Assembly (NCBI RefSeq): GCF_002078015.1
Contig: NZ_LWBP01000123.1
Coordinates: forward strand, 62,001-126,000
DNA length: 64,000 nt
Source of the DNA: Niastella populi
Lineage (GTDB): Bacteria; Bacteroidota; Bacteroidia; Chitinophagales; Chitinophagaceae
Direction: 5' to 3'
The translations under genes were made by a program, and so were the position numbers. The notes under the pieces were generated by a model. That model did not search any database and was not told the origin of the DNA. It saw only the letters and a program-made list of their open reading frames with translations. Each line of letters begins with the position of its first letter. Position 1 is the stretch's first letter. Shown piece by piece: positions 1 to 64,000 of the stretch.

Positions 1-569
1 CAATGCTGACCCGCCTGCTCGATTTTTTGCAGAACGAAGGCATTACTGTTCTTTTTACAGCATTGGTATTTGATAATGAGAAATCGTTACAAACAGATGA
101 GGGTATATCTTCCCTGGTAGATGCGTGGATTCAGGTGCGCGATATAGAAGGTAACGGCGAACGAAACAGGGGCATCTACATTATGAAATCGAGAGGCATG
201 AACCACAGCAACCAGGTAAGGGAGTTTGTGATCACCGAAAAAGGCCTGGAGCTCGTTGATGTGTTCCAGGGGCCTGAAGGCATTCTGGTTGGTTCGGCAC
301 GGCAGGCCCAGCTACTGCAGGAGGCTACCGGCATTGAATTACGAACTTACGCCGCCAGCCGGAAAGATCAGGCAATCGAACGTAAGAAATTAGTGCTGGA
401 AGCGAAAATCGCGTCATTGAGAGAAGAGTTTGAGTCGGTACAGGATGAGCTCAATAAAACATTTATGGAAGAAAAATTGAAGAAAGAGATCATGGAGCGG
501 AACAGACAACAATTAGCCAATTCCCGAAACAACCGGAATTTAAAAAATGGCAAAAACAGCAAAAAATAA
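1..569 (+). CDS. kaiC: KaiC-type circadian clock ATPase, C-terminal part (5' truncated by window)
   Basis: This is the last 188 or so codons of a KaiC-family RecA-like ATPase; the start lies left of the window. The visible part begins in the second (CII-like) domain, with the LTRLLDFL and GITVLFTAL strands, and continues through [17 protein letters not shown], which aligns with the KaiC segment KMRGSWHDKAIREF by memory. Cyanobacterial KaiC ends soon after this, but here a charged, probably coiled-coil tail of about 65 residues (from about residue 120) follows. KaiC proteins autophosphorylate and hydrolyse ATP and are bound by KaiB. The stop overlaps the next gene by 23 bp, so the genes are probably co-transcribed. 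The Walker motifs and phosphosites are outside the window, so activity cannot be judged. Confidence 0.9.
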
Positions 570-897
570 AACGAATAACCAGTTAAGGTCTGTTATACGG
601 CCAAACAAGCCAAAAGAGGAAAAATGGCAGTTACGTTTGTATATTGCCGGTAACACACCAAAATCGGCCGCTGCGCTTATCAATTTAAAAAAATATTGCG
701 AAGAGCACCTGAACGACCGGTACGAGCTGGAAGTGATCGACCTGTTGGTGAATCCCCAACTGGCGGCCGGCGACCAGATACTGGCTATTCCTACCCTGGT
801 AAGAAAAGTACCGGTGCCGGTTCGTAAAATAATCGGCGACCTGTCGAATGAAGAAAAAGTTTTAGTAGGACTAGACCTTAGATCTATAAAAAAATAA
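547..897 (+). CDS. kaiB: KaiB-family clock protein, first copy
   Basis: A 116-residue KaiB homologue with a thioredoxin-like fold. After a basic N-terminal extension of about 28 residues it shows the family segments [21 protein letters not shown] and [19 protein letters not shown], then [20 protein letters not shown]. This is close to cyanobacterial KaiB, including the P-x-RKIIGDLS segment. KaiB binds KaiC and switches its phosphorylation state in cyanobacteria; outside cyanobacteria the role is less clear and can be in stress response. It overlaps the kaiC end by 23 bp and is followed after one base by a second kaiB, so the order is kaiC-kaiB-kaiB. No kaiA was seen in the window. Confidence 0.93.
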
Positions 898-898
898 C

Positions 899-1219
899 AT
901 GAAAAAAAACGGCGGGAACAACGATCTGAAAAAAAAATCGAAACCTCCTCCGGAGTATGACCTACGCCTGTATGTTACCGGCGCTACACCAAACTCTGTA
1001 AAAGCGATAGCCAATATCACGAATATTTGCGAGTCGTTTTTAAAAGACAGGTATGATCTGCAGATCATAGACGTTTACAAAGACGCTTCTGTGGCCTGGC
1101 AGGAGCAGATCATTGCCCTGCCATTATTGATAAAAAAACTCCCGCTCCCTGAACGAAAGCTCATAGGCGACCTATCTGAAACCGATAAAGTATTAAAAGC
1201 CCTGGGGGTTGAAATGTAA
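899..1219 (+). CDS. kaiB: KaiB-family clock protein, second divergent copy
   Basis: A 106-residue second KaiB homologue. It keeps YDLRLYVTGATPNS, YDLQIIDVY and PERKLIGDLSETDKVL but differs strongly from the first copy, for example KDASVAWQEQIIALPLL where the first has [16 protein letters not shown]. The two are therefore old paralogues rather than a recent duplication. The start codon lies one base after the first kaiB stop, and the stop overlaps the start of the histidine kinase (TAATG), so translational coupling is likely. The second copy may compete for KaiC or bind the kinase next to it; this is inference from position. Confidence 0.92.
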   Translation: MKKNGGNNDLKKKSKPPPEYDLRLYVTGATPNSVKAIANITNICESFLKDRYDLQIIDVYKDASVAWQEQIIALPLLIKKLPLPERKLIGDLSETDKVLKALGVEM

Positions 1220-2505
1220 TGGACAGGAATATCAAACTTAAAGACGACCTGTTGCGGGAACTGGAAGAAACCCGCCGCCAGTTGTACGAAGCTAAAGAAA
1301 CCATCGAGGCTATTCGTACAGGTCAGGTCGACGCGCTCGTTGTACAAAAAGGCAGCACCCACCAGTTATATACACTTAAAACAGCCGATCATACTTACCG
1401 GATATTTATCGAAAAAATGACCGAGGGCGCATTAACGCTCAGCCAGCAGGGCATTATCCTGTATGCCAATTCAAGTTTCGGTAATATGATCGGTATGCCG
1501 CTTTCGAGCATCATTGGCCTTCCATTCGAACAGTTCATTTCAAAAGACAACCTTGCTTTTTATAAAACGCTTTTCAAAACCTCCTGGGCAGGTGATTGCA
1601 AAGGAGAAGTAGAGATCTTTTATAACGGCAACCGTACACCGGTTCAACTTTCACTCACCGTGCTCGAGCTCGATGAAGGCATAGCCCTAAGCATCATCAT
1701 TACCGATCTCACCCTGCAAAAAAACACCCAAAGAAAACTTGAAGAGAACAATCGCCAACTTGAACACCTGAACCATACACTCGAAAACAGCAATCACGAT
1801 CTGCAGCAGTTTGCATCGGTAGCATCGCATGACCTGCAGGAACCTTTGCGCAAGATCCAGATGTTTTCAAACATTTTGAAGAATAAAGCATCGGGCAATT
1901 TAAGCAATGAAGAGATTGCCTACCTTGAAAAGATCATCGCTTCCACCGAACGCATGAAAGCATTGATAATTGACATCCTGAATTACAGCAGACTTTCTGC
2001 GGTTGACGGGGAATACCTGCCAACCGATTTGAATTTTGTGCTGAAAGAACTGGTGGAAGATTTCGAGCTGATGATCGCCGATAAAAAAGGAAAGATCATT
2101 TTCCACGATCTGCCGGTACTGGAAGTAAACCGCGGACAGATCCGCCAGGTATTTCAAAACCTTATTTCCAATTCGTTAAAATTTTCGAAAGACAGTGTGC
2201 CGCCGGTAATTGAAATAAGTGCAAAACTTTTATCGGAGAAAAGCATTGTCAGCGGGGAAGATGAAAATGGCGATTATTGTTTGCTTACTATTGAAGACAA
2301 TGGAATAGGATTTGATGAGAAATATGCGACAACGGTTTTTTCGCTATTTCAGCGCCTTCATCCTAAAGATTCATTTGAAGGTACAGGCATAGGATTAGCC
2401 ATTACCAAAAAAATAATCGAAAAACACCATGGATTGATACAGGTAAAAAGCACTCCAGGTATTGGAACTAAATTCATGATCGTGTTACCATTAAAACAAC
2501 AATAA
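1219..2505 (+). CDS. PAS-domain sensor histidine kinase of the kai operon
   Basis: A 428-residue cytosolic kinase with no membrane segment. An N-terminal coiled coil (about residues 8-35, with AIRTGQVDALVV) leads into a PAS domain (about 55-165). A linker coiled coil is followed by the HisKA dimerisation domain with SHDLQEP; the phosphoacceptor is His204. The HATPase domain has the N box (NLISNSLKFSKD, near residue 314), DNGIGFD and GTGIGLAI. Start and stop abut kaiB2 and the response regulator (TAATG overlap upstream, zero gap downstream), so it is probably the sensor or output kinase of the clock operon. In cyanobacteria the KaiC output kinase SasA carries a KaiB-like domain; here separate KaiB proteins sit beside a PAS kinase, so a similar pathway is only a hypothesis. 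Confidence 0.93.
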   Translation: MDRNIKLKDDLLRELEETRRQLYEAKETIEAIRTGQVDALVVQKGSTHQLYTLKTADHTYRIFIEKMTEGALTLSQQGIILYANSSFGNMIGMPLSSIIGLPFEQFISKDNLAFYKTLFKTSWAGDCKGEVEIFYNGNRTPVQLSLTVLELDEGIALSIIITDLTLQKNTQRKLEENNRQLEHLNHTLENSNHDLQQFASVASHDLQEPLRKIQMFSNILKNKASGNLSNEEIAYLEKIIASTERMKALIIDILNYSRLSAVDGEYLPTDLNFVLKELVEDFELMIADKKGKIIFHDLPVLEVNRGQIRQVFQNLISNSLKFSKDSVPPVIEISAKLLSEKSIVSGEDENGDYCLLTIEDNGIGFDEKYATTVFSLFQRLHPKDSFEGTGIGLAITKKIIEKHHGLIQVKSTPGIGTKFMIVLPLKQQ

Positions 2506-2913
2506 ATGGCCGGTACCCAAAACATACCCAAAAAGGTCTTGCTGGCCGAAGACGATCCTGATGATATTGGATTCTTTTTTCATTATCTCGGCGACCGCTC
2601 CGACCTGCACTTACTGCCGCCGGTTGAGAACGGCGAAGAAGTAGTTGAATATTTACAAAAGGCGCATAACGGCGCCTTCCCCGATCTGATCATCCTTGAC
2701 CAGAACATGCCGAAATGCAATGGCCTGCAAACGCTGGCTATCATAAAGAACAACGCACAGTTTGAAAATATCCCCGTATTTGTTTATTCTACTTATACAG
2801 ATGCCTACCTCGTAAAACAAAGCCTGCAACTGGGCGCCAGATCGGTTTTGGAAAAACCCGTTTCGGTTGAAGGTTATCATAAAATGATCGATAACATACT
2901 GGAACTGATCTGA
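2506..2913 (+). CDS. Single-domain response regulator (receiver only)
   Basis: A 135-residue CheY-like receiver of the Rcp1/CheY type without an output domain. It has the acidic pair in LLAEDDPDD, the phosphoacceptor Asp65 in LIILDQNMP, a conserved Ser in VYSTYT and Lys117 in VLEKPVS. It starts immediately after the stop of the PAS kinase, which is its likely partner. With no DNA-binding domain it should act by protein contact or as a phosphate sink. It ends the kai operon; the following 112 bp carry no obvious intrinsic terminator. Confidence 0.93.
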   Translation: MAGTQNIPKKVLLAEDDPDDIGFFFHYLGDRSDLHLLPPVENGEEVVEYLQKAHNGAFPDLIILDQNMPKCNGLQTLAIIKNNAQFENIPVFVYSTYTDAYLVKQSLQLGARSVLEKPVSVEGYHKMIDNILELI

Positions 2914-2996
2914 ACCATTTCCAGCCTGCTTTTTGCCGCAAAAACAATGCAACCGTTTGTGTCATAATGTAGTCGTAATAATAAGCGTCCATGAAT

Positions 2997-3004
2997 TACA
3001 TTTG
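2997..3004 (+). promoter_or_regulatory. Putative Bacteroidetes -7 box
   Basis: TACATTTG fits the Bacteroidetes -7 consensus TAnnTTTG and lies 21 bp upstream of the 3026 start. No TTTG box at the usual -33 spacing was found, so support is partial. Confidence 0.4.
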
Positions 3005-3025
3005 TTCAGCACAATCTTATTATAG

Positions 3026-3970
3026 ATGAGACGAATAACGACAAAAGGCGTCGCCTTACTATTTATATCAATAGCTGGTTTATTCAGCCAGGCTGCAGCA
3101 CAAACCAATGAGACCCCAACCTTTGAGAACTGTAAAAAATGCATCGTTTTGTGCGAACAATCAGTGCATCGGATCGCCATTCTCGATCCTGATAAAAAGG
3201 CCATGGTTTGGGAATGGCTGCCCGGTCAATCAGCTGCCATCAAAAAAGAACATGTGGACTGGTTTAAAAATCCATCCGATGCCAAGCCGGTGTACGGCGG
3301 CTCGGTCATTTTAATGAATGCTTCCGGCGGCGGCGTGGCGCTTATTCGCATTGCCGATAAAAAGGTATTGTTTTATGCTTTTGCCGGCGGCAATACGCAT
3401 TCGGCCGAACTGCTGCCCGATGGGAACATCGTATCTGCCTCCAGCACCGGCAATTTCATGACGGTGTTCCGTACCGATACAACGCAGTTCCCCGACAATG
3501 TATACAGCAAACAGATCAACCTGCCCTTTGGTCATAACGTGGTGTGGGATAAAAAACGAAACCTGTTATGGTCGGCAGCAAAAGACCAGTTGAAAACCTT
3601 TACCTATAACTTTCACCGTCTGCTGCCCGAGATCACCATTAAAGATTCTATTCAATTACCCGGAACGGATGCGCATGACCTGTTCCCCGTATATGGCCAG
3701 CCCGCTTTATGGCTTACCAATACCACCGCCACTTACTATTTCAACGTTGAGCGGAACGAGGCGTCAAAAATAGCCATTCCCTATGCACACGTTAAAAGCA
3801 TAAGTTCAGGACCATCCCCGCTTCCTACCATTTTTATTCATCCTGATGGCGCCAAAGGCTCCTGGTGGACTGATGAAATATATACCGCAGACGGTAAGGT
3901 GTTTTATAAACAACACGGGTTGAAAATATACAAAGCGCGATGGTTTGTGGAGAATACCTTCAGTTATTAA
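3026..3970 (+). CDS. Secreted DUF6528-like beta-propeller-type protein
   Basis: A 314-residue exported protein with an N-terminal signal peptide ending near SQAAAQ. The mature part has repeated beta-strand motifs such as HRIAILDPDK, GGSVILMN, ALIRIADKKVLFYAF, HSAELLPDGNIVSAS and HNVVWDKKRNLLWSA, typical of a propeller that follows a quantity along a path. The arrangement resembles DUF6528 proteins; that family name is from memory. No catalytic motif is evident. It stands alone between the kai operon and a perfect hairpin terminator at 3979-4006, with a -7-like box upstream, so it is probably a single-gene transcript. Confidence 0.75.
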   Translation: MRRITTKGVALLFISIAGLFSQAAAQTNETPTFENCKKCIVLCEQSVHRIAILDPDKKAMVWEWLPGQSAAIKKEHVDWFKNPSDAKPVYGGSVILMNASGGGVALIRIADKKVLFYAFAGGNTHSAELLPDGNIVSASSTGNFMTVFRTDTTQFPDNVYSKQINLPFGHNVVWDKKRNLLWSAAKDQLKTFTYNFHRLLPEITIKDSIQLPGTDAHDLFPVYGQPALWLTNTTATYYFNVERNEASKIAIPYAHVKSISSGPSPLPTIFIHPDGAKGSWWTDEIYTADGKVFYKQHGLKIYKARWFVENTFSY

Positions 3971-3978
3971 GAAAATTA

Positions 3979-4006
3979 CCCGTGCCGGTTTATCGGCACG
4001 GGTTTT
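3979..4006 (+). terminator. Intrinsic terminator after the 3026 gene
   Basis: Perfect 9-bp stem CCCGTGCCG / CGGCACGGG with a 6-nt loop (GTTTAT), followed by TTTT. It lies 9 bp after the stop at 3970. The minus-strand permease gene ends 21 bp further on, so it could serve both directions, although the T run favours the plus strand. Confidence 0.85.
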
Positions 4007-4026
4007 ACCGCATGATATTTCAGGGA

Positions 4027-5373
4027 TCAGGCCGGGTTCCTTTTAAAAAGCACAACACCTGCACCAAACAACACTATACCGGTAAACAGTAAAGGCAGTA
4101 CAAGCTGTATCCATTGCACATTACAGGCAGCATGAAAATATACCGGCACATGTTGCGCCCAATGCTCACTATCAACCGCACTATCGCCAAATATTTTTGG
4201 GTAGAAATACCGGCGCAGCCGTTCATGAAAATGTACTGTACTATCTAAATACTGTAAATGCTGCGGCATACCGGTTTGCGCTATGTTGGCAAACTGAAGT
4301 TGGGCATGGGTGGCAGGAAAAAACAAACCTGCAGTGGCGCTCACCCTGCTTCGCTGCCGTAATTGCTGATGCATGGCCCTGCTGTGTTCCCTTGCCTCCG
4401 CATCACCCATATGCTGCATGGCATAAAACCATAAATAATTAAAAGAAGGTTTGTTCCATACATAGTTCCTGTATTCGGGGTATTCATGAAAGAAGGCCTG
4501 TAACGTGCTGTCTTTATCCTTATCCCATTTGGTATGATAACCGTCGCGTTGTTTTATCAGCGTGCTGTACGCTTCGGGAACGGCATAGCGGGCCGTAACA
4601 TAATTATTGATCAAACCGGGCACCAGCAAACAAAGCAACACCCAGGCGCTCAGCAACAACAAGGCGTTTACGCTGGTGCTTTTATGCAATACGATCAACA
4701 GGAAACTGATCGCAAACCACACAAGAACATACAGGAAGGCGACGATCGCATAAGCGCCAAAAGCAGCGTTAACCGGAATACCCACGATCAGTTTGGCCAG
4801 TATAAGCAATGACAGCAATAAGGCACTTACAACGATACACCTGATACTTAATTTTTGCAAAATGAATTTCATGGGCTGCAGCGACTGCATTTTTACCAGC
4901 GGCCAGGTGCCGCCTTCCTTTTCACGCGAAAGCACATTGAAATTAAACGCAATGATCAGCAGGGGAAACAAACAGGTGATCACAAAACTCAGATCGAAAT
5001 TCCCGGTCATCAGGTTGTAAGGATTATACAGATCCGTATCGTACCGCTGTGCTTCCAGTCCGCGAACGGTAAGCGCCTGTATATTTGAATTTACATCCTG
5101 CTGGCCAATGGCCAGTGCCGCAATGGGCGCCGGTTTATTAATGTAAGCGAACTTCAGATAATACATCAGCAAACCGAACTCGTTCTTTATATATTTTACA
5201 TTGCGTCCGATATGTTCCTGCTGCGAGCGGGTAACCGACTGAATGGCGGCCTCCTGTTTTAAAAGGAACTGCCGGCCGATAAGAATGCTAACCATACCGG
5301 CTGCAAAAAACAACACCAGCGCAATCCATACACTCCGGCTGCGGATAAAATTATAGAATGCTAATTTGTACAT
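4027..5373 (-). CDS. ABC-2 type permease, DUF3526-like (second of pair)
   Basis: A 448-residue integral membrane protein. One membrane segment lies at about residues 14-34, then a long extracytoplasmic region, a cluster of five or so segments between about 130 and 265, a second soluble region rich in aromatic residues, and a final segment near 420-440. This layout (large loop, TM bundle, loop, TM) is that of DUF3526-type permeases. It starts 3 bp after the stop of the similar permease 5377-6819 and is the last gene of the minus-strand group, so the two probably form a heterodimeric channel with the ATPase at 9430. Substrate is unknown; the TonB receptor in the same group suggests metal or siderophore traffic. 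Confidence 0.85.
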   Translation of the reverse strand: MYKLAFYNFIRSRSVWIALVLFFAAGMVSILIGRQFLLKQEAAIQSVTRSQQEHIGRNVKYIKNEFGLLMYYLKFAYINKPAPIAALAIGQQDVNSNIQALTVRGLEAQRYDTDLYNPYNLMTGNFDLSFVITCLFPLLIIAFNFNVLSREKEGGTWPLVKMQSLQPMKFILQKLSIRCIVVSALLLSLLILAKLIVGIPVNAAFGAYAIVAFLYVLVWFAISFLLIVLHKSTSVNALLLLSAWVLLCLLVPGLINNYVTARYAVPEAYSTLIKQRDGYHTKWDKDKDSTLQAFFHEYPEYRNYVWNKPSFNYLWFYAMQHMGDAEAREHSRAMHQQLRQRSRVSATAGLFFPATHAQLQFANIAQTGMPQHLQYLDSTVHFHERLRRYFYPKIFGDSAVDSEHWAQHVPVYFHAACNVQWIQLVLPLLFTGIVLFGAGVVLFKRNPA

Positions 5374-5376
5374 AGG

Positions 5377-6819
5377 TTATATAACTGTAGCTTTTGCTGC
5401 TGTAAAATGAATAAGGATTACCGATAGCAACAACCAGGCAGCCAGTGCAACCAGCGCCACCCACTGTTGTTGTATGATTTCGTTTACCGATTGGTACCGG
5501 TGCCTGAAATCGGGGAACGATGTCCAGTGACTTTTATCGATACTATACGGTTTGTCGGTGCTGCTTAACTTCTTATTACTGATATATTTCATTTGCAGCA
5601 CGTTCATGGTTTGCGCCAGGTCATAGCGATACTTTTCAGCCTGTTGCTGAAAACTCAGGAAAGCCGAAAAACCGGTACCGCTAAAAGCCATGGTAATATT
5701 TTTAAACCCAATGAACGGATCAATAAAAGCGGCATTATAACTTACCCGGTTCTGCCGGTCGTAAATAGTATGCAACTGTTGTAAATGACGGTTATACACC
5801 TGCGCGCTCATGCGCTCCCCTTCCTGCATAATGTAACCGCTGTAGTTGAATGGAAGCTGTTGAATGGAATCAACTTTATTGGCACGCAGGACCGAATCTT
5901 TCAGTTTTTTAAAATGAACATCATCGGGATTATGACTATCTCCCTGTTGCAGTATATCCGCTTCCACAGCCGCCTGAAATTGTATTTTTCCGGGCGCGGG
6001 ATATACATAACTACCAATAGCCTGCAAGGTTTTGGGCAATACAATGGCCATCATAAGCCACATGCCCAGTAACGACAACAACGCGCTTCTGCCCGTGCTG
6101 CTCACTGCCGATATTACAATGGCCAGCACACTTACGACCCATAAGAAAATAATGGCGCCGGCACCGATCACCGCACAACGTATAAACAACCCGGCATCAG
6201 CAGTTGTGGTTGACTGCAATGCAATACCGGTTAAAGTGCTCAACAGAACCGGCAGTAAGAAAGCAACGGCAACCGCAAACAACCCAATGCTATTACCCCA
6301 GATGATCTGTTTAAAGGTGGCGCCCTGACTTACCAGTATTTTCAGCGTGGCATTTTCACGTTGCTGCGCTACAGCATTGAATCCAAGGAAGAACAGGATC
6401 AGCGGCAACAGTGTTTGTAACAGCATGGCCAAACTGAGTTCCCCAAAGCGCAACAACCCGGTGCTAAAACTGGCTTCGCTGTAATTGGCGGTATTCTGTT
6501 TATGCGCTTCCAGGTAAACAGCATTACCCGTATAACTTTCCATGCCATTATCGAACATGCTTAACGGATGTTTTACCCTGAAAGCAAACGAACCGAAATG
6601 CGCCATGCGGTGCGGATGTTTATCGGGGTTGGCCTCCCAGCTTTGCCGCGCCCGGGCCTGGTATTCTTTGCGGATCTCATTCTGCCTGGTATAGGTAGCA
6701 TAACCGGTAAACACTGCATATAATACCAGTGCCAGCCATACCAGGTAGATGGGTACTATCACTTTCCCCTTCCAAACGGTTTTTATAAAGTGAACCGCTA
6801 TTAATTTTATGTTGCTCAT
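5377..6819 (-). CDS. ABC-2 type permease, DUF3526-like (first of pair)
   Basis: A 480-residue membrane protein with the same layout as the downstream permease: one TM near residues 15-38, a periplasmic loop, five or so segments between about 130 and 265 (including LLQTLLPLILFFLGFNAVAQQRE), a long polar loop and a final TM near 455-475. The motif QQREN-ATLKILVSQGA next to the first TM of the bundle is the kind of cytoplasmic coupling segment seen in ABC-2 permeases (SREKEGGTWPLV in its partner). It lies 19 bp after the TonB receptor on the same strand. It probably works with the ATPase at 9430-10131 and the permease at 4027-5373. Confidence 0.85.
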   Translation of the reverse strand: MSNIKLIAVHFIKTVWKGKVIVPIYLVWLALVLYAVFTGYATYTRQNEIRKEYQARARQSWEANPDKHPHRMAHFGSFAFRVKHPLSMFDNGMESYTGNAVYLEAHKQNTANYSEASFSTGLLRFGELSLAMLLQTLLPLILFFLGFNAVAQQRENATLKILVSQGATFKQIIWGNSIGLFAVAVAFLLPVLLSTLTGIALQSTTTADAGLFIRCAVIGAGAIIFLWVVSVLAIVISAVSSTGRSALLSLLGMWLMMAIVLPKTLQAIGSYVYPAPGKIQFQAAVEADILQQGDSHNPDDVHFKKLKDSVLRANKVDSIQQLPFNYSGYIMQEGERMSAQVYNRHLQQLHTIYDRQNRVSYNAAFIDPFIGFKNITMAFSGTGFSAFLSFQQQAEKYRYDLAQTMNVLQMKYISNKKLSSTDKPYSIDKSHWTSFPDFRHRYQSVNEIIQQQWVALVALAAWLLLSVILIHFTAAKATVI

Positions 6820-6838
6820 GAGTTGCTGTTTCAGCTTT

Positions 6839-9331
6839 TTAAAAACGATAGGTAACGGTAAGCATCATGTTGCGGGGAGCGCCAGGGAACAGGCGTAAAT
6901 AACTTTGCGCCCCGATCCAGTACCGGGTATCGAACAGGTTATTTACATTACAGGCAACCTGGATGTTCCTTTTGCCCGGTGAGTAATAAACCGCCAGGTC
7001 CATAATGGTATAGGCAGGCGTTTTAAAATCACGGCTGAACCAGGGCAGCCGGTCGCCATTGTACTGCACGCCGGCACCAATACCGATGTCTTTTAATGCA
7101 GAACCCGTTGGGAAATTGAAACGCGACCACAAATTGGCGCTGTTATACGGCGTGTTTTGTTTCCTGGCCCCTTTCAACGCTTCGTCATTATCTTCAACGA
7201 TCACCGCATCGATATAGCTGTACGAGGCATTGATCTGCCAGTTGGGCAACAGGTAACCGGCCACATCTATTTCAAAACCGCGGCTTCTTTCGGCACCACG
7301 GGTGGTGAGTGAATCGGGGAACGCCGGCACATTTGCATTCAATAATAAATTCCGCTGATTGATCTCATATACCGCCGCATTCACCTGCATTTTTCCTTTT
7401 AACACCATTGCTTTTACGCCAACCTCCTTCAAATCGCTGGTAAGCGGTTTAAACTGTGCGGCCGATCTGGTGCTCCAGAAAAAACTACCGGTATTGGGCA
7501 TCAGCGTTACGGTATTGCTTTGCGGCTGAAACCCTTCGAGGTAAGTGCCGTATATGTTGATGTTCTTCGTTATAGCGTAGGTTAGCCCCACCCGCGGCAG
7601 CAACTTATTATTGGTAAATGAAAACTCATTCGCCGCCTCATAGTTGGTAATGTCTTTGAACCATTCGTGCCGTACACTCAACAGCAAAATAAACCGGTTC
7701 CATGCAAGTTGTTCCTGAACATATACGGCGTTGGTAGTAGTGAGGGCGGAAGGCACGGGCGTTTTTACATTCATTATATAATCGCCCGCATCCCTGAAAT
7801 TATAGGAAGGCGTTTCAAGATCGAAATGGCTTACGTTTGGTTTTGGCAACGTAAGGCCTTTGTAAGTGATGGTCTGATAACTGGCTGCATTCGCAGGCAC
7901 AAAAGAACTGGCAACCGTTCCGTCTTTCAGCAGAAAACCTCTTGCAGCATTCTGGCCACCGCCTTTTTGTTTTTCCCAGCGATGCAGATCATAACCCGCC
8001 AGTAACTGATGTTTTATTTTCCCGGTAGAAAATTTAAAATTGAAATAGCCGGTCACGTTGTCGATATTCCAGTTTTGTTTGCGTTGCACGAACTGCATAC
8101 CGGCCAGTGTATTTACCGGCTGGTTATTTATATCATGGGCGAATGCATTGGTTGTACGGTGTTCCTGCAGGTCTTCCTGCCAGGTTTGTTTCATATAAGC
8201 GGCGTTGAAACTTATTGCATCGCTAAACCGGTGGCTCAGGCTGCTGGTAACCATAAAATCCTTCGATTTAAAGAAATCGTTGGCCGCGCTCAGGTTCAAA
8301 CCAATGGGTGTACTTTTCAGATCGGCGCCGGCCTTTGCGCCGAAAATGGGTTGGCCGCGATCGAGGTTACCGTTCAAATGGCTCATGACCATTTCAACAT
8401 TGATGGCTGTTTTATCATCGGGTATATAGGAAAATGAAGGTGAAAGCAGGAATGAATTATTGCGCACCAGGTCGCGGTAACTTTTTGCTTCCTGGTAACC
8501 GCCGTTCAACCGGTACAACAATGTTTTTTCTTTGTTCAACGGTCCGGTGAAATCAAGCGTGCCGCGAATGGTGCTGAAGCTGCCCGCACTCAGGCTTATT
8601 TCTTTTCTATCGAAGGTCAATGGCTTTTTGGTAACAAGGTTAATAGTGCCGCCGGGATCAACGCTGGCAAAGGTAGCGCTGGCCGGACCTTTTATCACTT
8701 CTACCCTTTCAATATTCGTAGTAATGGGTTGTAAAAAATAATACTGCCGGGTACGCATGCCATTGATGATCTGCCCTTCTTCATTCTGATTGATGCCCCT
8801 TATGGCATATTGATTATAAAAGCTTGATGGAATAACGCCGGGAACGATCTTTACCGCATCGGCCAGTTGAAAAGCCTGGCGGTCGGTGATCAGTTCTTTT
8901 GTCACCGTCCCTATCGCCTGCGGAAGATCCCTGTTCAGCATCGCTATTTTGGTGGCTGAAAAAGAATAGTCGCTATTGTATTTCTGCGCACTGCGGCCAA
9001 GCACTTCCACTGTCTGCAATTGGGTATTTACAACGGTGAGCGCAAAATTCATCGACCGCGTACCATTATTCAACACCACGGCTTCGCTCAATGTTTCATA
9101 GCCGATAGCCGAGATGGTAATGGTATAGCTGCCATTGGGTACATCAGCAATTATATAAGCGCCATCATCGCCGCTTGTAACCGTATGTATTTTCGATTTC
9201 TGTTTCAGGGTCACCGTTGCTTTGGCAAGCGGCTCGTTGTTTTCGCCCGTTATTTTTCCTTCTATGCTGTTCTGGCCGTATATATATACCGAGGCCAGTA
9301 ACAAAAGTAACAGGAGTACCTGTTGTTTCAT
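6839..9331 (-). CDS. TonB-dependent siderophore-type receptor
   Basis: An 830-residue outer-membrane receptor. A signal peptide (cut near SVYIYGQ) is followed by a CarboxypepD_reg-like domain (about 20-105), a plug domain (about 130-240, with RGINQNEEGQIINGM and VEVIKGPASATFASVDPGG), and a long beta-barrel ending in an aromatic residue (TVTYRF). The plug and the segment GIGAGVQYNGDRLPWF fit siderophore receptors of the FhuA/FpvA type. It takes up a substrate across the outer membrane with TonB-ExbBD, which are not in the window. It sits between an ABC ATPase (98 bp upstream) and two ABC permeases (19 bp downstream). Iron or another metal complex is a reasonable guess; the substrate is not shown. 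Confidence 0.92.
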   Translation of the reverse strand: MKQQVLLLLLLLASVYIYGQNSIEGKITGENNEPLAKATVTLKQKSKIHTVTSGDDGAYIIADVPNGSYTITISAIGYETLSEAVVLNNGTRSMNFALTVVNTQLQTVEVLGRSAQKYNSDYSFSATKIAMLNRDLPQAIGTVTKELITDRQAFQLADAVKIVPGVIPSSFYNQYAIRGINQNEEGQIINGMRTRQYYFLQPITTNIERVEVIKGPASATFASVDPGGTINLVTKKPLTFDRKEISLSAGSFSTIRGTLDFTGPLNKEKTLLYRLNGGYQEAKSYRDLVRNNSFLLSPSFSYIPDDKTAINVEMVMSHLNGNLDRGQPIFGAKAGADLKSTPIGLNLSAANDFFKSKDFMVTSSLSHRFSDAISFNAAYMKQTWQEDLQEHRTTNAFAHDINNQPVNTLAGMQFVQRKQNWNIDNVTGYFNFKFSTGKIKHQLLAGYDLHRWEKQKGGGQNAARGFLLKDGTVASSFVPANAASYQTITYKGLTLPKPNVSHFDLETPSYNFRDAGDYIMNVKTPVPSALTTTNAVYVQEQLAWNRFILLLSVRHEWFKDITNYEAANEFSFTNNKLLPRVGLTYAITKNINIYGTYLEGFQPQSNTVTLMPNTGSFFWSTRSAAQFKPLTSDLKEVGVKAMVLKGKMQVNAAVYEINQRNLLLNANVPAFPDSLTTRGAERSRGFEIDVAGYLLPNWQINASYSYIDAVIVEDNDEALKGARKQNTPYNSANLWSRFNFPTGSALKDIGIGAGVQYNGDRLPWFSRDFKTPAYTIMDLAVYYSPGKRNIQVACNVNNLFDTRYWIGAQSYLRLFPGAPRNMMLTVTYRF

Positions 9332-9429
9332 GCCGATTGATTATTGTTATGAAAGTTTAAAAGAACCGTTTTAAGTTGTGAGGCAAGAAGTAAGTTCACG
9401 AGTTAACAGGTTAACAAGGGCCTTTTTAC

Positions 9430-10131
9430 CTATATTGTCTCCAGGTACAACTGCTGCAACTCATTTGCCGTAATGGCGCTGGTGGCAACGCTATGCACCA
9501 GGGAACCACCGCGCATGATACCGATGCGCGAGCCAACGTTCACCGCGTTGAAGATGTCGTGCGTTGCCATGAAAATGGTTTTACCATCTGCGGCCAGTTC
9601 TTTACAAATACCGGTGAATTCGGCGGTGGCCCGGGGATCGAGGCCGCTGGTGGGCTCATCCATTAAAATAAGATCGGCGTTCTTTGCAATCGCGATTGCG
9701 ATGCCAACCTTCTGCCGCATTCCTTTCGAATAGGTGGTCAGGTGTTTTTTATGGGCTTCCGTTTGTAAACCTGCCTTGCTTAAAAAACCGGCCAGCTTCT
9801 CACGCGAATATTTATACCCCGCCAAACGGCTGAAGAAATCCAAATTTTCCAGTCCGGTTAAATTGCCATACAGTTGAACCACTTCAGGAATATATGCTAC
9901 AAACTTTTTGGTTGCCACGTTGCCGGGTTTTACTTCCATGTCATTGATGGTGGCCAGTCCGCTGGTAGCCGCCGTAAAACCAAGAAAAATGTTGATGGTG
10001 GTTGTTTTGCCGGCGCCGTTCTGTCCCAGCAAACAAAAGATCTCGCCTTTATCAATAGATAAATTAAGGTTGCGCAGGGCGGCAGTACCATTGTACTGCT
10101 TGCCAAGCTGCATAGCTTGTAATACAGGCAT
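9430..10131 (-). CDS. ABC transporter ATP-binding protein
   Basis: A 233-residue ATPase of the CcmA/NatA type. It shows Walker A (GQNGAGKTTT), the Q loop region, the signature YSKGMRQKVGIA, Walker B (LILMDEPTSGLDP) and the switch His (MATHDIF). It energises an ABC-2 type exporter; the matching permeases are the DUF3526 pair at 4027-6819 on the same strand, separated only by the TonB receptor. Heptad repeat arrays and about 200 bp separate it from the gene upstream. Confidence 0.93.
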   Translation of the reverse strand: MPVLQAMQLGKQYNGTAALRNLNLSIDKGEIFCLLGQNGAGKTTTINIFLGFTAATSGLATINDMEVKPGNVATKKFVAYIPEVVQLYGNLTGLENLDFFSRLAGYKYSREKLAGFLSKAGLQTEAHKKHLTTYSKGMRQKVGIAIAIAKNADLILMDEPTSGLDPRATAEFTGICKELAADGKTIFMATHDIFNAVNVGSRIGIMRGGSLVHSVATSAITANELQQLYLETI

Positions 10132-10167
10132 GTGTATGTGATTGTAGAATTAGTATGTGGTGATTGC

Positions 10168-10343
10168 AGTGGTGAATGGTGAATGGTCAATACAGTTTCA
10201 GGACGCTTGATTAATTAGCAGCCATCCAATTGAGCAACAGTTGCATGGTAATAGTGATGCTCGCTTTTACGCAAGCAGACTGTAATGAGCGAATCTCATT
10301 CACCATTGACCATTGACCATTGACCATTGACCATTGACCATTA
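10168..10343. repeat. Pair of opposing heptad arrays (GGTGAAT / CATTGAC type)
   Basis: Around 10171-10192 the units GGTGAAT, GGTGAAT, GGTCAAT follow at 7-nt steps. At 10293-10343 the units CATTCAC, CATTGAC (five in a row) and CATTAAA follow at 7-nt steps. The two arrays are near reverse complements and flank about 100 bp of unremarkable sequence between the ABC ATPase start and the end of the His/Cys-rich gene. They belong to the repeat family described in the findings. Confidence 0.85.
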
Positions 10344-10688
10344 AACTACAGGCGGGCCCTTATTGGGCAGGGGAAAAGAAGGAGCTGTTACAGCCGGCAA
10401 TTGGTAATACCCCAACTGCGGCCCGGTAACGTGATGGCCCAGGTTAGATGCGGTTATTGCTATTTCGCTATAGGTAGCATACTTGTGTGAGCAAACCGGA
10501 CAATTGGCATCCTGTTGCGAGCCATCGTCCTGGAAAAGCAGTTGCTGTTGACTGTCCGCTGCATGCGTTTTCTTGGCACCATGTATGGTTTTATGGTGAT
10601 GCCAGTATTGCACCGGCGTTGCCACAAACGCATATAACGCCAAAAGGAAAGCGCCTAACAGGTTTTTATATGTGCTGAACGGATTCAA
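10341..10688 (-). CDS. Small exported His/Cys-rich protein, possible metal binding
   Basis: The reading frame is open from an ATG at 10736, but a good promoter (TTTG at 10734-10737, TACTTTTG at 10708-10715) lies inside that extension, so a TTG start at 10688 (115 residues) is preferred. The N-terminus is then a single hydrophobic segment (LLGAFLLALYAFVATPVQ), followed by WHHHKTIHGAKKTH and the motif CPVC. The His cluster and the Cys pair suggest metal binding; proteobacterial DUF2946 proteins have a broadly similar plan. It precedes the ABC ATPase and TonB receptor on the same strand, which supports a metal role. No enzyme motif was recognised. Its 3' end runs into a heptad repeat array. Confidence 0.65.
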   Translation of the reverse strand: MNPFSTYKNLLGAFLLALYAFVATPVQYWHHHKTIHGAKKTHAADSQQQLLFQDDGSQQDANCPVCSHKYATYSEIAITASNLGHHVTGPQLGYYQLPAVTAPSFPLPNKGPPVV

Positions 10689-10693
10689 ACAAT

Positions 10694-10710
10694 TTGCAAT
10701 ATCGTTGCAA
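10694..10710. promoter_or_regulatory. TTGCAA inverted repeat, candidate metalloregulator operator
   Basis: TTGCAATATCGTTGCAA consists of two TTGCAA half sites separated by 5 bp. It overlaps the -7 box of the promoter at 10708-10737 and would block transcription if bound. Two 6-bp palindromic half sites before a metal-type operon suggest a Fur/Zur-like regulator; this is inference. Confidence 0.5.
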
Positions 10711-10737
10711 AAGTAGCTTTTTAGGGAATACGTCAAA
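10708..10737 (-). promoter_or_regulatory. Bacteroidetes promoter of the His/Cys-rich gene
   Basis: On the minus strand TTTG (10734-10737) is followed after 18 bp by TACTTTTG (10708-10715), matching TTTG-N-TAnnTTTG. Transcription would begin near 10700, downstream of the ATG at 10736, which decides the start of the gene in favour of TTG at 10688. Confidence 0.6.
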
Positions 10738-10796
10738 AATTAAATTTACTGCACGTATTCACTTCGTTCATCCTGCAACCATGCTCAGGACATTAA

Positions 10797-10832
10797 ATAA
10801 AAAAAAAGGGTAAGTAGAAACAAACCCCTTTA
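10797..10832 (-). terminator. Weak intrinsic terminator of the metalloprotease operon
   Basis: On the minus strand AAAGGG pairs with CCCTTT across a 14-nt loop and is followed by a run of T. It lies about 50 bp after the metalloprotease stop at 10882. The stem is short. Confidence 0.45.
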
Positions 10833-10881
10833 AAGACAAACTAATTGTCGCCTGAGGACCCTTTTATCAGACATGATAATA

Positions 10882-13401
10882 TTACCTCCTGGGGTCAAGC
10901 ACGTTTATCAATCGTTCATGCAGGTCTTTCAAATGATCTACTGAAGCGGCATCGTGATACAGCGGCCATGCTCTTTTGAGATCCGCTGCCAGTTCACGGG
11001 CATGTGCCTTTACTACAGAACTTGCATCCGATTCGGCACTGATCGCCGATTTCGCCGGCGGCAGTAATGTCATCAGTTTTATCACATAGGCCTTCTGCAG
11101 GTTGCGCCGGTTAAGGCTGATCAACCTGTTTACGGGTAATTCGGAAAAAATTCCTTTTTTCAGATCGGTAAGCATTTCTCTTACTCCATATGCTTTGGCT
11201 GGCGCTTCCGCTTCCTGTATCGCCAGCCGGTAAATGTATTTGCCATCGAGCAGTTGGTCGAGGATGGTTTTCTGAACCGTTTCCACACTGCCGAAACCGG
11301 TTGAGGTAATGCTATACAAATGCGGGTACCTGAGCCACTCCGGCGTACTGAACAGCTCCTTTTGTAAAAAAGCCATGGCGCGTTTTTGTTTTTCCTTTGG
11401 CACAAAGTCATACACGCTGCCCGGTTGTTCAACTGTTTTTGGCGTGGTCAGCACACCGCCGATATTCATCAGCACATGGCCCATGTACCGCTGGAACTGG
11501 TTCACCACTTCCTGGTACATCTCCCCTGCCCTTGTATAATCTTCATCTGGCCGCTGTGTCCATTTTATCAGGTTGGGCACAATCCTTTTCAGGTTCCTGA
11601 TTCCATATGCACTGGCGATCATGGCATCATCACCAAGGTCTTCGTTCTGGTTCCTGGGATCGAGGCCGGTGGCGGCATCGCCGGGCACCGCTTCTATCCC
11701 GAAAAAGTATTGGGAACCCGTTTTTAATTTATCAACGATCCATTTATTCAGTATGCTTTTTTCTTCAGCGGCTGTTTTGTTACCGGGAATAAGCCTGTAA
11801 CCCCATTCAATAGCCCATTTATCGTAATCGCCTATCCGCGGGAACAATCCCTTTTCCGTAATATGATCTTCTGGCTGGGCAACATAATTGAAACGTGCAT
11901 AATCCATGATCGAAGGCGTATGGCCATGTTCTTCTACCCAGGCTTTATCACGCAGTTTTTCAACCGGCACAGTGGAGGAAGCGCCCCAGTTGTGGCGCAA
12001 ACCCAATGTATGCCCTACTTCGTGTGATGAAACAAAACGGATCAGTTCTCCCATCAGCGCATCGTCGAACTGTGGTTTGTTGGCCCTTGCATCAACCGCC
12101 CCCGCCTGAATGAAATACCATTTATACAGGATGTCCATCACGTTATGGTACCAGTTGATATGTGTTTCCAGGATCTCGCCGCTGCGCGGGTCTTTTACAC
12201 TGGGACCGCTTGCATTGGGGAAATCAGACGGTTTGTATACCAATGCCGAATGTCGCGCATCATCGATGCTCCAGGTACTGTCCTCCGCTTTTGACGGCGC
12301 TTCCCTGGCCATGATGGCATTTTTAAAACCCGCTTTTTCAAACGCAGCCTGCCAGTCGTTCACCCCTTTGATCAGGTAAGGCACCCATTTCTTCGGCGTT
12401 AATGGATCGATATAAATAATGATCGGCTTTTGCGGTTCAACCAGTTCGCCGCGGTTATACTTCTCTACATCTTCAGGTTTAGGCTCCAGCCGCCAGCGCC
12501 AGATATTACTTACTCTTTTTACACCCTGGGGGTTGACGTCAAAATCAACATAATCGGTTGGCCACAATCCGAAGAACCCCACCCGCGGATCGTACGGCCT
12601 GCCCTTCATAGGTTCTTTGGGAAGCAATACAATTGAGTTGTTGTACTCGAAGGTCATAGGCGTAACGGTGGTGCTCATGGGTTTTGGCACCGCATATGTT
12701 TTTACCGTTCTTATTTCAATGTTCAGGGGAAACGCCCTGATGGTATCTACATAACTTCTGTCGGGGATAACCGTTCCCAGCGCGGTGTACCCTTTTATAT
12801 CGCTGAGGTAACCGAACACGGCATTGTCGCTGTTCAGGTAATCGGTAACATCGAAAACAACCGTATTTTTTTCTTTATCGATGGCCTTTAACGGGAACGA
12901 TGCATAAATGGGATGAACGTTATTGCTTTCTACAATTTTCAACAACCCGTTCTCCGAACTGTCTGACGAACGTTCTTTATAGGAGATCATTTTCAGCATA
13001 ACCTTGTTGTTCGGCGCTTTTTCAAATCGGATAACGCTTTCACCTATCCAGTCGCCCGAATAGCTCATGAGCCGGCCCATCGGATGCCGGTACTGTGACG
13101 ACGACTTTGCGATACGGTTTACCGTTAGCAGATCGCGCCCCAGTATTGAATCGGGCAATTCAAACAAACAGCGATCGCCGATCTTATGCACTTTAAAAAA
13201 GCCCGTCGCTGTTTTGGCATCCGCGGTCACTACATCCTTATATGCTTTGAGGGCCTCTGGTTTCGGCAATGGTTTTACTGAAGCGGAATCTGCTTTTTTG
13301 ATGCCGGCGGTGTCTGTTCTTTGCGTCTTCTGCGCCAGCACTGAACCGGCTATACACACACAGCCTGCGAGGAGGAGCTGTTTTTTGATATTGGTAAACA
13401 T
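10882..13401 (-). CDS. Secreted zinc metalloprotease (DUF5117/DUF5118 type)
   Basis: An 839-residue exported protein from the ATG at 13401; an upstream ATG at 13455 would put 18 extra residues before the signal peptide (MFTNIKKQLLLAG, cut near SVLAQ). The N-terminal part matches DUF5118/DUF5117 and the C-terminal half holds the zincin motif HEVGHTLGLRH: His460, Glu461, His464, His470. These are extended HExxHxxGxxH residues of metzincin-like peptidases, followed by a conserved SIMDYARFNYVAQPED segment (Met-turn-like). It follows SusC-SusD on the same strand 71 bp after the SusD stop, so it probably degrades an imported or surface peptide substrate. The sigma/FecR switch upstream may control it. 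Confidence 0.9.
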   Translation of the reverse strand: MFTNIKKQLLLAGCVCIAGSVLAQKTQRTDTAGIKKADSASVKPLPKPEALKAYKDVVTADAKTATGFFKVHKIGDRCLFELPDSILGRDLLTVNRIAKSSSQYRHPMGRLMSYSGDWIGESVIRFEKAPNNKVMLKMISYKERSSDSSENGLLKIVESNNVHPIYASFPLKAIDKEKNTVVFDVTDYLNSDNAVFGYLSDIKGYTALGTVIPDRSYVDTIRAFPLNIEIRTVKTYAVPKPMSTTVTPMTFEYNNSIVLLPKEPMKGRPYDPRVGFFGLWPTDYVDFDVNPQGVKRVSNIWRWRLEPKPEDVEKYNRGELVEPQKPIIIYIDPLTPKKWVPYLIKGVNDWQAAFEKAGFKNAIMAREAPSKAEDSTWSIDDARHSALVYKPSDFPNASGPSVKDPRSGEILETHINWYHNVMDILYKWYFIQAGAVDARANKPQFDDALMGELIRFVSSHEVGHTLGLRHNWGASSTVPVEKLRDKAWVEEHGHTPSIMDYARFNYVAQPEDHITEKGLFPRIGDYDKWAIEWGYRLIPGNKTAAEEKSILNKWIVDKLKTGSQYFFGIEAVPGDAATGLDPRNQNEDLGDDAMIASAYGIRNLKRIVPNLIKWTQRPDEDYTRAGEMYQEVVNQFQRYMGHVLMNIGGVLTTPKTVEQPGSVYDFVPKEKQKRAMAFLQKELFSTPEWLRYPHLYSITSTGFGSVETVQKTILDQLLDGKYIYRLAIQEAEAPAKAYGVREMLTDLKKGIFSELPVNRLISLNRRNLQKAYVIKLMTLLPPAKSAISAESDASSVVKAHARELAADLKRAWPLYHDAASVDHLKDLHERLINVLDPRR

Positions 13402-13526
13402 GTTATTTATTGGTTTAAGAAAAGTTGAGGCAATGCAGGTCCCTGATCGATGCAACCAAGCACGACCGGGATGGTATCCGTGTCATCACCGGTATGGCCG
13501 GAGATGACACGGGGAACATTTAAAGA

Positions 13527-14960
13527 TTATTGATATCCGGGGGTTTGCAACAAATTGGGATTAACCTGGGTATCGTTGGTTGAAATGGGCCACCATTGTT
13601 TGAAGCTGCTCCAGGCGCCGTTCTTCTTTGGTGCTTCCGCATTCATAACACCATCGAGTTTCCCGGTGCGCCGCAGATCGAATAAGCGGTTGCCCCATTC
13701 AGTGAAAAATTCAATACGGCGTTCGTTTATGATAGCATCTCTTATCTCGTCGGCAGTTGTAGCTGTTGAACCTGTTAAACCGGCTCTGGCCCTAACGGCA
13801 TCCAGATCGGCTTTGGCGCCATCGGGGTCGTTACGTTTAAGACGTGCTTCCGCCCTGATGAGGTATTGCTCCGCCAGCCTGAACACCACCAGGTATTCGG
13901 TAGGCGTTGCTACAGTGGTTTTCACTTTATACTTATTCGCAAAGTAATAAGTGGTTTCGGAATTGCTGCCGCTTGCCGGCACCACCGATGTACCTACCCA
14001 ATTGGTAAAACGCGTATCCCCTGCTTCAAATGCATTTACAAGCGAAGCGCTCAGGCTCGCCACCTGCCCGCTTTGCAACGGTGTTTTTCCGGCGGTGATA
14101 ATATACGCACCGGCATCTCTGACATAATTTCCGGTGGCAGGCGGCGCCAGTCCCCAGATCATTTCTTTGCTGGCTGCAAGGAATGTTTGTGCCGGCGGCA
14201 CCAGTTGATAGGTTGCGGTATTGCCAATAAGTGTATTTGCCTGCGCTTCTGCATTGGCCATGTCTTCCACAAACAGGTAAACCCGCGCCAAAAACGCCGT
14301 TGCCGCCGCCTTGTTGGGCCGCGCCCTGTCGGTAGTGGTAACATTGCCATCGGCATTGCGGTATTCAGCAGTCAACAGGTTTTGCGCTTCTTTCAGATCG
14401 GTAATGATCTGTGCATACACGTCATTACGCGCACTGCGGCCCGAGGTATTATTCGTTCTGAAATCGGAGCTGGTTACAATGGGCACCTCACCAAACAGGT
14501 TCACGAGGTAAAAATGCATCAGCGCCCGCAGGAACAATGCCTCACCCAGCCATTGGTCTCTTTTTTTCAATGCCGTTGGCGATGCATTACTTACGCCCTC
14601 AACTGCCAGGTTGATCGCATACAGTTGATTGTAAAAATAGCTCCACATGTAGGCTGTATTGGCGCTTTGCAAACCATTTGAATAAAACGCCAGGTAATCG
14701 GTCTGGGTCGATGCGTTCTGCAATTCATCGGTATATAAACCCGAGCGTAACGGAAAACCGGTTGAATTGGTAAGTGACTGACTGTTGGATATCTCACCCA
14801 GAATATTGTTCAGCACAGCAGCCGCCCCATTGTCATTTGTATAAGGAGCGCCGGCCGAAACCTGGTTTACCGGTAAAGGAATGTCAAGATATTTTTTACA
14901 ACCAGTCGTACTCAACAGTACGATCAGGCCGGTGAAGTATATATAATGAGTTCGTTTCAT
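13527..14960 (-). CDS. susD: RagB/SusD family surface lipoprotein
   Basis: A 477-residue lipoprotein with signal peptide and lipobox ending at Cys21 (LLSTTGCKKYLD). The helical SusD fold is visible in TPR-like segments such as LGEALFLRALMHFYLVNLFGEVP and the C-terminal RRIEFFTEWGNRLFDLRRTG. SusD-like proteins cap the SusC barrel and bind the nutrient outside the cell. It begins 11 bp after the SusC stop. The partner metalloprotease suggests that this pair may import peptides rather than glycans, which is inference from context only. Confidence 0.93.
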   Translation of the reverse strand: MKRTHYIYFTGLIVLLSTTGCKKYLDIPLPVNQVSAGAPYTNDNGAAAVLNNILGEISNSQSLTNSTGFPLRSGLYTDELQNASTQTDYLAFYSNGLQSANTAYMWSYFYNQLYAINLAVEGVSNASPTALKKRDQWLGEALFLRALMHFYLVNLFGEVPIVTSSDFRTNNTSGRSARNDVYAQIITDLKEAQNLLTAEYRNADGNVTTTDRARPNKAAATAFLARVYLFVEDMANAEAQANTLIGNTATYQLVPPAQTFLAASKEMIWGLAPPATGNYVRDAGAYIITAGKTPLQSGQVASLSASLVNAFEAGDTRFTNWVGTSVVPASGSNSETTYYFANKYKVKTTVATPTEYLVVFRLAEQYLIRAEARLKRNDPDGAKADLDAVRARAGLTGSTATTADEIRDAIINERRIEFFTEWGNRLFDLRRTGKLDGVMNAEAPKKNGAWSSFKQWWPISTNDTQVNPNLLQTPGYQ

Positions 14961-14971
14961 TGTTTTCTTTT

Positions 14972-17900
14972 TTACAGTGAAAGATTGATTCCGGCAGAGA
15001 ACGTGCGGGTGGGCGCCTGGCCTGCTCCGAGATTTTCAGGATCGAGGTCCTTGTACTCCGAAACTGTTAACAGGTTCTGTCCCTGCAACAATACCCGCAG
15101 TGCTTTTATGCGCGCCTTCATTAAAAACTTACCCGAAAAATCATAAGCGATATTTACATTGCTCAGCCGCGCATAGGTAGCATTGGCATAAGCGCCGGTA
15201 CTGTTGAAAAAGTTGTTTTGTAACAATAAAGCATTAATGCCAGACTGTGGTTTGGGTATATCGGTTATATCGCCCGGTTTTTGCCAGCGGCCCAACGCTT
15301 CGCGAACAGTATTCCGGTTGGCTACGCCCGGAAGAAAGGTCTGTTGCCCCATGAAATTGCGTCCCATCCTGTTTACGATAGCTACCATAAACCCGAACGT
15401 CAGGTTTTTATACTGGAATGAGTTATTGATGCTGCCGTAATATCTGGGGTTAAAATCAACGAACTCCGTTTTGTCCTTATTGGGATCGAGTTGAACAGGC
15501 CCCAACAATGGCAGGAATTCGCCCTTCACCCCTTCTTTATAAAAGTTGTAATTACCGGTTTGCGGATCAACGCCGGCATATTTATACAACCTGATCCCAT
15601 TGATTGATTTACCTAACACGTAATTATTATTCACTTCGAATAAATTGAAGCCGGGATATTCAACGAGTTTGCTGCGCGGAATGGTGAGCACCACATTGGT
15701 TGTCCAGTTAAAATTCCTGCGCTTCATATTATGCGAGGTCAGCGTTCCTTCAAAACCTGTATTCTGCAGCAGTGCCGGTGAATTTACCTGGAAGGCCTGA
15801 AAACCGGTTACGGTGGAGAGTGGCTGATTTACGAGCTGATCAGATGTTCTGTCGCGGTAATAGGCAGCTGTTAACAGAAAACGGTCCTGCATAAAACCAA
15901 GATCGAGCGTTACCTGGCTTTTTTTGGTATGTTCCCAATGCAGATCGGGATTTGCCAGTGAAGTAGGATCAAGCCCTATACGTCCCTGGTAAGTGCTCGA
16001 ATTACTGGTATACCGGTCGAGGTACAGGTAATTACCGATCTTATCTCCGCCTGATGTTCCATGGCTTACCCGTACTTTACCAAAACTGATAAAGGGCAAT
16101 GCTTTTTTAAACCAGGGCTCTTCGCTGAAGATCCAGAAAAAGGCTGCTGAACCGAAAAGTCCCCACTGATTACCCGGACCGAATTTGGAACTCCCATCAT
16201 AACGGCCGGTTACACGCAATACATACTTATGCGCCCAGTCGAATTTGGCAATACCAAAAAAACCGGCATACTTCTCGGGGTTTTGAGAGTAGGCCGACAG
16301 GATATTAGCCTGTGTAGTGAACGTGGGATTATACAACATGGCATCGGAAATAAAATTGATGCCTTTGACCGAGCTGCTATTCTGAAGAATATCCTGGAAG
16401 GTAGCGCCGGCCTGTACCGAAAAATCGCCTCTTCCGCCTGCCTGCATTGAATAATTAGCCGAAGGTTCAACCGTTATGGTTCTTACAGTTGCGTTCAACA
16501 GCGTGCTGTTACTTAAATTCGAAGGCGATACCGCTGAATTGGGATTGAAGTATGTGGTTGGTTCAGCCCGGAGCTCTTTTGTAGTGATGAGGTTATACCC
16601 TACCGTATTTACCAGTGAAAGGTTTTTCACCGGCCGGTACTCAACCCGCAGGTTACCCAACATATTGTTATCAACCCGGTCGAAGATCAGTTGCAATCCC
16701 TTGGCCGGGTTATCACCGGTTTCCCAATTCAATGTACCATCGGGAAGAAATAATGATGGCGCATTAGGCGCCAGGGTATTCAACCCGCCCAGCGCAAACT
16801 CCCAGGGTTTCATATCGTTGATGGTCGATGAAAAGCTTCCTGAAAGGCCAACTGTCAGTTTTTTATTGGCCGAACCGCTGTTGATATCAAAACCGGCGCC
16901 CATGTTGCGATAAGAACCTTTGTCGCGTTGCGTTGTTTTCTCATCGTTATAATTGGCGCGAATAAGAAAAGTGGTATTACCTACGCCTCCCGAGTAAGAA
17001 GCATTCGCATACGTACGGGGCGAATACAACCCGGTAAACTCCTTCGACCAGTTGGTATACCGGTCTTCGGGCCAGGTACCGTTGAGGTCATAGTCTGTTG
17101 CGCCGATAACGCCATTGCTGTTTTTGATGGCCTCGCGGCGCAACGTCAGGTATTCTTCCGTATTGAGCATTTTTGGCGTTGTACCGCGCACCGAGATACT
17201 TTGATTGACATTCAGGCTCAGCATGGGCGCATGTGCTTTTCCCTTTTTGGTAGTAATGATCACTACGCCATAAGCGCCGCGTGAGCCATATACCGAAGTG
17301 GCATCGGCATCTTTCAGCACTTCCACACTTTCAATTTGTGAAGGGTCAATAAAGTTCAGTGCGTTTCCTCCCTGTAAACCGGCACTGCCGCCCTCTATGT
17401 TCGAGGTTGTCACATATGGCAGCGGAGTACCGGCAGGATAAGATACGCCATCGATGATATATAAGGGAGCCTGGTTGCCAAATGTCGACTGGCCCCTGAT
17501 CTCTACATTGAAACGTCCGCCAGGCACACCGGTCTGTTGTTGAATGAACATACCCGGCACCCTGTACTGCAGCACCTGCAATACGTTGGCAACGGGGTTC
17601 CTTGCAATTTCTTCACTGGTAATGGTAGTTACGTCGCCGGTATTCAACCGTTTACTGGTAGCGCCGTAGGCAATGATCTGTACCTGGTCGAGATCGCTCA
17701 GTTTCTGCCTGGCTATTACTACCATCTGTGAGCGGCCATTCACCGGGGCTTCAATTGTTTCCATTCCCACACTGCTTATCAGCAGCCGTGCTTTGGGATC
17801 GATATGCTTCAATAGAAATTCACCGTTTTTGTTTGTATAGGTTGCAATGGAGGTTCCTTTTACCGAGATGGTAGCCCCGGGCACCGGTTCGCTGTGAGAA

Positions 17901-18355
17901 AAGATCACGCGGCCGCGCACATCTATATTCGGCGTGGTATCTGCCTGCATTTGCACCGGTTCAATTTGTATGATGGCATTACGCGCCGTAGGTTTTATCA
18001 CTATCACATTACCAATGATCTCATAAGTAAAAGGCTTGTCCTTAAAACATATGTCCAGCACCTGTTTCAGGCTGGCATTCTTCACGCTGATGGTTACCGG
18101 GGCGCTTTTCTGCAGCAGTTCTACCTTATAGTAAAAGCTTACGTTCGCCTGCTTTTCTATCGATAGCAATACTTTTTCAATGGGCGCATTCTTTTCAGAA
18201 AGGGTAATGCTTTGCGCCGTCCCTTTCGCTGCCACCTGCAAACAGGCGCCCAGTAACAGAATAGCTGTGAGTCTCATGATTCTTAGCAGTTTGTTGACCA
18301 AAGCATGGCCGGTTGCATCCCGCATAAAAGCGGGATTACAAAGCAAAATTGACAT
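14972..18355 (-). CDS. susC: SusC/RagA family TonB-linked receptor with STN domain
   Basis: An 1127-residue outer-membrane receptor. Domains in order: an N-terminal signal (hydrophobic LTAILLLGACLQVAA), an STN (secretin/TonB short N-terminal) domain at about 50-115, a CarboxypepD_reg-like domain at about 145-215, the plug (about 225-345, with NVLQVLQYRVPGMFIQQ and VEVLKDADATSVYGSRGAYG), and a long barrel. The STN domain is the hallmark of receptors that signal through an anti-sigma factor, which fits the fecR and sigma genes directly upstream. The first ATG gives a 24-residue lead before the hydrophobic stretch, as is common in this family. It is the transport half of the SusCD pair. Confidence 0.95.
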   Translation of the reverse strand: MSILLCNPAFMRDATGHALVNKLLRIMRLTAILLLGACLQVAAKGTAQSITLSEKNAPIEKVLLSIEKQANVSFYYKVELLQKSAPVTISVKNASLKQVLDICFKDKPFTYEIIGNVIVIKPTARNAIIQIEPVQMQADTTPNIDVRGRVIFSHSEPVPGATISVKGTSIATYTNKNGEFLLKHIDPKARLLISSVGMETIEAPVNGRSQMVVIARQKLSDLDQVQIIAYGATSKRLNTGDVTTITSEEIARNPVANVLQVLQYRVPGMFIQQQTGVPGGRFNVEIRGQSTFGNQAPLYIIDGVSYPAGTPLPYVTTSNIEGGSAGLQGGNALNFIDPSQIESVEVLKDADATSVYGSRGAYGVVIITTKKGKAHAPMLSLNVNQSISVRGTTPKMLNTEEYLTLRREAIKNSNGVIGATDYDLNGTWPEDRYTNWSKEFTGLYSPRTYANASYSGGVGNTTFLIRANYNDEKTTQRDKGSYRNMGAGFDINSGSANKKLTVGLSGSFSSTINDMKPWEFALGGLNTLAPNAPSLFLPDGTLNWETGDNPAKGLQLIFDRVDNNMLGNLRVEYRPVKNLSLVNTVGYNLITTKELRAEPTTYFNPNSAVSPSNLSNSTLLNATVRTITVEPSANYSMQAGGRGDFSVQAGATFQDILQNSSSVKGINFISDAMLYNPTFTTQANILSAYSQNPEKYAGFFGIAKFDWAHKYVLRVTGRYDGSSKFGPGNQWGLFGSAAFFWIFSEEPWFKKALPFISFGKVRVSHGTSGGDKIGNYLYLDRYTSNSSTYQGRIGLDPTSLANPDLHWEHTKKSQVTLDLGFMQDRFLLTAAYYRDRTSDQLVNQPLSTVTGFQAFQVNSPALLQNTGFEGTLTSHNMKRRNFNWTTNVVLTIPRSKLVEYPGFNLFEVNNNYVLGKSINGIRLYKYAGVDPQTGNYNFYKEGVKGEFLPLLGPVQLDPNKDKTEFVDFNPRYYGSINNSFQYKNLTFGFMVAIVNRMGRNFMGQQTFLPGVANRNTVREALGRWQKPGDITDIPKPQSGINALLLQNNFFNSTGAYANATYARLSNVNIAYDFSGKFLMKARIKALRVLLQGQNLLTVSEYKDLDPENLGAGQAPTRTFSAGINLSL

Positions 18356-18480
18356 AACTTTGTGTAGTTTGGGTTAATTGATAAAGCAGTCTTTAGCGAG
18401 ATACTTGTTATATCAGGTTAACTCATTTTGAACCTGGTTCGCCTTCCACGCGATCCGGGTTTTTTATTAACCTGAATGTT

Positions 18481-19710
18481 TTATTTCATAATAATGATCT
18501 TTTTGTTTTTGATGGTGCATTTCACGCCGCTTGCTTCTATGATCTTCAGCATTTCGCTGGCCATTACATTCCGCGATATCTTTCCCCTGAAATGACCTTC
18601 GGGCTTCGGCCCTTCATATACTACTTCCACATCGTACCAGCGCTCAACCTGTTTCATTACCGTTTCTATATCGGCATTGGTAAAACGAAACAACCCGTTC
18701 TTCCAGGCCAGTACTTCTTCTATATCGGGTGAATGGTCAACGGTCAATGATGAATGGCTCCCTGCCAGTACAGCCTGCTGCCCCGGTTGCAGAATCACTG
18801 AATTCTCTTTCACGTTTGACGTTTCACGTTTCACGACTTTCACCCTGCCTTCCACCAGGGTGGTTTTTATTGATCCTTCATCGCTATAGGCATGTACATT
18901 GAAGCGGGTTCCCAGCACTTCCACCCTGGTTCCGTAAGCCTCTACTTTAAAAGGTTTCCCGGCATCATGCGCTACTTCCAGATATGCCTCGCCATCGATC
19001 TTTATAACTCTTTCTTTACCGGGAAATGCAGTTGGATAAGTAATGGCCGAAGCCGCATTGAGCCACACTTTTGAGCCATCGGGCAAAACCAGCTGGTACT
19101 GGCCGCCACGCGGTGTGCGCAGGGTATTGTAGGTCAATGGTGAATGATCAATGGTGAATGGGTTTCCCGCTTTTTGGGATGCCGCTTCATACACCAGCTC
19201 TCCGCTTTTTGTTTTTATTACCTGCGAATTGCCCTGTTGCGCCAGTTGCCCATCGGCAGCGCTGTCGAGAATGATGGTTGAATTGTCGGCCAGCGTAAGA
19301 ATGGCTTTGTTACCGCCGGGTGAAATGTCTCTAACGGTTGCACCCGGTGTGGCCGGCAGATCAGTTTCCCGGGTACGGACTAACCAGAAAGCAGCCGTTC
19401 CCACAATTAAAAGAATGGCGGCCGCGGCTGCGATGCGCATCCATCTTTTTTTCACAGCGTACATTTCAATTACGGGTGTTTCATAGGCAGTCTCTTGCGG
19501 CCGTACAGGTTCGGGCAATTGATATTTGCCAGGAAATACATCCAGGCCTTCCCAGGTGGCATTGAATAACCGGGAGATCACCTCTTCCTCCATCCCCTCT
19601 TCCGGCGATGCACCCAGCTCATTGATCAATGCTTCGCACTCCTGATGCGTACAGTTATTTTGTATATACTTATTATAAAGTTCCTCCAGTTGTTCTCTTG
19701 TTAGTGCCAT
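18481..19710 (-). CDS. fecR: FecR-type anti-sigma factor with heptad repeats in frame
   Basis: A 409-residue inner-membrane regulator. The N-terminal cytoplasmic part (about 1-88) contacts the sigma factor; one TM lies near 91-111. The FecR domain follows (about 195-300, with LPDGSKVWLNAASAITYP and GTRFNVHAY) and a DUF4974-type C-terminus (GLFRFTNADIETVMKQVERWYDV). The periplasmic part reads the STN domain of SusC. Three heptad arrays sit in frame: 19132-19161 encodes TIDHSPLT, 18808-18840 encodes VVKRETSNVKENS, 18728-18758 encodes SHSSLTVDHSP. They lie between or at the edges of conserved blocks, so they look like tolerated insertions. It lies between sigma and SusC. Confidence 0.93.
   Translation of the reverse strand: MALTREQLEELYNKYIQNNCTHQECEALINELGASPEEGMEEEVISRLFNATWEGLDVFPGKYQLPEPVRPQETAYETPVIEMYAVKKRWMRIAAAAAILLIVGTAAFWLVRTRETDLPATPGATVRDISPGGNKAILTLADNSTIILDSAADGQLAQQGNSQVIKTKSGELVYEAASQKAGNPFTIDHSPLTYNTLRTPRGGQYQLVLPDGSKVWLNAASAITYPTAFPGKERVIKIDGEAYLEVAHDAGKPFKVEAYGTRVEVLGTRFNVHAYSDEGSIKTTLVEGRVKVVKRETSNVKENSVILQPGQQAVLAGSHSSLTVDHSPDIEEVLAWKNGLFRFTNADIETVMKQVERWYDVEVVYEGPKPEGHFRGKISRNVMASEMLKIIEASGVKCTIKNKKIIIMK
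18728..18758 (-). repeat. In-frame heptad array A in fecR
   Basis: On the minus strand the units CATTCAT, CATTGAC, CGTTGAC, CATTCAC follow at 7-nt steps and are read as part of fecR. The same heptads occur between genes at 10293-10343. Confidence 0.85.
18808..18840 (-). repeat. In-frame heptad array B in fecR
   Basis: On the minus strand the units GTGAAAC, GTGAAAC, GTCAAAC, GTGAA follow at 7-nt steps within fecR, encoding a charged linker. Confidence 0.8.
19132..19161 (-). repeat. In-frame heptad array C in fecR
   Basis: On the minus strand the units CATTCAC, CATTGAT, CATTCAC, CATTGAC follow at 7-nt steps within fecR, just before the FecR domain. Confidence 0.85.
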
Positions 19711-19828
19711 TATTTTTGTATTAAATAGCCGCCCTTTCTACAGATACGCGCGGGCGAAAAGAAAATACCAGCTCCATTAAAAAAAAATTCATAAAGTGAA
19801 TAAAAGGCTGCTGCCGTTTCCTGATCTG

Positions 19829-19935
19829 GTGCCGGCTGCCAGTTTCCGGCTGCCAGTCCCTCAAAGCGGGGGCCTGCTTATATCCAGCCTGTAATGGATT
19901 CCGCGAAACTGGAACCTGGCAACCAGCTTTTACCC
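19829..19935. repeat. Degenerate heptad arrays between sigma and fecR
   Basis: Near 19829-19865 units such as GGTGCCG, GCTGCCA, GTTTCCG, GCTGCCA recur at 7-nt steps, and near 19913-19935 units such as AACTGGA, ACCTGGC, AACCAGC. The second reaches the 3' end of the sigma gene. The two arrays contain roughly opposite strands of the same words. Between sigma and fecR (19711-19929) nothing else was seen. Confidence 0.6.
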
Positions 19936-20532
19936 CATTTTGCGGTGGATACAAATAGCCAGGACAAGGCAGGCGAGGTCGGCGTGATTGGTGATGTAGG
20001 TCCTGATGAACTGAATGGCTTCCGTCATGTGATTGCGTACGGTATTTTTGCTAAGCCCCATTTGAAGCGCAATTTCTTCATAGCTCAGGTGCTGCTCCCT
20101 GCTTAACAAATAAGCCGTACGCTTTTGTTGCGGCAGTTCTTCTATAGCCCGGCGGTAAAGTTTGTTCAGTTCTTTTTGCAACAGTTCGTCCTCATTGCTG
20201 TTGCGCAGGGCTTCCATATTACGGTACAGGTTCTGCTGAAGTTGCTTATCGAGCTTTACCTTCCTGAAAAAACTGATGATATAATTGTACGTGATCTTCT
20301 TTATGTAGGGAGTGAGCGGGTATTCGGTATTTATCTGGTCACGTTTTTCCCAAAGTTTTACAAAAACTTCCTGGGTGGCCTCTTCGGCAATTTCTTTCGA
20401 TTTTGTGAGTGTGAACGCAAAGGCAAAAATGCGGTCTTTGTACAGGTCATAGATCTCTGCAAAGGCATCGGTATCGCCATTGATGAGCTGCAACAGCAGT
20501 CCTTTTTCATTATTTGATAATTCCGATGACAC
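19930..20532 (-). CDS. ECF RNA polymerase sigma factor
   Basis: A 200-residue sigma-70 family factor of Bacteroidetes type. Region 2 is visible in YDLYKDRIFAFAFTLTKS and ATQEVFVKLWEKRDQI; region 4 in LPQQKRTAYLLSREQHLSYEEI and SKNTVRNHMTEAIQFI, which is a helix-turn-helix. It is expected to activate its own SusCD operon once FecR releases or stimulates it. It starts the group sigma - fecR - susC - susD - metalloprotease. The C-terminal 20 residues (ACLVLAICIHRKMG) are outside region 4 and partly overlap repeat sequence, so the exact end may have drifted. Confidence 0.94.
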   Translation of the reverse strand: MSSELSNNEKGLLLQLINGDTDAFAEIYDLYKDRIFAFAFTLTKSKEIAEEATQEVFVKLWEKRDQINTEYPLTPYIKKITYNYIISFFRKVKLDKQLQQNLYRNMEALRNSNEDELLQKELNKLYRRAIEELPQQKRTAYLLSREQHLSYEEIALQMGLSKNTVRNHMTEAIQFIRTYITNHADLACLVLAICIHRKMG

Positions 20533-20635
20533 CGGTGTTCCTGTATTTATTGTTAAGTGATTGGAGGTATACTATAATGTACGATGGCAAGGAAAGGTTT
20601 GGCGGGCAAAAGATAATTGACAATTATTGATAATA

Positions 20636-20643
20636 CAAATATA
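20636..20643 (-). promoter_or_regulatory. Possible -7 box for the sigma gene
   Basis: The minus strand reads TATATTTG, matching TAnnTTTG, about 104 bp upstream of the start at 20532. No good -33 TTTG was seen, so the call is tentative. Confidence 0.3.
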
Positions 20644-20700
20644 ATACATTCCGGTTTTTAGCTTAACGGCCTCATCCTGTTCTCCGGCCGGACCCCTCTG

Positions 20701-20732
20701 CAAAATAAAACAGCGCCCACCTGTGGACGCTG
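20701..20732 (-). terminator. Intrinsic terminator after ybaB
   Basis: On the minus strand the near-perfect stem CAGCGTCCAC / GTGGGCGCTG is followed by TTTTATTTT. It lies 25 bp after the ybaB stop. Confidence 0.8.
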
Positions 20733-20757
20733 CTTCAAAAATAAGGTACCAATAATA

Positions 20758-21063
20758 TTACATGCCCAACCCGCCTAACATACCGCCGGCAACATCTTTC
20801 ATTTCCTCATCCCAGGCCTGTTCGGCATTTTTGAGCGCCCGGTTCAGGGCTGTTATCAGCAGGTCTTCCAGTTCTTCTTTTCTGTCGGCCGTCATCAACT
20901 GGCTATCGATGGCAATTGTTTTTATTTCCCGGGTTCCGGTCACCGAAACCTTAACAGCGCCATTGCCGGCTTCCCCTTCTATGATCACATCGCCCAGCTT
21001 TTGTTTGCCTTCCTGCATTTTCTGTTGCGCTTCCTGCAATTTACTAAACAGATCTCCGAACAT
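20758..21063 (-). CDS. ybaB: YbaB/EbfC family nucleoid-associated protein
   Basis: A 101-residue protein of the YbaB/EbfC family, which forms small dimers that bind DNA. The family pattern is visible in LQEAQQKMQEGKQKLGDVIIEGEAGNG split as an N-terminal helix, then VKVSVTGTREIKTIAID and the C-terminal acidic helix with EELEDLLITALNRALKNAEQ. It has its own hairpin terminator downstream. In many bacteria it sits by dnaX-recR; here its neighbours are unrelated nutrient genes. Confidence 0.93.
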   Translation of the reverse strand: MFGDLFSKLQEAQQKMQEGKQKLGDVIIEGEAGNGAVKVSVTGTREIKTIAIDSQLMTADRKEELEDLLITALNRALKNAEQAWDEEMKDVAGGMLGGLGM

Positions 21064-21132
21064 AAGTATACGTTTAAGACAACAAATATAAATTATTATT
21101 GTATAATCAATTTACGGGCCAGCCCAACAGGA

Positions 21133-21160
21133 GCAGACCCGTTTTTTCAAACGGGTCTGC
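21133..21160. terminator. Strong hairpin between ybaB and the second SusCD operon
   Basis: A perfect 12-bp stem GCAGACCCGTTT / AAACGGGTCTGC with a 4-nt loop. It lies about 70 bp after the susD stop (minus strand), so it probably ends the SusCD transcript, though neither side has a long T run. Confidence 0.6.
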
Positions 21161-21231
21161 AAATACCGGATCTTATAAACAAAATACAGGCTCAGGTTTC
21201 GCGTGTTTTCAGGGTTACATACCAGGTTGGT

Positions 21232-22758
21232 TTAATTATATCCCTCATTCTGGTACATTGTTTCGGGATTCAGTTTGTATTCACTCAACGGAATGGGGAA
21301 ATAATAATCCTTTGTGGTGACATTGGTCAGGGGTGAATTGTCGAAATCAGCCTGATTTTTCGAACGGAAGTAATTCACCAGTTCCGTTGCATTGAAGAAA
21401 CGGGTAAGATCGTGCCAGCGATGATGCTCGAAAGCCAGCTCTATCCTTCGCTCATGTAAGATGGCCAGTTTAAGGGTAGGATACTTTGCCGCATAATTTG
21501 CATCCAGCATCATGGTAGCATAATCAGGGCGCAGGGCGCGGGCGCGAACCATGTCGAGATATTTTACCGCATTCACGTTATCGTTAAGATACATGTAAAC
21601 TTCTGCCAGATTTAAGATAATATCGGCATAACGCATCAGGATCCAGTCGTTCCCGCCATAGCCAAGCGTGCCGGCTGCAGCGCTGGCATCCCTGAATTTG
21701 GTTATGAAGTAGCCATTGGTGCCGGAAGCAAACTTAACGGAGAAGTTTGTACGCACATCACCCGTCTCGAATTCATTCAACAGGTCTTTTGTAAACAGGC
21801 CGCCGGCTCCCTGCGATTTGAACTGGGAGTTGATGGTTTCGCCCACCGCCTGGTTGTTGCGCGCCAGGGAAGAGGAGTAATTGGCATCGCCCTGTTTATA
21901 AACGATCTGAAAGATGATCTCGGGGTTGGTTGATTTTTTGCTTACATCGAACACATCGGCAAAAGGAATATCGCTGAGGTTAGCGAACGTTTTCATATTG
22001 TAGCAGGCCAGCAGGTAATCTCTCGCATTGTTCAAATTGTCGGTTTTGCCATCGGCCAACACCATTGCCATGGTCAAATAAACCTGTCCCAACAATCCAT
22101 TGGCCGCCTGTAATGAAACCCGGCCCTTGTTGGCGGCGGATTGTACAACAGGCAGGTTGCTGCTTATCACATCTTTCAGATCGGCAACGATCTGCGCATA
22201 TACCTTTTCCTTCTTTTCGCGGAATGTCAACGCTTTTACCTGGTCGTTGGTTGTGAGCCGCTCCGTTACCAATGGCACGTCGCCCCATTCGCGCACCAGG
22301 TTGAAATACATCAATGCACGAATGAACTTCAGTTCGGCAATGTACTGGGTTTTGGTATCATTGCTGGTAAAGGGAATTTTATCGATCAACGACAAAATGA
22401 TATTGGCCCTTGAAACAGGTGTATACAAAGCCGACCAGTGCGACCGCAAATAAGTATTACCGGGCACCAGCGAAAAAGCGGAGAACTGAAATGGCTCGCC
22501 GTTGTTCGACTGATTATCTGTTGTATTTATATCATCGGCACGGTCATCGGTCCACAGCGCGGCGCCCTCGCCAATACAATTACCGCTTCGCAACGACTGG
22601 TATACGCCATATACACCGGCGGCAATATCTGCTTCCGTTTTAAATCCATTATCAACCGAAGCGGCATTCGGGTTTGTTTGCTCAACGAAAGATTTACTGC
22701 AACCACCGATGCCCGACAGCAGCAGCGATGCTGCAATTATTAAAACCAGATTACGCAT
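21232..22758 (-). CDS. susD: RagB/SusD family surface lipoprotein (second locus)
   Basis: A 508-residue lipoprotein with lipobox ending at Cys20 (SGIGGCSKSF). It has the SusD helical signature AELKFIRALMYFNLVREWGDVPLV and the C-terminal LAILHERRIELAFEHHRWHDLTRF. It caps the SusC barrel and binds substrate outside the cell. It begins 23 bp after the SusC stop and is the last gene of the operon. There is no sigma/FecR pair here, unlike the first SusCD locus, so regulation must differ. Confidence 0.93.
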   Translation of the reverse strand: MRNLVLIIAASLLLSGIGGCSKSFVEQTNPNAASVDNGFKTEADIAAGVYGVYQSLRSGNCIGEGAALWTDDRADDINTTDNQSNNGEPFQFSAFSLVPGNTYLRSHWSALYTPVSRANIILSLIDKIPFTSNDTKTQYIAELKFIRALMYFNLVREWGDVPLVTERLTTNDQVKALTFREKKEKVYAQIVADLKDVISSNLPVVQSAANKGRVSLQAANGLLGQVYLTMAMVLADGKTDNLNNARDYLLACYNMKTFANLSDIPFADVFDVSKKSTNPEIIFQIVYKQGDANYSSSLARNNQAVGETINSQFKSQGAGGLFTKDLLNEFETGDVRTNFSVKFASGTNGYFITKFRDASAAAGTLGYGGNDWILMRYADIILNLAEVYMYLNDNVNAVKYLDMVRARALRPDYATMMLDANYAAKYPTLKLAILHERRIELAFEHHRWHDLTRFFNATELVNYFRSKNQADFDNSPLTNVTTKDYYFPIPLSEYKLNPETMYQNEGYN

Positions 22759-22781
22759 AAATATCTTTTATAGTGATTGTT

Positions 22782-25700
22782 TTAGAATTGTACCATAATG
22801 CCCGTGTTGAACGAACGTACCAGCGGGTATTTTCCATAATCGACACCAGGTGTTGTGTTGGCGCCGTTGTTGAAATCCACTTCGGGATTATAACCGAGGT
22901 AGTTGGTTACTGTAAAGGCATTGTCAACCGAAGCATACCAGCGCAAGCCGCTGATGTGCAGTTTTTTGGTAATGCCCAATGCGCCGAGGTTTAAACCGGC
23001 CGTAATATTGGTACAACGGAAGAAAGAACCATCCTGCAAATAGTAATCGCTCAACCGGGTGTTGTTGCTTTGTGAACTGCCGCGGGAAGCCCTGTACTCA
23101 TGCCCGTTACCGGGTTGCGCTTCGCTGCGGTAACGATCGTTCACTACCGAATACTGGTTGCCCGATCCTTCCATATTCCTGATATAGTAGTCCTGGCCGT
23201 CAATGACCTTGTTACCATGCGAACCATTAAATGAAGCGCTGAAGTCGATGAATTTGTAACTCGCGCTCAAATTAAAGCCATATGTAAATTTCGGGTATGG
23301 GGTGCCAATGATATCCTTATCGGCATCGGTGATCAAACCATCGCCATTATTATCTTGGAAATACAGGTCACCGGGATTCAGCGGCGTAGTGGAAAAGGTT
23401 GAAACAGGGAATGCTTTCAATTTATAACCTGCAGGGAATTTATTGCCATTGGCTTTATACACGGCCCAGTCGGCATTTACATTGTCCATATCGCCCTGGC
23501 GTACCATACCGGCCACTTTCACGCCATAGAATGAACCAATAGGATCACCTTCACGCGTGATGTGCGTGATATAACTTCTTTCAGCGCCCGCATTCTGGAT
23601 CTCGCTGGCGCCGCCGAGGCTTACCACCTCGTTCTTATTGGCCATTATGTTACCGCTGATGGTCAGGTCGAAATCCTTCGACTGGATCACTTTATAATCC
23701 AGCTGCAGATCGAAACCGGTATTGCGCACTTTTGCATTGCGCAAATTTGTTAAAATGGAAGTACCGCCTGAGATAGCAGAAGTGGGACTGTTCATCAACA
23801 GGTCATAGGAGTTACTGATATAGTAGTTGGCAATAACCGACAGGCGGTTACCCAGCGTAGTTACATCAAAGCCAAAATTATATTGAGAAGTAGACTCCCA
23901 GCCCAGCGTTCCATCGGCTACGCCGCCGGTCCAGGTACCATTGTATACGGTGTTGCCAATAACCGTACCGCCAGCACCGGTCAAATTCTGTTCATATGCA
24001 TAGTTCGGAATATTATTGTTACCGGTCAATCCCCAGCTGGCGCGTAATTTCAGTGTAGAGGCAGCGCCTAACCAGTTCTTGTAAAACGATTCATTCGACA
24101 CGGCCCAGCCTGCAGATACCGAACCAAAGCGGCCCCAGCGGTTCAACGGGCCAAAACGCGAGGAAGCATCGGTACGGAATGAACCGGTCACCGAATAACG
24201 CCTGTCGTAACTGTACACCACACGGCCTAAGTAAGAAACCAGCGTTGTAGTTGATTTTGCCGTGGCGCCATTGCTGAGCAATAGGGAGAAGTCGCCGGGT
24301 GTGGAACCTACTGCGGTAATTTCAGGCACCAGGTCGTTGGTGAAATTTTTCGCCGCTACCGAAACCGCATCGCTGGTATTTTGCTGGGCCGTATATCCGG
24401 CAAGCGCATTCAGACTGTGTTTACCAAATTGTTTATTGTAAGTAAGGGTATACTCAGCCAGCCTGTCCTGAATATCTACATTCTGTGCGGAAGCGTTGGC
24501 CGCCTGTGTAGCCTGGGTAGTACCCGGGCCGTTGATACCACTACTTAAATTGGTAGGAAAATAGTATTCATATTTTTCGCGGTACGATTGTGCGCCGATG
24601 TTCAATTTAAACGAAAGGTTTTTTATTACCTCATAGGTAGCACTGGCATTGGCAGTGGTACGTAACCCTTTGCGGGTGATCTTTACGCGTTGCGCCAGGG
24701 CCAGCGGGTTCTCTATACCCTGAAAGGCATAGGTAAAGCCATCGAACTGTGCGCCTGCATTGGCATAAGACAGCGCCAACGATCCGTCGGGATTATACGC
24801 CGGGAAAATTGGCATATACACCAGCGCGCCCAGAATTGGCCCCTGGTTGAAGCGGCCTTCCTGTACTTCACGGTTGTCGGTATTTGTTACGAAAACGCCT
24901 GAAGAAATTTTCAACTTCGGCGATACTTCTGCATCGATATTGGTTCTGAAGTTGATGCGCTTCTGGTAAGTACTGTTCAAAATACCGGGTTGATTGAGAT
25001 AGCTGCCGCTTACCAGGTAACGAATGCCGTTATTGCCGCCGGAGAACGTAAGGTTATGCCTCGTTGCAATGGCATTGTCATATAATACATCCTGCCAGTC
25101 GGTATTACGCTTAGGTTCAATTACTTTTTGCGTGGAAAAATCATACAGATCTTTGATGATACAAACAGAACAGTTCGTTTTTGTTTGACCCGCTTTCGTT
25201 ACGCGGGTATCGTTGTCATCTGAATAAAAGGCATCGTCCCAGGTTATGCCTTTGGAGATCAGGATGTCTTTATAATTGGCATTGCGGCCATTTACAAACA
25301 GATCGGTGAACTGGCTGGCATTGAGCATTTTTACTTTTTTGGCCAGCTGCTGGCTGCTTACCTGAAAATCGTAGCTCAGTTTTCCTTTGCCGTTCTTTCC
25401 TCTTTTGGTAGTGATAAGCACTACGCCACCCGATGCCCGCGAACCATAAATGGCGGCAGAAGCGGCGTCTTTAAGCACCTCTATCGATTCAATATCTTCG
25501 GGATTAATAAAGATGTCATTGCCTGAAGTATTCGGGTTGTAACCGCTGGTTGCGTTGCCACCATTGCCCTGCCGGTGGCTAACGTTACCACTAACCGGAT
25601 AACCATCGATCACATACAGGGGTTCAGAACTTGCGTTGATAGAACCCGTGCCCCGAACCCGGATCTTAGTGCCTGAATAGGGAGCGCCGCTCACCTGCGA

Positions 25701-26162
25701 TACCTGCACACCGGCCACTTTACCTACGAGCGCCTGGCTGATGGTGGGCGTGCTCAAATTCAGTTCGCTGGCTTTTACGCTGGAAATAGCGCCGGTAACA
25801 TCGCTTTTTCTAAGCCGTTGATAACCCACAGATACTTCCTCCAGGGTTTTTATATCTTCTTTCAGCTTTACATCGATCACGGTTTGATTTGAAACGGCTA
25901 CTTCCCGGCTTCCAAAACCGGCAGAGGTAAAAACCAGTTTACTATTGGCCCCGGCCTCTATGGTAAATTTGCCGTTCTCATCGGTCATTACGATCTTTTT
26001 CGATATAGGATCCTGCACACTTACCGACTGCAGCGGTTGTCCTTTCTCATCGGTTACCGTTCCGGTAACTTTCGCGGTTTGCGCCAGTACCGGTAAGGAT
26101 ACTGTTATGCACACAATAAACGTCAACCACCAGCGGTGTTTGAGACTGATTCGCTTTCTCAT
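22782..26162 (-). CDS. susC: SusC/RagA family TonB-linked receptor without STN domain
   Basis: An 1126-residue outer-membrane receptor: signal peptide (cut near LPVLAQ), CarboxypepD_reg-like domain (about 28-110), plug (about 115-250, with IESIEVLKDAASAAIYGSRA and GVVLITTKRGKNG), then the barrel. No STN domain precedes it, which fits the lack of a FecR/sigma pair. An unusual Cys pair (NCSVCIIKD) lies just after the plug in a surface-type loop and could form a disulfide. It lies 38 bp downstream of a secreted protein of unknown function on the same strand and 23 bp before its SusD. Confidence 0.95.
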   Translation of the reverse strand: MRKRISLKHRWWLTFIVCITVSLPVLAQTAKVTGTVTDEKGQPLQSVSVQDPISKKIVMTDENGKFTIEAGANSKLVFTSAGFGSREVAVSNQTVIDVKLKEDIKTLEEVSVGYQRLRKSDVTGAISSVKASELNLSTPTISQALVGKVAGVQVSQVSGAPYSGTKIRVRGTGSINASSEPLYVIDGYPVSGNVSHRQGNGGNATSGYNPNTSGNDIFINPEDIESIEVLKDAASAAIYGSRASGGVVLITTKRGKNGKGKLSYDFQVSSQQLAKKVKMLNASQFTDLFVNGRNANYKDILISKGITWDDAFYSDDNDTRVTKAGQTKTNCSVCIIKDLYDFSTQKVIEPKRNTDWQDVLYDNAIATRHNLTFSGGNNGIRYLVSGSYLNQPGILNSTYQKRINFRTNIDAEVSPKLKISSGVFVTNTDNREVQEGRFNQGPILGALVYMPIFPAYNPDGSLALSYANAGAQFDGFTYAFQGIENPLALAQRVKITRKGLRTTANASATYEVIKNLSFKLNIGAQSYREKYEYYFPTNLSSGINGPGTTQATQAANASAQNVDIQDRLAEYTLTYNKQFGKHSLNALAGYTAQQNTSDAVSVAAKNFTNDLVPEITAVGSTPGDFSLLLSNGATAKSTTTLVSYLGRVVYSYDRRYSVTGSFRTDASSRFGPLNRWGRFGSVSAGWAVSNESFYKNWLGAASTLKLRASWGLTGNNNIPNYAYEQNLTGAGGTVIGNTVYNGTWTGGVADGTLGWESTSQYNFGFDVTTLGNRLSVIANYYISNSYDLLMNSPTSAISGGTSILTNLRNAKVRNTGFDLQLDYKVIQSKDFDLTISGNIMANKNEVVSLGGASEIQNAGAERSYITHITREGDPIGSFYGVKVAGMVRQGDMDNVNADWAVYKANGNKFPAGYKLKAFPVSTFSTTPLNPGDLYFQDNNGDGLITDADKDIIGTPYPKFTYGFNLSASYKFIDFSASFNGSHGNKVIDGQDYYIRNMEGSGNQYSVVNDRYRSEAQPGNGHEYRASRGSSQSNNTRLSDYYLQDGSFFRCTNITAGLNLGALGITKKLHISGLRWYASVDNAFTVTNYLGYNPEVDFNNGANTTPGVDYGKYPLVRSFNTGIMVQF

Positions 26163-26200
26163 TGTTTAGTTTTATAGTTGAAAAATTCCTGGGCCTGTGT

Positions 26201-27073
26201 TTACCAATCTATTTTCATCATATTCACATTGTTCTTCCGGGATGAACTAACCGCAACCCCTTTTGTATCGCTGCCGGGAAAAGTAAAACCTTCCAGTTCA
26301 TCGGCGCTATCTGTATCTATCACTTTTATCACCTGCTGGGTGCCGGTTGCAATTGATTTAATGAAGTCTACATAAGTAAAGCGCCACCTGCGGCCCTCGA
26401 TCTGGTTTTGAATAAGCACCAGGATGTTCTTTCCGGGGATCCAGTGAAGGTTTTGCACCCAGGGCGTGCAGGTGAACTTTTTTACCATAATGCCTTTCTC
26501 GCTTGTTCTTTTGGCTTTTGTCAATAAAGCAGCATCATACAGCCGTACTTCATTTCCTTTATTGCCATAATCGGCGGTGGCCACATACCATTTGCCTTTG
26601 TATTGCACATACTCGGGCCGGGTGCCCTGTATACACGCATCGTCTTCTATTGTATTTATGAGATTGCCGTCCAATGTGCCGGTGGTCAACAGGCCTTTCC
26701 AGTTCACACAGTAGATCATGGCCTTCCATTTTGTACCGGCCGCATCGAGGCGAATGCTGTTGCCGATGAATACGGGCATATGGGCATTGTAAGCGATACC
26801 GGTAGGATGGTTGATGACATCGGCGCCAGCTTCCGTAAGCCTGTATTCTTTATTGCAGTAAACCAACGAGTCGCCACTCAAAGCGTATTCGCGTATCATT
26901 CCTACCTCCCGGTCGCCATACAAAAACAGGCGCCCTTCCTGGTACGATACGCCCTGGCAGGCGCCCAGCGAATCAATGGTAAGCACTCGATCAATTTGCA
27001 TCTTCAGGTTCGCATGCCCGCCCGGTAGCAGCATCATGCACTGGCATACGATAGCCATTCCGATTATTTTCAT
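26201..27073 (-). CDS. Secreted protein of unknown function heading the second SusCD operon
   Basis: A 290-residue exported protein; a signal peptide precedes the mature part near GGHAN. Repeating strands such as QGVSYQEGRLFLYGD, PTGIAYNAHMPVFIG, EYVQYKGKWYVATAD and QNLHWIPGKNILVLIQNQ, each with a Gly turn, suggest a beta-propeller of about four blades. I do not recognise a family or catalytic motif. The gene precedes SusC by 38 bp on the same strand, so it is probably the first gene of that operon, and may bind or process the same surface substrate. Confidence 0.75.
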   Translation of the reverse strand: MKIIGMAIVCQCMMLLPGGHANLKMQIDRVLTIDSLGACQGVSYQEGRLFLYGDREVGMIREYALSGDSLVYCNKEYRLTEAGADVINHPTGIAYNAHMPVFIGNSIRLDAAGTKWKAMIYCVNWKGLLTTGTLDGNLINTIEDDACIQGTRPEYVQYKGKWYVATADYGNKGNEVRLYDAALLTKAKRTSEKGIMVKKFTCTPWVQNLHWIPGKNILVLIQNQIEGRRWRFTYVDFIKSIATGTQQVIKVIDTDSADELEGFTFPGSDTKGVAVSSSRKNNVNMMKIDW

Positions 27074-27341
27074 AAACAGGTAATTTTAGTGGCAGTAAAT
27101 CGCTTCAGGATTAAGAATCCGGTTATATAGTAGTGGTATACAGGTCTTTGGGAACGATCGCAAAGCTGGTTAAATCGAATTAACTTAGTATCAACATGAT
27201 ATTATGCAATTATTAAATACGCTAAACTTTTTTGCACGGCCAACTTCAACAATAAGGCTTTTAAAATTTCCTTAACGCAAAAACCTGCAGGCCGGGTCTT
27301 ACAAAACGATCGCCGCTTTAACAAACTATTGGAGCAAATCA

Positions 27342-27374
27342 TTTGGAACGAACGTTCCATTCCTTGTAACTTTG
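27342..27374 (+). promoter_or_regulatory. Bacteroidetes promoter of the SDR gene
   Basis: TTTG (27342-27345) and TAACTTTG (27367-27374) are separated by 21 bp, matching TTTG-N-TAnnTTTG. The first TetR-type palindrome overlaps the -33 element and the second lies just after the -7 box. The rest of 27074-27417 (about 340 bp) shows no other feature. Confidence 0.65.
27343..27360. promoter_or_regulatory. Operator-like palindrome 1
   Basis: TTGGAACGAACGTTCCAT: inverted halves TGGAACG and CGTTCCA around 2 bp, overlapping the -33 box of the SDR promoter. Likely bound by the TetR protein at 28119-28703. Confidence 0.7.
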
Positions 27375-27377
27375 TGT

Positions 27378-27395
27378 TTGGAATGAACGTTCCAA
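27378..27395. promoter_or_regulatory. Operator-like palindrome 2
   Basis: TTGGAATGAACGTTCCAA: same halves as palindrome 1 with one change, placed just downstream of the -7 box, near the predicted transcription start. Confidence 0.7.
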
Positions 27396-27417
27396 GGTAA
27401 ATCTAAAAACGACTTAT

Positions 27418-28074
27418 ATGAACAAATTCTCGGAACAAACGGCTTTTATCAGCGACGGCAGCAGCGGAATAGGCCTGGCGATAGCCAAAGAATATATTGC
27501 AGAAGGCGGCCATGTAATTATCACCGGTACAACGGAATCGCTTGGGAAAGTTTTGCCTGAACTGGGTTCAAACGCTAGCGGAATAGCGGCAGACACCTCG
27601 AACCTGAAAACCGTTTTTAAACTAAAGAATATAGTTGAGAAGATAGCCCCCACGATCAATATGGTGTTTATCAATGCCGATGCAACTAGTATCGAACTTC
27701 CTGAAACGGTAACGGAAGAACAGTTTGAGCAGCAATTCACTTCCATTGTGAAGGGGCCCTATTTCGTCATTCAGCAGCTGTTCCCGTTAATGGCAGAAGG
27801 CAGTTCCATTATCCTTAACTCGTCTATCAATACCGGTATAGAAGGCGCAGCTCTTTTTGAAGCCGCACAGTCTACCCTCATCAACTCCCTGTCGGAAAAA
27901 CTGGCAACAAAGAACATCAGGGTGCATTTGTTCAACCCGGTACTGGCTTCTACGCAATTGCATGGAAAACAGGAATATGATGCCGATCAGTTGGAGCAAC
28001 TGGCAAATTCAGTTAAATGGATGATCACCTCACGGCATTTAACAGATCCTATGATCATTGCAGAGCTGAATTAA
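27418..28074 (+). CDS. Degenerate short-chain dehydrogenase/reductase (SDR) homologue
   Basis: A 218-residue protein with an SDR Rossmann fold. The NAD(P) site is largely kept (SDGSSGIGLA at 12-21), but the NNAG loop reads INAD (85-88) and the catalytic YxxxK reads FEAAQ, with Phe147 and Gln151 in the Tyr and Lys positions. The Ser pair at 135-136 is kept. Without Tyr and Lys normal SDR catalysis is unlikely, so it may be a binding or regulatory protein. The C-terminus is shorter than in typical SDRs (about 245 residues). A TetR gene follows after 44 bp, and promoter palindromes indicate control by it. The reading frame is intact, so it is not a simple pseudogene. Confidence 0.85.
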   Translation: MNKFSEQTAFISDGSSGIGLAIAKEYIAEGGHVIITGTTESLGKVLPELGSNASGIAADTSNLKTVFKLKNIVEKIAPTINMVFINADATSIELPETVTEEQFEQQFTSIVKGPYFVIQQLFPLMAEGSSIILNSSINTGIEGAALFEAAQSTLINSLSEKLATKNIRVHLFNPVLASTQLHGKQEYDADQLEQLANSVKWMITSRHLTDPMIIAELN

Positions 28075-28091
28075 AATTTTTTAAGATCATC

Positions 28092-28107
28092 TGGAACGAT
28101 TATTCCA
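28092..28107. promoter_or_regulatory. Operator-like palindrome 3
   Basis: TGGAACGATTATTCCA, a weaker copy of the SDR promoter palindromes, in the 44-bp gap between the SDR stop and the tetR start. It may allow separate control of tetR. Confidence 0.55.
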
Positions 28108-28118
28108 AACTTTACGGC

Positions 28119-28703
28119 ATGCCAAACGAAGTACTGTTCAACGAAGAAGAAGTTTTGCAGAAAGCAACGGTGCTGTTCTGGCTAAAAGGGTATAACGGTA
28201 CATCGATGGATGAGTTGACAAAGGTCACCGGTTTAAGCCGCTCCAGCATTTATAACAGTTTCGGCACCAAATATAATTTATTCATTAAATGTCTGAATCA
28301 TTATAAACAACATCAGTACAATAACCTTACGCTGTGTTTACACAAGGCCGGCACACCGCTGAAAAAGATACAGCATATATTCAGGATGGAAATCAACGAT
28401 CTTATAAAAGATAAGGAAAACAAAGGATGCCTGATCATCAATACGACAACGGAACTGGCCAATCTTGAAAATAACATAGCAGCCTTTGTGAAAAAGAATA
28501 TGGAGGACTTTGAAAACCTGTTTCAGCAATTGGTAAAAGAAGGCCAGCTGATGGGGGAAATAAACAAAACACTTTCACCACTTGCTGCTGCCAGGCATTT
28601 ATATAATTGCCTGGTGGGTTTAAAGATCATAGCGCAAACAACCAACGATAAAAGAATTTTAGAAGACATTGCAAAGCTCAGCCTTTCCGTTTTACAAAAA
28701 TAA
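28119..28703 (+). CDS. TetR/AcrR family transcriptional regulator
   Basis: A 194-residue repressor. The N-terminal helix-turn-helix is LFWLKGYNGTSMDELTKV with TGLSRSSIYNSFGTKYNLF (about residues 18-55). The C-terminal helical ligand domain has the TetR_C-like segment with IINTTTELANLENNIAAF. The start is taken at ATG 28119 (MPNEVLFNEEEVLQKA), because an upstream ATG at 28017 would overlap the SDR gene and add residues with no family match. It lies downstream of the SDR gene on the same strand. Three nearby palindromes with TGGAACG/CGTTCCA halves are candidate operators. Confidence 0.9.
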   Translation: MPNEVLFNEEEVLQKATVLFWLKGYNGTSMDELTKVTGLSRSSIYNSFGTKYNLFIKCLNHYKQHQYNNLTLCLHKAGTPLKKIQHIFRMEINDLIKDKENKGCLIINTTTELANLENNIAAFVKKNMEDFENLFQQLVKEGQLMGEINKTLSPLAAARHLYNCLVGLKIIAQTTNDKRILEDIAKLSLSVLQK

Positions 28704-28731
28704 GCGATGCCACCACCTTCCTGACCGCAGA

Positions 28732-29796
28732 TTACCATTTCGCTCTTTCGTACTGTACCGGCCACTTAATTTTTTCATTCAACTCATGCGCCGCCTTCAA
28801 AGGGAAATAAGGCTGGCGAAGCAGTTCGCGCGCCATAATGATCATATCTGCATCGTCATTCACGAGGATGGTTTCCGCCTGCATGGTAGTTGTTATCATG
28901 CCAACGGCTCCTGTAAGGATGCCGGTTTCTTTTTTTATACGTGAAGCAAATGGCAACTGGTATCCCGGCCCGGCGGCGATCTGCTGATGATTCACCAAAC
29001 CACCCGATGATACGTCGATAAGATCCACTCCTTTTTGTTTCAATATACGGGCCAGCTGAACGCTTTCTTCAAGATGCCAGCCGCCTTCGGCCCAATCGGT
29101 TGCTGAGATGCGCACGAGTACCGGCAGATCGGCGGGCCATACGGTTTGCACCCCGGCAATCACCTCCAGCAATAACCGGATCCGGTTTTCAAAAGCCCCG
29201 CCATAATTATCGGTGCGTTTATTGCTGAGCGGCGACAGGAACTGATGTAACAGGTACCCATGCGCGCTATGTATTTCTATCACTTTGAATCCGGCCTGCA
29301 CGGCACGGGCTGCCGCTGCGGTAAAATCGGCAATCACCTGTTGAATACCTTTTGCGTCCAATGCAACCGGCATGGGATAGTTATCGGCAAAAGCAATGGC
29401 CGATGGCGCTACTACCGTCCACCCACCCTGTTCAACAGGTACTTTACCCCTGCCTTCCCAGGGAACATTGGTACTGGCTTTACGCCCGGCATGCGCCAGT
29501 TGTATACCCGGCACCGTTCCCTGTGCACTAACAAATGAAGTGATCTGTTTCAACTTATCTATATGGTCATCTTTCCAGATGCCGAGATCGAACGGAGAAA
29601 TACGGGCTTCGGGTGAAACGGCCGCCGCTTCTGAAATAATCAACCCCGCACCGCCTACCGCCCGGCTGCCCAAATGCACCAGATGCCAATCGGAAGCAAA
29701 GCCATCAGTTGAGGAGTATTGACACATTGGAGAAACCGTGATCCGGTTCCTGAACTGCACTGATCGTAGCTGAAGTGGGGTAAATAGTTTCGACAT
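28732..29796 (-). CDS. namA: Old Yellow Enzyme-type NADPH dehydrogenase (YqjM/NamA class)
   Basis: A 354-residue flavin-dependent ene-reductase. The TIM-barrel pattern is visible: LFTPLQLRSVQFRNRI at the start, NRITVSPMCQYS with the Cys typical of the YqjM class, GRKAST and the HSAHGYLLHQFLSP segment (substrate His pair), and NYGGAFENRIRLLLEV (conserved Tyr/Arg). FMN is the expected cofactor and activated alkenes such as enones are reduced with NADPH. It converges with tetR and starts next to a repeat-rich region. A TetR-regulated SDR next door suggests a shared response to a reactive compound, which is inference. Confidence 0.93.
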   Translation of the reverse strand: MSKLFTPLQLRSVQFRNRITVSPMCQYSSTDGFASDWHLVHLGSRAVGGAGLIISEAAAVSPEARISPFDLGIWKDDHIDKLKQITSFVSAQGTVPGIQLAHAGRKASTNVPWEGRGKVPVEQGGWTVVAPSAIAFADNYPMPVALDAKGIQQVIADFTAAAARAVQAGFKVIEIHSAHGYLLHQFLSPLSNKRTDNYGGAFENRIRLLLEVIAGVQTVWPADLPVLVRISATDWAEGGWHLEESVQLARILKQKGVDLIDVSSGGLVNHQQIAAGPGYQLPFASRIKKETGILTGAVGMITTTMQAETILVNDDADMIIMARELLRQPYFPLKAAHELNEKIKWPVQYERAKW

Positions 29797-29821
29797 ATGC
29801 CGGCTTGTTGAATATTATCGG

Positions 29822-29829
29822 CAAAGGTA
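29822..29829 (-). promoter_or_regulatory. Possible -7 box for the OYE gene
   Basis: The minus strand reads TACCTTTG, matching TAnnTTTG, 26 bp upstream of the start at 29796. The -33 region falls within repeat sequence; the nearest TTTG is 26 bp away, so the spacing is long. Confidence 0.4.
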
Positions 29830-29835
29830 CAGAAT

Positions 29836-29922
29836 ACAGCCGAAAGCTATAAGCCCAAAGCTTAAAGCGAATACAGAATACAGCTGCAAGCTTCACGCTG
29901 CAAGCTTCAAGCAAATACAGAC
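29836..29922. repeat. Heptad array with CTGTATTCTGTATTTGC core (minus) next to the OYE promoter
   Basis: Units such as GCTGCAA, GCTTCAC, GCTGCAA, GCTTCAA follow at 7-nt steps, next to GCGAATACAGAATACAG (29867-29883), a variant of the 17-nt core seen at 36674 and 54072. The remaining sequence up to 30164 shows no gene; a possible weak TACTTTTA box lies about 30 bp before 30165. Confidence 0.75.
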
Positions 29923-30164
29923 AGCAGAAAAGAGAAATTGGTAATTAACAGCATCGTTGTTTGCCTGCGGGTGCGTGCTGCCAGGAACATCATCAAACTA
30001 TCGTGATACCTGCACGCATACCAAATATCTAACATATACACACAACGAATAACGGTTGTTTATAATACCAGTGAAATATTTTCCTAATTATAATCCAATA
30101 AGTCGCATACCCTATTGCATAAGCCTTTTCTTCCTTATACTTTTACGGTAATTGTAAACCCTAT

Positions 30165-33065
30165 ATGAAGCCAATATCCATTACCCCACTATTAACGTAT
30201 ACCGTTATAGCCAGAAAAAGTATTGTAACCATTGTACTCGTACTGTTAGCCAATCTTGTTTTTGCACAGCCAACCATCAGCAGCTTTTCACCCGTAAGCG
30301 GTGCGCCGGGAACTGCTGTTACTATTACCGGTACCGGTTTCAATGCAACGGCATCCGCCAACATTGTATACTTCGGTCCGGTTAAAGGAACCGTTACCGC
30401 AGCAACTGCCACTTCGCTTACGGTAACCGTACCGGCAAGTGCAGGACACCAGCCATTTTCAGTTACTACCGGCAATTTCACCGCATATTCAGCCAAACCA
30501 TTTACGATCGCCATGCCGGGTATGGACCCACTGAGCAGCGATGTACTGAGCACAACAAAGGGAGCCGCATACATTACCTGGAACGATTCAAAGAATGCGC
30601 TGGCGCCCATTGACCTGAACGCCGATGGCAAACCCGAGATCGTTGCCACGCAGGACTGGAGCAATTACCTGAACCTTTTCACCAACAACAGCTCGCCGCG
30701 CCATATCGGCTTCAGCACCAATATGCCCTACGATATTGGCGGCGCAGGAAAAGATATAGCGGCAGGCGACCTCAATGGCGATGGGATCCCTGAAGTGCTG
30801 GTAGCAAAAGAACAATCAGACCAGGTTTCCATTTATGACAATACATTGTCGAATATATATAACACCGGCATAACGGGCGGGCCTAACAGTTTTGCCATCA
30901 CCGATCTCGATGGCGACGGAAAAACAGATGTTGTAATAGGCTGCCACCGGTCTTCTACCATTGTGGTGTTGAGAAATACCAGTACCGGCAGTACACTTTC
31001 TTTTTCAAAACAAAACATTGCGGTGAGCGGCTTCATGAGCAAACTGGCGGTGCGGGATATGGATGGAGATGGCAAACCCGATATTTGCGGAATTATGCCT
31101 GACCTTAACGCTTTAGTTATTTTAAAGAACACTTATACCACCGGTAATTTAACTTTTACGACCTCAACTTTTTCTACCGGCACATATCCCGTTCATATTC
31201 AACTCGACGATCTCGATGGTGACGATAAACCGGATATTGCTGTATCCAACGCTACCGGCAAAACACTGTCGGTATTCCGCAACAGCAGTGCGTCAGGCAC
31301 TATAGCGCTGGACGCAAAAATCGATTACACGGTTACCGGTATGCCCACCAATATTTCCATTGCCGATATGGACGGTGATACCAAACCCGACATTGCCCTG
31401 GGCGATGCAACCAATTCGTCATTCGTCGTATTTAAAAACAACAGCACCAGCGGCGCTATCGATTTTACCGGTATCACTTTTACCGCAGACATGAGAGCAA
31501 ATTATATTGTCATAACCGATTTTGACGGGGATGGCAAGAATGATGTAGCCATAGCCGACATCAACTCCAACGCCCTACAGGTATTACGGAACATTACCGG
31601 CGAGCCGGAGATCACTTCATTTACGCCACAGGAAGGCGATGGCACTACTACCGTTACCATTACCGGAAAGAATTTCAATAACGTTACCAGTGTAAGTTTT
31701 GGCGGAACGCCTGCAGCTTCCTTCATCGTTCATTCATCAACCAGTATTACCGCAATACCCGCCGCTGCCGGCAGCGATGGCAGTGTAGGTGTTACTACGT
31801 TGTTGGGATCGGCCTCCAAGAGTTCCTTTAACTTCTTAACGCCGCCAACCATTACCGGCTTTACGCCTTCATATGGTTCAACAGGCGGAACAGTAACCAT
31901 CAATGGCACCAACTTCCGCGGTGTGACCGAAGTTACGCTGGGCGGTACAAAAGCCACTGTTCAATTTATCAATACCTCAGGCACCAGTATGCAGGTCACC
32001 ATCCGCAATGGAGCCACAGGCGACGTTGTGGTAAAAACGTTAGATGGCACCGCTTCCAGGCCGGGCTTTACGTATTATGACAAACCCACCATCACCTCAT
32101 TTACGCCCGCCAGCGGACATTATGGAGATACCATCCTTATTACCGGAACCAATTTCTCCGGTTTGCAAAATGTAACGTTCGGCGGATATGTTTCCATCTA
32201 TAGAAATGCCGTTTCAAATACCACCATAAAAGCCGTAGTAGGCACAGGGGCAACAGGCGACGTACTGGTAAAAACACCGGGCGGAACCGCTGCCATGGCC
32301 GGTTTTATCTGGCTGCCGCCGGCGCCGGTCATTACTTCGTTTACCCCCACTTCAGGAATAGCAGGCACCGTGGTTACTATTACCGGCGACAATTTCACGG
32401 GCGCTATGGATGTACAATTCGGCGGCGTTGCTGCTACTTATACTATTGTCAATTCAACAACTATAACCGCAGCCATCACAACAGGCGCTACGGGCGACGT
32501 GTCGGTAACCGGGCCAGGCGGTACCGGTACCCTGGCAGGATTTACCTTTATTCCGCCGGCGCCAGCGATCACCAGCGTTAATCCATTGACCGCATTTACC
32601 GGTGATACGATAACCATTACGGGCCTTCATTTCTCCAATACTACCCACGTTAGTTTTGGCGGAACGGCGGCCGCTTCGTTCACAGTGGTTTCACCCAATG
32701 AAATAACCGCAGTTGTAGGTGCCGGCAACACAGGAAATGTAGCTGTAACAACACCCGGTGGCACAGCAACACAGGCCGGTTTTGTATTTAAGGAACCGCC
32801 GCTGATCGTTTTGCCAACCGGCTTAACCGTGTTTCCCAATCCAAACCGGAACCGGAGCATGTTCTATGTGCAACACCCGGTGGCGGCAAACGACTGCTGG
32901 CTGCGCGTTGTTGATATGAATGGAAGGGTGATAACTGCAGTGAAAATAGCTGCGGGTACTTATCGCAACCAGGTATTATTATCATCGCCGTTGAAATTGG
33001 GTTATTATTATATTGGCCTGCATGGCGCCGGTATACATAAATACACGACAATGATGGTTAGATAA
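30165..33065 (+). CDS. Large surface protein with IPT/TIG and FG-GAP repeats and a type IX sorting domain
   Basis: A 966-residue secreted protein. After the signal peptide (cut near LVFAQ) comes one IPT/TIG domain (about 37-110), then seven FG-GAP repeats with calcium-type loops (such as DLNADGKPEI, DLNGDGIPEV, DLDGDGKTDV, DMDGDGKPDI), then five more IPT/TIG domains beginning with PTITGFTPSYG or similar, then a type IX C-terminal sorting domain (LTVFPNPNRNRSMFYVQ to the end). FG-GAP blades form an integrin-like propeller and IPT domains are Ig-like, so it is a probable adhesin or carbohydrate/protein-binding surface protein. It is exported by the Bacteroidetes type IX system. A bidirectional hairpin follows at 33085-33114. 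Confidence 0.92.
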   Translation: MKPISITPLLTYTVIARKSIVTIVLVLLANLVFAQPTISSFSPVSGAPGTAVTITGTGFNATASANIVYFGPVKGTVTAATATSLTVTVPASAGHQPFSVTTGNFTAYSAKPFTIAMPGMDPLSSDVLSTTKGAAYITWNDSKNALAPIDLNADGKPEIVATQDWSNYLNLFTNNSSPRHIGFSTNMPYDIGGAGKDIAAGDLNGDGIPEVLVAKEQSDQVSIYDNTLSNIYNTGITGGPNSFAITDLDGDGKTDVVIGCHRSSTIVVLRNTSTGSTLSFSKQNIAVSGFMSKLAVRDMDGDGKPDICGIMPDLNALVILKNTYTTGNLTFTTSTFSTGTYPVHIQLDDLDGDDKPDIAVSNATGKTLSVFRNSSASGTIALDAKIDYTVTGMPTNISIADMDGDTKPDIALGDATNSSFVVFKNNSTSGAIDFTGITFTADMRANYIVITDFDGDGKNDVAIADINSNALQVLRNITGEPEITSFTPQEGDGTTTVTITGKNFNNVTSVSFGGTPAASFIVHSSTSITAIPAAAGSDGSVGVTTLLGSASKSSFNFLTPPTITGFTPSYGSTGGTVTINGTNFRGVTEVTLGGTKATVQFINTSGTSMQVTIRNGATGDVVVKTLDGTASRPGFTYYDKPTITSFTPASGHYGDTILITGTNFSGLQNVTFGGYVSIYRNAVSNTTIKAVVGTGATGDVLVKTPGGTAAMAGFIWLPPAPVITSFTPTSGIAGTVVTITGDNFTGAMDVQFGGVAATYTIVNSTTITAAITTGATGDVSVTGPGGTGTLAGFTFIPPAPAITSVNPLTAFTGDTITITGLHFSNTTHVSFGGTAAASFTVVSPNEITAVVGAGNTGNVAVTTPGGTATQAGFVFKEPPLIVLPTGLTVFPNPNRNRSMFYVQHPVAANDCWLRVVDMNGRVITAVKIAAGTYRNQVLLSSPLKLGYYYIGLHGAGIHKYTTMMVR

Positions 33066-33084
33066 AAGCAATTATTCCCAAAAG

Positions 33085-33114
33085 AAAAAGGATCGTCAAC
33101 AGCGATCCTTTTTT
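33085..33114. terminator. Bidirectional terminator between convergent genes
   Basis: AAAAAGGATCG / CGATCCTTTTT with a 7-nt loop. The plus strand has TTTTTT after it and the minus strand has A-rich sequence, so it can end both the 30165 gene and the 33127 gene. Confidence 0.85.
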
Positions 33115-33126
33115 GCTTTTTTACGA

Positions 33127-33774
33127 TCATTTTCCCATCCCCTCCAATGTTCCATCGGGCCCTACCACTACCGGCGATTTACGCCAACCGATATGGGTAG
33201 GCAATTCATCGATCGGGTATACATTATCCCGGTTGGCATTGGACAAATTATCGACTTCAAGGTGGCCCAGGTCGAGGCCGAAAGATCGTTCGCCTAATAA
33301 ATTATATAATGCGCCATAAGCCAGTTCCAGGAAACGCGCGGCATTGTCATCGCCGCATAGCGGGTGATATACGATAACATGCGCCAGTTCGGTATCATTA
33401 CCATCAAAGGAAAAACTGAATTCCGCCGGGTCTACCCCCGCCTCACCCATTTGTTTCTCCAGTAAAAATTCAACCGGCATGGGTTCTTCCAGCGCAGTTA
33501 TGCTCCAGCCGGGTATTTCGGGTGCGGTGGCAACAAACAAATCCACCTTTTTAAAATGCATCGCTCTGCCATTCACAGTAATGGTAAGGCGGGCGATGCC
33601 TTTTTCAGGCAATGCCATGCTATACTCAAAGAACTTATAATAAGCGCGCAAATGGGCGTTCAGTTCATGAAGCCAGTATGATCTTTCTTTTTTCGATTTA
33701 TTGTTCAGATCGAGATACTCTTTATTGTTCCGTTTGAACCACTCCCAGAAATGGCGCTTTGGCAGTTTACTCAT
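33127..33774 (-). CDS. Hypothetical protein, 215 residues
   Basis: A 215-residue soluble protein of unknown function. It starts with a basic, aromatic segment (LPKRHFWEWFKRNNKEYLD), and has no signal peptide or TM. A conserved-looking stretch is CGDDNAARFLELAYGALYNLLGERS; the C-terminal part reads LPTHIGWRKSPVVVG. I do not recognise a family. It follows a gene of unknown function on the same strand, with a strong hairpin between them, so they may be separately transcribed. The start codon is the first ATG. Confidence 0.7.
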   Translation of the reverse strand: MSKLPKRHFWEWFKRNNKEYLDLNNKSKKERSYWLHELNAHLRAYYKFFEYSMALPEKGIARLTITVNGRAMHFKKVDLFVATAPEIPGWSITALEEPMPVEFLLEKQMGEAGVDPAEFSFSFDGNDTELAHVIVYHPLCGDDNAARFLELAYGALYNLLGERSFGLDLGHLEVDNLSNANRDNVYPIDELPTHIGWRKSPVVVGPDGTLEGMGK

Positions 33775-33795
33775 ATACCCTTTTTAAAATTGCTT

Positions 33796-33836
33796 AAAAA
33801 CGGGATCACATTCCGGCCAGGCCGGAATGTGATCCC
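33796..33836 (-). terminator. Very strong hairpin terminator after the 33848 gene
   Basis: A 17-bp perfect inverted repeat (33802-33818 with 33820-33836) around a single base, so the effective loop is a few nt. The stem begins GGGATCACATTCCGG. The minus strand then reads GTTTTTAAG. It separates the two minus-strand hypothetical genes. Confidence 0.85.
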
Positions 33837-33847
33837 TTGTAAAAGCA

Positions 33848-34417
33848 TTACAAAGATACTTGCAATATTCCTTCATTTTTCGGAACATCGGTTGCAATAG
33901 CGGTGATCTTACTTCCAGCCAGCAGGTTGTTAGCCTGGGTGGCAAGATATGTAAAATCCATTCCGTTTTCGTCTGGTTCGGCATTACCGGTTTCCAGTAA
34001 CGTGCCATCGGCAGCAGATATCTCTACCCGTACGCTCACTACCCGAAAATCATCTATTGCACGAATAACGATCTTATCGCCAACGGTGCCTTTATAATTA
34101 CGCGTAGTGATGCTTTTTACAATGGGCGGAGACATACAATCTTCCAACGCTCTGCTATACACGTTTTGCCGGGGTTTCAGCGCAGCGGCATAGGCTTCTG
34201 CCATGCTTTTATCTGCGCGATTGATCACTGCCCTTGCATATCGTGATGCAATAAGGAATTTCTCCTGAGTTTCGGCCTGCGCAGCAGTTGCTTCTCCTTT
34301 CCTGCCTTTAGGCGCTTTAGCTACTACTGTTTTACCCTGCCACTCGCGAAATACGAGTTCTTTCCCAAGGGTTCCTTTCAATTTGCCAGTAATAACGCTG
34401 TTATTTGAATGTGCCAT
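33848..34417 (-). CDS. Hypothetical protein, 189 residues, DUF6266-like
   Basis: A 189-residue soluble protein. The N-terminus is basic with the pattern TGKLKGTLGKELVFREWQGK and then AKAPKGRKGEAT; a helical part follows, then a beta-rich C-terminus (KIVIRAIDDFRVVSVRVEIS) ending in SKITAIATDVPKNEGILQVSL. The N-terminal pattern resembles a Bacteroidetes family named DUF6266 from memory; this is weak. No enzyme motif was seen. It starts next to a 508-bp non-coding region holding the LytTR-type repeat array. Confidence 0.65.
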   Translation of the reverse strand: MAHSNNSVITGKLKGTLGKELVFREWQGKTVVAKAPKGRKGEATAAQAETQEKFLIASRYARAVINRADKSMAEAYAAALKPRQNVYSRALEDCMSPPIVKSITTRNYKGTVGDKIVIRAIDDFRVVSVRVEISAADGTLLETGNAEPDENGMDFTYLATQANNLLAGSKITAIATDVPKNEGILQVSL

Positions 34418-34487
34418 AAACTAAAATTTTAAAAGTTAAAGATTTTGTGAACGTCTGTCAATCGCTGCCGCGGAGAAGGTTCCCGGG

Positions 34488-34515
34488 TTCGCTCTTCCCG
34501 GTAGCCCTGAGCGAA
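34488..34515. other. Weak inverted repeat near the 33848 gene
   Basis: TTCGCTC (34488-34494) and GAGCGAA (34509-34515) can form a 7-bp stem. Terminator or regulatory role is not clear. Confidence 0.3.
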
Positions 34516-34577
34516 ACTCCTTTGGCGTTGATTGATGACTCAAATGTATAGCAGATCACAGCCTCATTTTTCAAAAA

Positions 34578-34714
34578 TGTGACGGTGTTTACTCCTTGAT
34601 GTGACGGGCTTCGGAAACTGGTGTGACGAACCGCATTTTCTCCCCGGAAAGAGATTTTCTGATGTGACGAGCGTCGAATATCGGTGTGACGAACGTATGA
34701 AAACGGTGTGATGA
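34578..34714. repeat. 22-bp-period direct repeat array (TGTGACGA), candidate LytTR binding region
   Basis: TGTGACGG/TGTGACGA/TGTGATGA occurs six times at 34578, 34600, 34622, 34663, 34685 and 34707. Steps are 22, 22, 41, 22, 22 bp. LytTR regulators of the AgrA/ComE/VirR type typically bind direct repeats with a period of about 21-22 bp, and a LytTR gene lies 220 bp downstream, so this is a plausible operator array. The sequence match to known sites was not tested. Confidence 0.75.
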
Positions 34715-34798
34715 ATCGCGCTGGAACCTCGGTTTCTCCTCTTTGGTCCTCTTTGCTTCCTCGAAACCACCTCAATAGGTCCCCGGGGGCCGAGGCAC

Positions 34799-34830
34799 CA
34801 ATGAGGTAGCATTAAGGTCGCATTAAGGTG
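34799..34830. repeat. Tandem 11-bp repeat in the LytTR gene upstream region
   Basis: GCATTAAGGTC and GCATTAAGGTG follow each other at 34809-34830, with a more diverged unit just before. The unit length is 11 bp. Nothing else was seen in 34830-34926. Confidence 0.7.
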
Positions 34831-34926
34831 TCTCACACCACCGGATGCGTAACATAAACACAACCGAAAGTTTAATTAATATTTTCTTTTTAAATTGTAA
34901 TCCTGTAACCTCAAAGCTTATTCGTT

Positions 34927-35247
34927 ATGCTACACCCCTTATTTGTATGGCAGAACAAAAAACTGAAAAGTGTTAATCCCGAAGATGTGATGTGTCTTGT
35001 TACGGAAGGGAATTACACGAAGATCGTTCTTTCAAATAAAACCTATCACATGGTGCGGTCGAGCCTTTCAACGGCATTGAAAAGTCTTCCTGCCAATATG
35101 TTTATCAAAACACATCGTGCATATGCTGCTTCCATTCTTTTTATAGATAATATAACCCGCGATCATTTAACCGTGGGCGGAGAAATCATTCCCATTGGCA
35201 GGCAATTTTACCAGGGAGTGATTAAGAAGTTGCATATTATTGAGTGA
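34927..35247 (+). CDS. Single-domain LytTR DNA-binding protein
   Basis: A 106-residue protein that is essentially just a LytTR domain. The family segments are VNPEDVMCLVTEGNYTKI, MVRSSLSTALKSLPANMFIKTHRAYA and GGEIIPIGRQFY. Unlike AgrA/LytR it has no receiver domain, so its activity must be controlled by level or partner. LytTR proteins bind direct repeats with about 21-22 bp period, and an array with this spacing lies upstream (34578-34714), which suggests self-control. A divergent gene of unknown function (33848) shares the same upstream region. Confidence 0.9.
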   Translation: MLHPLFVWQNKKLKSVNPEDVMCLVTEGNYTKIVLSNKTYHMVRSSLSTALKSLPANMFIKTHRAYAASILFIDNITRDHLTVGGEIIPIGRQFYQGVIKKLHIIE

Positions 35248-35262
35248 GAGAGCATTTGGAAA

Positions 35263-35736
35263 TTACATCAGTTTATAAACAAACTCTTCAATCACCTGAT
35301 TTCGTGCCAATGCAAATCCGCGATCGGTGCCGGTCATGACAAACCCGCACTTCTCCAGCACCCGTTGCGAACCGGCATTATCAAATGCAGCGTGCCCGAA
35401 AATCGGCCGCGTAATTTCCAGGTTCAAAAATTCATTAAGCGCCCTGGTGGCAATACCCTGTCCCCAATATTTTTTGTCGATCCAATAGGTGATCTCCGCA
35501 TGACCATCCATTTCATATTTGGCCACACTGCCAACAATGCTTTCGTTTAGCCATATCGTTCGCATGTTAATGGTTGGATCGCTGAGAAACTTCTTATACT
35601 TTTCTATATAAGCATTTTTATCGTCATAGCCCTTCGACATAAAACCGGCCATGAAAACAGCTTCCTCATCAATTTGAAACTGAAATAACTGTTCGAGGTC
35701 GGCAATTTCGGTTTTACGAAGTTGTAGATCAGCCAT
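35263..35736 (-). CDS. GNAT family N-acetyltransferase
   Basis: A 157-residue GNAT protein with acetyl-CoA binding loop motif KKYWGQGIATRALNEFL, which fits the Q/RxxGxG/A pattern, and a C-terminal part with AFDNAGSQRVLEKCGFVMTG. This end is typical of RimJ/RimL-like acetyltransferases acting on proteins or small amines. The start is the first ATG. It starts 12 bp after the end of the following small membrane protein on the same strand, so the two may be co-transcribed. Confidence 0.9.
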   Translation of the reverse strand: MADLQLRKTEIADLEQLFQFQIDEEAVFMAGFMSKGYDDKNAYIEKYKKFLSDPTINMRTIWLNESIVGSVAKYEMDGHAEITYWIDKKYWGQGIATRALNEFLNLEITRPIFGHAAFDNAGSQRVLEKCGFVMTGTDRGFALARNQVIEEFVYKLM

Positions 35737-35748
35737 CGCGAAAAGGTT

Positions 35749-36033
35749 TTACCTATTAACGATCATCACCATACAGGTAACTAATACCAACGTATGAATG
35801 ATGCCAACAATATAGTGTTTTTTATTACCACCGATGGCAAGATAAAAGCTACGGGCCATCAATGCAATAATAATCCAGAATGCTATAAATGCAGCCATAA
35901 TACCAAAACCCGGCACACAGGGCCCGCCCGGACTGAGCTTATGTAAAAAGATAACCGCCGCTATAGCGGTTTGACCATTCACCCGGTTCAAAAAAACAAT
36001 CGCAAAAAGGAAAATTATCAGCAGCCTGTTCAT
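35749..36033 (-). CDS. Small membrane protein of unknown function, 94 residues
   Basis: A 94-residue protein with an N-terminal hydrophobic segment, probably a signal peptide (LIIFLFAIVFLNRVNGQ), and two further hydrophobic segments (GIMAAFIAFWIIIALMA and YIVGIIHTLVLVTCMVMIV). No motif or family was recognised. It is 12 bp upstream of the GNAT gene on the same strand. Confidence 0.65.
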   Translation of the reverse strand: MNRLLIIFLFAIVFLNRVNGQTAIAAVIFLHKLSPGGPCVPGFGIMAAFIAFWIIIALMARSFYLAIGGNKKHYIVGIIHTLVLVTCMVMIVNR

Positions 36034-36170
36034 CCTGTTAATTTAAGGGTACAGGTAATAAGATGCCGGTGCGGTGAAAATCCACATCTTACCGGTGATA
36101 CAGGTAACGAGGATATGTGCTGCACTCTGTTATAAATTCAGTAAATTACCATATATCTCAATGCCAGGTC

Positions 36171-36545
36171 ATGTGGTATCAGTTCCTGAATATTTTCTTC
36201 TTTGTATTCCACACACTTTTTACGCTGTTCAACATAACAGGCTGGCTATTTCGTGCAACCAGGAAATGGAACCTGGTCACCCTGTCATTGACCGCCTTTT
36301 CCTGGTTTGTACTGGGCATCTGGTTCGGTTGGGGGTATTGCCTTTGTACCGACTGGCACTGGGACGTACGGGAACGCCTGGGCTATCACGATCAGCAAAA
36401 TTCCTACATCCACTTCCTGCTTTTACAACTCACCGGTATCAACTTCAACGAAACACTCGTAAACAATGTTACGCTCGTTGTTTTTCTAATTAGTGTGATC
36501 ATGAGCATCTGGCTTAATATCAGAGACAGAAAGCGAAAGAGATAA
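36171..36545 (+). CDS. DUF2784-like membrane protein
   Basis: A 124-residue integral membrane protein from the ATG at 36171 (MWYQFLNIFFF); an upstream ATG at 36117 would add a polar N-terminus before the first hydrophobic segment. It has about four TM segments and the family-like motif GYCLCTDWHW after the second to third, seen as GYCPLTDWHW in DUF2784 proteins from memory. The function is unknown. It ends just before a repeat-rich region that separates it from the GH2 gene. Confidence 0.75.
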   Translation: MWYQFLNIFFFVFHTLFTLFNITGWLFRATRKWNLVTLSLTAFSWFVLGIWFGWGYCLCTDWHWDVRERLGYHDQQNSYIHFLLLQLTGINFNETLVNNVTLVVFLISVIMSIWLNIRDRKRKR

Positions 36546-36657
36546 AGTTTACGAAATCGATTGCGTAAAGGTTTCCATAATATAATCCATCTTTTTAATA
36601 ACAATTTCTATTGACCGGCGCCTATATAAATGTAAGATTTGCTACGAATACAGCCGT

Positions 36658-36800
36658 AAGCCGTAAGCTGTAAGCAAATACAGAATACAGCTGAAAGCTG
36701 TAAGTCTATAGCAAATACAGAAAACGCGGAACGCATGCAATTGCTTTTCAGTCCCGAATAAAAGAACCATAAACCAAAAACAATAAACCATAAACTGAAA
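36658..36800. repeat. 143-bp repeat, copy 1 (159-bp period)
   Basis: A block of about 143 bp that is repeated at 36817-36959 with one difference in the parts compared. It contains heptad units AAGCCGT and AAGCTGT, the core GCAAATACAGAATACAG (36674-36690) and the 18-nt core AGTCCCGAATAAAAGAAC (36750-36767, the reverse complement of GTTCTTTTATTCGGGACT). It is the longest non-coding repeat in the window. Confidence 0.95.
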
Positions 36801-36816
36801 TACAGCTGCAAGCTTC

Positions 36817-36959
36817 AAGCCGTAAGCTGCAAGCAAATACAGAATACAGCTGAAAGCTGTAAGTCTATAGCAAATACAGAAAACGCGGAACGCATGCAAT
36901 TGCTTTTCAGTCCCGAATAAAAGAACCATAAACCAAAAACAATAAACCATAAACTGAAA
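36817..36959. repeat. 143-bp repeat, copy 2
   Basis: Second copy of the block at 36658-36800, with the same cores at 36833-36849 and 36909-36926. A third 18-nt core follows at 36966-36983. The near-identity points to a recent duplication. Confidence 0.95.
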
Positions 36960-36974
36960 GCCGCGAGTCCCGAA

Positions 36975-37068
36975 TAAAAGAACTATGAACAATGAACTGT
37001 GAACTATGAACTGTGAACTATGAACTGAGAACTGAACAACTGAACAACTGAATAACTGAACAACTAAG
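36975..37068. repeat. Heptad/octad array before the GH2 gene
   Basis: Units GAACTGT, GAACTAT, GAACTGT, GAACTAT, GAACTGA follow at 7-nt steps and then GAACAACT, GAACAACT, GAATAACT, GAACAACT at 8-nt steps. The array ends 9 bp before the GH2 start at 37077 and leaves little room for a normal 5' untranslated region, so it is probably transcribed. Confidence 0.85.
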
Positions 37069-37076
37069 AATTGCCA

Positions 37077-39935
37077 ATGAAAAAGTTTCACTACATTATT
37101 TTACTTGCCATTATCACGAACATTCCGATTGCAAAAGGCCAAACGGTCCATCTCATTCAATACGCAATAGACCTGTCGGGCGATTGGCGGTTTCAAATGG
37201 ATTCGCTCGATAAAGGCGTAGAACAGCAATGGTTCAACCGGAAATTGTCCGGCGCCATTAAACTGCCGGGCTCCATGGCCACCAATGGAAAAGGTAATGA
37301 GGTTGACACAAATACCCCCTGGATTGGCAATATCATCGATTCCTCCTGGTTCTTCAAACCTGAGTATGCCGCCTATCGAAAAAAAGGAAATATAAAAATT
37401 CCCTTCTGGTTGCAACCCGTGAAATATTACAAAGGGGCAGCATGGTACCAGAAAACGGTACATATTCCCGCCGCATGGAAAGGCAAACAACTGGAGCTGT
37501 TCATCGAACGCAGCCATTGGGAAACCACCCTCTGGCTAGATGGAAAAGAAATCGGCATGCAGAACAGCCTGGGCACCCCGCATGTTTTCAACCTTACCAA
37601 CCTGCTTACTCCCGGCGCCCACCAGCTCACCGTTCGCATCGATAACCGCGTAAAGGACTTTGATGTGGGTGTAAACTCGCACAGCATTTCAGATCATACC
37701 CAAAGCAACTGGAACGGGATGGTGGGAAAACTAGCGCTTACCGCGCGTTCGCCCCTCTACGTTCAGGATGTGCAATTATATCCCGATATACACGCGAAAG
37801 AAGTACTGGCCAAAGTAACAATAGGCAACAGCACAGGTAAACCGGTAACAGCCCGTTTGCGTATGCTGGCAACAGCGCTGCGCGCCGGCGCCGGAAAATT
37901 AAAACCCGTTACACGGGAAATAGAACTAACCGGCGACAGCACAACGATTGAAATGCGTTATGCCATGGGCCCCGCGCCCCTGTTATGGGATGAATTCAAC
38001 CCCAACCTGTACACGATGAACGTACAGTTGCAACAGGGCGCCAATAAAGATGAAAAACAGGTGCAGTTCGGTATGCGTGATTTTAAAGCGCAGGGCACCC
38101 AATTCACCATCAATGGCCGGCTTACCTTTTTACGCGGTACCCTGGAATGCGCCATCTTCCCAAAAACAGGTTATCCGCCAACCGACATCGATTCCTGGTT
38201 ACGGATCTTCAAAGTGGCGCGCTCATTTGGATTGAACCATTTGCGCTTTCACTCCTGGACGCCGCCCGCCGCCGCTTTTGACGCCGCCGACCGCCTCGGG
38301 TTCTACCTGCATATTGAATGTTCCTCATGGGCCAACCAGGGTTCTCCCATCGGTGATGGCAAACCGCTCGATCAATACATTTATGAAGAAAGCGAGCGGG
38401 TGGTAAAAGCCTTTGGCAATCATCCCTCCTTTTGTATGATGGCTTATGGCAATGAACCCAAGGGTAAGAACCATGTAAAATACCTTACTGACTTCGTCGC
38501 CTACTGGCAGCATAAAGACCCGCGCCGTTTGTATACCACAGGCGCCGGCTGGCCGGTGATCGACAAACAGGATTACAACAGTACCCCCGATCCCCGCATA
38601 CAGGCATGGGGCGCCGGTTTAAAAAGTATCATCAACGCCCAACCGCCTAAAGCCGATTACAACTGGAAAGATATTATCGGCAAATGGCAGCATCCTACGG
38701 TAAGTCATGAAATAGGTCAATGGTGTGTGTACCCCGACTTCAAAGAAATTAAAAAATATACCGGTGTACTAAAAGCAAAGAACTTCGAGATCTTCCGCGA
38801 CAAGCTCAATAACCATGGCATGGGTAAACTGGCCGACAGCTTTTTGCTTGCCTCCGGAAAACTACAGGTATTGTGCTACAAAGCTGATATTGAAGCTGCG
38901 CTGCGCACACCGGGTTTCGGCGGTTTCCAGTTGCTCGATCTGCATGATTTTCCCGGTCAGGGCACCGCCCTCGTAGGCGTGCTGAACCCGTTTTGGGAAG
39001 AAAAGGGATACGTAACCGCCAAAGCATATAGCCGTTTCTGTAACGCGGTAGTTCCCCTGGCAAAACTGTCGAAAATGATCTGGCTGAATATTGAAGAATT
39101 GAATATACCGGTGGAAGTAGCGCAATTCAGCGCGGGACCGCTTAACAATGCAACGCCGGTATGGAGCGTCAAAAACGAAGCGGGCAATATGCTTTTCAAA
39201 GGACAATTGCCAACAACCAATATAGCGGTGGGCAATGCCATACAGTTAGGCACCATCAAACAATCGTTACAAAACATACAAAAACCCGAACGGCTTACCT
39301 TAACCATTTCTATCGGGGATTATCAAAACAACTGGGACCTGTTTGTATACCCTGTTTCGTTGCCTGATAACAACCAGGAAATACTGGTAACACACCAACT
39401 GGATGCAACAGCACAGGAAACACTTGAGAAAGGCGGCAAGGTGCTGCTGACATTGAAGAAAGGAACGTTGCGGCCGGAGAAAGGCGGCGATATAGCCATC
39501 GGCTTTTCCAGCATCTTCTGGAATACCGCATGGACGCATAACCAGCCCCCTGTTACACTCGGCATCCTGTGTAACCCTACACATCCGGCGCTGAAAGCAT
39601 TTCCCACCCAATACCATAGCAACTGGCAATGGTGGGATGCCATGAGCCATTCCGGCGCTATCATCCTCGATTCACTGCAAAAAGGCCTGCCGGCCATTGT
39701 ACGCGTGATCGATGACTGGGTAACCGCGCGCCCGCTGGCACTGGTAACAGAATGCAAAACCGGCAAAGGCAAATTATTGATCACAGGTATCGACCTGCTA
39801 ACAGACCAGGATCAACGTCCCGAAGCAAAACAATTATTATACAGCCTGAAACAATATATGGCCGGCGAAACATTCAAACCAGTTACAAGGGTAGATGCAA
39901 AAAAGGTGCAATCTCTTACGGTCGGTCAACCGTAA
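37077..39935 (+). CDS. Glycoside hydrolase family 2 (beta-galactosidase-like)
   Basis: A 952-residue exported protein from ATG 37077; an in-frame TTG lies two codons upstream. A signal peptide (cut near IAKGQ) precedes a sugar-binding jelly-roll domain (about 30-220), an Ig-like domain (about 225-335) and a TIM barrel. The acid/base Glu is Glu460 in AYGNEP and the nucleophile-type Glu is Glu545 in SHEIGQW, as expected for GH2. The C-terminal part is additional beta structure. It probably cleaves beta-linked galactosides, glucuronides or related bonds; the substrate cannot be read from sequence. It starts the carbohydrate region and is followed by a DUF5107-TPR protein (105 bp). A heptad/octad array precedes it. 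Confidence 0.92.
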   Translation: MKKFHYIILLAIITNIPIAKGQTVHLIQYAIDLSGDWRFQMDSLDKGVEQQWFNRKLSGAIKLPGSMATNGKGNEVDTNTPWIGNIIDSSWFFKPEYAAYRKKGNIKIPFWLQPVKYYKGAAWYQKTVHIPAAWKGKQLELFIERSHWETTLWLDGKEIGMQNSLGTPHVFNLTNLLTPGAHQLTVRIDNRVKDFDVGVNSHSISDHTQSNWNGMVGKLALTARSPLYVQDVQLYPDIHAKEVLAKVTIGNSTGKPVTARLRMLATALRAGAGKLKPVTREIELTGDSTTIEMRYAMGPAPLLWDEFNPNLYTMNVQLQQGANKDEKQVQFGMRDFKAQGTQFTINGRLTFLRGTLECAIFPKTGYPPTDIDSWLRIFKVARSFGLNHLRFHSWTPPAAAFDAADRLGFYLHIECSSWANQGSPIGDGKPLDQYIYEESERVVKAFGNHPSFCMMAYGNEPKGKNHVKYLTDFVAYWQHKDPRRLYTTGAGWPVIDKQDYNSTPDPRIQAWGAGLKSIINAQPPKADYNWKDIIGKWQHPTVSHEIGQWCVYPDFKEIKKYTGVLKAKNFEIFRDKLNNHGMGKLADSFLLASGKLQVLCYKADIEAALRTPGFGGFQLLDLHDFPGQGTALVGVLNPFWEEKGYVTAKAYSRFCNAVVPLAKLSKMIWLNIEELNIPVEVAQFSAGPLNNATPVWSVKNEAGNMLFKGQLPTTNIAVGNAIQLGTIKQSLQNIQKPERLTLTISIGDYQNNWDLFVYPVSLPDNNQEILVTHQLDATAQETLEKGGKVLLTLKKGTLRPEKGGDIAIGFSSIFWNTAWTHNQPPVTLGILCNPTHPALKAFPTQYHSNWQWWDAMSHSGAIILDSLQKGLPAIVRVIDDWVTARPLALVTECKTGKGKLLITGIDLLTDQDQRPEAKQLLYSLKQYMAGETFKPVTRVDAKKVQSLTVGQP

Positions 39936-40039
39936 CATTGTCCATCATTTTCGAAGTATTTTCCATTTTGCAGCATAAGCATTACAGCTAAGTTTGTTTT
40001 AAATCTCTTGTAACTACCAGAACAAATTCTAATCAGCAA

Positions 40040-43000
40040 ATGAGCCAGTCAACGATTCGCGTTTGGGAAGAAACAGTAACCATTCCTACATATGAAGCAG
40101 GCGAGCCCGACAAGAACCCCATGTTCTTCGAAAAGCGGGTTTACCAGGGCAGCAGCGGCGCCGTATACCCTAACCCGGTAATAGAAAAGATCTATGACGA
40201 GAAAAAAGACAAAACATACCAGGGATTATTTCTCGAGAACCAATACCTGAAGATCATGATACTGCCGCAACTGGGCGGCCGCGTGCAAATGGCTTACGAC
40301 AAAATAAAACAACGCCATTTTATTTATTATAACCAGGTTATTAAACCGGCGCTGGTTGGCTTATGCGGTCCCTGGATCTCAGGCGGTATCGAATTCAACT
40401 GGCCGCAACACCACCGCCCCAGCACTTTTGAACCGGTTGATTATACCATAGAAGAAAATGCAGACGGCAGCCAAACGGTTTGGGTAAACGAAGTGGAGCG
40501 CATGTTCCGCACAAAAGGAATGGCCGGTTTTACTTTACACCCCGACAAAGCCTATCTTGAAATAAAAGTAAAACTCTTTAACCGCACACCCCTGCCGCAA
40601 ACATTTTTGTGGTGGGCCAATCCCGCGGTAAAGGTGAACGATCATTATCAATCCGTTTTCCCGCCAGATGTGAACGCGGTATTTGATCATGGGAAAAGAG
40701 ATGTTTCTACCTTTCCCATCGCTACCGGCACTTACTATAAAGTAGATTACTCACCCGGCACCGACATTTCACGTTATAAAAATATTCCGGTGCCTACTTC
40801 CTATATGGCCGTGAATAGCGATTACGATTTTGTCGGCGGTTATGAGCACGACACGCAGGCCGGCGTATTACACGTTGCCAATCATCATGTATCGCCGGGT
40901 AAAAAACAATGGACGTGGGGGCATAGCGATTTTGGCCAGGCCTGGGACAGGAACCTTACCGATGAAGATGGCCCCTACATAGAACTGATGACCGGCGTGT
41001 TCACCGATAACCAGCCCGACTTCAGCTGGCTGATGCCTTATGAAGAAAAATCGTTCACCCAATACTTTATGCCCTACCGCGACCTGGGCGTAGTAAAGAA
41101 CGCCACAAAGGACGTGTTGCTGAATATAGAAAAACAGCATGGCGAACTGGTAGTGAAGGTATATGCCACCTCGGCACAGTTACTCAAGATACAATTGACA
41201 AAGGGCGATAAAGAACTGCTGAAGGAAGTTTTCCTGGTTAGTCCGGAAACAGTGTATACAAAATCAGTTGCTGTCAGCGAAGACATAACGCCGGAGAATA
41301 TACTGCTGGTACTAACCGATAAGAACGGTAAGGAAGCATTGCGGTATGCGCACAAGGCCAACAAACAAAACGACATTCCCGAACCGGCGAAAGCAGCGCT
41401 GGAACCAAAAGACGTAGAGAACAACGAGCAGTTGTACCTGACGGGTTTGCACCTTGAACAATACCGGCATGCCACCTACAGCCCGGTGCCTTATTATGAA
41501 GAAGCATTGCGCAGGGATCCCAAAGACATTCGTAACAACAATGCCCTTGGATTATGGCTGCTGCGGCGCGGACAGTTTGCCAAAAGCGAACCGTACTTTC
41601 GCAAAGCGGTTGAAACGCTTATCAGCCGCAACCCCAATCCTTATGACGGCGAGCCTTATTACAACCTCGGCCTCAGTTTGAAATGGCAGGGCCGGTTAAA
41701 GGAAGCGTATAATGCGTTTTACAAAGCCACCTGGAATAACGCGTGGCAGGACAGCGGTTTCTTTTCCGTAGCGCAAATCGATCTCGCCCGGGAAGATTAC
41801 TCACTGGCGCTGGAACATATTCAATTATCGCTCGACCGCAATGCAAAAAACAGCAAGGCCCTTGCATTGAAAGCGCTGGCATTAAGAAAACTCGGCAGGC
41901 ACCAGGCAGCGTTGACCGTTTGTACAGAAGCACTGCAAAAAGACCTGTTCAACCTTTCGATCTTATTTGAACAACATAAATTATATACTTCAACCGGCAA
42001 TGCGGCGGCTGCGCAACGCGCCCTCGATCAACTGGCGCGTATAGCGCGGGGCCATGCCCATAACTATTTCGAGTACGCATTGGATTATGTTGCCGCCGGC
42101 GCCTGGGAAGAAGCAATTGAACTACTGCAACTGGCAGCAGGTAAAAGTGAAGCAACCGCTTCACCTATGTTATGGTATTACCTCGGCTGGGCGCATCACC
42201 AGGCGGGCCTGAACAAGGAAGCGATAGAATATTTTAAAAAAGGGGCGCAGGCCGATCCGCGCTGTTGTTTCCCTAACCGGCTTGAAGATATTGCCGTTTT
42301 GCAACTGGCGGCAACCATTAACCCGGCCGACGCCAAAGCGCCGTATTATCTGGGCAACCTGTGGTACGACAAACGGCAGTATGATGATGCCATTGCCAGT
42401 TGGGAACTGGCCGTACAGCGGGATGATCGCTTTCCTACAGCCTGCCGTAACCTCGGTATAGCATACTTCAACAAACGTAACAACGCCGATAAAGCGCTAA
42501 GCTGTTATGTAAAAGCCTATGCGCTTGACACAACAGATGCGCGGGTGCTCATGGAGCTTGACCAGTTGTACAAACGCCTGAACAAATCGCCCAAAGAGCG
42601 GCTGGCGTTCCTGGAAACTCATATTACCGTAGTGGAACAACGCGATGACCTTTACCTGGAAAGAGCGGCGCTGTACAATTTCCTTGGCGACTTTGAAAAG
42701 GCGTATGACCTTATCATGCAAAGGAAGTTTCATCCCTGGGAAGGCGGTGAAGGAAAAGTATCGGCGCAATACATTTACAGCCTGGTGGGCATGGCGCGGA
42801 AAGCGATCCAGGCCGGTGATCCTGAAAAAGCGGTCGATCTACTGCAACAGGCACAGGTATACCCCGATGGGTTAGGCGAAGGAAAACTACATGGCGCGCA
42901 GGAGAATGATATTTTCTACTGGCTGGCCTGTGCATACAAAGAAATGGGCGATAAGGAAAAAGCCAGCAGTTGCTACAAAAAAGCAACCCGGGGGTTATCG

Positions 43001-43396
43001 GAGCCAACGGCGGCTATGTTCTATAACGATCAGCAGCCCGACAAGATCTTTTACCAGGGACTGGCCTGGCAAGCACTGGGTGAAACAGAAAAGGCCAGCG
43101 AGATCTTTTCACGGCTGGTAGCGTACGGTAAAACGCATCTGAACGATGAAGTGAAGATCGATTACTTCGCGGTATCGCTGCCCGATCTGCTGATCTTTGA
43201 AGACGATCTGAATGTGCGCAATGAAACCCATTGTCATTATATGATGGGGCTCGGGTACCTCGGTTTAAATAAACCGGAAGATGCAGCGGCCGGTTTGAAA
43301 AAAGCACTTCATCATGACGCGATGCATTTCGGTGCACAGACGCATCTTGATATAATTAGATCAATTAGAAACGAAGACAAAGTTGCAAGTAACTGA
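40040..43396 (+). CDS. DUF5107 domain protein with long TPR array
   Basis: An 1118-residue cytosolic protein without a signal peptide. The N-terminal 330 residues are DUF5107, a mutarotase-like beta-sandwich, with the block SGGIEFNWPQHHRP and the tract TFLWWANPAV. After a beta linker, a TPR superhelix from about residue 470 runs to the C-terminus, with repeats such as YLGWAHHQAGLNKEAIEYFKKG split by short loops. DUF5107 proteins are frequent in Bacteroidetes glycan loci and may act on or bind oligosaccharides; the exact reaction is not known to me. It follows the GH2 gene on the same strand by 105 bp. The 3' end converges with the GH3 gene across a hairpin of repeat sequence. Confidence 0.9.
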   Translation: MSQSTIRVWEETVTIPTYEAGEPDKNPMFFEKRVYQGSSGAVYPNPVIEKIYDEKKDKTYQGLFLENQYLKIMILPQLGGRVQMAYDKIKQRHFIYYNQVIKPALVGLCGPWISGGIEFNWPQHHRPSTFEPVDYTIEENADGSQTVWVNEVERMFRTKGMAGFTLHPDKAYLEIKVKLFNRTPLPQTFLWWANPAVKVNDHYQSVFPPDVNAVFDHGKRDVSTFPIATGTYYKVDYSPGTDISRYKNIPVPTSYMAVNSDYDFVGGYEHDTQAGVLHVANHHVSPGKKQWTWGHSDFGQAWDRNLTDEDGPYIELMTGVFTDNQPDFSWLMPYEEKSFTQYFMPYRDLGVVKNATKDVLLNIEKQHGELVVKVYATSAQLLKIQLTKGDKELLKEVFLVSPETVYTKSVAVSEDITPENILLVLTDKNGKEALRYAHKANKQNDIPEPAKAALEPKDVENNEQLYLTGLHLEQYRHATYSPVPYYEEALRRDPKDIRNNNALGLWLLRRGQFAKSEPYFRKAVETLISRNPNPYDGEPYYNLGLSLKWQGRLKEAYNAFYKATWNNAWQDSGFFSVAQIDLAREDYSLALEHIQLSLDRNAKNSKALALKALALRKLGRHQAALTVCTEALQKDLFNLSILFEQHKLYTSTGNAAAAQRALDQLARIARGHAHNYFEYALDYVAAGAWEEAIELLQLAAGKSEATASPMLWYYLGWAHHQAGLNKEAIEYFKKGAQADPRCCFPNRLEDIAVLQLAATINPADAKAPYYLGNLWYDKRQYDDAIASWELAVQRDDRFPTACRNLGIAYFNKRNNADKALSCYVKAYALDTTDARVLMELDQLYKRLNKSPKERLAFLETHITVVEQRDDLYLERAALYNFLGDFEKAYDLIMQRKFHPWEGGEGKVSAQYIYSLVGMARKAIQAGDPEKAVDLLQQAQVYPDGLGEGKLHGAQENDIFYWLACAYKEMGDKEKASSCYKKATRGLSEPTAAMFYNDQQPDKIFYQGLAWQALGETEKASEIFSRLVAYGKTHLNDEVKIDYFAVSLPDLLIFEDDLNVRNETHCHYMMGLGYLGLNKPEDAAAGLKKALHHDAMHFGAQTHLDIIRSIRNEDKVASN

Positions 43397-43403
43397 GTTA
43401 TTG

Positions 43404-43488
43404 AGTTATTCAGTTATTCAGTTGCTCTTATTCAAACCCGTTATTACCCGCGAGCGTATGAACTTATGCACTGAATAACTGAATAACT
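43404..43488. terminator. Hairpin made of octad repeats between convergent genes
   Basis: AGTTATTCAGTTATTCAGT (43404-43422) and ACTGAATAACTGAATAACT (43470-43488) are exact reverse complements (19 bp) with a 47-nt loop. They lie 8 bp after the DUF5107 stop and 12 bp before the GH3 stop on the other strand. The arms are octad repeats of the dispersed family. It may act as a bidirectional terminator; there is no long T run. Confidence 0.7.
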
Positions 43489-43499
43489 TTCCCGTACCC

Positions 43500-45761
43500 C
43501 TATTTTCGCTGCTTTACGGCCGAAAGCTTCAACTCAAACCGGCTCTTCAACTTAATATCATTGGAAGCGCTGCCGATCATTAAACTAAAATGACCCGGTT
43601 CAGCAACCCATTGCAACTGTTGATTATAGAACGAGAGTTTTTCTTTATTGATCACAAAGCGTACTGTTTTACTTTCGCCGGGTTGTAATGAAAGTTTCGC
43701 AAAGTCTTTCAGCTCTTTCATTGGTCGCACCAGCGAAGCTACTTCATCGCGCAGGTACAACTGCACCACTTCTTCCCCAGCCACCTTACCGGTATTGGTT
43801 AACTTAAAGGTTACCACAACAGAGTCTTTGCTATACATGGCGTTTTTACTCAACTGCAGATCGCTGTAGGTAAAGCTGGTATAACTCAACCCATACCCGA
43901 ATGCATACCGTGGGCTTTTCTGCAGATCGATATAACCCGAACGGTACCCTGCCGGTTTATCATCATCGGGGGCCGGGCGGCCGGTATTGAGGTAATTATA
44001 ATAAATGGGGATCTGGCCTTCAGTTCGGGGAAAGGTCATAGGTAATTTGCCTGAAGGGTTGTAATCGCCGAACAGCACATCGGCAATGGCATTGCCGGCT
44101 TCGCTGCCCAGCCACCACGTGTATACAATGGCGGCAACATTATCGGCCGTATAGTTAAATACCAGCGGGCGGCCGGCATTTACCAGCACCACCAGGGGTT
44201 TGCCGGTTGCATGTAATACTTTTATCAGTTCTTCCTGTACACCGGGCAAATGGATATCGGCGCGGCTTTTTGCTTCGCCGCTCATATCGCGGAACTCACC
44301 AACGCTTACGATCACCACATCGGCGCTTTGTGCAGCAGCAACCGCTTCTGCAAAACCGGCGCGGCTGGTATCCTTTACCTCGCAGCCTTTTGCATACAGG
44401 AGTTTTGTGTTCTTGCCCAGTTTATTTTGCAGTCCCTCCCATTGCGATACCACATCGCTGTTATCGGGCCAGCCCACATTCCAGAAACCAAGCATATCTT
44501 CTTCCGATTTCACGAGGGGGCCAATAACGGCAATGGTTTTTGTATTCTTCGACAAAGGCAGCAGCCCGTCTTCGTTCTTCAACAGCACAATACTTTTCTT
44601 CGCCATATCTTTTGCCATGGCGCGGTGTTGAATATTTCCCACGAGCTCCGTTTCGCGTTGCGTATTGCTGAAACGGAACGGATCATCGAACAAACCCAGC
44701 TCGAATTTCTTGCACAGGATCCTTCTCACCGCATCGTCGATCAGCGTCATCGGAACTTTTCCCTCTATAACCAGTTTTGAAAGATTGGTAATGTAGCTGC
44801 GGCTTTCCATATCCATATCGCTGCCGGCCCTTATAGCGCTCGCTGCAGCGTCATATTTATCTCTTACATAACCATGGTTCACCATTTCACCAACGGAGCC
44901 CCAATCGCTCACCACAAAACCGGTGAACTTCCATTTACCTTTTAAGATATCGCGTTGCAGGTAGGCATTGCCGGTTGCGGGAATACCGTTGAGATCATTG
45001 AAGGAATTCATGAAGGTGGCGGCGCCTGCATCGGCAGCAGCTTTAAAAGGCGGCAGGTACCATTCCCATAAGGTGCGGTCGCTCATATCGACCGAATTAT
45101 AATCACGGCCGCCTGTAGCCGCGCCATAAGCGGCAAAATGTTTTACGCAGGCCATTACGGCATCGGTATTACCGATTCCCTTACCCTGAAAACCCTGTAC
45201 CCTGGCTTTTGCCACGAGGCTGCCGAGATAAGTGTCTTCCCCGGCCCCTTCCATTACACGGCCCCAGCGGGGATCGCGCGAAAGATCAACCATGGGTGCA
45301 AAGGTCCAGTGCAAACCACTGGCAGCCGCTTCAATAGCCGCTACGCGCGCACCCTGTTCTATAGCCGGCAGGTCCCAGCTGGCCACTTCGGCCAACGGAA
45401 TGGGAAACGTTACTTTGTAACCGTGAATAACATCCTGGCCAAAGATCAGGGGGATCTTCAAACGCGACTGCAATGCCAGCTCCTGCACGCGGCGGGTATG
45501 AACCGCTCCACGCACATTCAGCATGGAGCCAACCTTACCGGCTTTGATCTCCTGAACCAGGTCGCTTTTGTCGCTTTCGGGACCGGTAACTTCTTCCCTG
45601 CCTGAGTACTGATTCAACTGACCGATCTTTTCATCGAGCGTCATCAGTTTCAAAACCGAATCAACCCGCCGGGCAATCGTTTTTTGCCGGGCAGCCGCTT
45701 CGAGGCCGCCAACGGTTATGCAAACCGTAAAAACAAAGGCAATAAGAGGACTTTTCATCAT
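43500..45761 (-). CDS. bglX: Glycoside hydrolase family 3, beta-glucosidase (BglX-like)
   Basis: A 753-residue exported GH3 enzyme. A start at 45761 gives the signal peptide MMKSPLIAFVFTVCITVGG; upstream in-frame codons to 45776 add only a few residues. The N-terminal barrel has the nucleophile Asp286 in GFVVSDWGS, and KHFAAYGAA and RDPRWGRVMEGAGEDTYL are family blocks. A second alpha/beta domain holds VLLKNEDGLLPL, and the C-terminal fibronectin III-like domain completes the BglX plan. It hydrolyses terminal beta-glucosides or xylosides in the periplasm. It converges with the DUF5107 gene and is probably part of the same carbohydrate use as GH2 and the pectate lyase. Confidence 0.94.
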   Translation of the reverse strand: MMKSPLIAFVFTVCITVGGLEAAARQKTIARRVDSVLKLMTLDEKIGQLNQYSGREEVTGPESDKSDLVQEIKAGKVGSMLNVRGAVHTRRVQELALQSRLKIPLIFGQDVIHGYKVTFPIPLAEVASWDLPAIEQGARVAAIEAAASGLHWTFAPMVDLSRDPRWGRVMEGAGEDTYLGSLVAKARVQGFQGKGIGNTDAVMACVKHFAAYGAATGGRDYNSVDMSDRTLWEWYLPPFKAAADAGAATFMNSFNDLNGIPATGNAYLQRDILKGKWKFTGFVVSDWGSVGEMVNHGYVRDKYDAAASAIRAGSDMDMESRSYITNLSKLVIEGKVPMTLIDDAVRRILCKKFELGLFDDPFRFSNTQRETELVGNIQHRAMAKDMAKKSIVLLKNEDGLLPLSKNTKTIAVIGPLVKSEEDMLGFWNVGWPDNSDVVSQWEGLQNKLGKNTKLLYAKGCEVKDTSRAGFAEAVAAAQSADVVIVSVGEFRDMSGEAKSRADIHLPGVQEELIKVLHATGKPLVVLVNAGRPLVFNYTADNVAAIVYTWWLGSEAGNAIADVLFGDYNPSGKLPMTFPRTEGQIPIYYNYLNTGRPAPDDDKPAGYRSGYIDLQKSPRYAFGYGLSYTSFTYSDLQLSKNAMYSKDSVVVTFKLTNTGKVAGEEVVQLYLRDEVASLVRPMKELKDFAKLSLQPGESKTVRFVINKEKLSFYNQQLQWVAEPGHFSLMIGSASNDIKLKSRFELKLSAVKQRK

Positions 45762-45984
45762 TGGTAAAATTATCAACCGGTAACTTATTGACTTTTATGC
45801 TACTTCTGACGATCATCACCTACTACTTCTCCACTACAACTACCATTTATACTTCTTTACCGGTACATTTTACCCCTACAAAGCCCCTACAACCAACGTT
45901 TAAACCATCTGTTGGCATTTTATTTTACCAATGCTGTCCAATTTCCGGCACCCCGGTCATTATTGAAGTATAAAACAATTCAAT

Positions 45985-46383
45985 ATGACCACCATTCAAA
46001 TCAAAGCGGCAAAAGGCCGTAGAATAGTATACTGGATCGTTACCTCATTATTGGTTTTGGGTATGTTGGCGGGAGCCGTTGCGCAATTACTCCGGTTGAA
46101 AGCGAATACCGATGGCATTATTCATCTCGGTTACCCTGTATATATGCTTTCTATTTTAGGCGCCTGGAAAATTGCCGGGGTGCTGGTGCTGCTGTTACCC
46201 GGTTTTACCTTATTGAAAGAATGGGCCTATGCCGGTTTCTTTTTCCTGATGACCGGGGCCGTTATTTCGCACCTGGTGAGTGGTGATGGATTTACCGGGG
46301 TAATATACCAGCTCATTTTTGTTATACTGATCGTTCTGAGCTGGTACCTGCGCCCGCAGAACAGAAAAATTGCGGTGTACTAA
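45985..46383 (+). CDS. DoxX-like membrane protein
   Basis: A 132-residue integral membrane protein with four predicted TM segments (about 14-35, 53-73, 80-98, 103-120) and a conserved-looking LGAWKIAGVLVLLLPG block. The pattern is that of DoxX-like four-TM proteins, here with unknown redox or stress role. It is a single plus-strand gene flanked by two minus-strand carbohydrate genes and is followed by the hairpin at 46391-46454. Confidence 0.8.
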   Translation: MTTIQIKAAKGRRIVYWIVTSLLVLGMLAGAVAQLLRLKANTDGIIHLGYPVYMLSILGAWKIAGVLVLLLPGFTLLKEWAYAGFFFLMTGAVISHLVSGDGFTGVIYQLIFVILIVLSWYLRPQNRKIAVY

Positions 46384-46390
46384 TAATAAA

Positions 46391-46454
46391 GAGACCTGTC
46401 AGGAGCGATTAAGCCAACTAAAAGCAAGCTCAAAAAGCGCACCTTACAGGTCTC
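46391..46454. terminator. Long-loop hairpin between the DoxX-like and pectate lyase genes
   Basis: GAGACCTGT (46391-46399) pairs with ACAGGTCTC (46446-46454), and inside it AGG and GCG pair with CCT and CGC across single-base bulges. The loop is about 30 nt. It lies between convergent genes and could be a bidirectional terminator or a structured RNA; no strong T run is seen. Confidence 0.5.
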
Positions 46455-46488
46455 CTTCTCTTCTGTTTCCTGCCAGGGGAAAACGTTA

Positions 46489-48117
46489 TTACATTTTTTC
46501 TTTTACCACGCTGTTGATATACTCTTCAATATTGGTATATCCATCGCCATCACGGTCTTTCACCGCATCGGCAGCATTGTTGGGATTTAACTTATGCGCG
46601 GTTTCCCAGTTATCGGGCATACCGTCATTGTCTTTGTCCTTATAAGGCGTGCCTTTGTATTCGGGATAACCGCCTACCTGGGTGGGATGAGTAATTATAC
46701 CCTGCTTATAAGAATCGACCGGTAACCGCCGTTTTATGAACTGCGAACCGATATTGGTTTTACCGCCTTCGGTATAGTAGATCTTATTTTCCTTTACCTG
46801 TTTTACGATGCGTTCGTCAACAGCATCGCGTTTTGGCAGGGTTGCGCCAGCATTTTCCAATACATAACTGTATGCTTCCTTTGCCGGCATAATGGTAACC
46901 TTTGGCATGGGAAAAGGTTTATCAACCCGGATCTGCGAAGTGAACTCACCTGCATCTTTCCCGTTACGCACCTGTACCCCGCCGGCCCAGTTGTCGCTGG
47001 TAACCGCTTCATTACCTTCCATAATATTGCCATTCACATAGGCTTTACCAAACTGTTCGGCATTCGTTTTATCGCGGCCCGACTCCGGTTTCAAAATACG
47101 ATGACCAATTGGTTCATCTTTTGGAGTAATGGGACCGGGTTTGAAATAGTTGTTGATGAAGTTGAACAATGATCGGTGATCGCCGCCATCGGCGCTGCGG
47201 TTCCACCAGTTATATACAACGTTGTTTACAAAGTTGAAATCACCATCCATCCCTATGGATGGGCTGCGGCTGATATTGCTCGACCAAAGGTTACGCATAA
47301 ACGCACTGTTATGTCCGCCAATGGTGCTGCCGAAAGCATGGTTGTAAGTATCGAGCCCTTCAGCGAAGATGCAGTTCGACATGGTGATGTTCACGGTAGG
47401 GAGCTTCTGCGGTTTCGATCCATCGCCTTTGTCGTACACGTGGCGGTACATGCTCATATTTTCATCGAGGCCCCAGCTTGCCGATACATGGTCGAAGACA
47501 ATATTGCCAACGCCATTGCCGCCAAGCGCATCATCGCGACGGGTTACTTCCGTTTCACCGCGACGGAAACGCATAAAGCGAACCACCACGTCATGGGTAT
47601 CTATCCATACAGATTCACCGGCAATACAAACGCCATCGCCGGGCGCCGTTTGTCCGGCAATAGTGATGTAAGGCGCACGAATGATCACCGGGCTTTTCAG
47701 GTGAATGATACCGGCTACATTAAATACAATGATACGGGCCCCACCCTGTTCGCATGCTTCGCGAAATGAACCGGGGCCGCTATCGTTCAGATTGGTAACT
47801 ACGAACACCCGGCCGCCGCGGCCGCCGAATGAATAAGCGCCACCGCCTTCAGCCCCGGGAAAAGCAGGGATTGTTGCCTGCGGCAGATCAGACGGTTTGG
47901 ATGCCCAGGGTATAAAGGGTTTCCCTTTTTTGGCATCGGCTTCTATTATGGGCAGGGCCTTTGCCCAGGCCTCATCAGACTTTCTTTTTACTTCATTCAA
48001 TACTTTGTTGGCAGAATCTTCCATTGCCGGGGGAATGGTAGGGTACTGGGCACGGGCAATCGAACCAAAATTTATACAGGTCAATGCCAATATGGCAACC
48101 CGCAGGGTTGTTATCAT
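46489..48117 (-). CDS. Secreted pectate lyase-like protein with C-terminal calcium-type repeats
   Basis: A protein of about 542 residues from ATG 48117, which gives a clear signal peptide (MITTLRVAILALTCINFG, cut near SIARAQ). Upstream in-frame ATGs at 48141 and 48159 would add a polar lead. The parallel beta-helix lyase pattern is visible: AFPGAEGGGAYSFGGRGG, TNLNDSGPGSFREAC, then YITIAGQTAPGDGV and VVRFMRFRRGE. The C-terminus has TSP3/dockerin-like loops (DKDNDGMPDNWE and DRDGDGYTNIEEY). It probably cleaves pectate by beta-elimination, with calcium. It is the last member of the carbohydrate region. Confidence 0.9.
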   Translation of the reverse strand: MITTLRVAILALTCINFGSIARAQYPTIPPAMEDSANKVLNEVKRKSDEAWAKALPIIEADAKKGKPFIPWASKPSDLPQATIPAFPGAEGGGAYSFGGRGGRVFVVTNLNDSGPGSFREACEQGGARIIVFNVAGIIHLKSPVIIRAPYITIAGQTAPGDGVCIAGESVWIDTHDVVVRFMRFRRGETEVTRRDDALGGNGVGNIVFDHVSASWGLDENMSMYRHVYDKGDGSKPQKLPTVNITMSNCIFAEGLDTYNHAFGSTIGGHNSAFMRNLWSSNISRSPSIGMDGDFNFVNNVVYNWWNRSADGGDHRSLFNFINNYFKPGPITPKDEPIGHRILKPESGRDKTNAEQFGKAYVNGNIMEGNEAVTSDNWAGGVQVRNGKDAGEFTSQIRVDKPFPMPKVTIMPAKEAYSYVLENAGATLPKRDAVDERIVKQVKENKIYYTEGGKTNIGSQFIKRRLPVDSYKQGIITHPTQVGGYPEYKGTPYKDKDNDGMPDNWETAHKLNPNNAADAVKDRDGDGYTNIEEYINSVVKEKM

Positions 48118-48333
48118 GTTATAACATTTTGTGTTTATCATGTTTAAATGTCTGTTCAACCTTTATCAATACCAGAGTCGATAACAGGAGCTTGCAGGTT
48201 GCATAGTATCAGGTCATTTTTGTTAATGCGAAAGAAAAATGGCGCCCATACCAATATGGATACAGGACACACCAGGATGGACAAATGTGGCTTGCAGGCA
48301 GTCGTTTAATTAACTCGCCGCCGCTATAATCTG

Positions 48334-48624
48334 TTATTCATATAAACCGATCTTTTTGCGCAGCTCATGCATTTCCTGCTGCATGGTTTCTATACGCTCA
48401 AGCAAATGAAAAATGGTCTCTATTCCCTCGAGGTTGATATCGAGATCGTAATGCAGCCGTATCATTTTTTCAACCGACGGCAGCTGCGCATCGGGTATCG
48501 CCTGCTGCTCGTTCACTGTTTCGATATTTACCAGGCCATGCTGCGACAATGATTCAATAAATGACACTTCTATATGATGGGCAGCGCAGAATTCGCTTAC
48601 GATGATCAGCGTTTCATTACTCAT
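48334..48624 (-). CDS. cbpM: Chaperone modulator CbpM
   Basis: A 96-residue CbpM/MerR-like protein: the N-terminal helix-turn-helix-like part (MSNETLIIVSEFCAAHHIE, then SLSQHGLVNI) and a C-terminal coiled helix (IFHLLERIETMQQEMHELRK). CbpM binds the J domain of CbpA and inhibits its cochaperone and DNA-binding activity. The cbpA gene lies directly upstream with a 10-bp gap on the same strand, the usual cbpAM order. Confidence 0.92.
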   Translation of the reverse strand: MSNETLIIVSEFCAAHHIEVSFIESLSQHGLVNIETVNEQQAIPDAQLPSVEKMIRLHYDLDINLEGIETIFHLLERIETMQQEMHELRKKIGLYE

Positions 48625-48634
48625 GGCAAGTAGT

Positions 48635-49534
48635 TTATTTCAGTTCTGACAGTTGTTTTATTAGTTCCTTTTGCTTCTCTGTAAGGTTGGTTGGCAATTT
48701 TACATGCATGGTCACATACAGGTCGCCAAACTTTCCTTCCTCCTTATATATGGGAAACCCCTTCTCTTTAAGCCGTACTTTTGTTCCGTTCTGTGTTTCG
48801 GGTTTCACTTTCAGTTTAAGCTTGCCGCCCAGGGTGTCAATAGTAATTTCCCCGCCAAGCAATGCGGTATACAGATCGATGTGCTGGTTAAGATACAGAT
48901 CGTTACCCATACGTTTGAACGGCGTATTGTTCACAATTGAGAAAGTGATGTACAGGTCGCCTGCAGGCCCGCCGTTTACCCCTTCGCCCCCATGCCCTTT
49001 CAGGCGGATCTTCTGACCATCTTCTATACCAGCGGGAATCGTAATGCGTACATTTTTCCCATTTATGGTGAGCGTTTGCTTATGGGTGGTATATGCATCT
49101 GTAAGATCGATCTTCAGCTCCGACTCATAATCCTGCCCGCGGAACTTCGCCGTTCTTCTACCCTGGCCATGTGGCCTTCCGCCGAACAATGACTCGAAGA
49201 AATCGGAGAAATCGCCGCCGCCAAAATCTTCCGCGGAAAACTGCTGACCGCCGCCGCCAAACGGCTGCTGCCGCTGCTGGCCCCTTCCCGCCTTTTCAAA
49301 TTGTTCGGCATGCTCCCAGTCTTTTCCGTACTGGTCGTACTTTTTCCTCTTTTCAGGATCGCTCAACACCTCATTTGCTTCATTGATCTGCTGAAATTTT
49401 TTACTGGCTGCCGCGTCATTGGGATTCACATCAGGATGATGTTTGCGCGCCAGCTTCCGATATGCTTTCTTTATATCTTCCTGGGTAGCGTTTTTATCAA
49501 CGCCCAGTATACTGTAATAATCGACGAACTCCAT
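48635..49534 (-). CDS. cbpA: CbpA-type DnaJ cochaperone
   Basis: A 299-residue J-domain protein. The J domain at about 5-70 has the HPD motif in [10 protein letters not shown] Gly/Phe-rich linker ([27 protein letters not shown]) follows, then two DnaJ C-terminal substrate domains ([14 protein letters not shown] and [21 protein letters not shown]). The zinc-finger region of DnaJ is absent, as in CbpA. It stimulates DnaK and may bind curved DNA. The cbpM inhibitor gene follows by 10 bp. Confidence 0.93.
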
Positions 49535-49598
49535 AAAACCGTTTTTATCTTTTCAATACTATCCGGTATTAAATTTACTGAAAGAATATAAACAAAAA

Positions 49599-49632
49599 AA
49601 AAGACCATACCGGCAGCCGGCGATGGTCTTTT
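49599..49632 (-). terminator. Intrinsic terminator of the dsbD/iscS operon
   Basis: On the minus strand AAAAGACCAT / ATGGTCTTTT forms a 10-bp stem with CCGG pairs within the 14-nt loop, followed by about nine T. It lies 33 bp after the cysteine desulfurase stop and before cbpA. Confidence 0.88.
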
Positions 49633-49665
49633 CATGGCTACACATATATGCAGCAATCATACTAT

Positions 49666-50814
49666 TTATATTTCCTGCAAACTGAACAGTTCTTCCAGCA
49701 CGCCAACCACTTTATCTACTTCCGCCTTTGTATTGTACTTGCTGAATGAAAAACGGATGGTATTGCAGACCTCATTTTTCTGTAACGCTCTTATTACATG
49801 CGAGCCGCTGTTATCGCCGCTGCTGCAGGCGCTTCCGCCCGAAACGCAAATACCCGCCATATCGAGCTCAAGCAGCAACGAACCGCTGTTGGGTGTTTTG
49901 GGAAAACAAACGCTCAGCACGGTGTACAATGAATTATCCGGGCTGTTAAAACCAACGCCGGGAATAACTTCCTGCAGCTTTTGTTTCATGTATGCTTTCA
50001 ACCGGGCGATGTACTGGCTTTCTTTTTCATAAGCGTTCATGGCAAGCTCCAGCGCTTTGGCAAAACCAACGATACCATATACATTTTCGGTACCGGCACG
50101 CATGTTCCGTTCCTGCGAACCGCCATAAATAAGCGGTTCTATTTGCAAACCGGCATGAATATACAGAATGCCAACCCCCTTGGGCCCATGAAACTTATGA
50201 CCGGCGCCTGAGATGAAATGCACACCCGACTCGAGTAAGTTCAATGGATAATGCCCTACGGTTTGCACACAATCTGAATGAAAGATGGCATTGTATTGTT
50301 TACACAGCGCGCCTACACGCACTATATCGAGGAGCGTGCCTATTTCATTATTCGCATGCATCAAAGAAACCAGTACCTTTTTTCCGGCAGCGGTAACTTC
50401 TTTCAACTGCGTTTCAAGGTTATCGTAATCCACTTCACCGGTTGGCGTCAATGCCACCAGCGAAAAAGGAACCTGCTGGGCGCGGCAATAATATTCAACC
50501 GTATGCAAAACGGCATGGTGCTCGATAGGCGATGTAATTATATGCGTACAGCCGAGGTCGAGCACAGCCGATGCAATGGCGGTGTTATTGCTCTCGGTAC
50601 CACCGCTGGTAAAGTAAATGGTTGCAGGCGCAACGCCCAGCAGGGTCGCTACATTTTTGCGGGCGGTTTCAACACCCAGCTTTGCCATTCTGCCAACTGA
50701 ATAATTGGAAGAAGGATTGCCGAAAGTATCTTTCATAAACGGCAACATTGCCTCCAGCACTTCGCTATCGAGCGGTGTGGTGGCTGCATTGTCAAAGTAT
50801 ATTGCTTGCTTCAT
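49666..50814 (-). CDS. iscS: Cysteine desulfurase (NifS/IscS class)
   Basis: A 382-residue PLP enzyme that takes sulfur from cysteine and passes it to Fe-S scaffold or tRNA-modifying proteins. The PLP Lys is Lys207 in GAGHKFHGPKG, His100 near HIITSPIEHHAVLH is the ring-stacking His, and the persulfide Cys is Cys330 in SGGSACSSGD. The SGGTESNN motif and the Cys position near the C-terminal third fit NifS/IscS. It starts 21 bp after the dsbD stop on the same strand and ends at a strong terminator, so the two are co-transcribed. Confidence 0.93.
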   Translation of the reverse strand: MKQAIYFDNAATTPLDSEVLEAMLPFMKDTFGNPSSNYSVGRMAKLGVETARKNVATLLGVAPATIYFTSGGTESNNTAIASAVLDLGCTHIITSPIEHHAVLHTVEYYCRAQQVPFSLVALTPTGEVDYDNLETQLKEVTAAGKKVLVSLMHANNEIGTLLDIVRVGALCKQYNAIFHSDCVQTVGHYPLNLLESGVHFISGAGHKFHGPKGVGILYIHAGLQIEPLIYGGSQERNMRAGTENVYGIVGFAKALELAMNAYEKESQYIARLKAYMKQKLQEVIPGVGFNSPDNSLYTVLSVCFPKTPNSGSLLLELDMAGICVSGGSACSSGDNSGSHVIRALQKNEVCNTIRFSFSKYNTKAEVDKVVGVLEELFSLQEI

Positions 50815-50835
50815 AATTCGCTGAACTATGGTTAT

Positions 50836-52488
50836 TTAATTAGTGGTATTATATGAATCCAGTCCTTTTTTCAGGAACTCCTTATAATTTTCTACATCAT
50901 AGTCGGCACCCTGCGGCGGAGTAAGCAGTTGTTTTGTTTTGGGATCGAGCAAAACATAAAAGGGCTGTGAATTGGCTTTGAATTCGCTTGTTTGCAGATT
51001 GCTCCATTTATTGCCGATGGTTTTTATACGGCGGCCATCGGAAGTCGTATACTGTTCCGCATCGGGCAATGTGGTTTTATCGTCAACATACAACTGGATC
51101 AACACATAGTCGTCGTTGATCAGTTTGTTAACCCCGGCATCGGGCCACACATTCGCTTCCATTTTACGGCAGTTCACACAGGCATGGCCGGTAAAATCGA
51201 TCATTACCGGCTTGCCTGCATGTTGAGCGTAGGCTATACCTTCATCATAATCAAAAAACGGTTGAAAACCTTTCGGGGCTTCAAACAGATCGGCGTATTT
51301 GCGCGTTGCGTTTGTACCCGGTTGTTTTTCATGGCCAACTCCGGATGAAAGATCAAAATCCTGGGTGCTCATTGGCGGCAGGAAAGCACTTACACTTTTC
51401 AGTGGCGCGCCCCATAAGCCGGGTACCAGGTACATGGTAAATGAAAAGCAAATGATCGCCAGAAACAAACGAGGTATAGATATATGGGTTAAGGGGCTGT
51501 CATGATTGAAGCGGATCTTACCCAACAGGTACAAGCCAAGCAACCCGAAGATCACGATCCAGAGAGAAAGGAATATTTCCCTGTCGAACCACTTCCAGTG
51601 ATACGCGAGGTCGACGTTGCTCAGGAACTTCAGGGCAAACGCCAGTTCGAGAAAACCCAACGTTACCTTAACGCTGTTGAGCCAGCTGCCCGATTTTGGC
51701 AATGAGTTCATCCATGAAGGGAACATCGCAAACAGCGTGAACGGAAGCGCCAGCGCCAGCGAAAAACCAAACATGCCTACCGCCGGCCCCATCAGCGCAC
51801 CGGTAGTGGCCGTTTGCGCCAGCAATGTACCGATGATGGGCCCCGTACAGCTAAAGGAAACTAGGGCCAGCGTGGCGGCCATAAAGAATATTCCGCCCAA
51901 ACCTTTGCCGCCCGCTCTGCTGCCCACCTTATTTACCCAACCAGACGGCAAGGCAATTTCAAACGCCCCAAAGAACGAAGCGGCAAAAACGACAAGCAAC
52001 AGGAAAAAAAAGAAATTGAAAATACCATTGGTAGCCAGATCATTCAGCGCATCGGCGCCAAACACAAGGGTTATCAGTAATCCCAGCGATACGTACAAAC
52101 CAATAATGCTGAGGCCGTATACAATCGCTTTACCAACCGCGCCCTTACCCTTTGAGCTCTTTGTAAAAAAGCTTACCGTCATTGGCAACATGGGAAAAAT
52201 ACAGGGCATCAGTACAGCAGCAAAACCACCCAGTAAACCGGCAATAAAAATAGCCGGCAGGGTTTGGGGCGAAGCTTCCTGCGCGTTTGTTATTACAGCA
52301 TGTTTTATTGCCACGGAATCAGTTTTAGCAGCTACAGGAGCTACCTGTTCCGTTGCCGCACTATCGGTAATGGGCGTGAACTCTATATCTTCGGTTGATA
52401 CCGTATCCTGCGCATGCCCTGCAGCAGCGCCGGTAAAAAGGATCAGTATCATCAACAGGGCTTTCAGCCACGTGTTATTTGCAAACAT
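50836..52488 (-). CDS. dsbD: DsbD-like thiol-disulfide reductase, membrane plus thioredoxin domains
   Basis: A 550-residue protein. After a signal peptide (GAAAGHAQ) there is no N-terminal DsbD alpha domain; instead an acidic linker leads to an eight-TM-type domain with the redox Cys pair Cys96 (LMPCIFPM) and Cys214 (FSCTGPIIG). A C-terminal thioredoxin-like domain has Cys438-x-x-Cys441 (HACVNCRKM). It carries electrons from the cytoplasm to the periplasm for disulfide reduction and cytochrome maturation. The missing alpha domain is in the neighbouring gene 52565-53026. It is followed by iscS. Confidence 0.92.
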   Translation of the reverse strand: MFANNTWLKALLMILILFTGAAAGHAQDTVSTEDIEFTPITDSAATEQVAPVAAKTDSVAIKHAVITNAQEASPQTLPAIFIAGLLGGFAAVLMPCIFPMLPMTVSFFTKSSKGKGAVGKAIVYGLSIIGLYVSLGLLITLVFGADALNDLATNGIFNFFFFLLLVVFAASFFGAFEIALPSGWVNKVGSRAGGKGLGGIFFMAATLALVSFSCTGPIIGTLLAQTATTGALMGPAVGMFGFSLALALPFTLFAMFPSWMNSLPKSGSWLNSVKVTLGFLELAFALKFLSNVDLAYHWKWFDREIFLSLWIVIFGLLGLYLLGKIRFNHDSPLTHISIPRLFLAIICFSFTMYLVPGLWGAPLKSVSAFLPPMSTQDFDLSSGVGHEKQPGTNATRKYADLFEAPKGFQPFFDYDEGIAYAQHAGKPVMIDFTGHACVNCRKMEANVWPDAGVNKLINDDYVLIQLYVDDKTTLPDAEQYTTSDGRRIKTIGNKWSNLQTSEFKANSQPFYVLLDPKTKQLLTPPQGADYDVENYKEFLKKGLDSYNTTN

Positions 52489-52564
52489 AGATGTTTATTG
52501 AGGTGTGCACACTTACCCAACGTCGTTTACGTAAAGTGCGGCACAACTTTGATTAGGTAGAAAA

Positions 52565-53026
52565 TTACTTAATGGGAATGCTGAAAGCCTGCTCAGTAGG
52601 CGGAAGACATTTTTCATCGTTGCAAACCATGTACTCCACAGCGCCCTTTACCGTTGCGGGAAACTTACCCACTTTTACTTTTTGCTGAAAGATCACCGAC
52701 TTTTCAAAGAAAGCCACCTTCATACCGAATGCAGGTTCCATACGTACGATCGGTTTCGGTTCTTTGGTAGTTCCATTTAAAGTATAATCCTTAGAGGCGG
52801 GGAAAGTAAACGTGGTTTTAACCGGGCCGCCTTCTTCCACTGTTTGAGAATACAAATGCCAGCCGCCTTCAATAGTAGCTTTAATGAACACAACCGCTTC
52901 GGTGGCGCTAAGCTTTTTGGCGCCATAACTCCACTTTACGGGATTCAGGATCTGGGCGCTTCCCTTCAGGGCAGACAATACGAGCACAGCAGCGAAAAAT
53001 GCTTTCGTTGAAAATCGCATACACAA
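52565..53026 (-). CDS. Separate N-terminal (alpha) domain of DsbD
   Basis: A 153-residue exported protein with signal peptide (cut near KGSAQ). The domain matches the DsbD N-terminal immunoglobulin-like alpha domain: YGAKKLSATEAVVFIKATIE, GGWHLYSQTVEEGG split by a strand turn, and the redox Cys pair in VCNDEKCLPP. In E. coli DsbD the three domains are one polypeptide; here this domain is a distinct gene 76 bp upstream of dsbD on the same strand. It should pass electrons from the membrane domain to periplasmic substrates. Confidence 0.88.
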   Translation of the reverse strand: MCMRFSTKAFFAAVLVLSALKGSAQILNPVKWSYGAKKLSATEAVVFIKATIEGGWHLYSQTVEEGGPVKTTFTFPASKDYTLNGTTKEPKPIVRMEPAFGMKVAFFEKSVIFQQKVKVGKFPATVKGAVEYMVCNDEKCLPPTEQAFSIPIK

Positions 53027-53069
53027 TGATTTAGACGGAATGGAAAATTATATTACCAGGAATCGGTTT

Positions 53070-53083
53070 GCAAAGGTCTTTGC
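53070..53083. promoter_or_regulatory. GCAAAG palindrome in the dsbD-lrp divergent region
   Basis: GCAAAGGTCTTTGC has inverted 6-bp halves around GT, between the divergent nDsbD and Lrp starts. A regulator site is possible; the Lrp-type protein itself is one candidate. Confidence 0.35.
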
Positions 53084-53231
53084 CTTTATGGGAACTAAAA
53101 TTGACAAACTTTCCGTTTATTTCCAATAGGATTGCCGTTTATCCATAAATTTTATGGCCAAACGACCGTTTTTCTTACTTTTATTCGGAAATCAGAATCT
53201 TAATACAGCAATTCCTGTTACTTTTTTCAAT

Positions 53232-53699
53232 ATGCAACTGCCCGAATTAGACACTATCGACCTTCAGATTTTGCGTTTGTTACAAAAAGACGCTTCCCTT
53301 ACCAACAAGGAGATCGCATTTGAGCTCGAAAAATCGGTAGCCACGATTCATGAGCGCATCAGGAAGCTGAAAGAACAGGGATACATAAAGAAGATCGTGG
53401 CCCTGCTCGACCGCAAAAAAATAAACAGGGGACTTATCGCCTTTTCGCAGGTATTATTAAATGATCATACCGCGAAAACCTTAAAAACATTCGAAGAAGA
53501 GGTGTCGCGTTTTCCTGAAGTGATGGAATGTTTTCAGATGACGGGCACTTTCGATTTTATCCTGCGCATCGCCACCAGCGACATGGATGCTTACCACGAT
53601 TTCTACCGTAACAAACTTGCTACGTTACCGAACATCACCACCGTTCAAAGTTTCTTTGTGTTATCGGAAACAAAAAGCATCACTGCTTATCCGATATAG
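53232..53699 (+). CDS. Lrp/AsnC family transcriptional regulator
   Basis: A 155-residue regulator from ATG 53232 (MQLPELDTIDLQI); an upstream in-frame ATG at 53154 adds 26 residues without family match. The N-terminal HTH is in LQKDASLTNKEIAFELEKS (about 15-35), with VATIHERIRKLKEQGYI. The C-terminal RAM ligand domain runs to the end (MDAYHDFYRNKLATLPN). Lrp proteins bind amino acids or related effectors. It is divergent from the nDsbD gene, which it could regulate. It is followed by a repeat-rich region. Confidence 0.92.
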   Translation: MQLPELDTIDLQILRLLQKDASLTNKEIAFELEKSVATIHERIRKLKEQGYIKKIVALLDRKKINRGLIAFSQVLLNDHTAKTLKTFEEEVSRFPEVMECFQMTGTFDFILRIATSDMDAYHDFYRNKLATLPNITTVQSFFVLSETKSITAYPI

Positions 53700-53725
53700 G
53701 TGAATGGTGAATGGTCGATGATGAA
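53698..53725. repeat. Heptad array after the lrp gene
   Basis: Units GGTGAAT, GGTGAAT, GGTCGAT, GATGAAT follow at 7-nt steps directly after the Lrp stop. The 428 bp between lrp and the histidine kinase hold repeats of the same family and no gene was found there. Confidence 0.8.
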
Positions 53726-53954
53726 TACCCGAAAACTCGTGCCAATGAACAATATGCCGCTCGTTCTGCAATGGAAAAAGAATGCTGCCATCGATACAGG
53801 GGTACTTGCATCGATGGCGCAAACAAAAACAACCAACGTATGTACGATACGAAAAACCCATTTCGTACGCAGGTCCAAGATAGAAAGTTACTCCCCGCCA
53901 TTCAATGTCATTAACCACTGAAATAATGGTACATTTTACTATTCCCCCGGGCTT

Positions 53955-54118
53955 GTTCTTTTATTCGAGGCTCATAACTAATTGCTGGCCTCGACGATTT
54001 CGGTTTATGGTTTATTGTTTTTGGTTTATGGTTCTTTTATTCGACACTCGTAACTAATTGCCGGCTTTCAGCTGTATTCTGTATTTGCTCGTTGCCTCGT
54101 TGCCTAGTTGCCTTTATG
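53955..54118. repeat. Composite repeat region with two 18-nt cores and a 17-nt core
   Basis: It contains GTTCTTTTATTCGAGGCT (53955-53972), then heptads TTTATGG, TTTATTG, TTTTTGG, TTTATGG (54004-54031), GTTCTTTTATTCGACACT (54031-54048), CTGTATTCTGTATTTGC (54072-54088) and octads CTCGTTGC, CTCGTTGC, CTAGTTGC (about 54087-54110). The whole order resembles the reverse complement of the 36658-36983 block. Confidence 0.85.
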
Positions 54119-54127
54119 CCTTGCCTT

Positions 54128-55483
54128 TCAGCTAAATACCAGGTAAAAAACATTATACCCTCCTTCCCTGAAAAAACTAACGTTTCCCCTATGCAGTTCC
54201 GTGATCTGTTTTACCAGTGGCAGGCCCAAACCATTTCCCTTTATGCTGGTGGCGTTCGAGGCGCGGTAGAAAGGTGTGAACATCAGGCTTTCCTCTTCGG
54301 TCGACAATGGTTTGCCGAGGTTTTTAAAGATCAGTTTCTTTGAATTCTCCAGCAGCCGAACGATCACAATGGCCTTTCCATCGTCAGCATACTGCAATGC
54401 ATTTTTCAGCAGGTTATTAAAGGCCATGGTTAGCAACGGCACATTGGCATGGATCATCAACGCCTCTTCTTCAGCAGCCTCGCCTTCGAAATTTACTTCT
54501 ATCAGCGAATTCGGGAACAGGGCCTGAATGATCTCTACCGATCTGAACAACAGTTCATCGAGCCGCACCCGCGGATACTCCCGTTCGGTTACCATCTTAT
54601 AATCTGACAACAACAATAACGAATTGGTGATGCCGGTCAGGTTCTGTTGCTGCAGGTATAACTGCTCCAGCGCCTGCCTGTATTGCTGTACGTTCAATTC
54701 CCTGGCCAGGGCATTTTCGGTAATGCCGATCATAGCAGTAAGCGGCGTTCTGAGCTCGTGCGAGGCGTAATGCACAAAATCCTTCTGAATACTGAACGAT
54801 TGCTGCAGCCGCTCCAGCATCTGGTTGAACCGGGCAGCGAGGCTGTTCACCTCTTCCCCCTGCCCTTCCTGCTTCAGCCTTATGTCGAGATTGGCTGAAT
54901 TGATATTCTGCAAATTGTTTTTTAAAGATTCAAGCGGGTTGATAACGCGTTTTACAAAAAAATAGGTGGCCGCCCAGCCAACGATCAAACCCGAAAAATA
55001 TACGATGATCATCACCCATTTCAGGAAGGTCATTTTTCTGCGGCCGTATTTATCGAAGGCTTCGGCCAGAATGGTATAGTCTTTATTATCCTGCCTGATA
55101 TAAATGGCTATCAGCTCATCGCTGCCTTTCGTTGTAAAAATTTCCTTTTCCTCCTTTACCCGCGCCAGCAGCGACCGGTCATAATCGATCTCTTTATCGT
55201 CGATACTGGTATAGATCGCCCGTTCACCTTCAAAGATCATGATCTTTTCGTTGTATAAGGTGTTTAGCGTGTTCCTGTCTATAACCTTCAACAGGTCAAG
55301 ATCGATCTGTTCTACTTCTATCAGCAGTTTAAACGTGGTAAGCGAACGGTCCTTCAGCCTGTTATAAAACTCTTCCCTGCGAAAGTCGGCAGATGAAAAA
55401 TAAACGATCAGCAGCGCTATGGCAAAAAAAACGGTGAACAGAATGGAAAACCCTATGGCGAATCGTACCCGTAAGCTTTTCAT
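54128..55483 (-). CDS. Membrane sensor histidine kinase
   Basis: A 451-residue kinase. It has a first TM (about 10-30), a periplasmic sensor of about 125 residues, a second TM (about 155-178), a HAMP-like linker, the HisKA domain with the phosphoacceptor His242 in YASHELRTPLT, and a HATPase domain (NLLKNALQYADDG, then GNGLGLPLVKQITELH). This is the QseC/EnvZ-like plan. It starts 31 bp after the cognate response regulator stop on the same strand. The stimulus is unknown. Confidence 0.93.
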   Translation of the reverse strand: MKSLRVRFAIGFSILFTVFFAIALLIVYFSSADFRREEFYNRLKDRSLTTFKLLIEVEQIDLDLLKVIDRNTLNTLYNEKIMIFEGERAIYTSIDDKEIDYDRSLLARVKEEKEIFTTKGSDELIAIYIRQDNKDYTILAEAFDKYGRRKMTFLKWVMIIVYFSGLIVGWAATYFFVKRVINPLESLKNNLQNINSANLDIRLKQEGQGEEVNSLAARFNQMLERLQQSFSIQKDFVHYASHELRTPLTAMIGITENALARELNVQQYRQALEQLYLQQQNLTGITNSLLLLSDYKMVTEREYPRVRLDELLFRSVEIIQALFPNSLIEVNFEGEAAEEEALMIHANVPLLTMAFNNLLKNALQYADDGKAIVIVRLLENSKKLIFKNLGKPLSTEEESLMFTPFYRASNATSIKGNGLGLPLVKQITELHRGNVSFFREGGYNVFYLVFS

Positions 55484-55514
55484 ATATTACTATGATGTAT
55501 TCGGTATAACGTAA

Positions 55515-56210
55515 TTACTGCCCGGGGGAAAGAAAATAACCAAATCCCGGTTTTGTATGGATCAGTTTATTGGGAAATGATTTGTCGATCTTGTTCCTCA
55601 GTAAATTTATGTACACTTCAATTGTGTTATCGCCAACGCTGTATTTACCTTTCCACACCTTCTTCAGTATTTCTTCTTTCGATACCGGCAACCCATTACT
55701 TTCGGCCAGCAGGGCAAGCAGGTTGAATTCGGTCTGGCTGAGTTTGATGACCTCCTTTCCGCGGAAAACAGATTTCCCTTTTATATCGATATTCAGATCG
55801 CCTACCTGGTAAAACCGCTTGCCGCCGGGCGCCAGCTCATATCGCTTCAGGATGGTTTTCAGCCTTGCGATCAATTCCTCCATAAAAAACGGCTTTATGA
55901 TGTAATCATCGGCCCCTGTTTCAAAACCCTGCAGGCGGTAATGTACATCGCTGTAAGCCGTAACCATCAGCACAGGTAATTCAGCATTGTTCTTCTTTAT
56001 TATGGATGTTGCCTGCAACCCGTTTATTCCGGGCAGCCTTATATCCATGATAACTGCATCGGCAACATGAAGAATATCCGATTCTATGGCAAGTTCTGCT
56101 TTGGAGTACGCAAACACGTCAAATTCGTTACGGGTGAGGTTCTCCACCATGTTCTGCTGAACAGCAACTTCGTCTTCAATAACAATAATGCACTTCTTTT
56201 TTTCCATCAA
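55515..56210 (-). CDS. OmpR/PhoB-type response regulator
   Basis: A 231-residue regulator with receiver (about 5-120) and winged-helix DNA-binding domain (about 135-230). The phosphoacceptor is Asp56 in AVIMDIRLPG; the C-terminal domain shows SQTEFNLLALLAESNG and VGDNTIEVYINLLRNK. It is the likely partner of the kinase 54128-55483, which follows on the same strand after 31 bp. No transcription signal upstream could be identified with confidence. The upstream 264 bp to the sigma-like gene are A/T-rich and show nothing else. Confidence 0.93.
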   Translation of the reverse strand: MMEKKKCIIVIEDEVAVQQNMVENLTRNEFDVFAYSKAELAIESDILHVADAVIMDIRLPGINGLQATSIIKKNNAELPVLMVTAYSDVHYRLQGFETGADDYIIKPFFMEELIARLKTILKRYELAPGGKRFYQVGDLNIDIKGKSVFRGKEVIKLSQTEFNLLALLAESNGLPVSKEEILKKVWKGKYSVGDNTIEVYINLLRNKIDKSFPNKLIHTKPGFGYFLSPGQ

Positions 56211-56474
56211 TATGGCAATGAATTATGATTCCCAAATTAAGAAAGAAAAAGCAACTACAAACAACTACTGATTTTTTCAAATAACATACTGGCTTTAAGC
56301 CCATTTTAAGGTTGTTCTTATTATTTTCAATATGTCTGAACCGCATCCTTGTTACTTAACGCATTACTTCTGCACACCCCTTAAACTATTCTATAAAAAC
56401 ATATGGTTACCATTGAAGAGCGCCCAACGCGGAACCAATAGCAAATATCTGATATACCATTCAATTTTACCACT

Positions 56475-57416
56475 ATGAATGACGCGCAATTGATAAGCTG
56501 GATAGATCAACATGAAAAAGCCGGAGAAACTCAGTTTATTATATTGATTGATCTGCATCAACCAATAATCGGAAAGGTTTGCAGGCTTTATAAAAACTCG
56601 AAAGACGACCAGGAAACCCTTTTCAGGGAGATCGTGTTCCGGTTATGGCAATCGGCCGCTGCCGGTAATGACAAACTACAGCTCAGCGACTGCATATACC
56701 AGGTAATGTTAAGCACTGCCATTTCCAGCAATATCATCAATGCATCCAAACGGTTAGGTCATAAAACTGAAAAGCTGCCGCATGCCGGTATCGGTGATCA
56801 AATGATGCGCGCCATCAGGGAACTGGCCGATGACGACAAGGCCATCCTCCTCTTGTACCTGGAAGAGCTGCCTTACCCCCGGATCGCAGCAATAACCGGC
56901 ATTTCCGAAACCATTTTGGGGGTAAAACTGAACCGGATCAAAAAGAAGGTACAACAACAGATCACCATACCCGGGGAACAATACATTTTGAAATCGATCT
57001 GGCGTAACATAAAAACAGACGTTAAAAGTGAAACCGAATTAAGGTCAATAATAAACGAACCTGGCAGCCCCGTTTTTGGAATCCTGAATAATATCCTGCC
57101 ATCGCATCCCTTTGGCAAAATTCCGGCAGCAAATACCGACCTTAGAAGATCGCTGGAAGATCAGCTTGCGAAAATAAGAACGTATGCAAGAGCATCGATC
57201 ACCAGCCGCGTTATTGCCCTTGCCTGTTTGCTGGTGCTCGGAAGGTTCGTCTTTACCGATAATATGACCATGCGATGGGTGATGGGAGCCGCCCTGCTGT
57301 TTTTAGCCATTCATGTAGTGGCTCTATCAGTTACATGGGCAAAAAGGGCAAGGCAAATGAAATGTACTATCAATCACTTACGCGCCCAACGGGAAATCAG
57401 AAAAAGTTATAAGTAG
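56475..57416 (+). CDS. Sigma-factor-like DNA-binding protein fused to a C-terminal membrane region
   Basis: A 313-residue protein. Residues 1-90 resemble sigma region 2 (FIILIDLHQPIIGKVCRLY, then FREIVFRLWQSAA), and residues about 115-165 resemble region 4 (DDKAILLLYLEELPYPRIAA, then ISETILGVKLNRIKKKVQQ). A soluble middle part follows (IWRNIKTDVKSETELRSII) and then two hydrophobic segments (about 243-260 and 268-290) and a basic tail. Sigma factors are normally soluble, so a membrane anchor is unusual. In related Bacteroidetes the sigma gene and a small membrane gene can be neighbours, so a fusion is a possible origin (inference from memory). No FecR was found nearby. Confidence 0.7.
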   Translation: MNDAQLISWIDQHEKAGETQFIILIDLHQPIIGKVCRLYKNSKDDQETLFREIVFRLWQSAAAGNDKLQLSDCIYQVMLSTAISSNIINASKRLGHKTEKLPHAGIGDQMMRAIRELADDDKAILLLYLEELPYPRIAAITGISETILGVKLNRIKKKVQQQITIPGEQYILKSIWRNIKTDVKSETELRSIINEPGSPVFGILNNILPSHPFGKIPAANTDLRRSLEDQLAKIRTYARASITSRVIALACLLVLGRFVFTDNMTMRWVMGAALLFLAIHVVALSVTWAKRARQMKCTINHLRAQREIRKSYK

Positions 57417-57419
57417 TAA

Positions 57420-57650
57420 GTTCCTTTTATTCGGAACCCATGAACATTCGCCGGTCCCGCAATTTCGATTTGTTGCTTGTGGTTCTTTTATTGGGGACTG
57501 AAAAATAATTGCGGGCCTCGCCAATTTCGGTTTGTTGTTTGTGGTTTGTTGTTTGTTGTTCTTTTGTGCGGGACTAATAAACATTTGCGGGCCTCGATAC
57601 GGCGCGAGCCCAAAACTTTGAACTAAAAACTTAGAACTTACAACTTCTCT
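57420..57650. repeat. Heptad region with three 18-nt cores after the sigma-like gene
   Basis: Cores at 57420-57438, 57482-57499 and 57558-57575 follow the pattern GTTCTTTTATTCGGGACT with changes. Heptads such as TTTGTTG, TTTGTGG, TTTGTTG, TTTGTTG (57531-57560) and TTGAACT, AAAAACT, TAGAACT, TACAACT (57617-57650) lie between and after them. The remaining sequence up to 57850 shows no gene. Confidence 0.85.
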
Positions 57651-57850
57651 ATTTGAGCAATAATGGCAACGATTTATTACATCCCTTTTTTTATCACAAT
57701 TGAAACCTCCATGTAACGGGGCTTTATCATTACGCCGGCTGTGGAATGATTTTTAATGAAATCCTATTATATTCTCTACAGACGAATTAATGTCTGACTA
57801 TTGTTTTCTCTTCCAATGTTTGCTTATCATTCATAATAAAACACAGCTAT

Positions 57851-58381
57851 ATGGAAACCAGATCGCAGACAAATCAGACTTCAATTTTGCAGAATTTCTT
57901 CTTAACCTGTTTGCAGGAGCTTTACTGGTCAGAAACCCACCTGGTAAATGTACTCAACTCAATGAGCAAGGCTGCCACCAACGTTGAGCTGCAGGAAGCA
58001 TTTATTCAGCATGTTGAAGAAACGACCAAACACAAAGAACGGCTTGAGCAGGTTTTTGCAAAAATGGGCATCGAGCCGCAGGCCGAACCATGTATGGGAC
58101 TGCAGGGGCTTTTCGATGAAGGCTGGCAGGTGATAGACGAAACAGAACCGGGCACTAACCAACGCGATGTGGCGTTGATCATTGCAGCGCAGAAAGTGGA
58201 GCATTATGAAATTGCCAGTTACGGAAGTTTAATAACGCTGGCCAAAACTATGGGACAAAAAGAGATCGCCGATCTGCTTGTTCCAACTTTAAAGGAAGAA
58301 AAAGATACCGATCTGGCATTAACCAAAATTGCCGAAAACGGTATCAATGCCGAGGCCACCCAGGAAAAGATGAACGCCTAG
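57851..58381 (+). CDS. DUF892 (YciE/YciF-type) ferritin-like protein
   Basis: A 176-residue four-helix protein of the DUF892/YciF type. The start is ATG 57851 (METRSQTNQ), just after the repeat region. Helical metal-type residues are in YWSETHLVNVLNSM, ELQEAFIQHVEETTKH, VEHYEIASYGSLITLA and MGQKEIADLLVPTLKEE. YciF-like proteins are linked to oxidative and general stress; some have ferroxidase activity. A second, more acidic homologue lies at 61125 and a manganese catalase at 63112, so this is part of a stress region. Confidence 0.9.
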   Translation: METRSQTNQTSILQNFFLTCLQELYWSETHLVNVLNSMSKAATNVELQEAFIQHVEETTKHKERLEQVFAKMGIEPQAEPCMGLQGLFDEGWQVIDETEPGTNQRDVALIIAAQKVEHYEIASYGSLITLAKTMGQKEIADLLVPTLKEEKDTDLALTKIAENGINAEATQEKMNA

Positions 58382-58402
58382 ACCGGCATACATCAACCAT
58401 TC

Positions 58403-58440
58403 AAAACTGCATGCCGTTACGACCTGCAGTTTTTATTTTT
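58403..58440 (+). terminator. Intrinsic terminator after the first DUF892 gene
   Basis: AAAACTGCA / TGCAGTTTT with a 13-nt loop, followed by TATTTTTT. It lies 21 bp after the stop at 58381 and directly before the DUF2071 gene. Confidence 0.8.
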
Positions 58441-58448
58441 TACAGGTT

Positions 58449-59183
58449 ATGATCGTTATACCCACCGAAAAATTGTTGCAGTTCAGGAAACACCGGCCAT
58501 TCCCTTTGCCCGATAAACCATGGCTTATTTACCAGCAATGGAAAGACACGTTATTCCTGCATTGCCCGGTTAAACCGACAACGGTAAAACCCCTGTTACC
58601 GGCCGGGTTAACCCTCGATACCCTCTCAGGCATTGCATGGGTATCGGTGGTGGCGTTCACTATTACCGATCTGCGCATGCGCGTTATGTCGGTAATGCCA
58701 ATGCTTCCGGTATTTAACGAACTCAACCTGCGCACGTATGTGGTACGCGACAATATCCCCGGTATCTGTTTTCTTCAGATAAAAGCCGGCAGCCACCGGG
58801 CTGTGCTGGCAAACAGGATGATGACCAAACTGCGGTATCAGTATGCCGATATCCGCAAAACACCCGCCTTCCATTATTTTATGAGCGCCGATAAAGAGAA
58901 CAGCCTGCTGGATATCGATTTCAACCCGGGCCCCTTCTTTCACGACGTGCCGGCGCTCGACCGCTGGCTGACCGAACGGTATTGCTGTTACCAGGAAGAT
59001 GACGCACACCTGTACAGGTATCATATTCATCACCCCATATGGCCGTTGTACCAGGTGCATACCAATTATCATTTATTGCGATACAACTTCGGCGACCTGC
59101 ACCTGACCGACCAGTCGGTTCACCTTATGCATTATTCGCCCATTCAAACAGCGTTGATCTGGCGAAGGGAGCGCGTAACGTAA
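58449..59183 (+). CDS. DUF2071-type (YqjF-like) protein
   Basis: A 244-residue soluble protein of DUF2071. The start is ATG 58449, 11 bp after the terminator of the previous gene. Family-like blocks are HCPVKPTTVKPLLPAGLTLD, TLSGIAWVSVVAFTI, ELNLRTYVV and LDIDFNPGPFF. The fold is a beta-rich hot-dog-like barrel from memory, and the function is unknown. It ends with WRRERVT and is followed by a degraded sequence with a glycosidase-like fragment (59249-59407). Confidence 0.85.
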   Translation: MIVIPTEKLLQFRKHRPFPLPDKPWLIYQQWKDTLFLHCPVKPTTVKPLLPAGLTLDTLSGIAWVSVVAFTITDLRMRVMSVMPMLPVFNELNLRTYVVRDNIPGICFLQIKAGSHRAVLANRMMTKLRYQYADIRKTPAFHYFMSADKENSLLDIDFNPGPFFHDVPALDRWLTERYCCYQEDDAHLYRYHIHHPIWPLYQVHTNYHLLRYNFGDLHLTDQSVHLMHYSPIQTALIWRRERVT

Positions 59184-59248
59184 GAGCACGCGCCCGGGGA
59201 ACACTTTTTGCTCACCGTCATGCATGAAAATGTCAACCCTGCGCAAGG

Positions 59249-59407
59249 GGCGCAGATGTTTTCCGGCTCGATGCCGTTCCATTTATCATAGAGGCACCGC
59301 AAACATAAGGCGAGATCTTCGAACACCAGTTCCCGTTACTGGCCGAAATGAGGCAGATCATGGAAGCCAGGGGTTGCAGGCATTTCGGGCAAGAAAGAAA
59401 AAATTGA
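59249..59407 (+). pseudogene. Probable GH13-type glycosidase fragment
   Basis: In the frame starting at 59252 the sequence reads ADVFRLDAVPFIIE, then after a TAA (59306-59308) GEIFEHQFPLLAEMRQIMEA, ending at a TGA (59405-59407). FRLDAVPF is the region II motif of GH13 enzymes such as trehalose synthase and related alpha-glucosidases. The in-frame stop and the short length indicate a relic. A random match cannot be excluded, but a core motif followed by a plausible helix is suggestive. Confidence 0.45.
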
Positions 59408-59432
59408 AAGGCTTTCTGAAAGCCGCGAAATA

Positions 59433-59828
59433 TTATGCCGGTAATGTGGTAAGGGTAAATGGCCGCAGGATCATCATTAATTTATCAAACGAGTTGGTTT
59501 TTTGCAAACACTGGTTGGCGCCCAGCCGCAAAGCTTTTGAACAGATCTGGTCGGTCATTAGCGAAGAATGTAAAATAACCGGCACATGGGAACAGCCTGG
59601 CAGCTTCCTGATGGCCTGTAAACATTCAATGCCATTCATGCCACCCATATTATAGTCGACAAAAATAACATCGGGCTTCAGATATTGCAGCTGCTCCAAC
59701 GCCTGCTCCCCGCTTTTTGCCCATGTACATTTACAATCGGCTTTCAGTTTGTTCAATGCAGCTGATATCAATTGTATCTCATCCTCATCATCATCTATAA
59801 CAAAAATATGCTTTTTCATACGTCTCAT
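59433..59828 (-). CDS. Single-domain response regulator
   Basis: A 131-residue CheY-like receiver without output domain. It has the acidic cluster IDDDEDE, phosphoacceptor Asp58 in VIFVDYNMGG, HSS for the conserved Ser/Thr, and Lys near CLQKTNSFD. ATG codons at 59828 and 59819 are both possible. No kinase lies next to it; the PAS kinase and response regulator of the kai operon are at the far end of the window. It may receive signals from a distant hybrid kinase. Confidence 0.92.
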   Translation of the reverse strand: MRRMKKHIFVIDDDEDEIQLISAALNKLKADCKCTWAKSGEQALEQLQYLKPDVIFVDYNMGGMNGIECLQAIRKLPGCSHVPVILHSSLMTDQICSKALRLGANQCLQKTNSFDKLMMILRPFTLTTLPA

Positions 59829-59953
59829 TTATTTACTTAATAGTTTCCCCCTGGCCCAATACACCTTCCGGCGCCTGAAATAAATACCCCCTGCCTGGCA
59901 GACAGTATTTAAGCATCAGCCAAAACAATTACTTTATTAAACAATTATATAAG

Positions 59954-60115
59954 ATGGGAAACGAATGCGGCGGAGAAGTGTATAAACAAACGGAGCCAAA
60001 TGTTACACCCGTGAGTTCAATAAAATTAGGCACATTATCACAAATAAAAAAATTAAGTCAAAATTTTAATGCGCCTGATGGCACACCGTTTTATCAACCC
60101 GTTATAAAAACTTGA
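59954..60115 (+). CDS. Small protein of 53 residues upstream of SemiSWEET
   Basis: A short open frame from ATG 59954: MGNECGGEVYKQTEPN, then SSIKLGTLSQIKKLSQNF, ending in FYQPVIKT. It ends at 60113-60115, overlapping the TTG start of the next gene (TTGA), which suggests translational coupling. It has two features of a small soluble protein (hydrophilic, one Cys) but no recognised family, so support is limited to position and the overlap. Confidence 0.4.
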   Translation: MGNECGGEVYKQTEPNVTPVSSIKLGTLSQIKKLSQNFNAPDGTPFYQPVIKT

Positions 60116-60378
60116 AAGAATACACACAATACATAGGCATTGTCGCAGGTATACTTACCTCGGCGTCGTTGTTGCCGCAGTTGATTAAAATCATTCGCGA
60201 GAAAAAAGTACAGGGTGTTTCGCTGGGCATGTTTATCGTTTTGCTCCTCGGCGTCGGGTGCTGGATGTGGTATGGCATTGAAAAGACCGATTACCCTATC
60301 ATTCTCACTAACGGCTTTTCCCTTCTTATCAATTCTTTTATCCTTTTCTTTTCCATTAAATATAAGAACGCAAAATGA
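60112..60378 (+). CDS. SemiSWEET sugar transporter
   Basis: An 88-residue protein with three TM segments (about 9-25, 39-55, 63-82), as in SemiSWEET half-transporters that dimerise. The PQ-loop is in TSASLLPQLIKIIREK and a further family block is GVGCWMWYGIEKTDYPIILTN with the conserved Trp/Tyr and Asn (split by a short loop). The best start is TTG at 60112, since no ATG or GTG precedes the first TM in frame. It follows the short frame at 59954-60115 with overlap. It moves sugars down a gradient, probably glucose or sucrose-like. Confidence 0.85.
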   Translation: MKEYTQYIGIVAGILTSASLLPQLIKIIREKKVQGVSLGMFIVLLLGVGCWMWYGIEKTDYPIILTNGFSLLINSFILFFSIKYKNAK

Positions 60379-60436
60379 TGCCGGTAAACGGCTATCGAAG
60401 GAATGATAATTGTATCACTTCCGGAAAAGCATCATT

Positions 60437-60637
60437 ATGGAAAATAAAAATAAAACAGCCGGTAAGGATCAGCAAACTACGCCGTTGCCCGATAAAAACA
60501 AACAGGGTGTTGACAAAGCGCCCGGCGGGGATAAACCCGTTGAAGGAAAATTGACAGAACCGGACCTGAAGGGGAAAAAAGTAGATCGCGACTCAGGCGA
60601 CCCGAAAGATGAACCAATGGAAGATACTGACCAATAG
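60437..60637 (+). CDS. Small low-complexity hydrophilic protein, 66 residues
   Basis: From ATG 60437 (MENKNKTAGKDQ) the product is 66 residues, rich in Lys, Asp, Pro, Gly and Glu (KPVEGKLTEPDLKGKKVD), with no hydrophobic segment, so it is probably disordered. Small hydrophilic proteins of this kind are found in stress regions; no family was identified. An upstream ATG at 60410 adds nine residues. It is followed after 4 bp by a long hairpin. Confidence 0.6.
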   Translation: MENKNKTAGKDQQTTPLPDKNKQGVDKAPGGDKPVEGKLTEPDLKGKKVDRDSGDPKDEPMEDTDQ

Positions 60638-60641
60638 AAAA

Positions 60642-60704
60642 ACCATGGCCGCGTACACTTGTATAACATGAATAAACTGTTGTACAAGCGTATGCGGCCA
60701 CGGT
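60642..60704. terminator. Long imperfect hairpin between convergent genes
   Basis: Two 27-nt arms (60642-60668 and 60678-60704) around a 9-nt loop are complementary at 23 of 27 positions; all four differences are transitions, so some pair as G-U in RNA. It lies between the 60437 gene and the convergent 60726 gene, and would serve as a bidirectional terminator or a stable RNA structure. No T run follows. Confidence 0.7.
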
Positions 60705-60725
60705 AATACAGTAACTGATAAAATA

Positions 60726-60986
60726 CTAACTCCTGTCTGTTTTGTCATGCCCACGTTGTTTTACCAGTTTGTTGTAAATACCAAATAACAGGAAGGGAGC
60801 AGCCCACTGGCCAATAAATAAACTCATGTGTTTTTGGCGGGCGATCTGTAACGCCAGCGAAGCTGTCATAGCGCCTATGGACGCCCACAGGAACACATCG
60901 GATGGAACTTTAGAAGTTTGCTCTTCAATGTTCCTTGCAACTTTGCCTTCTCTCTTTTGCTGCTGCGTACTGAACGTTGATTCCAT
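60726..60986 (-). CDS. Small membrane protein, 86 residues
   Basis: An 86-residue protein with a charged N-terminus (MESTFSTQQQKREGKVARN) and two hydrophobic segments (about 29-47 FLWASIGAMTASLALQIA and 54-70 SLFIGQWAAPFLLFGIYN). The C-terminus is polar (KLVKQRGHDKTDRS). No family was recognised. Its position among ferritin-like genes suggests a stress role, which is inference. Confidence 0.65.
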   Translation of the reverse strand: MESTFSTQQQKREGKVARNIEEQTSKVPSDVFLWASIGAMTASLALQIARQKHMSLFIGQWAAPFLLFGIYNKLVKQRGHDKTDRS

Positions 60987-61061
60987 ATAAATTTATTTTA
61001 GGTTATTTATCAATGAATGGATGTAAAATCCGTGCCATCGCATCCGGGCAGGCCGGCTGTT

Positions 61062-61098
61062 AAAAAAAAGCAGCAAAGTGAAAAACACCTTACTGCTT
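61062..61098 (-). terminator. Intrinsic terminator after the second DUF892 gene
   Basis: On the minus strand AAGCAGTAAGGTG pairs with CACTTTGCTGCTT with a small number of mismatches and is followed by a run of eight T. It lies about 27 bp after the DUF892 stop. Confidence 0.75.
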
Positions 61099-61124
61099 CA
61101 ATTATAGTTCTGCCTGTTGCCTGG

Positions 61125-61718
61125 TTATTCTTCTTCCTCCTCTTCTTCCTCTTCCTGCTCTGCTTCCCAGTTGATGCTGTTCTCTGCGATCACGGTGAGA
61201 TTTTCATCGGTTTGTTTTTCCTCATCCAACGTTTCGCGCAGGATATCCGCTACCTCTTCCTGTCCCATGGTAACCGCCAGTTGCACCAGGCTTCCATAAG
61301 TGGCAATTTCGTAGTGTTCTACTTTTTGTGCAGAAACTATGAGTCCCGCATCACGCGTCATACTGCCTTTTTCAGTTTCTTCAATTACGGTTTCGGCTTC
61401 TTTGGTTAGTCCTTCCATGGCCTCGCATTTTTTGGCCTGCGGCTTTTTTCCCATTAGTTCGAAAACCTGTTCTACTCTTGCTACGTGCTCTTCCGTTTGT
61501 GCAATATGTTCTTCAAAAGAAGTCTTCAACTCATCTGTGGTAGCTGCTTTTTGCAGCCTGGCCAGCGCCTTTACCAGGTGCTTTTCGGCCCAGTAAATAT
61601 CCTTGAGCGAATCAACGAAGAACTTTTCCAGTTGGGTATTGCCTGCGCCGGTACCGGCAAAGGTTTGTTTTTTTGATTTCGATCCTGTACGGCGGGTAGC
61701 TGCTTTTGCTTGTGGCAT
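61125..61718 (-). CDS. DUF892 ferritin-like protein with polyglutamate tail
   Basis: A 197-residue four-helix protein of the DUF892/YciF type. After a basic N-terminal tail of about 25 residues (ATRRTGSKSKKQTF) the helical motifs match the first copy: WAEKHLVKALARLQ, FEEHIAQTEEHVARV, VEHYEIATYGSLVQLA and MGQEEVADILRETLDEE. The C-terminus is a run of glutamates (EEQ followed by nine E or more), encoded by GAA/GAG triplets at about 61125-61160. The basic N-terminus and acidic C-terminus are not in the other copy. Confidence 0.9.
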   Translation of the reverse strand: MPQAKAATRRTGSKSKKQTFAGTGAGNTQLEKFFVDSLKDIYWAEKHLVKALARLQKAATTDELKTSFEEHIAQTEEHVARVEQVFELMGKKPQAKKCEAMEGLTKEAETVIEETEKGSMTRDAGLIVSAQKVEHYEIATYGSLVQLAVTMGQEEVADILRETLDEEKQTDENLTVIAENSINWEAEQEEEEEEEEE

Positions 61719-61822
61719 AAGTAATAGTATTTGAAATGATTTAATAAATGTTATCTATACAGGGAATTACAAAGCATATGCCAGCGGGTAAACCGGTTCT
61801 TCTACACTATTGTGGAATAGCG

Positions 61823-62275
61823 TCATTCGGCCGCTTCCTGTGGAATAATGGAAATGCTGCCATCCAGTTCCAGCACGGCATATTTGATCTGTTCAAGCCG
61901 CTCGAGGCCATGCAGGTTGCGGGCTGCTTCAAGCACATCTTCTTCACTAACGCGTGTTTTGTTGGCGCGGTGCTGCAGCATTCTGCCATTGGCCACTATG
62001 ATCAGCGGAGAGCCCTCCGTAACTTTTTCAAAACCCCGCCAATGTTGCTTGATCATGGAAAAAAGGAGGTCAGTGCCTATCAACGTAGTAATAAGAATGA
62101 GCGAAGTGGTGATGGAATAATCTTCCCCAACCAGCGCCTGTTGCGTAACCTCACTTATTATAAGAAGGAGAATAAATTCAAAAGGAGTGGTTTGCGCCAG
62201 GGTGCGTTTGCCGCTTAGCCTGAAAACAAGCATTAAGAACAGATATATAATTATACCTCTTATAACGGGGTTCAT
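61823..62275 (-). CDS. DUF421 (YetF-type) membrane protein
   Basis: A 150-residue protein of the DUF421/YetF type: N-terminal TM segments (about 3-20 and 31-49, third near 55-75) and a soluble C-terminal domain with PLIIVANGRMLQHRANKTRV and ISIIPQE at the end. The start overlaps the stop of the previous gene (TAATG at 62275), which supports coupling. YetF-like proteins occur in spore and stress regions; the exact role is unknown. Confidence 0.9.
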   Translation of the reverse strand: MNPVIRGIIIYLFLMLVFRLSGKRTLAQTTPFEFILLLIISEVTQQALVGEDYSITTSLILITTLIGTDLLFSMIKQHWRGFEKVTEGSPLIIVANGRMLQHRANKTRVSEEDVLEAARNLHGLERLEQIKYAVLELDGSISIIPQEAAE

Positions 62276-62793
62276 TATGGATAAATTTGGTGAGTAATGG
62301 TGAATGGGGTTTTGTTGACTACAATTGTTGATGTTACACTTCCAGCCTTTTTAGCCATAAGGCCGCAATGAATACTTGCCGTTCCCCGGCCTTTGAAAAA
62401 ATAGGTAGTTTGACCATCGATGGTTTGATTTCCCAATGGCAGCGGAGTTATCGACTGCAAATGAATATACTCCATGTAGTATTGTGGAATTTGCAGTGTA
62501 ATGGTGTCTTCAACTTCTGCTATATCGAACGTCATTTCCGCTTCGCTTTCATACCGTAAAAAACGTTCATATTTTATGCTGTTCCCATTCCGGGCCTGGG
62601 TTCTATAACTCATCACCCCTGTACCGAACAGTCCAAGAGCGGCCAGTATGAGGCCGGCATACAGAACAGCCCAGCCGGTCTTCTGAATGATCCAGCCTTT
62701 TTTATGCTGATGCAGGTTTTCATCCAGTTGCAGGTTATGCCGTACGTTCTCAATTGTTTGTTTACTTGCAGGCATCGATATATAATGTTTCAA
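62275..62793 (-). CDS. Membrane-anchored protein of unknown function
   Basis: A 172-residue protein with one TM near residues 30-55 (WAVLYAGLILAALGLFGTGV) and an extracytoplasmic C-terminal domain rich in beta strands (LQIPQYYMEYIHLQSITPLP and FKGRGTASIHCGLMAKK). Two starts are possible (62793 and the ATG at 62775). No family was identified. Its stop overlaps the DUF421 start, so the two genes are probably one operon. Confidence 0.65.
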   Translation of the reverse strand: MKHYISMPASKQTIENVRHNLQLDENLHQHKKGWIIQKTGWAVLYAGLILAALGLFGTGVMSYRTQARNGNSIKYERFLRYESEAEMTFDIAEVEDTITLQIPQYYMEYIHLQSITPLPLGNQTIDGQTTYFFKGRGTASIHCGLMAKKAGSVTSTIVVNKTPFTITHQIYP

Positions 62794-63004
62794 CTAATAC
62801 TTCAATTTGCTTGCCAGTGCAGGTTCGGCCAACGGCCATATCAGGTACAGGCTGAGGAAAAACAAACTGTCCTTATTAAAAGGTTGTTGCGATCAATGTA
62901 CAATCTCCCCTGTTTTCCTGATTTTTTCAAAGGCATGATTATTTCAGTATAAAAAGTTCATTACTTACTCTTACGTCTTAGCAGTCATACATATCAAAAG
63001 CGCA

Positions 63005-63026
63005 TAACTGAAGCGACAGCTTCAGT
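63005..63026. promoter_or_regulatory. Perfect 9-bp hairpin upstream of the manganese catalase
   Basis: AACTGAAGC / GCTTCAGTT with a 4-nt loop GACA, 86 bp before the catalase start, followed by TT. It may be an attenuator, operator or leader structure. The other sequence in 62794-63111 (about 318 bp) shows no gene. Confidence 0.45.
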
Positions 63027-63111
63027 TTTGAAACGGTAGCGGCACTGCTGCCAGGACTGCACAACGCTTTCGTATTAATTAATTTATTGGAAACACTAAA
63101 ACCATATTTAT

Positions 63112-64000
63112 ATGTTTTACCATGTAAAGGAATTACAATTCAATGCACGGGTATCAAAACCTGATCCTGCATTTGCCACTTTATTACTTGAACAGTTCGG
63201 TGGAGCAAACGGAGAACTGGCTGCCGCTCTTCGTTATTTCGGACAGGCATTCGGCGCCAAAAAGCCATATCCCGATAAGTACGATCTGCTGATGGATATC
63301 GCTACCGAGGAGTTCAGTCATCTCGAAATCGTAGGCGCTACCATTCAAATGCTGCTTACGGGTATTAACGGCGATCTGAAGAACGCGGCTGAAAATTCAG
63401 AGATCATGAAGCTGATGAACGGCAAAGCCGCCAAAGAGCAGATCATTCACGAAGCCATGACAGCGCCGCAGTTCCTGGTAGCCAGCGCGGGTACACCGGC
63501 TTATACCAATACACAGGGGGTTCCCTGGACGGCGGCTTATATCAATGGCGATTGTACCGGCGACCTGACGGCAGACCTTCGGTCAGACATAGCCGCGGAA
63601 TCACGCGCAAAAATGGTGTACGAATATTTATTACAGTTCACCGACGACCCTTTTGTAAAGGAAACGCTGCGGTTCCTGATGACAAGAGAGGTTGCGCATT
63701 TCCAAATGTTCGAAGCTGCGCTCGATGACATTAAGCCCAATTTCCCGCCGGGTGTACTGCAAAGCGATCCCCGTTACAGCAACCAGTATTTCAACATGAG
63801 CACCGGCAATGATTTCACCGGCCCATGGAACACGGGTGAAACAAGTAAAATGGGTGAAGCCTACCAGTATATTGAAGACCCGATACGATTTGTAATGGAA
63901 ACAAATGGATTACAGGGCCAGACCCCACATGGCACCCATCGCACCATGGAAACGGTTGAACAGGCCGACAAAGAGCTGAGCAAGCTGCGCCGGACCGAGA
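63112..64000 (+). CDS. Manganese catalase (3' end beyond window)
   Basis: The reading frame from ATG 63112 (MFYHVKELQFNARV) is open to the window end, giving at least 296 codons. It is a manganese catalase: the di-manganese ligands are in GGANGELAAALRYF (Glu35), ATEEFSHLEI (Glu65, His68), AESRAKMVYEYL and TREVAHFQMFE. It removes hydrogen peroxide. The short hairpin at 63005-63026 lies upstream. It belongs with the ferritin-like proteins in the stress region. Confidence 0.93.
   Translation, partial: MFYHVKELQFNARVSKPDPAFATLLLEQFGGANGELAAALRYFGQAFGAKKPYPDKYDLLMDIATEEFSHLEIVGATIQMLLTGINGDLKNAAENSEIMKLMNGKAAKEQIIHEAMTAPQFLVASAGTPAYTNTQGVPWTAAYINGDCTGDLTADLRSDIAAESRAKMVYEYLLQFTDDPFVKETLRFLMTREVAHFQMFEAALDDIKPNFPPGVLQSDPRYSNQYFNMSTGNDFTGPWNTGETSKMGEAYQYIEDPIRFVMETNGLQGQTPHGTHRTMETVEQADKELSKLRRTE

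Follow-up and report, generated by a model that had tools for sequence, protein, structure and literature searches.

Repeat cores and heptad arrays in the window

The window is a 64,000-nt stretch of Niastella populi DNA (contig NZ_LWBP01000123.1, positions 62,001 to 126,000). It contains arrays of 7-nt (heptad) and 8-nt (octad) units, among them arrays upstream of a GH2 glycosidase gene and between convergent Lrp/AsnC-type and histidine kinase genes, together with two short recurring sequences, the 18-nt core A and the 17-nt core B.

10170-10342: inverted GGTGAAT/GGTCAAT heptad arms (10170-10191 and 10297-10342)
29867-29921, minus strand: GCTTNNN-family heptads with a core B variant
36652-36675, minus strand: heptads adjoining core B, GCTTACG-type on this strand
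36674-36690, minus strand: core B, CTGTATTCTGTATTTGC, of a separate heptad family
36750-36767, minus strand: core A, perfect, at the 3' end of a run of four GTTTNTN heptads
36765-36795, minus strand: heptad array GTTTATG GTTTATT GTTTTTG GTTTATG GTT
36833-36849, minus strand: core B, second copy
36909-36926, minus strand: core A, perfect, in the second unit of a 159-bp tandem duplication
36924-36954, minus strand: heptad array, unit order as in 36765-36795
36966-36983, minus strand: core A, perfect, following GTTCNNN heptads
36980-37035, minus strand: heptad array with the word GTTCANA
37030-37065, plus strand: octad array AACTGAAC/AACTGAAT; its end is about 11 nt upstream of the likely ATG (37077) of the GH2 glycosidase gene
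43388-43489: octad hairpin (arms AGTTATTC) of the same array system, flanked by two convergent ORFs; its RNA fold has z -7.34
53955-53972, plus strand: core A with 2 changes, between the convergent Lrp/AsnC-type and histidine kinase genes
54002-54033, plus strand: GTTTNTN heptad array
54031-54048, plus strand: core A with 2 changes
54072-54088, plus strand: core B
54088-54122, plus strand: octad array with the word GCCTCGTT
57420-57438, plus strand: degenerate core A with an inserted base
57482-57499, plus strand: core A with 1 change
57530-57560, plus strand: GTTTGTN heptad array
57558-57575, plus strand: core A with 2 changes

Eight copies of core A had been predicted from the sequence. Seven match GTTCTTTTATTCGGGACT with at most 3 mismatches at the predicted positions and strands, while shuffled versions of the window gave a mean of 0.05 matches and none of 100 shuffles reached seven. 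The three perfect copies all lie on the minus strand (36750, 36909 and 36966), two of them within the 159-bp tandem duplication. The eighth copy, at 57420-57438, reads GTTCCTTTTATTCGGAACC, with one extra base and further changes. Genome-wide, core A gave 51 matches compared with 8 for a reversed-pattern control, and the objection that the core might be confined to the window or arise by chance therefore does not apply. Core B (CTGTATTCTGTATTTGC) gave 8 matches with at most 3 mismatches against 0.23 expected, and is perfect at 36674, 36833 and 54072. An Rfam scan of the 64-kb window returned 0 matches at the gathering score.

The surroundings of core A proved less regular than the original prediction had them. 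Adjoining heptads are real, but are degenerate before 57482 and missing before 53955. The TAATTGC-type tail follows the core at 53955, 54031 and 57482, is altered at 57558, 36750 and 36909, and is not found at 36966. The order of heptads, 18-nt core and 17-nt core holds at 36640-36990 and 53950-54090, but not at 57420-57575. The two cores are not parts of one module, as core B belongs to another heptad family, GCTTNNN/AATACAG, which adjoins the core A family in a mosaic. The window copies are probably single-armed relics, stacked in tandem with other families.

Core A as the end of a dispersed hairpin

The element itself is a dispersed hairpin, of which core A forms just the inner left end. 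The layout is (GTTTRTN)n - GTTCTTTTATTCGGGA - variable middle - TCAAAGCGCGGCAGCAACC - inverted (NAYAAAC)n, with a length of 90-228 bp, often 104-119. The modular repeat that had been proposed thus exists in several species of the genus: it has two ends and carries heptad arms in inverted orientation. The inner ends GTTCTTTTATTCGGGA and TCAAAGCGCGGCAGCAACC are conserved across loci and species and are not themselves repeats; the repeat is therefore not the whole feature, unlike in a plain heptameric simple sequence repeat. The element exceeds background only in Niastella, with 37 right-end matches in genome G000, 33 in G003 and 1-10 in each of the other eight genus genomes. A scan of genome contigs with a heptad-plus-core pattern gave no matches.

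Inverted GTTTNTN arms, degenerate and not exact, flank the 50 elements that were collected by that pattern, giving them terminal inverted repeats of the kind expected of a MITE. In a sample from G000, 34 of the 43 core A matches with an upstream heptad have no inverted array downstream. No GTAG/GTGG (or CGTC) foot tag of REP sequences occurs in the consensus of 13 class I cores or of 36 core A copies, the latter picked by hand from a listing that includes chance matches (for example window position 53175). Matches to one looser pattern, mostly due to chance, were left out.

A wider system of 7- and 8-nt arrays

The GTTTRTN element belongs to a larger group of word families, with units of 7 or 8 nt, whose intergenic arrays occur in the genus and, more sparsely, in its wider family. 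There are 105 intergenic arrays with period 7 and 55 with period 8, and no other period from 3 to 20 has more than 7, the multiples 14 and 16 excepted; 14, 16 and 21 are enriched as well. Tandem 7-nt units exceed other unit lengths, mainly between genes, as in heptameric simple sequence repeats. Genes were called as greedy ORFs of at least 100 aa, and array score thresholds ranged from 9 to 14 between scripts. Of the 380 gaps mapped across five species, 191 contain an array; five dinucleotide shuffles gave 0-2. The two 100-kb regions that were mapped onto relatives had been selected for holding elements, and these densities are not genome averages, nor are those of stretches L071-L090, chosen for core matches. 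In 0.91 Mb of G000, scored with a stricter threshold, an array is present in 108 of 381 gaps.

Occupancy varies with gene orientation: 40/67 convergent, 128/241 tandem and 23/72 divergent gaps contain arrays. An inverted partner scoring above all 20 shuffles is present in 107 of the 191 occupied gaps and absent from 84. Neighbouring arrays resemble each other in inverted orientation (score 12.3 against 6.5 for random partners, with 20/92 above the 95% level) and also in direct orientation (6.7 against 4.6, with 17/92 above that level).

These features could be a functionless by-product, in which slippage favouring 7-8 nt would yield degenerate arrays wherever DNA is weakly constrained, and the inverted arms would arise from template switching at hairpins. 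We consider this doubtful. Heptameric repeats are over-represented in many bacteria, for which polymerase contact length has been proposed as the cause in the available part of the account by Rehm et al. 2015 (PMC4692102), and both the enriched multiples and the depletion between divergent genes, which fits promoter avoidance, are in line with such an origin. However, non-heptad ends common to loci and species require copying rather than slippage.

Places tend to be kept and words often change

Among orthologous gaps, 238 species pairs are co-occupied, compared with 166.8 expected (sd 7.9, maximum 191 in 300 permutations within species and length bin). Such pairs share a stretch scoring at least 10 in 131 of 238 cases (24% of random pairs do so), the other 107 do not, and a score of at least 23 is reached by 53 of 238 (random 5.5%). 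The same places thus tend to be kept, often with different units, which suggests that shape matters more than letters in these repeats. Co-occupancy above the length-matched expectation counts against the by-product explanation, although a word common to about half of the pairs is what plain descent would give, and gaps may vary in their proneness to arrays.

It is also conceivable, but very unlikely, that the arrays are binding sites for an RNA- or DNA-binding protein counting in sevens (a cold-shock protein, for example) and acting on translation or mRNA fate. Protein binding was proposed for TAACTGA repeats that precede start codons in Beggiatoaceae, according to the part of MacGregor 2015 (PMC4679880) that deals with them, and the window octad array at 37030-37065 has a similar word just upstream of a likely start codon. 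A sequence reader would, however, be expected to retain its word, yet roughly half of the orthologous pairs occupied in both species differ in theirs, and the inverted partner in about half of the occupied gaps also argues against it.

Folding and the position-7 mismatch

Five intact GTTTRTN elements fold as strong hairpins (z -3.6 to -5.8). The window copies, in which the second arm is absent, mostly do not fold (z -0.33, -2.75 and -0.67). Selection for arm stability was dropped as an explanation, since true arms pair no better overall than swapped ones (-17.12 against -17.72 kcal/mol). As this comparison gave true arms no advantage, individual heptad positions were analysed instead. Of 160 in-register heptad pairs, 21.9% are complementary at position 7, compared with 36.6% for swapped arms and 32.3% for reordered arms. 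None of 2000 permutations was as low for either control, a count that does not represent independent probabilities, with orthologous elements counted separately. The deficit also holds in G000 and G003 separately, and 48 non-overlapping elements gave 24 against 5 (p 5e-4). Position 7 is therefore mismatched more than in swapped or reordered arms, which indicates that pairing left a footprint. The rule is not general: heptads with other words show none (25 below and 22 above their own mean), and octads show a weak position-mismatch trend (24 against 11). Perfect runs of 17-18 bp occur in two of the five folded elements. For the by-product explanation, a register-specific mismatch is hard to obtain without arm pairing, although instability of perfect palindromes alone could produce it.

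A stem within core A (CGRRRCT/GGCCTCG) that was convincing by eye was rejected: 67.1% of cells were paired compared with 65.9% after shuffling (111/500 as high), the covariation score was matched by 206/500 shuffles, and RNAalifold predicted no pairs on core A.

A gene-end hairpin as the favoured reading

The reading we favour, to which we give a little under an even chance on the basis of sequence comparison, is that these are gene-end hairpins kept for their shape, whose sequence turns over by slippage and copying. The two heptad arms can pair, with a tendency for position 7 of each unit to be left unpaired, and the hairpin would be what selection keeps. It would most likely serve as a two-way gene-end structure, in transcript ending or in protection of the mRNA 3' end. 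Arms may lengthen through 7/8-nt slippage, whole hairpins may occasionally be replaced by copies from elsewhere, and the heptad mismatch might be present because long perfect palindromes are avoided.

A more specific version, which is possible but which we regard as improbable, would see a genus-wide gene-end device: the hairpin architecture would be inherited at a fixed place while the word is interchangeable within a shared heptad/octad vocabulary, and GTTTRTN arms, with 6 paired positions and 1 mismatched position per 7 nt, would permit a long RNA hairpin without a long perfect DNA palindrome.

The elements lack the GC-rich stem and trailing U-tract of intrinsic terminators: in those read, the arms are AT-rich, the 3' arm is A/C-rich and there is no T run. 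Gaps with arrays show no significant deficit of canonical terminators compared with gaps without, either when convergent (3/17 against 21/50, p 0.086) or when tandem (12/72 against 22/161, p 0.55). Terminator exclusion is suggestive in convergent gaps only.

Mobility and the Y1 transposase

Mobility, raised in the original prediction, can be upheld as far as dispersal and turnover at orthologous sites are concerned, whereas no target-site duplication, linked transposase or clean empty site was found. At the 53.7-54.1 kb locus of the window, the relative G002 has approximately 7.5 kb between the flanking matches, and therefore no clean empty site could be read there. Border direct repeats of 2-3 nt occur in 6 of 50 elements, similar to shuffled partners.

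A non-autonomous MITE- or REP-like element, with the heptad arms as terminal repeats and a transposase acting in trans, possibly by the single-strand route of a Y1 (HUH) enzyme, is in our view unlikely. Dispersed copies, two conserved ends and numbers that differ by species would all fit. Each of 10 genus genomes has one strong Y1 gene, at the same site in 10/10 (between the DAHP synthase/chorismate mutase and 3-dehydroquinate synthase genes), and in 9/10 a heptad hairpin, identified by eye, lies directly upstream. This hairpin, however, has words of other families and adjoins the gene on a single side. The Y1 motifs DHMH and YIEKQEEHH resemble subclass 1.2 of Quentin et al. (PMC6006769), for which the available part of that paper gives no REP. 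Among loci from named genomes, arrays were present in 12/34 where the genome has an intact strong Y1 and in 8/16 where it does not (50 named genomes, no association), and at the richest locus, L177, the genome's only strong Y1 match is broken. Phage records, plasmid records and viral contigs contained no element match. Y1 has a single strong copy that is fixed in place, but its presence does not track that of arrays, and as the moving agent it is kept only within this alternative. Reverse transcriptases were likewise rejected: the genome has three, and the stretches fetched around them contain no arrays.

Comparison with known systems

The usual accounts of bacterial intergenic repeats are parasitism by a single sequence (REP, MITE) and slippage. 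In the present arrays, place is kept beyond chance even as the word often changes, and in one family the arms bear the statistical mark of pairing with a mismatch at a set position. Two questions thereby become testable with comparative and transcript data: the excess of 7-nt repeats in bacterial genomes, and whether gene-end hairpins are selected for shape alone. Our search of openly licensed papers found no account of a GTTTRTN hairpin element.

REP/TnpA-REP systems, as described in the parts available of Quentin et al. 2018 (PMC6006769) and Corneloup et al. 2021 (PMC8266576), similarly combine many intergenic hairpin repeats with a single-copy Y1 gene. The GTTTRTN element differs in a consensus without the GTAG/GTGG foot, in its heptad arms, in the lack of a Y1-array link across genomes and in its length of about 104-119 bp, compared with the 20-40 bp given for REP in the relevant part of PMC3733652. 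The BrickBuilt MITE of Porphyromonas gingivalis (Klein et al. 2015, PMC4596501) is also from the Bacteroidota, intergenic, and built of tandem repeats with inverted ends; as far as the available text goes, a 23-nt minisatellite lies inside that element, whereas 7-nt arrays form the arms here.

TAACTGA repeats (MacGregor 2015, PMC4679880) are intergenic heptamers found in five Bacteroidetes too, sometimes before start codons and with other heptamer assemblages nearby, but are a single fixed word in direct repeats, and we found no conserved-end hairpin element described in the available part of that paper. The heptameric repeats of Xanthomonas and Nostoc (Rehm et al. 2015, PMC4692102) are likewise degenerate 7-nt intergenic units. 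From the portion of the account available, two related species mostly keep the same gene neighbours with changed length and sequence, one case being inverted, and a single G-rich word is proposed to form quadruplexes. The Niastella arrays, by contrast, use many words, are not G-rich and often have an inverted partner, and one family combines two conserved inner ends with a mismatch tendency.

Repeat cores in the window

The 18-nt core that the original prediction placed beside heptad arrays is indeed repeated in the window, with 7 matches at ≤3 mismatches versus 0.05 expected from shuffles; its proposed eighth copy is present and carries an inserted base. A 159-bp tandem duplication houses two of the three perfect copies. 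The second, 17-nt core, which belongs to another heptad family, is likewise real. GTT-type heptads precede the 18-nt cores; those ahead of 57482 are degenerate, and there are none ahead of 53955 or 57420. The core copies lie in three gaps, listed here with an octad hairpin.

Features of the window
36.6-37.07 kb: core gap lying upstream of the gene for a GH2 glycosidase
53.7-54.13 kb: core gap where an Lrp/AsnC-type gene and a histidine kinase gene converge
57.42-57.85 kb: core gap flanked by genes for a sigma-70 region 4 protein and a DUF892 protein
43388-43489: octad hairpin, octads AGTTATTC, between two convergent ORFs; fold z -7.34, nearly perfect

The hairpin, which starts within the last bases of the first ORF, is a cleaner example of the array system than the noted cores. 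Octads of AACTGAAC at 37030-37065 stop ~11 nt short of a likely start codon.

The 18-nt core is not confined to the window: the 8.6-Mb genome that contains it (G000) has 51 matches in all (≤3 mismatches; 8 for the reversed pattern). At ≤2 mismatches G000 has 20, and among nine genus relatives searched G002 has 7, G003 6, G004 3, G006 1 and G007 1, with 0 in the other four; beyond the genus, one or two matches occur in 3 of 19 genomes. In a 1.23-Mb G000 sample, partly selected for core matches (54 entries, some of them chance matches inside genes), the core lies at the 3' end of heptad arrays, and a conserved tail often comes after it.

Anatomy of the complete element

Tracing the sequence outwards from a number of copies gave the order (GTTTRTN)n, GTTCTTTTATTCGGGA, variable middle, TCAAAGCGCGGCAGCAACC and inverted heptads. 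Inverted heptad pairs (n = 50) measure 90-228 bp from end to end, with many at 104-119. The right end (≤3 mismatches) has 37 matches in G000, 33 in G003, and 10, 8, 7, 6, 4, 3, 1 and 1 in the remaining eight genus members; beyond the genus, 49 genomes hold 0-5 each (reversed control 0-4). Of 43 heptad-preceded core matches in the G000 sample, a few of them chance matches, 9 have downstream inverted heptads and 34 have none, the window copies being of the latter kind. At C196:71765-72712 of G000, seven right ends stand in series, five at 168-bp spacing, which looks like tandem amplification of the element; two more lie at the start of contig C197. No published account of the element was found in the literature searched.

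Arrays of sevens and eights

Intergenic arrays in 0.91 Mb of G000 number 105 at period 7 and 55 at period 8; the multiples 14, 16 and 21 are also prominent, and other periods from 3 to 20 give ≤7 arrays each. Arrays occupy 108 of 381 gaps here and, at a lower array threshold, 191 of 380 mapped gaps in five species (0-2 after dinucleotide shuffling). Their words are numerous, including GTTTRTN, GTTCANA, GCTTNNN, GGTSAAT, GTTACCG, GTGATAAT and GATTTNNN. A ~105-bp dispersed repeat with octads of the last type, at 10729-10941 of stretch L048, has many matches in four relatives, yet is missing there from this site. Across 1.35 Mb from 80 named loci of the family and its neighbours, 43 arrays have period 7 and 13 have period 8, one of each being a run of N, versus 1-8 for each other period from 3 to 12, and the words differ again from those of the genus. 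The array habit is thus wider than the genus, while the element is not.

Conservation of place and change of word

We placed 102 G000 gaps, from two element-rich 100-kb regions, on four relatives via flanking genes, locating 77, 68, 67 and 66. Both members of a species pair carry an array in 238 cases, versus 166.8 when presence was shuffled within species and length bin (sd 7.9, maximum 191 of 300 permutations). Occupancy is 40/67 for convergent, 128/241 for tandem and 23/72 for divergent gaps. An array stretch scoring ≥10 is common to both members in 131 of the 238 co-occupied pairs (random pairs 24%) and not in the other 107, so the word is kept at about half of co-occupied sites and changed at about half; a stretch scoring ≥23 is shared by 53 (random pairs 5.5%). 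G006/G007 is the most similar pair: 11/22 exceed the 95% level of random pairs there, versus 2-5 of 20-31 in the rest.

By eye, C1:351946-352101 holds a GTTTRTN element in G000, G006 and G007, an octad hairpin in G002 and, in G003, a GAATNNT hairpin that script scoring does not call as an array. C198:167186-167309 seemingly holds heptad hairpins of two unrelated kinds in all five species, again by eye, only two of the five being scored as arrays. Vertical retention is seen at some sites (L296/L303, and one array that G000 and G002 have in identical form), and some single arrays look conserved, as in L059 (C198:160992-161119), where GTTTGTG GTTTGTA GTTTGTT GTTTGTG is identical in these two genomes within diverged DNA; a second arm was not seen for this array.

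Hairpins and a pairing footprint

Of the 191 occupied gaps, 107 contain an inverted partner of an array that scores above 20/20 shuffles of the rest. In inverted orientation neighbouring arrays score 12.3 versus 6.5 for random partners (20/92 pairs above the 95% level), and in direct orientation 6.7 versus 4.6 (17/92). RNA folding of five selected intact GTTTRTN elements gave z of -3.6 to -5.8: the three from L048 fold largely through short runs, mostly 6 bp with mismatches between, and those from L080 and L126 include perfect runs of 17-18 bp. For three window copies z was -0.33, -2.75 and -0.67.

The overall stability of true GTTTRTN arms is not above that of swapped arms. Position 7 is complementary in 21.9% of 160 in-register heptad pairs from 50 elements, orthologous elements included, so that the numbers are not fully independent, versus 36.6% with arms swapped between elements and 32.3% with heptads reordered within an arm (0/2000 as low in either). 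G000 alone gives 18.5% (swapped 0/2000, reordered 78/2000 as low) and G003 alone 26.9% (14/2000 in each). In 48 non-overlapping elements the figure is 22% in register, 40% one heptad off and 27-33% two off, and 24 elements fall below their own mean versus 5 above it (p 5e-4). The arms thus appear to pair with each other, the seventh position being kept apart. Position 5 is complementary in 55.6% versus 45.5% for swapped arms (5/2000), with no excess over reordered arms. The position-7 effect is missing for other heptad words (25 below, 22 above) and weak for octads (24 below, 11 above).

Proposed working

Given the observed anatomy, the hairpin potential of the folded intact copies, the pairing footprint and the above-chance conservation of place, where the word often changes, a gene-end hairpin would be useful, most likely as a two-way structure that terminates transcripts or shields mRNA 3' ends. 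Two results speak against a terminator role: a U-tract is missing, and canonical terminators are rarer beside arrays only to an insignificant degree. Slippage may lengthen arrays and copies may replace hairpins. Long perfect palindromes are unstable, and would tend to be lost.

A Y1 (HUH) transposase gene has a fixed site in 10/10 genus genomes, flanked by DAHP synthase and 3-dehydroquinate synthase genes. Against a system driven by it, 12 of 34 loci hold arrays where the named genome has an intact strong Y1, and 8 of 16 where it does not. In G000 this gene (L113; C145, ~137.8 kb) carries the motifs DHMH and YIEKQEEHH. Its neighbours encode DAHP synthase/chorismate mutase and 3-dehydroquinate synthase, and the same site is seen in one genome of another genus (G011).

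Comparison with known systems

Published accounts describe heptameric excess and degenerate heptads in Xanthomonas and Nostoc (PMC4692102), and TAACTGA repeats in Beggiatoaceae, cyanobacteria and five Bacteroidetes (PMC4679880), a word close to the window octads at 37030-37065. BrickBuilt is a MITE with a 23-nt minisatellite (PMC4596501). REP/TnpA-REP repeats are described as tagged palindromes (PMC6006769, PMC8266576, PMC3733652), which the element does not match.
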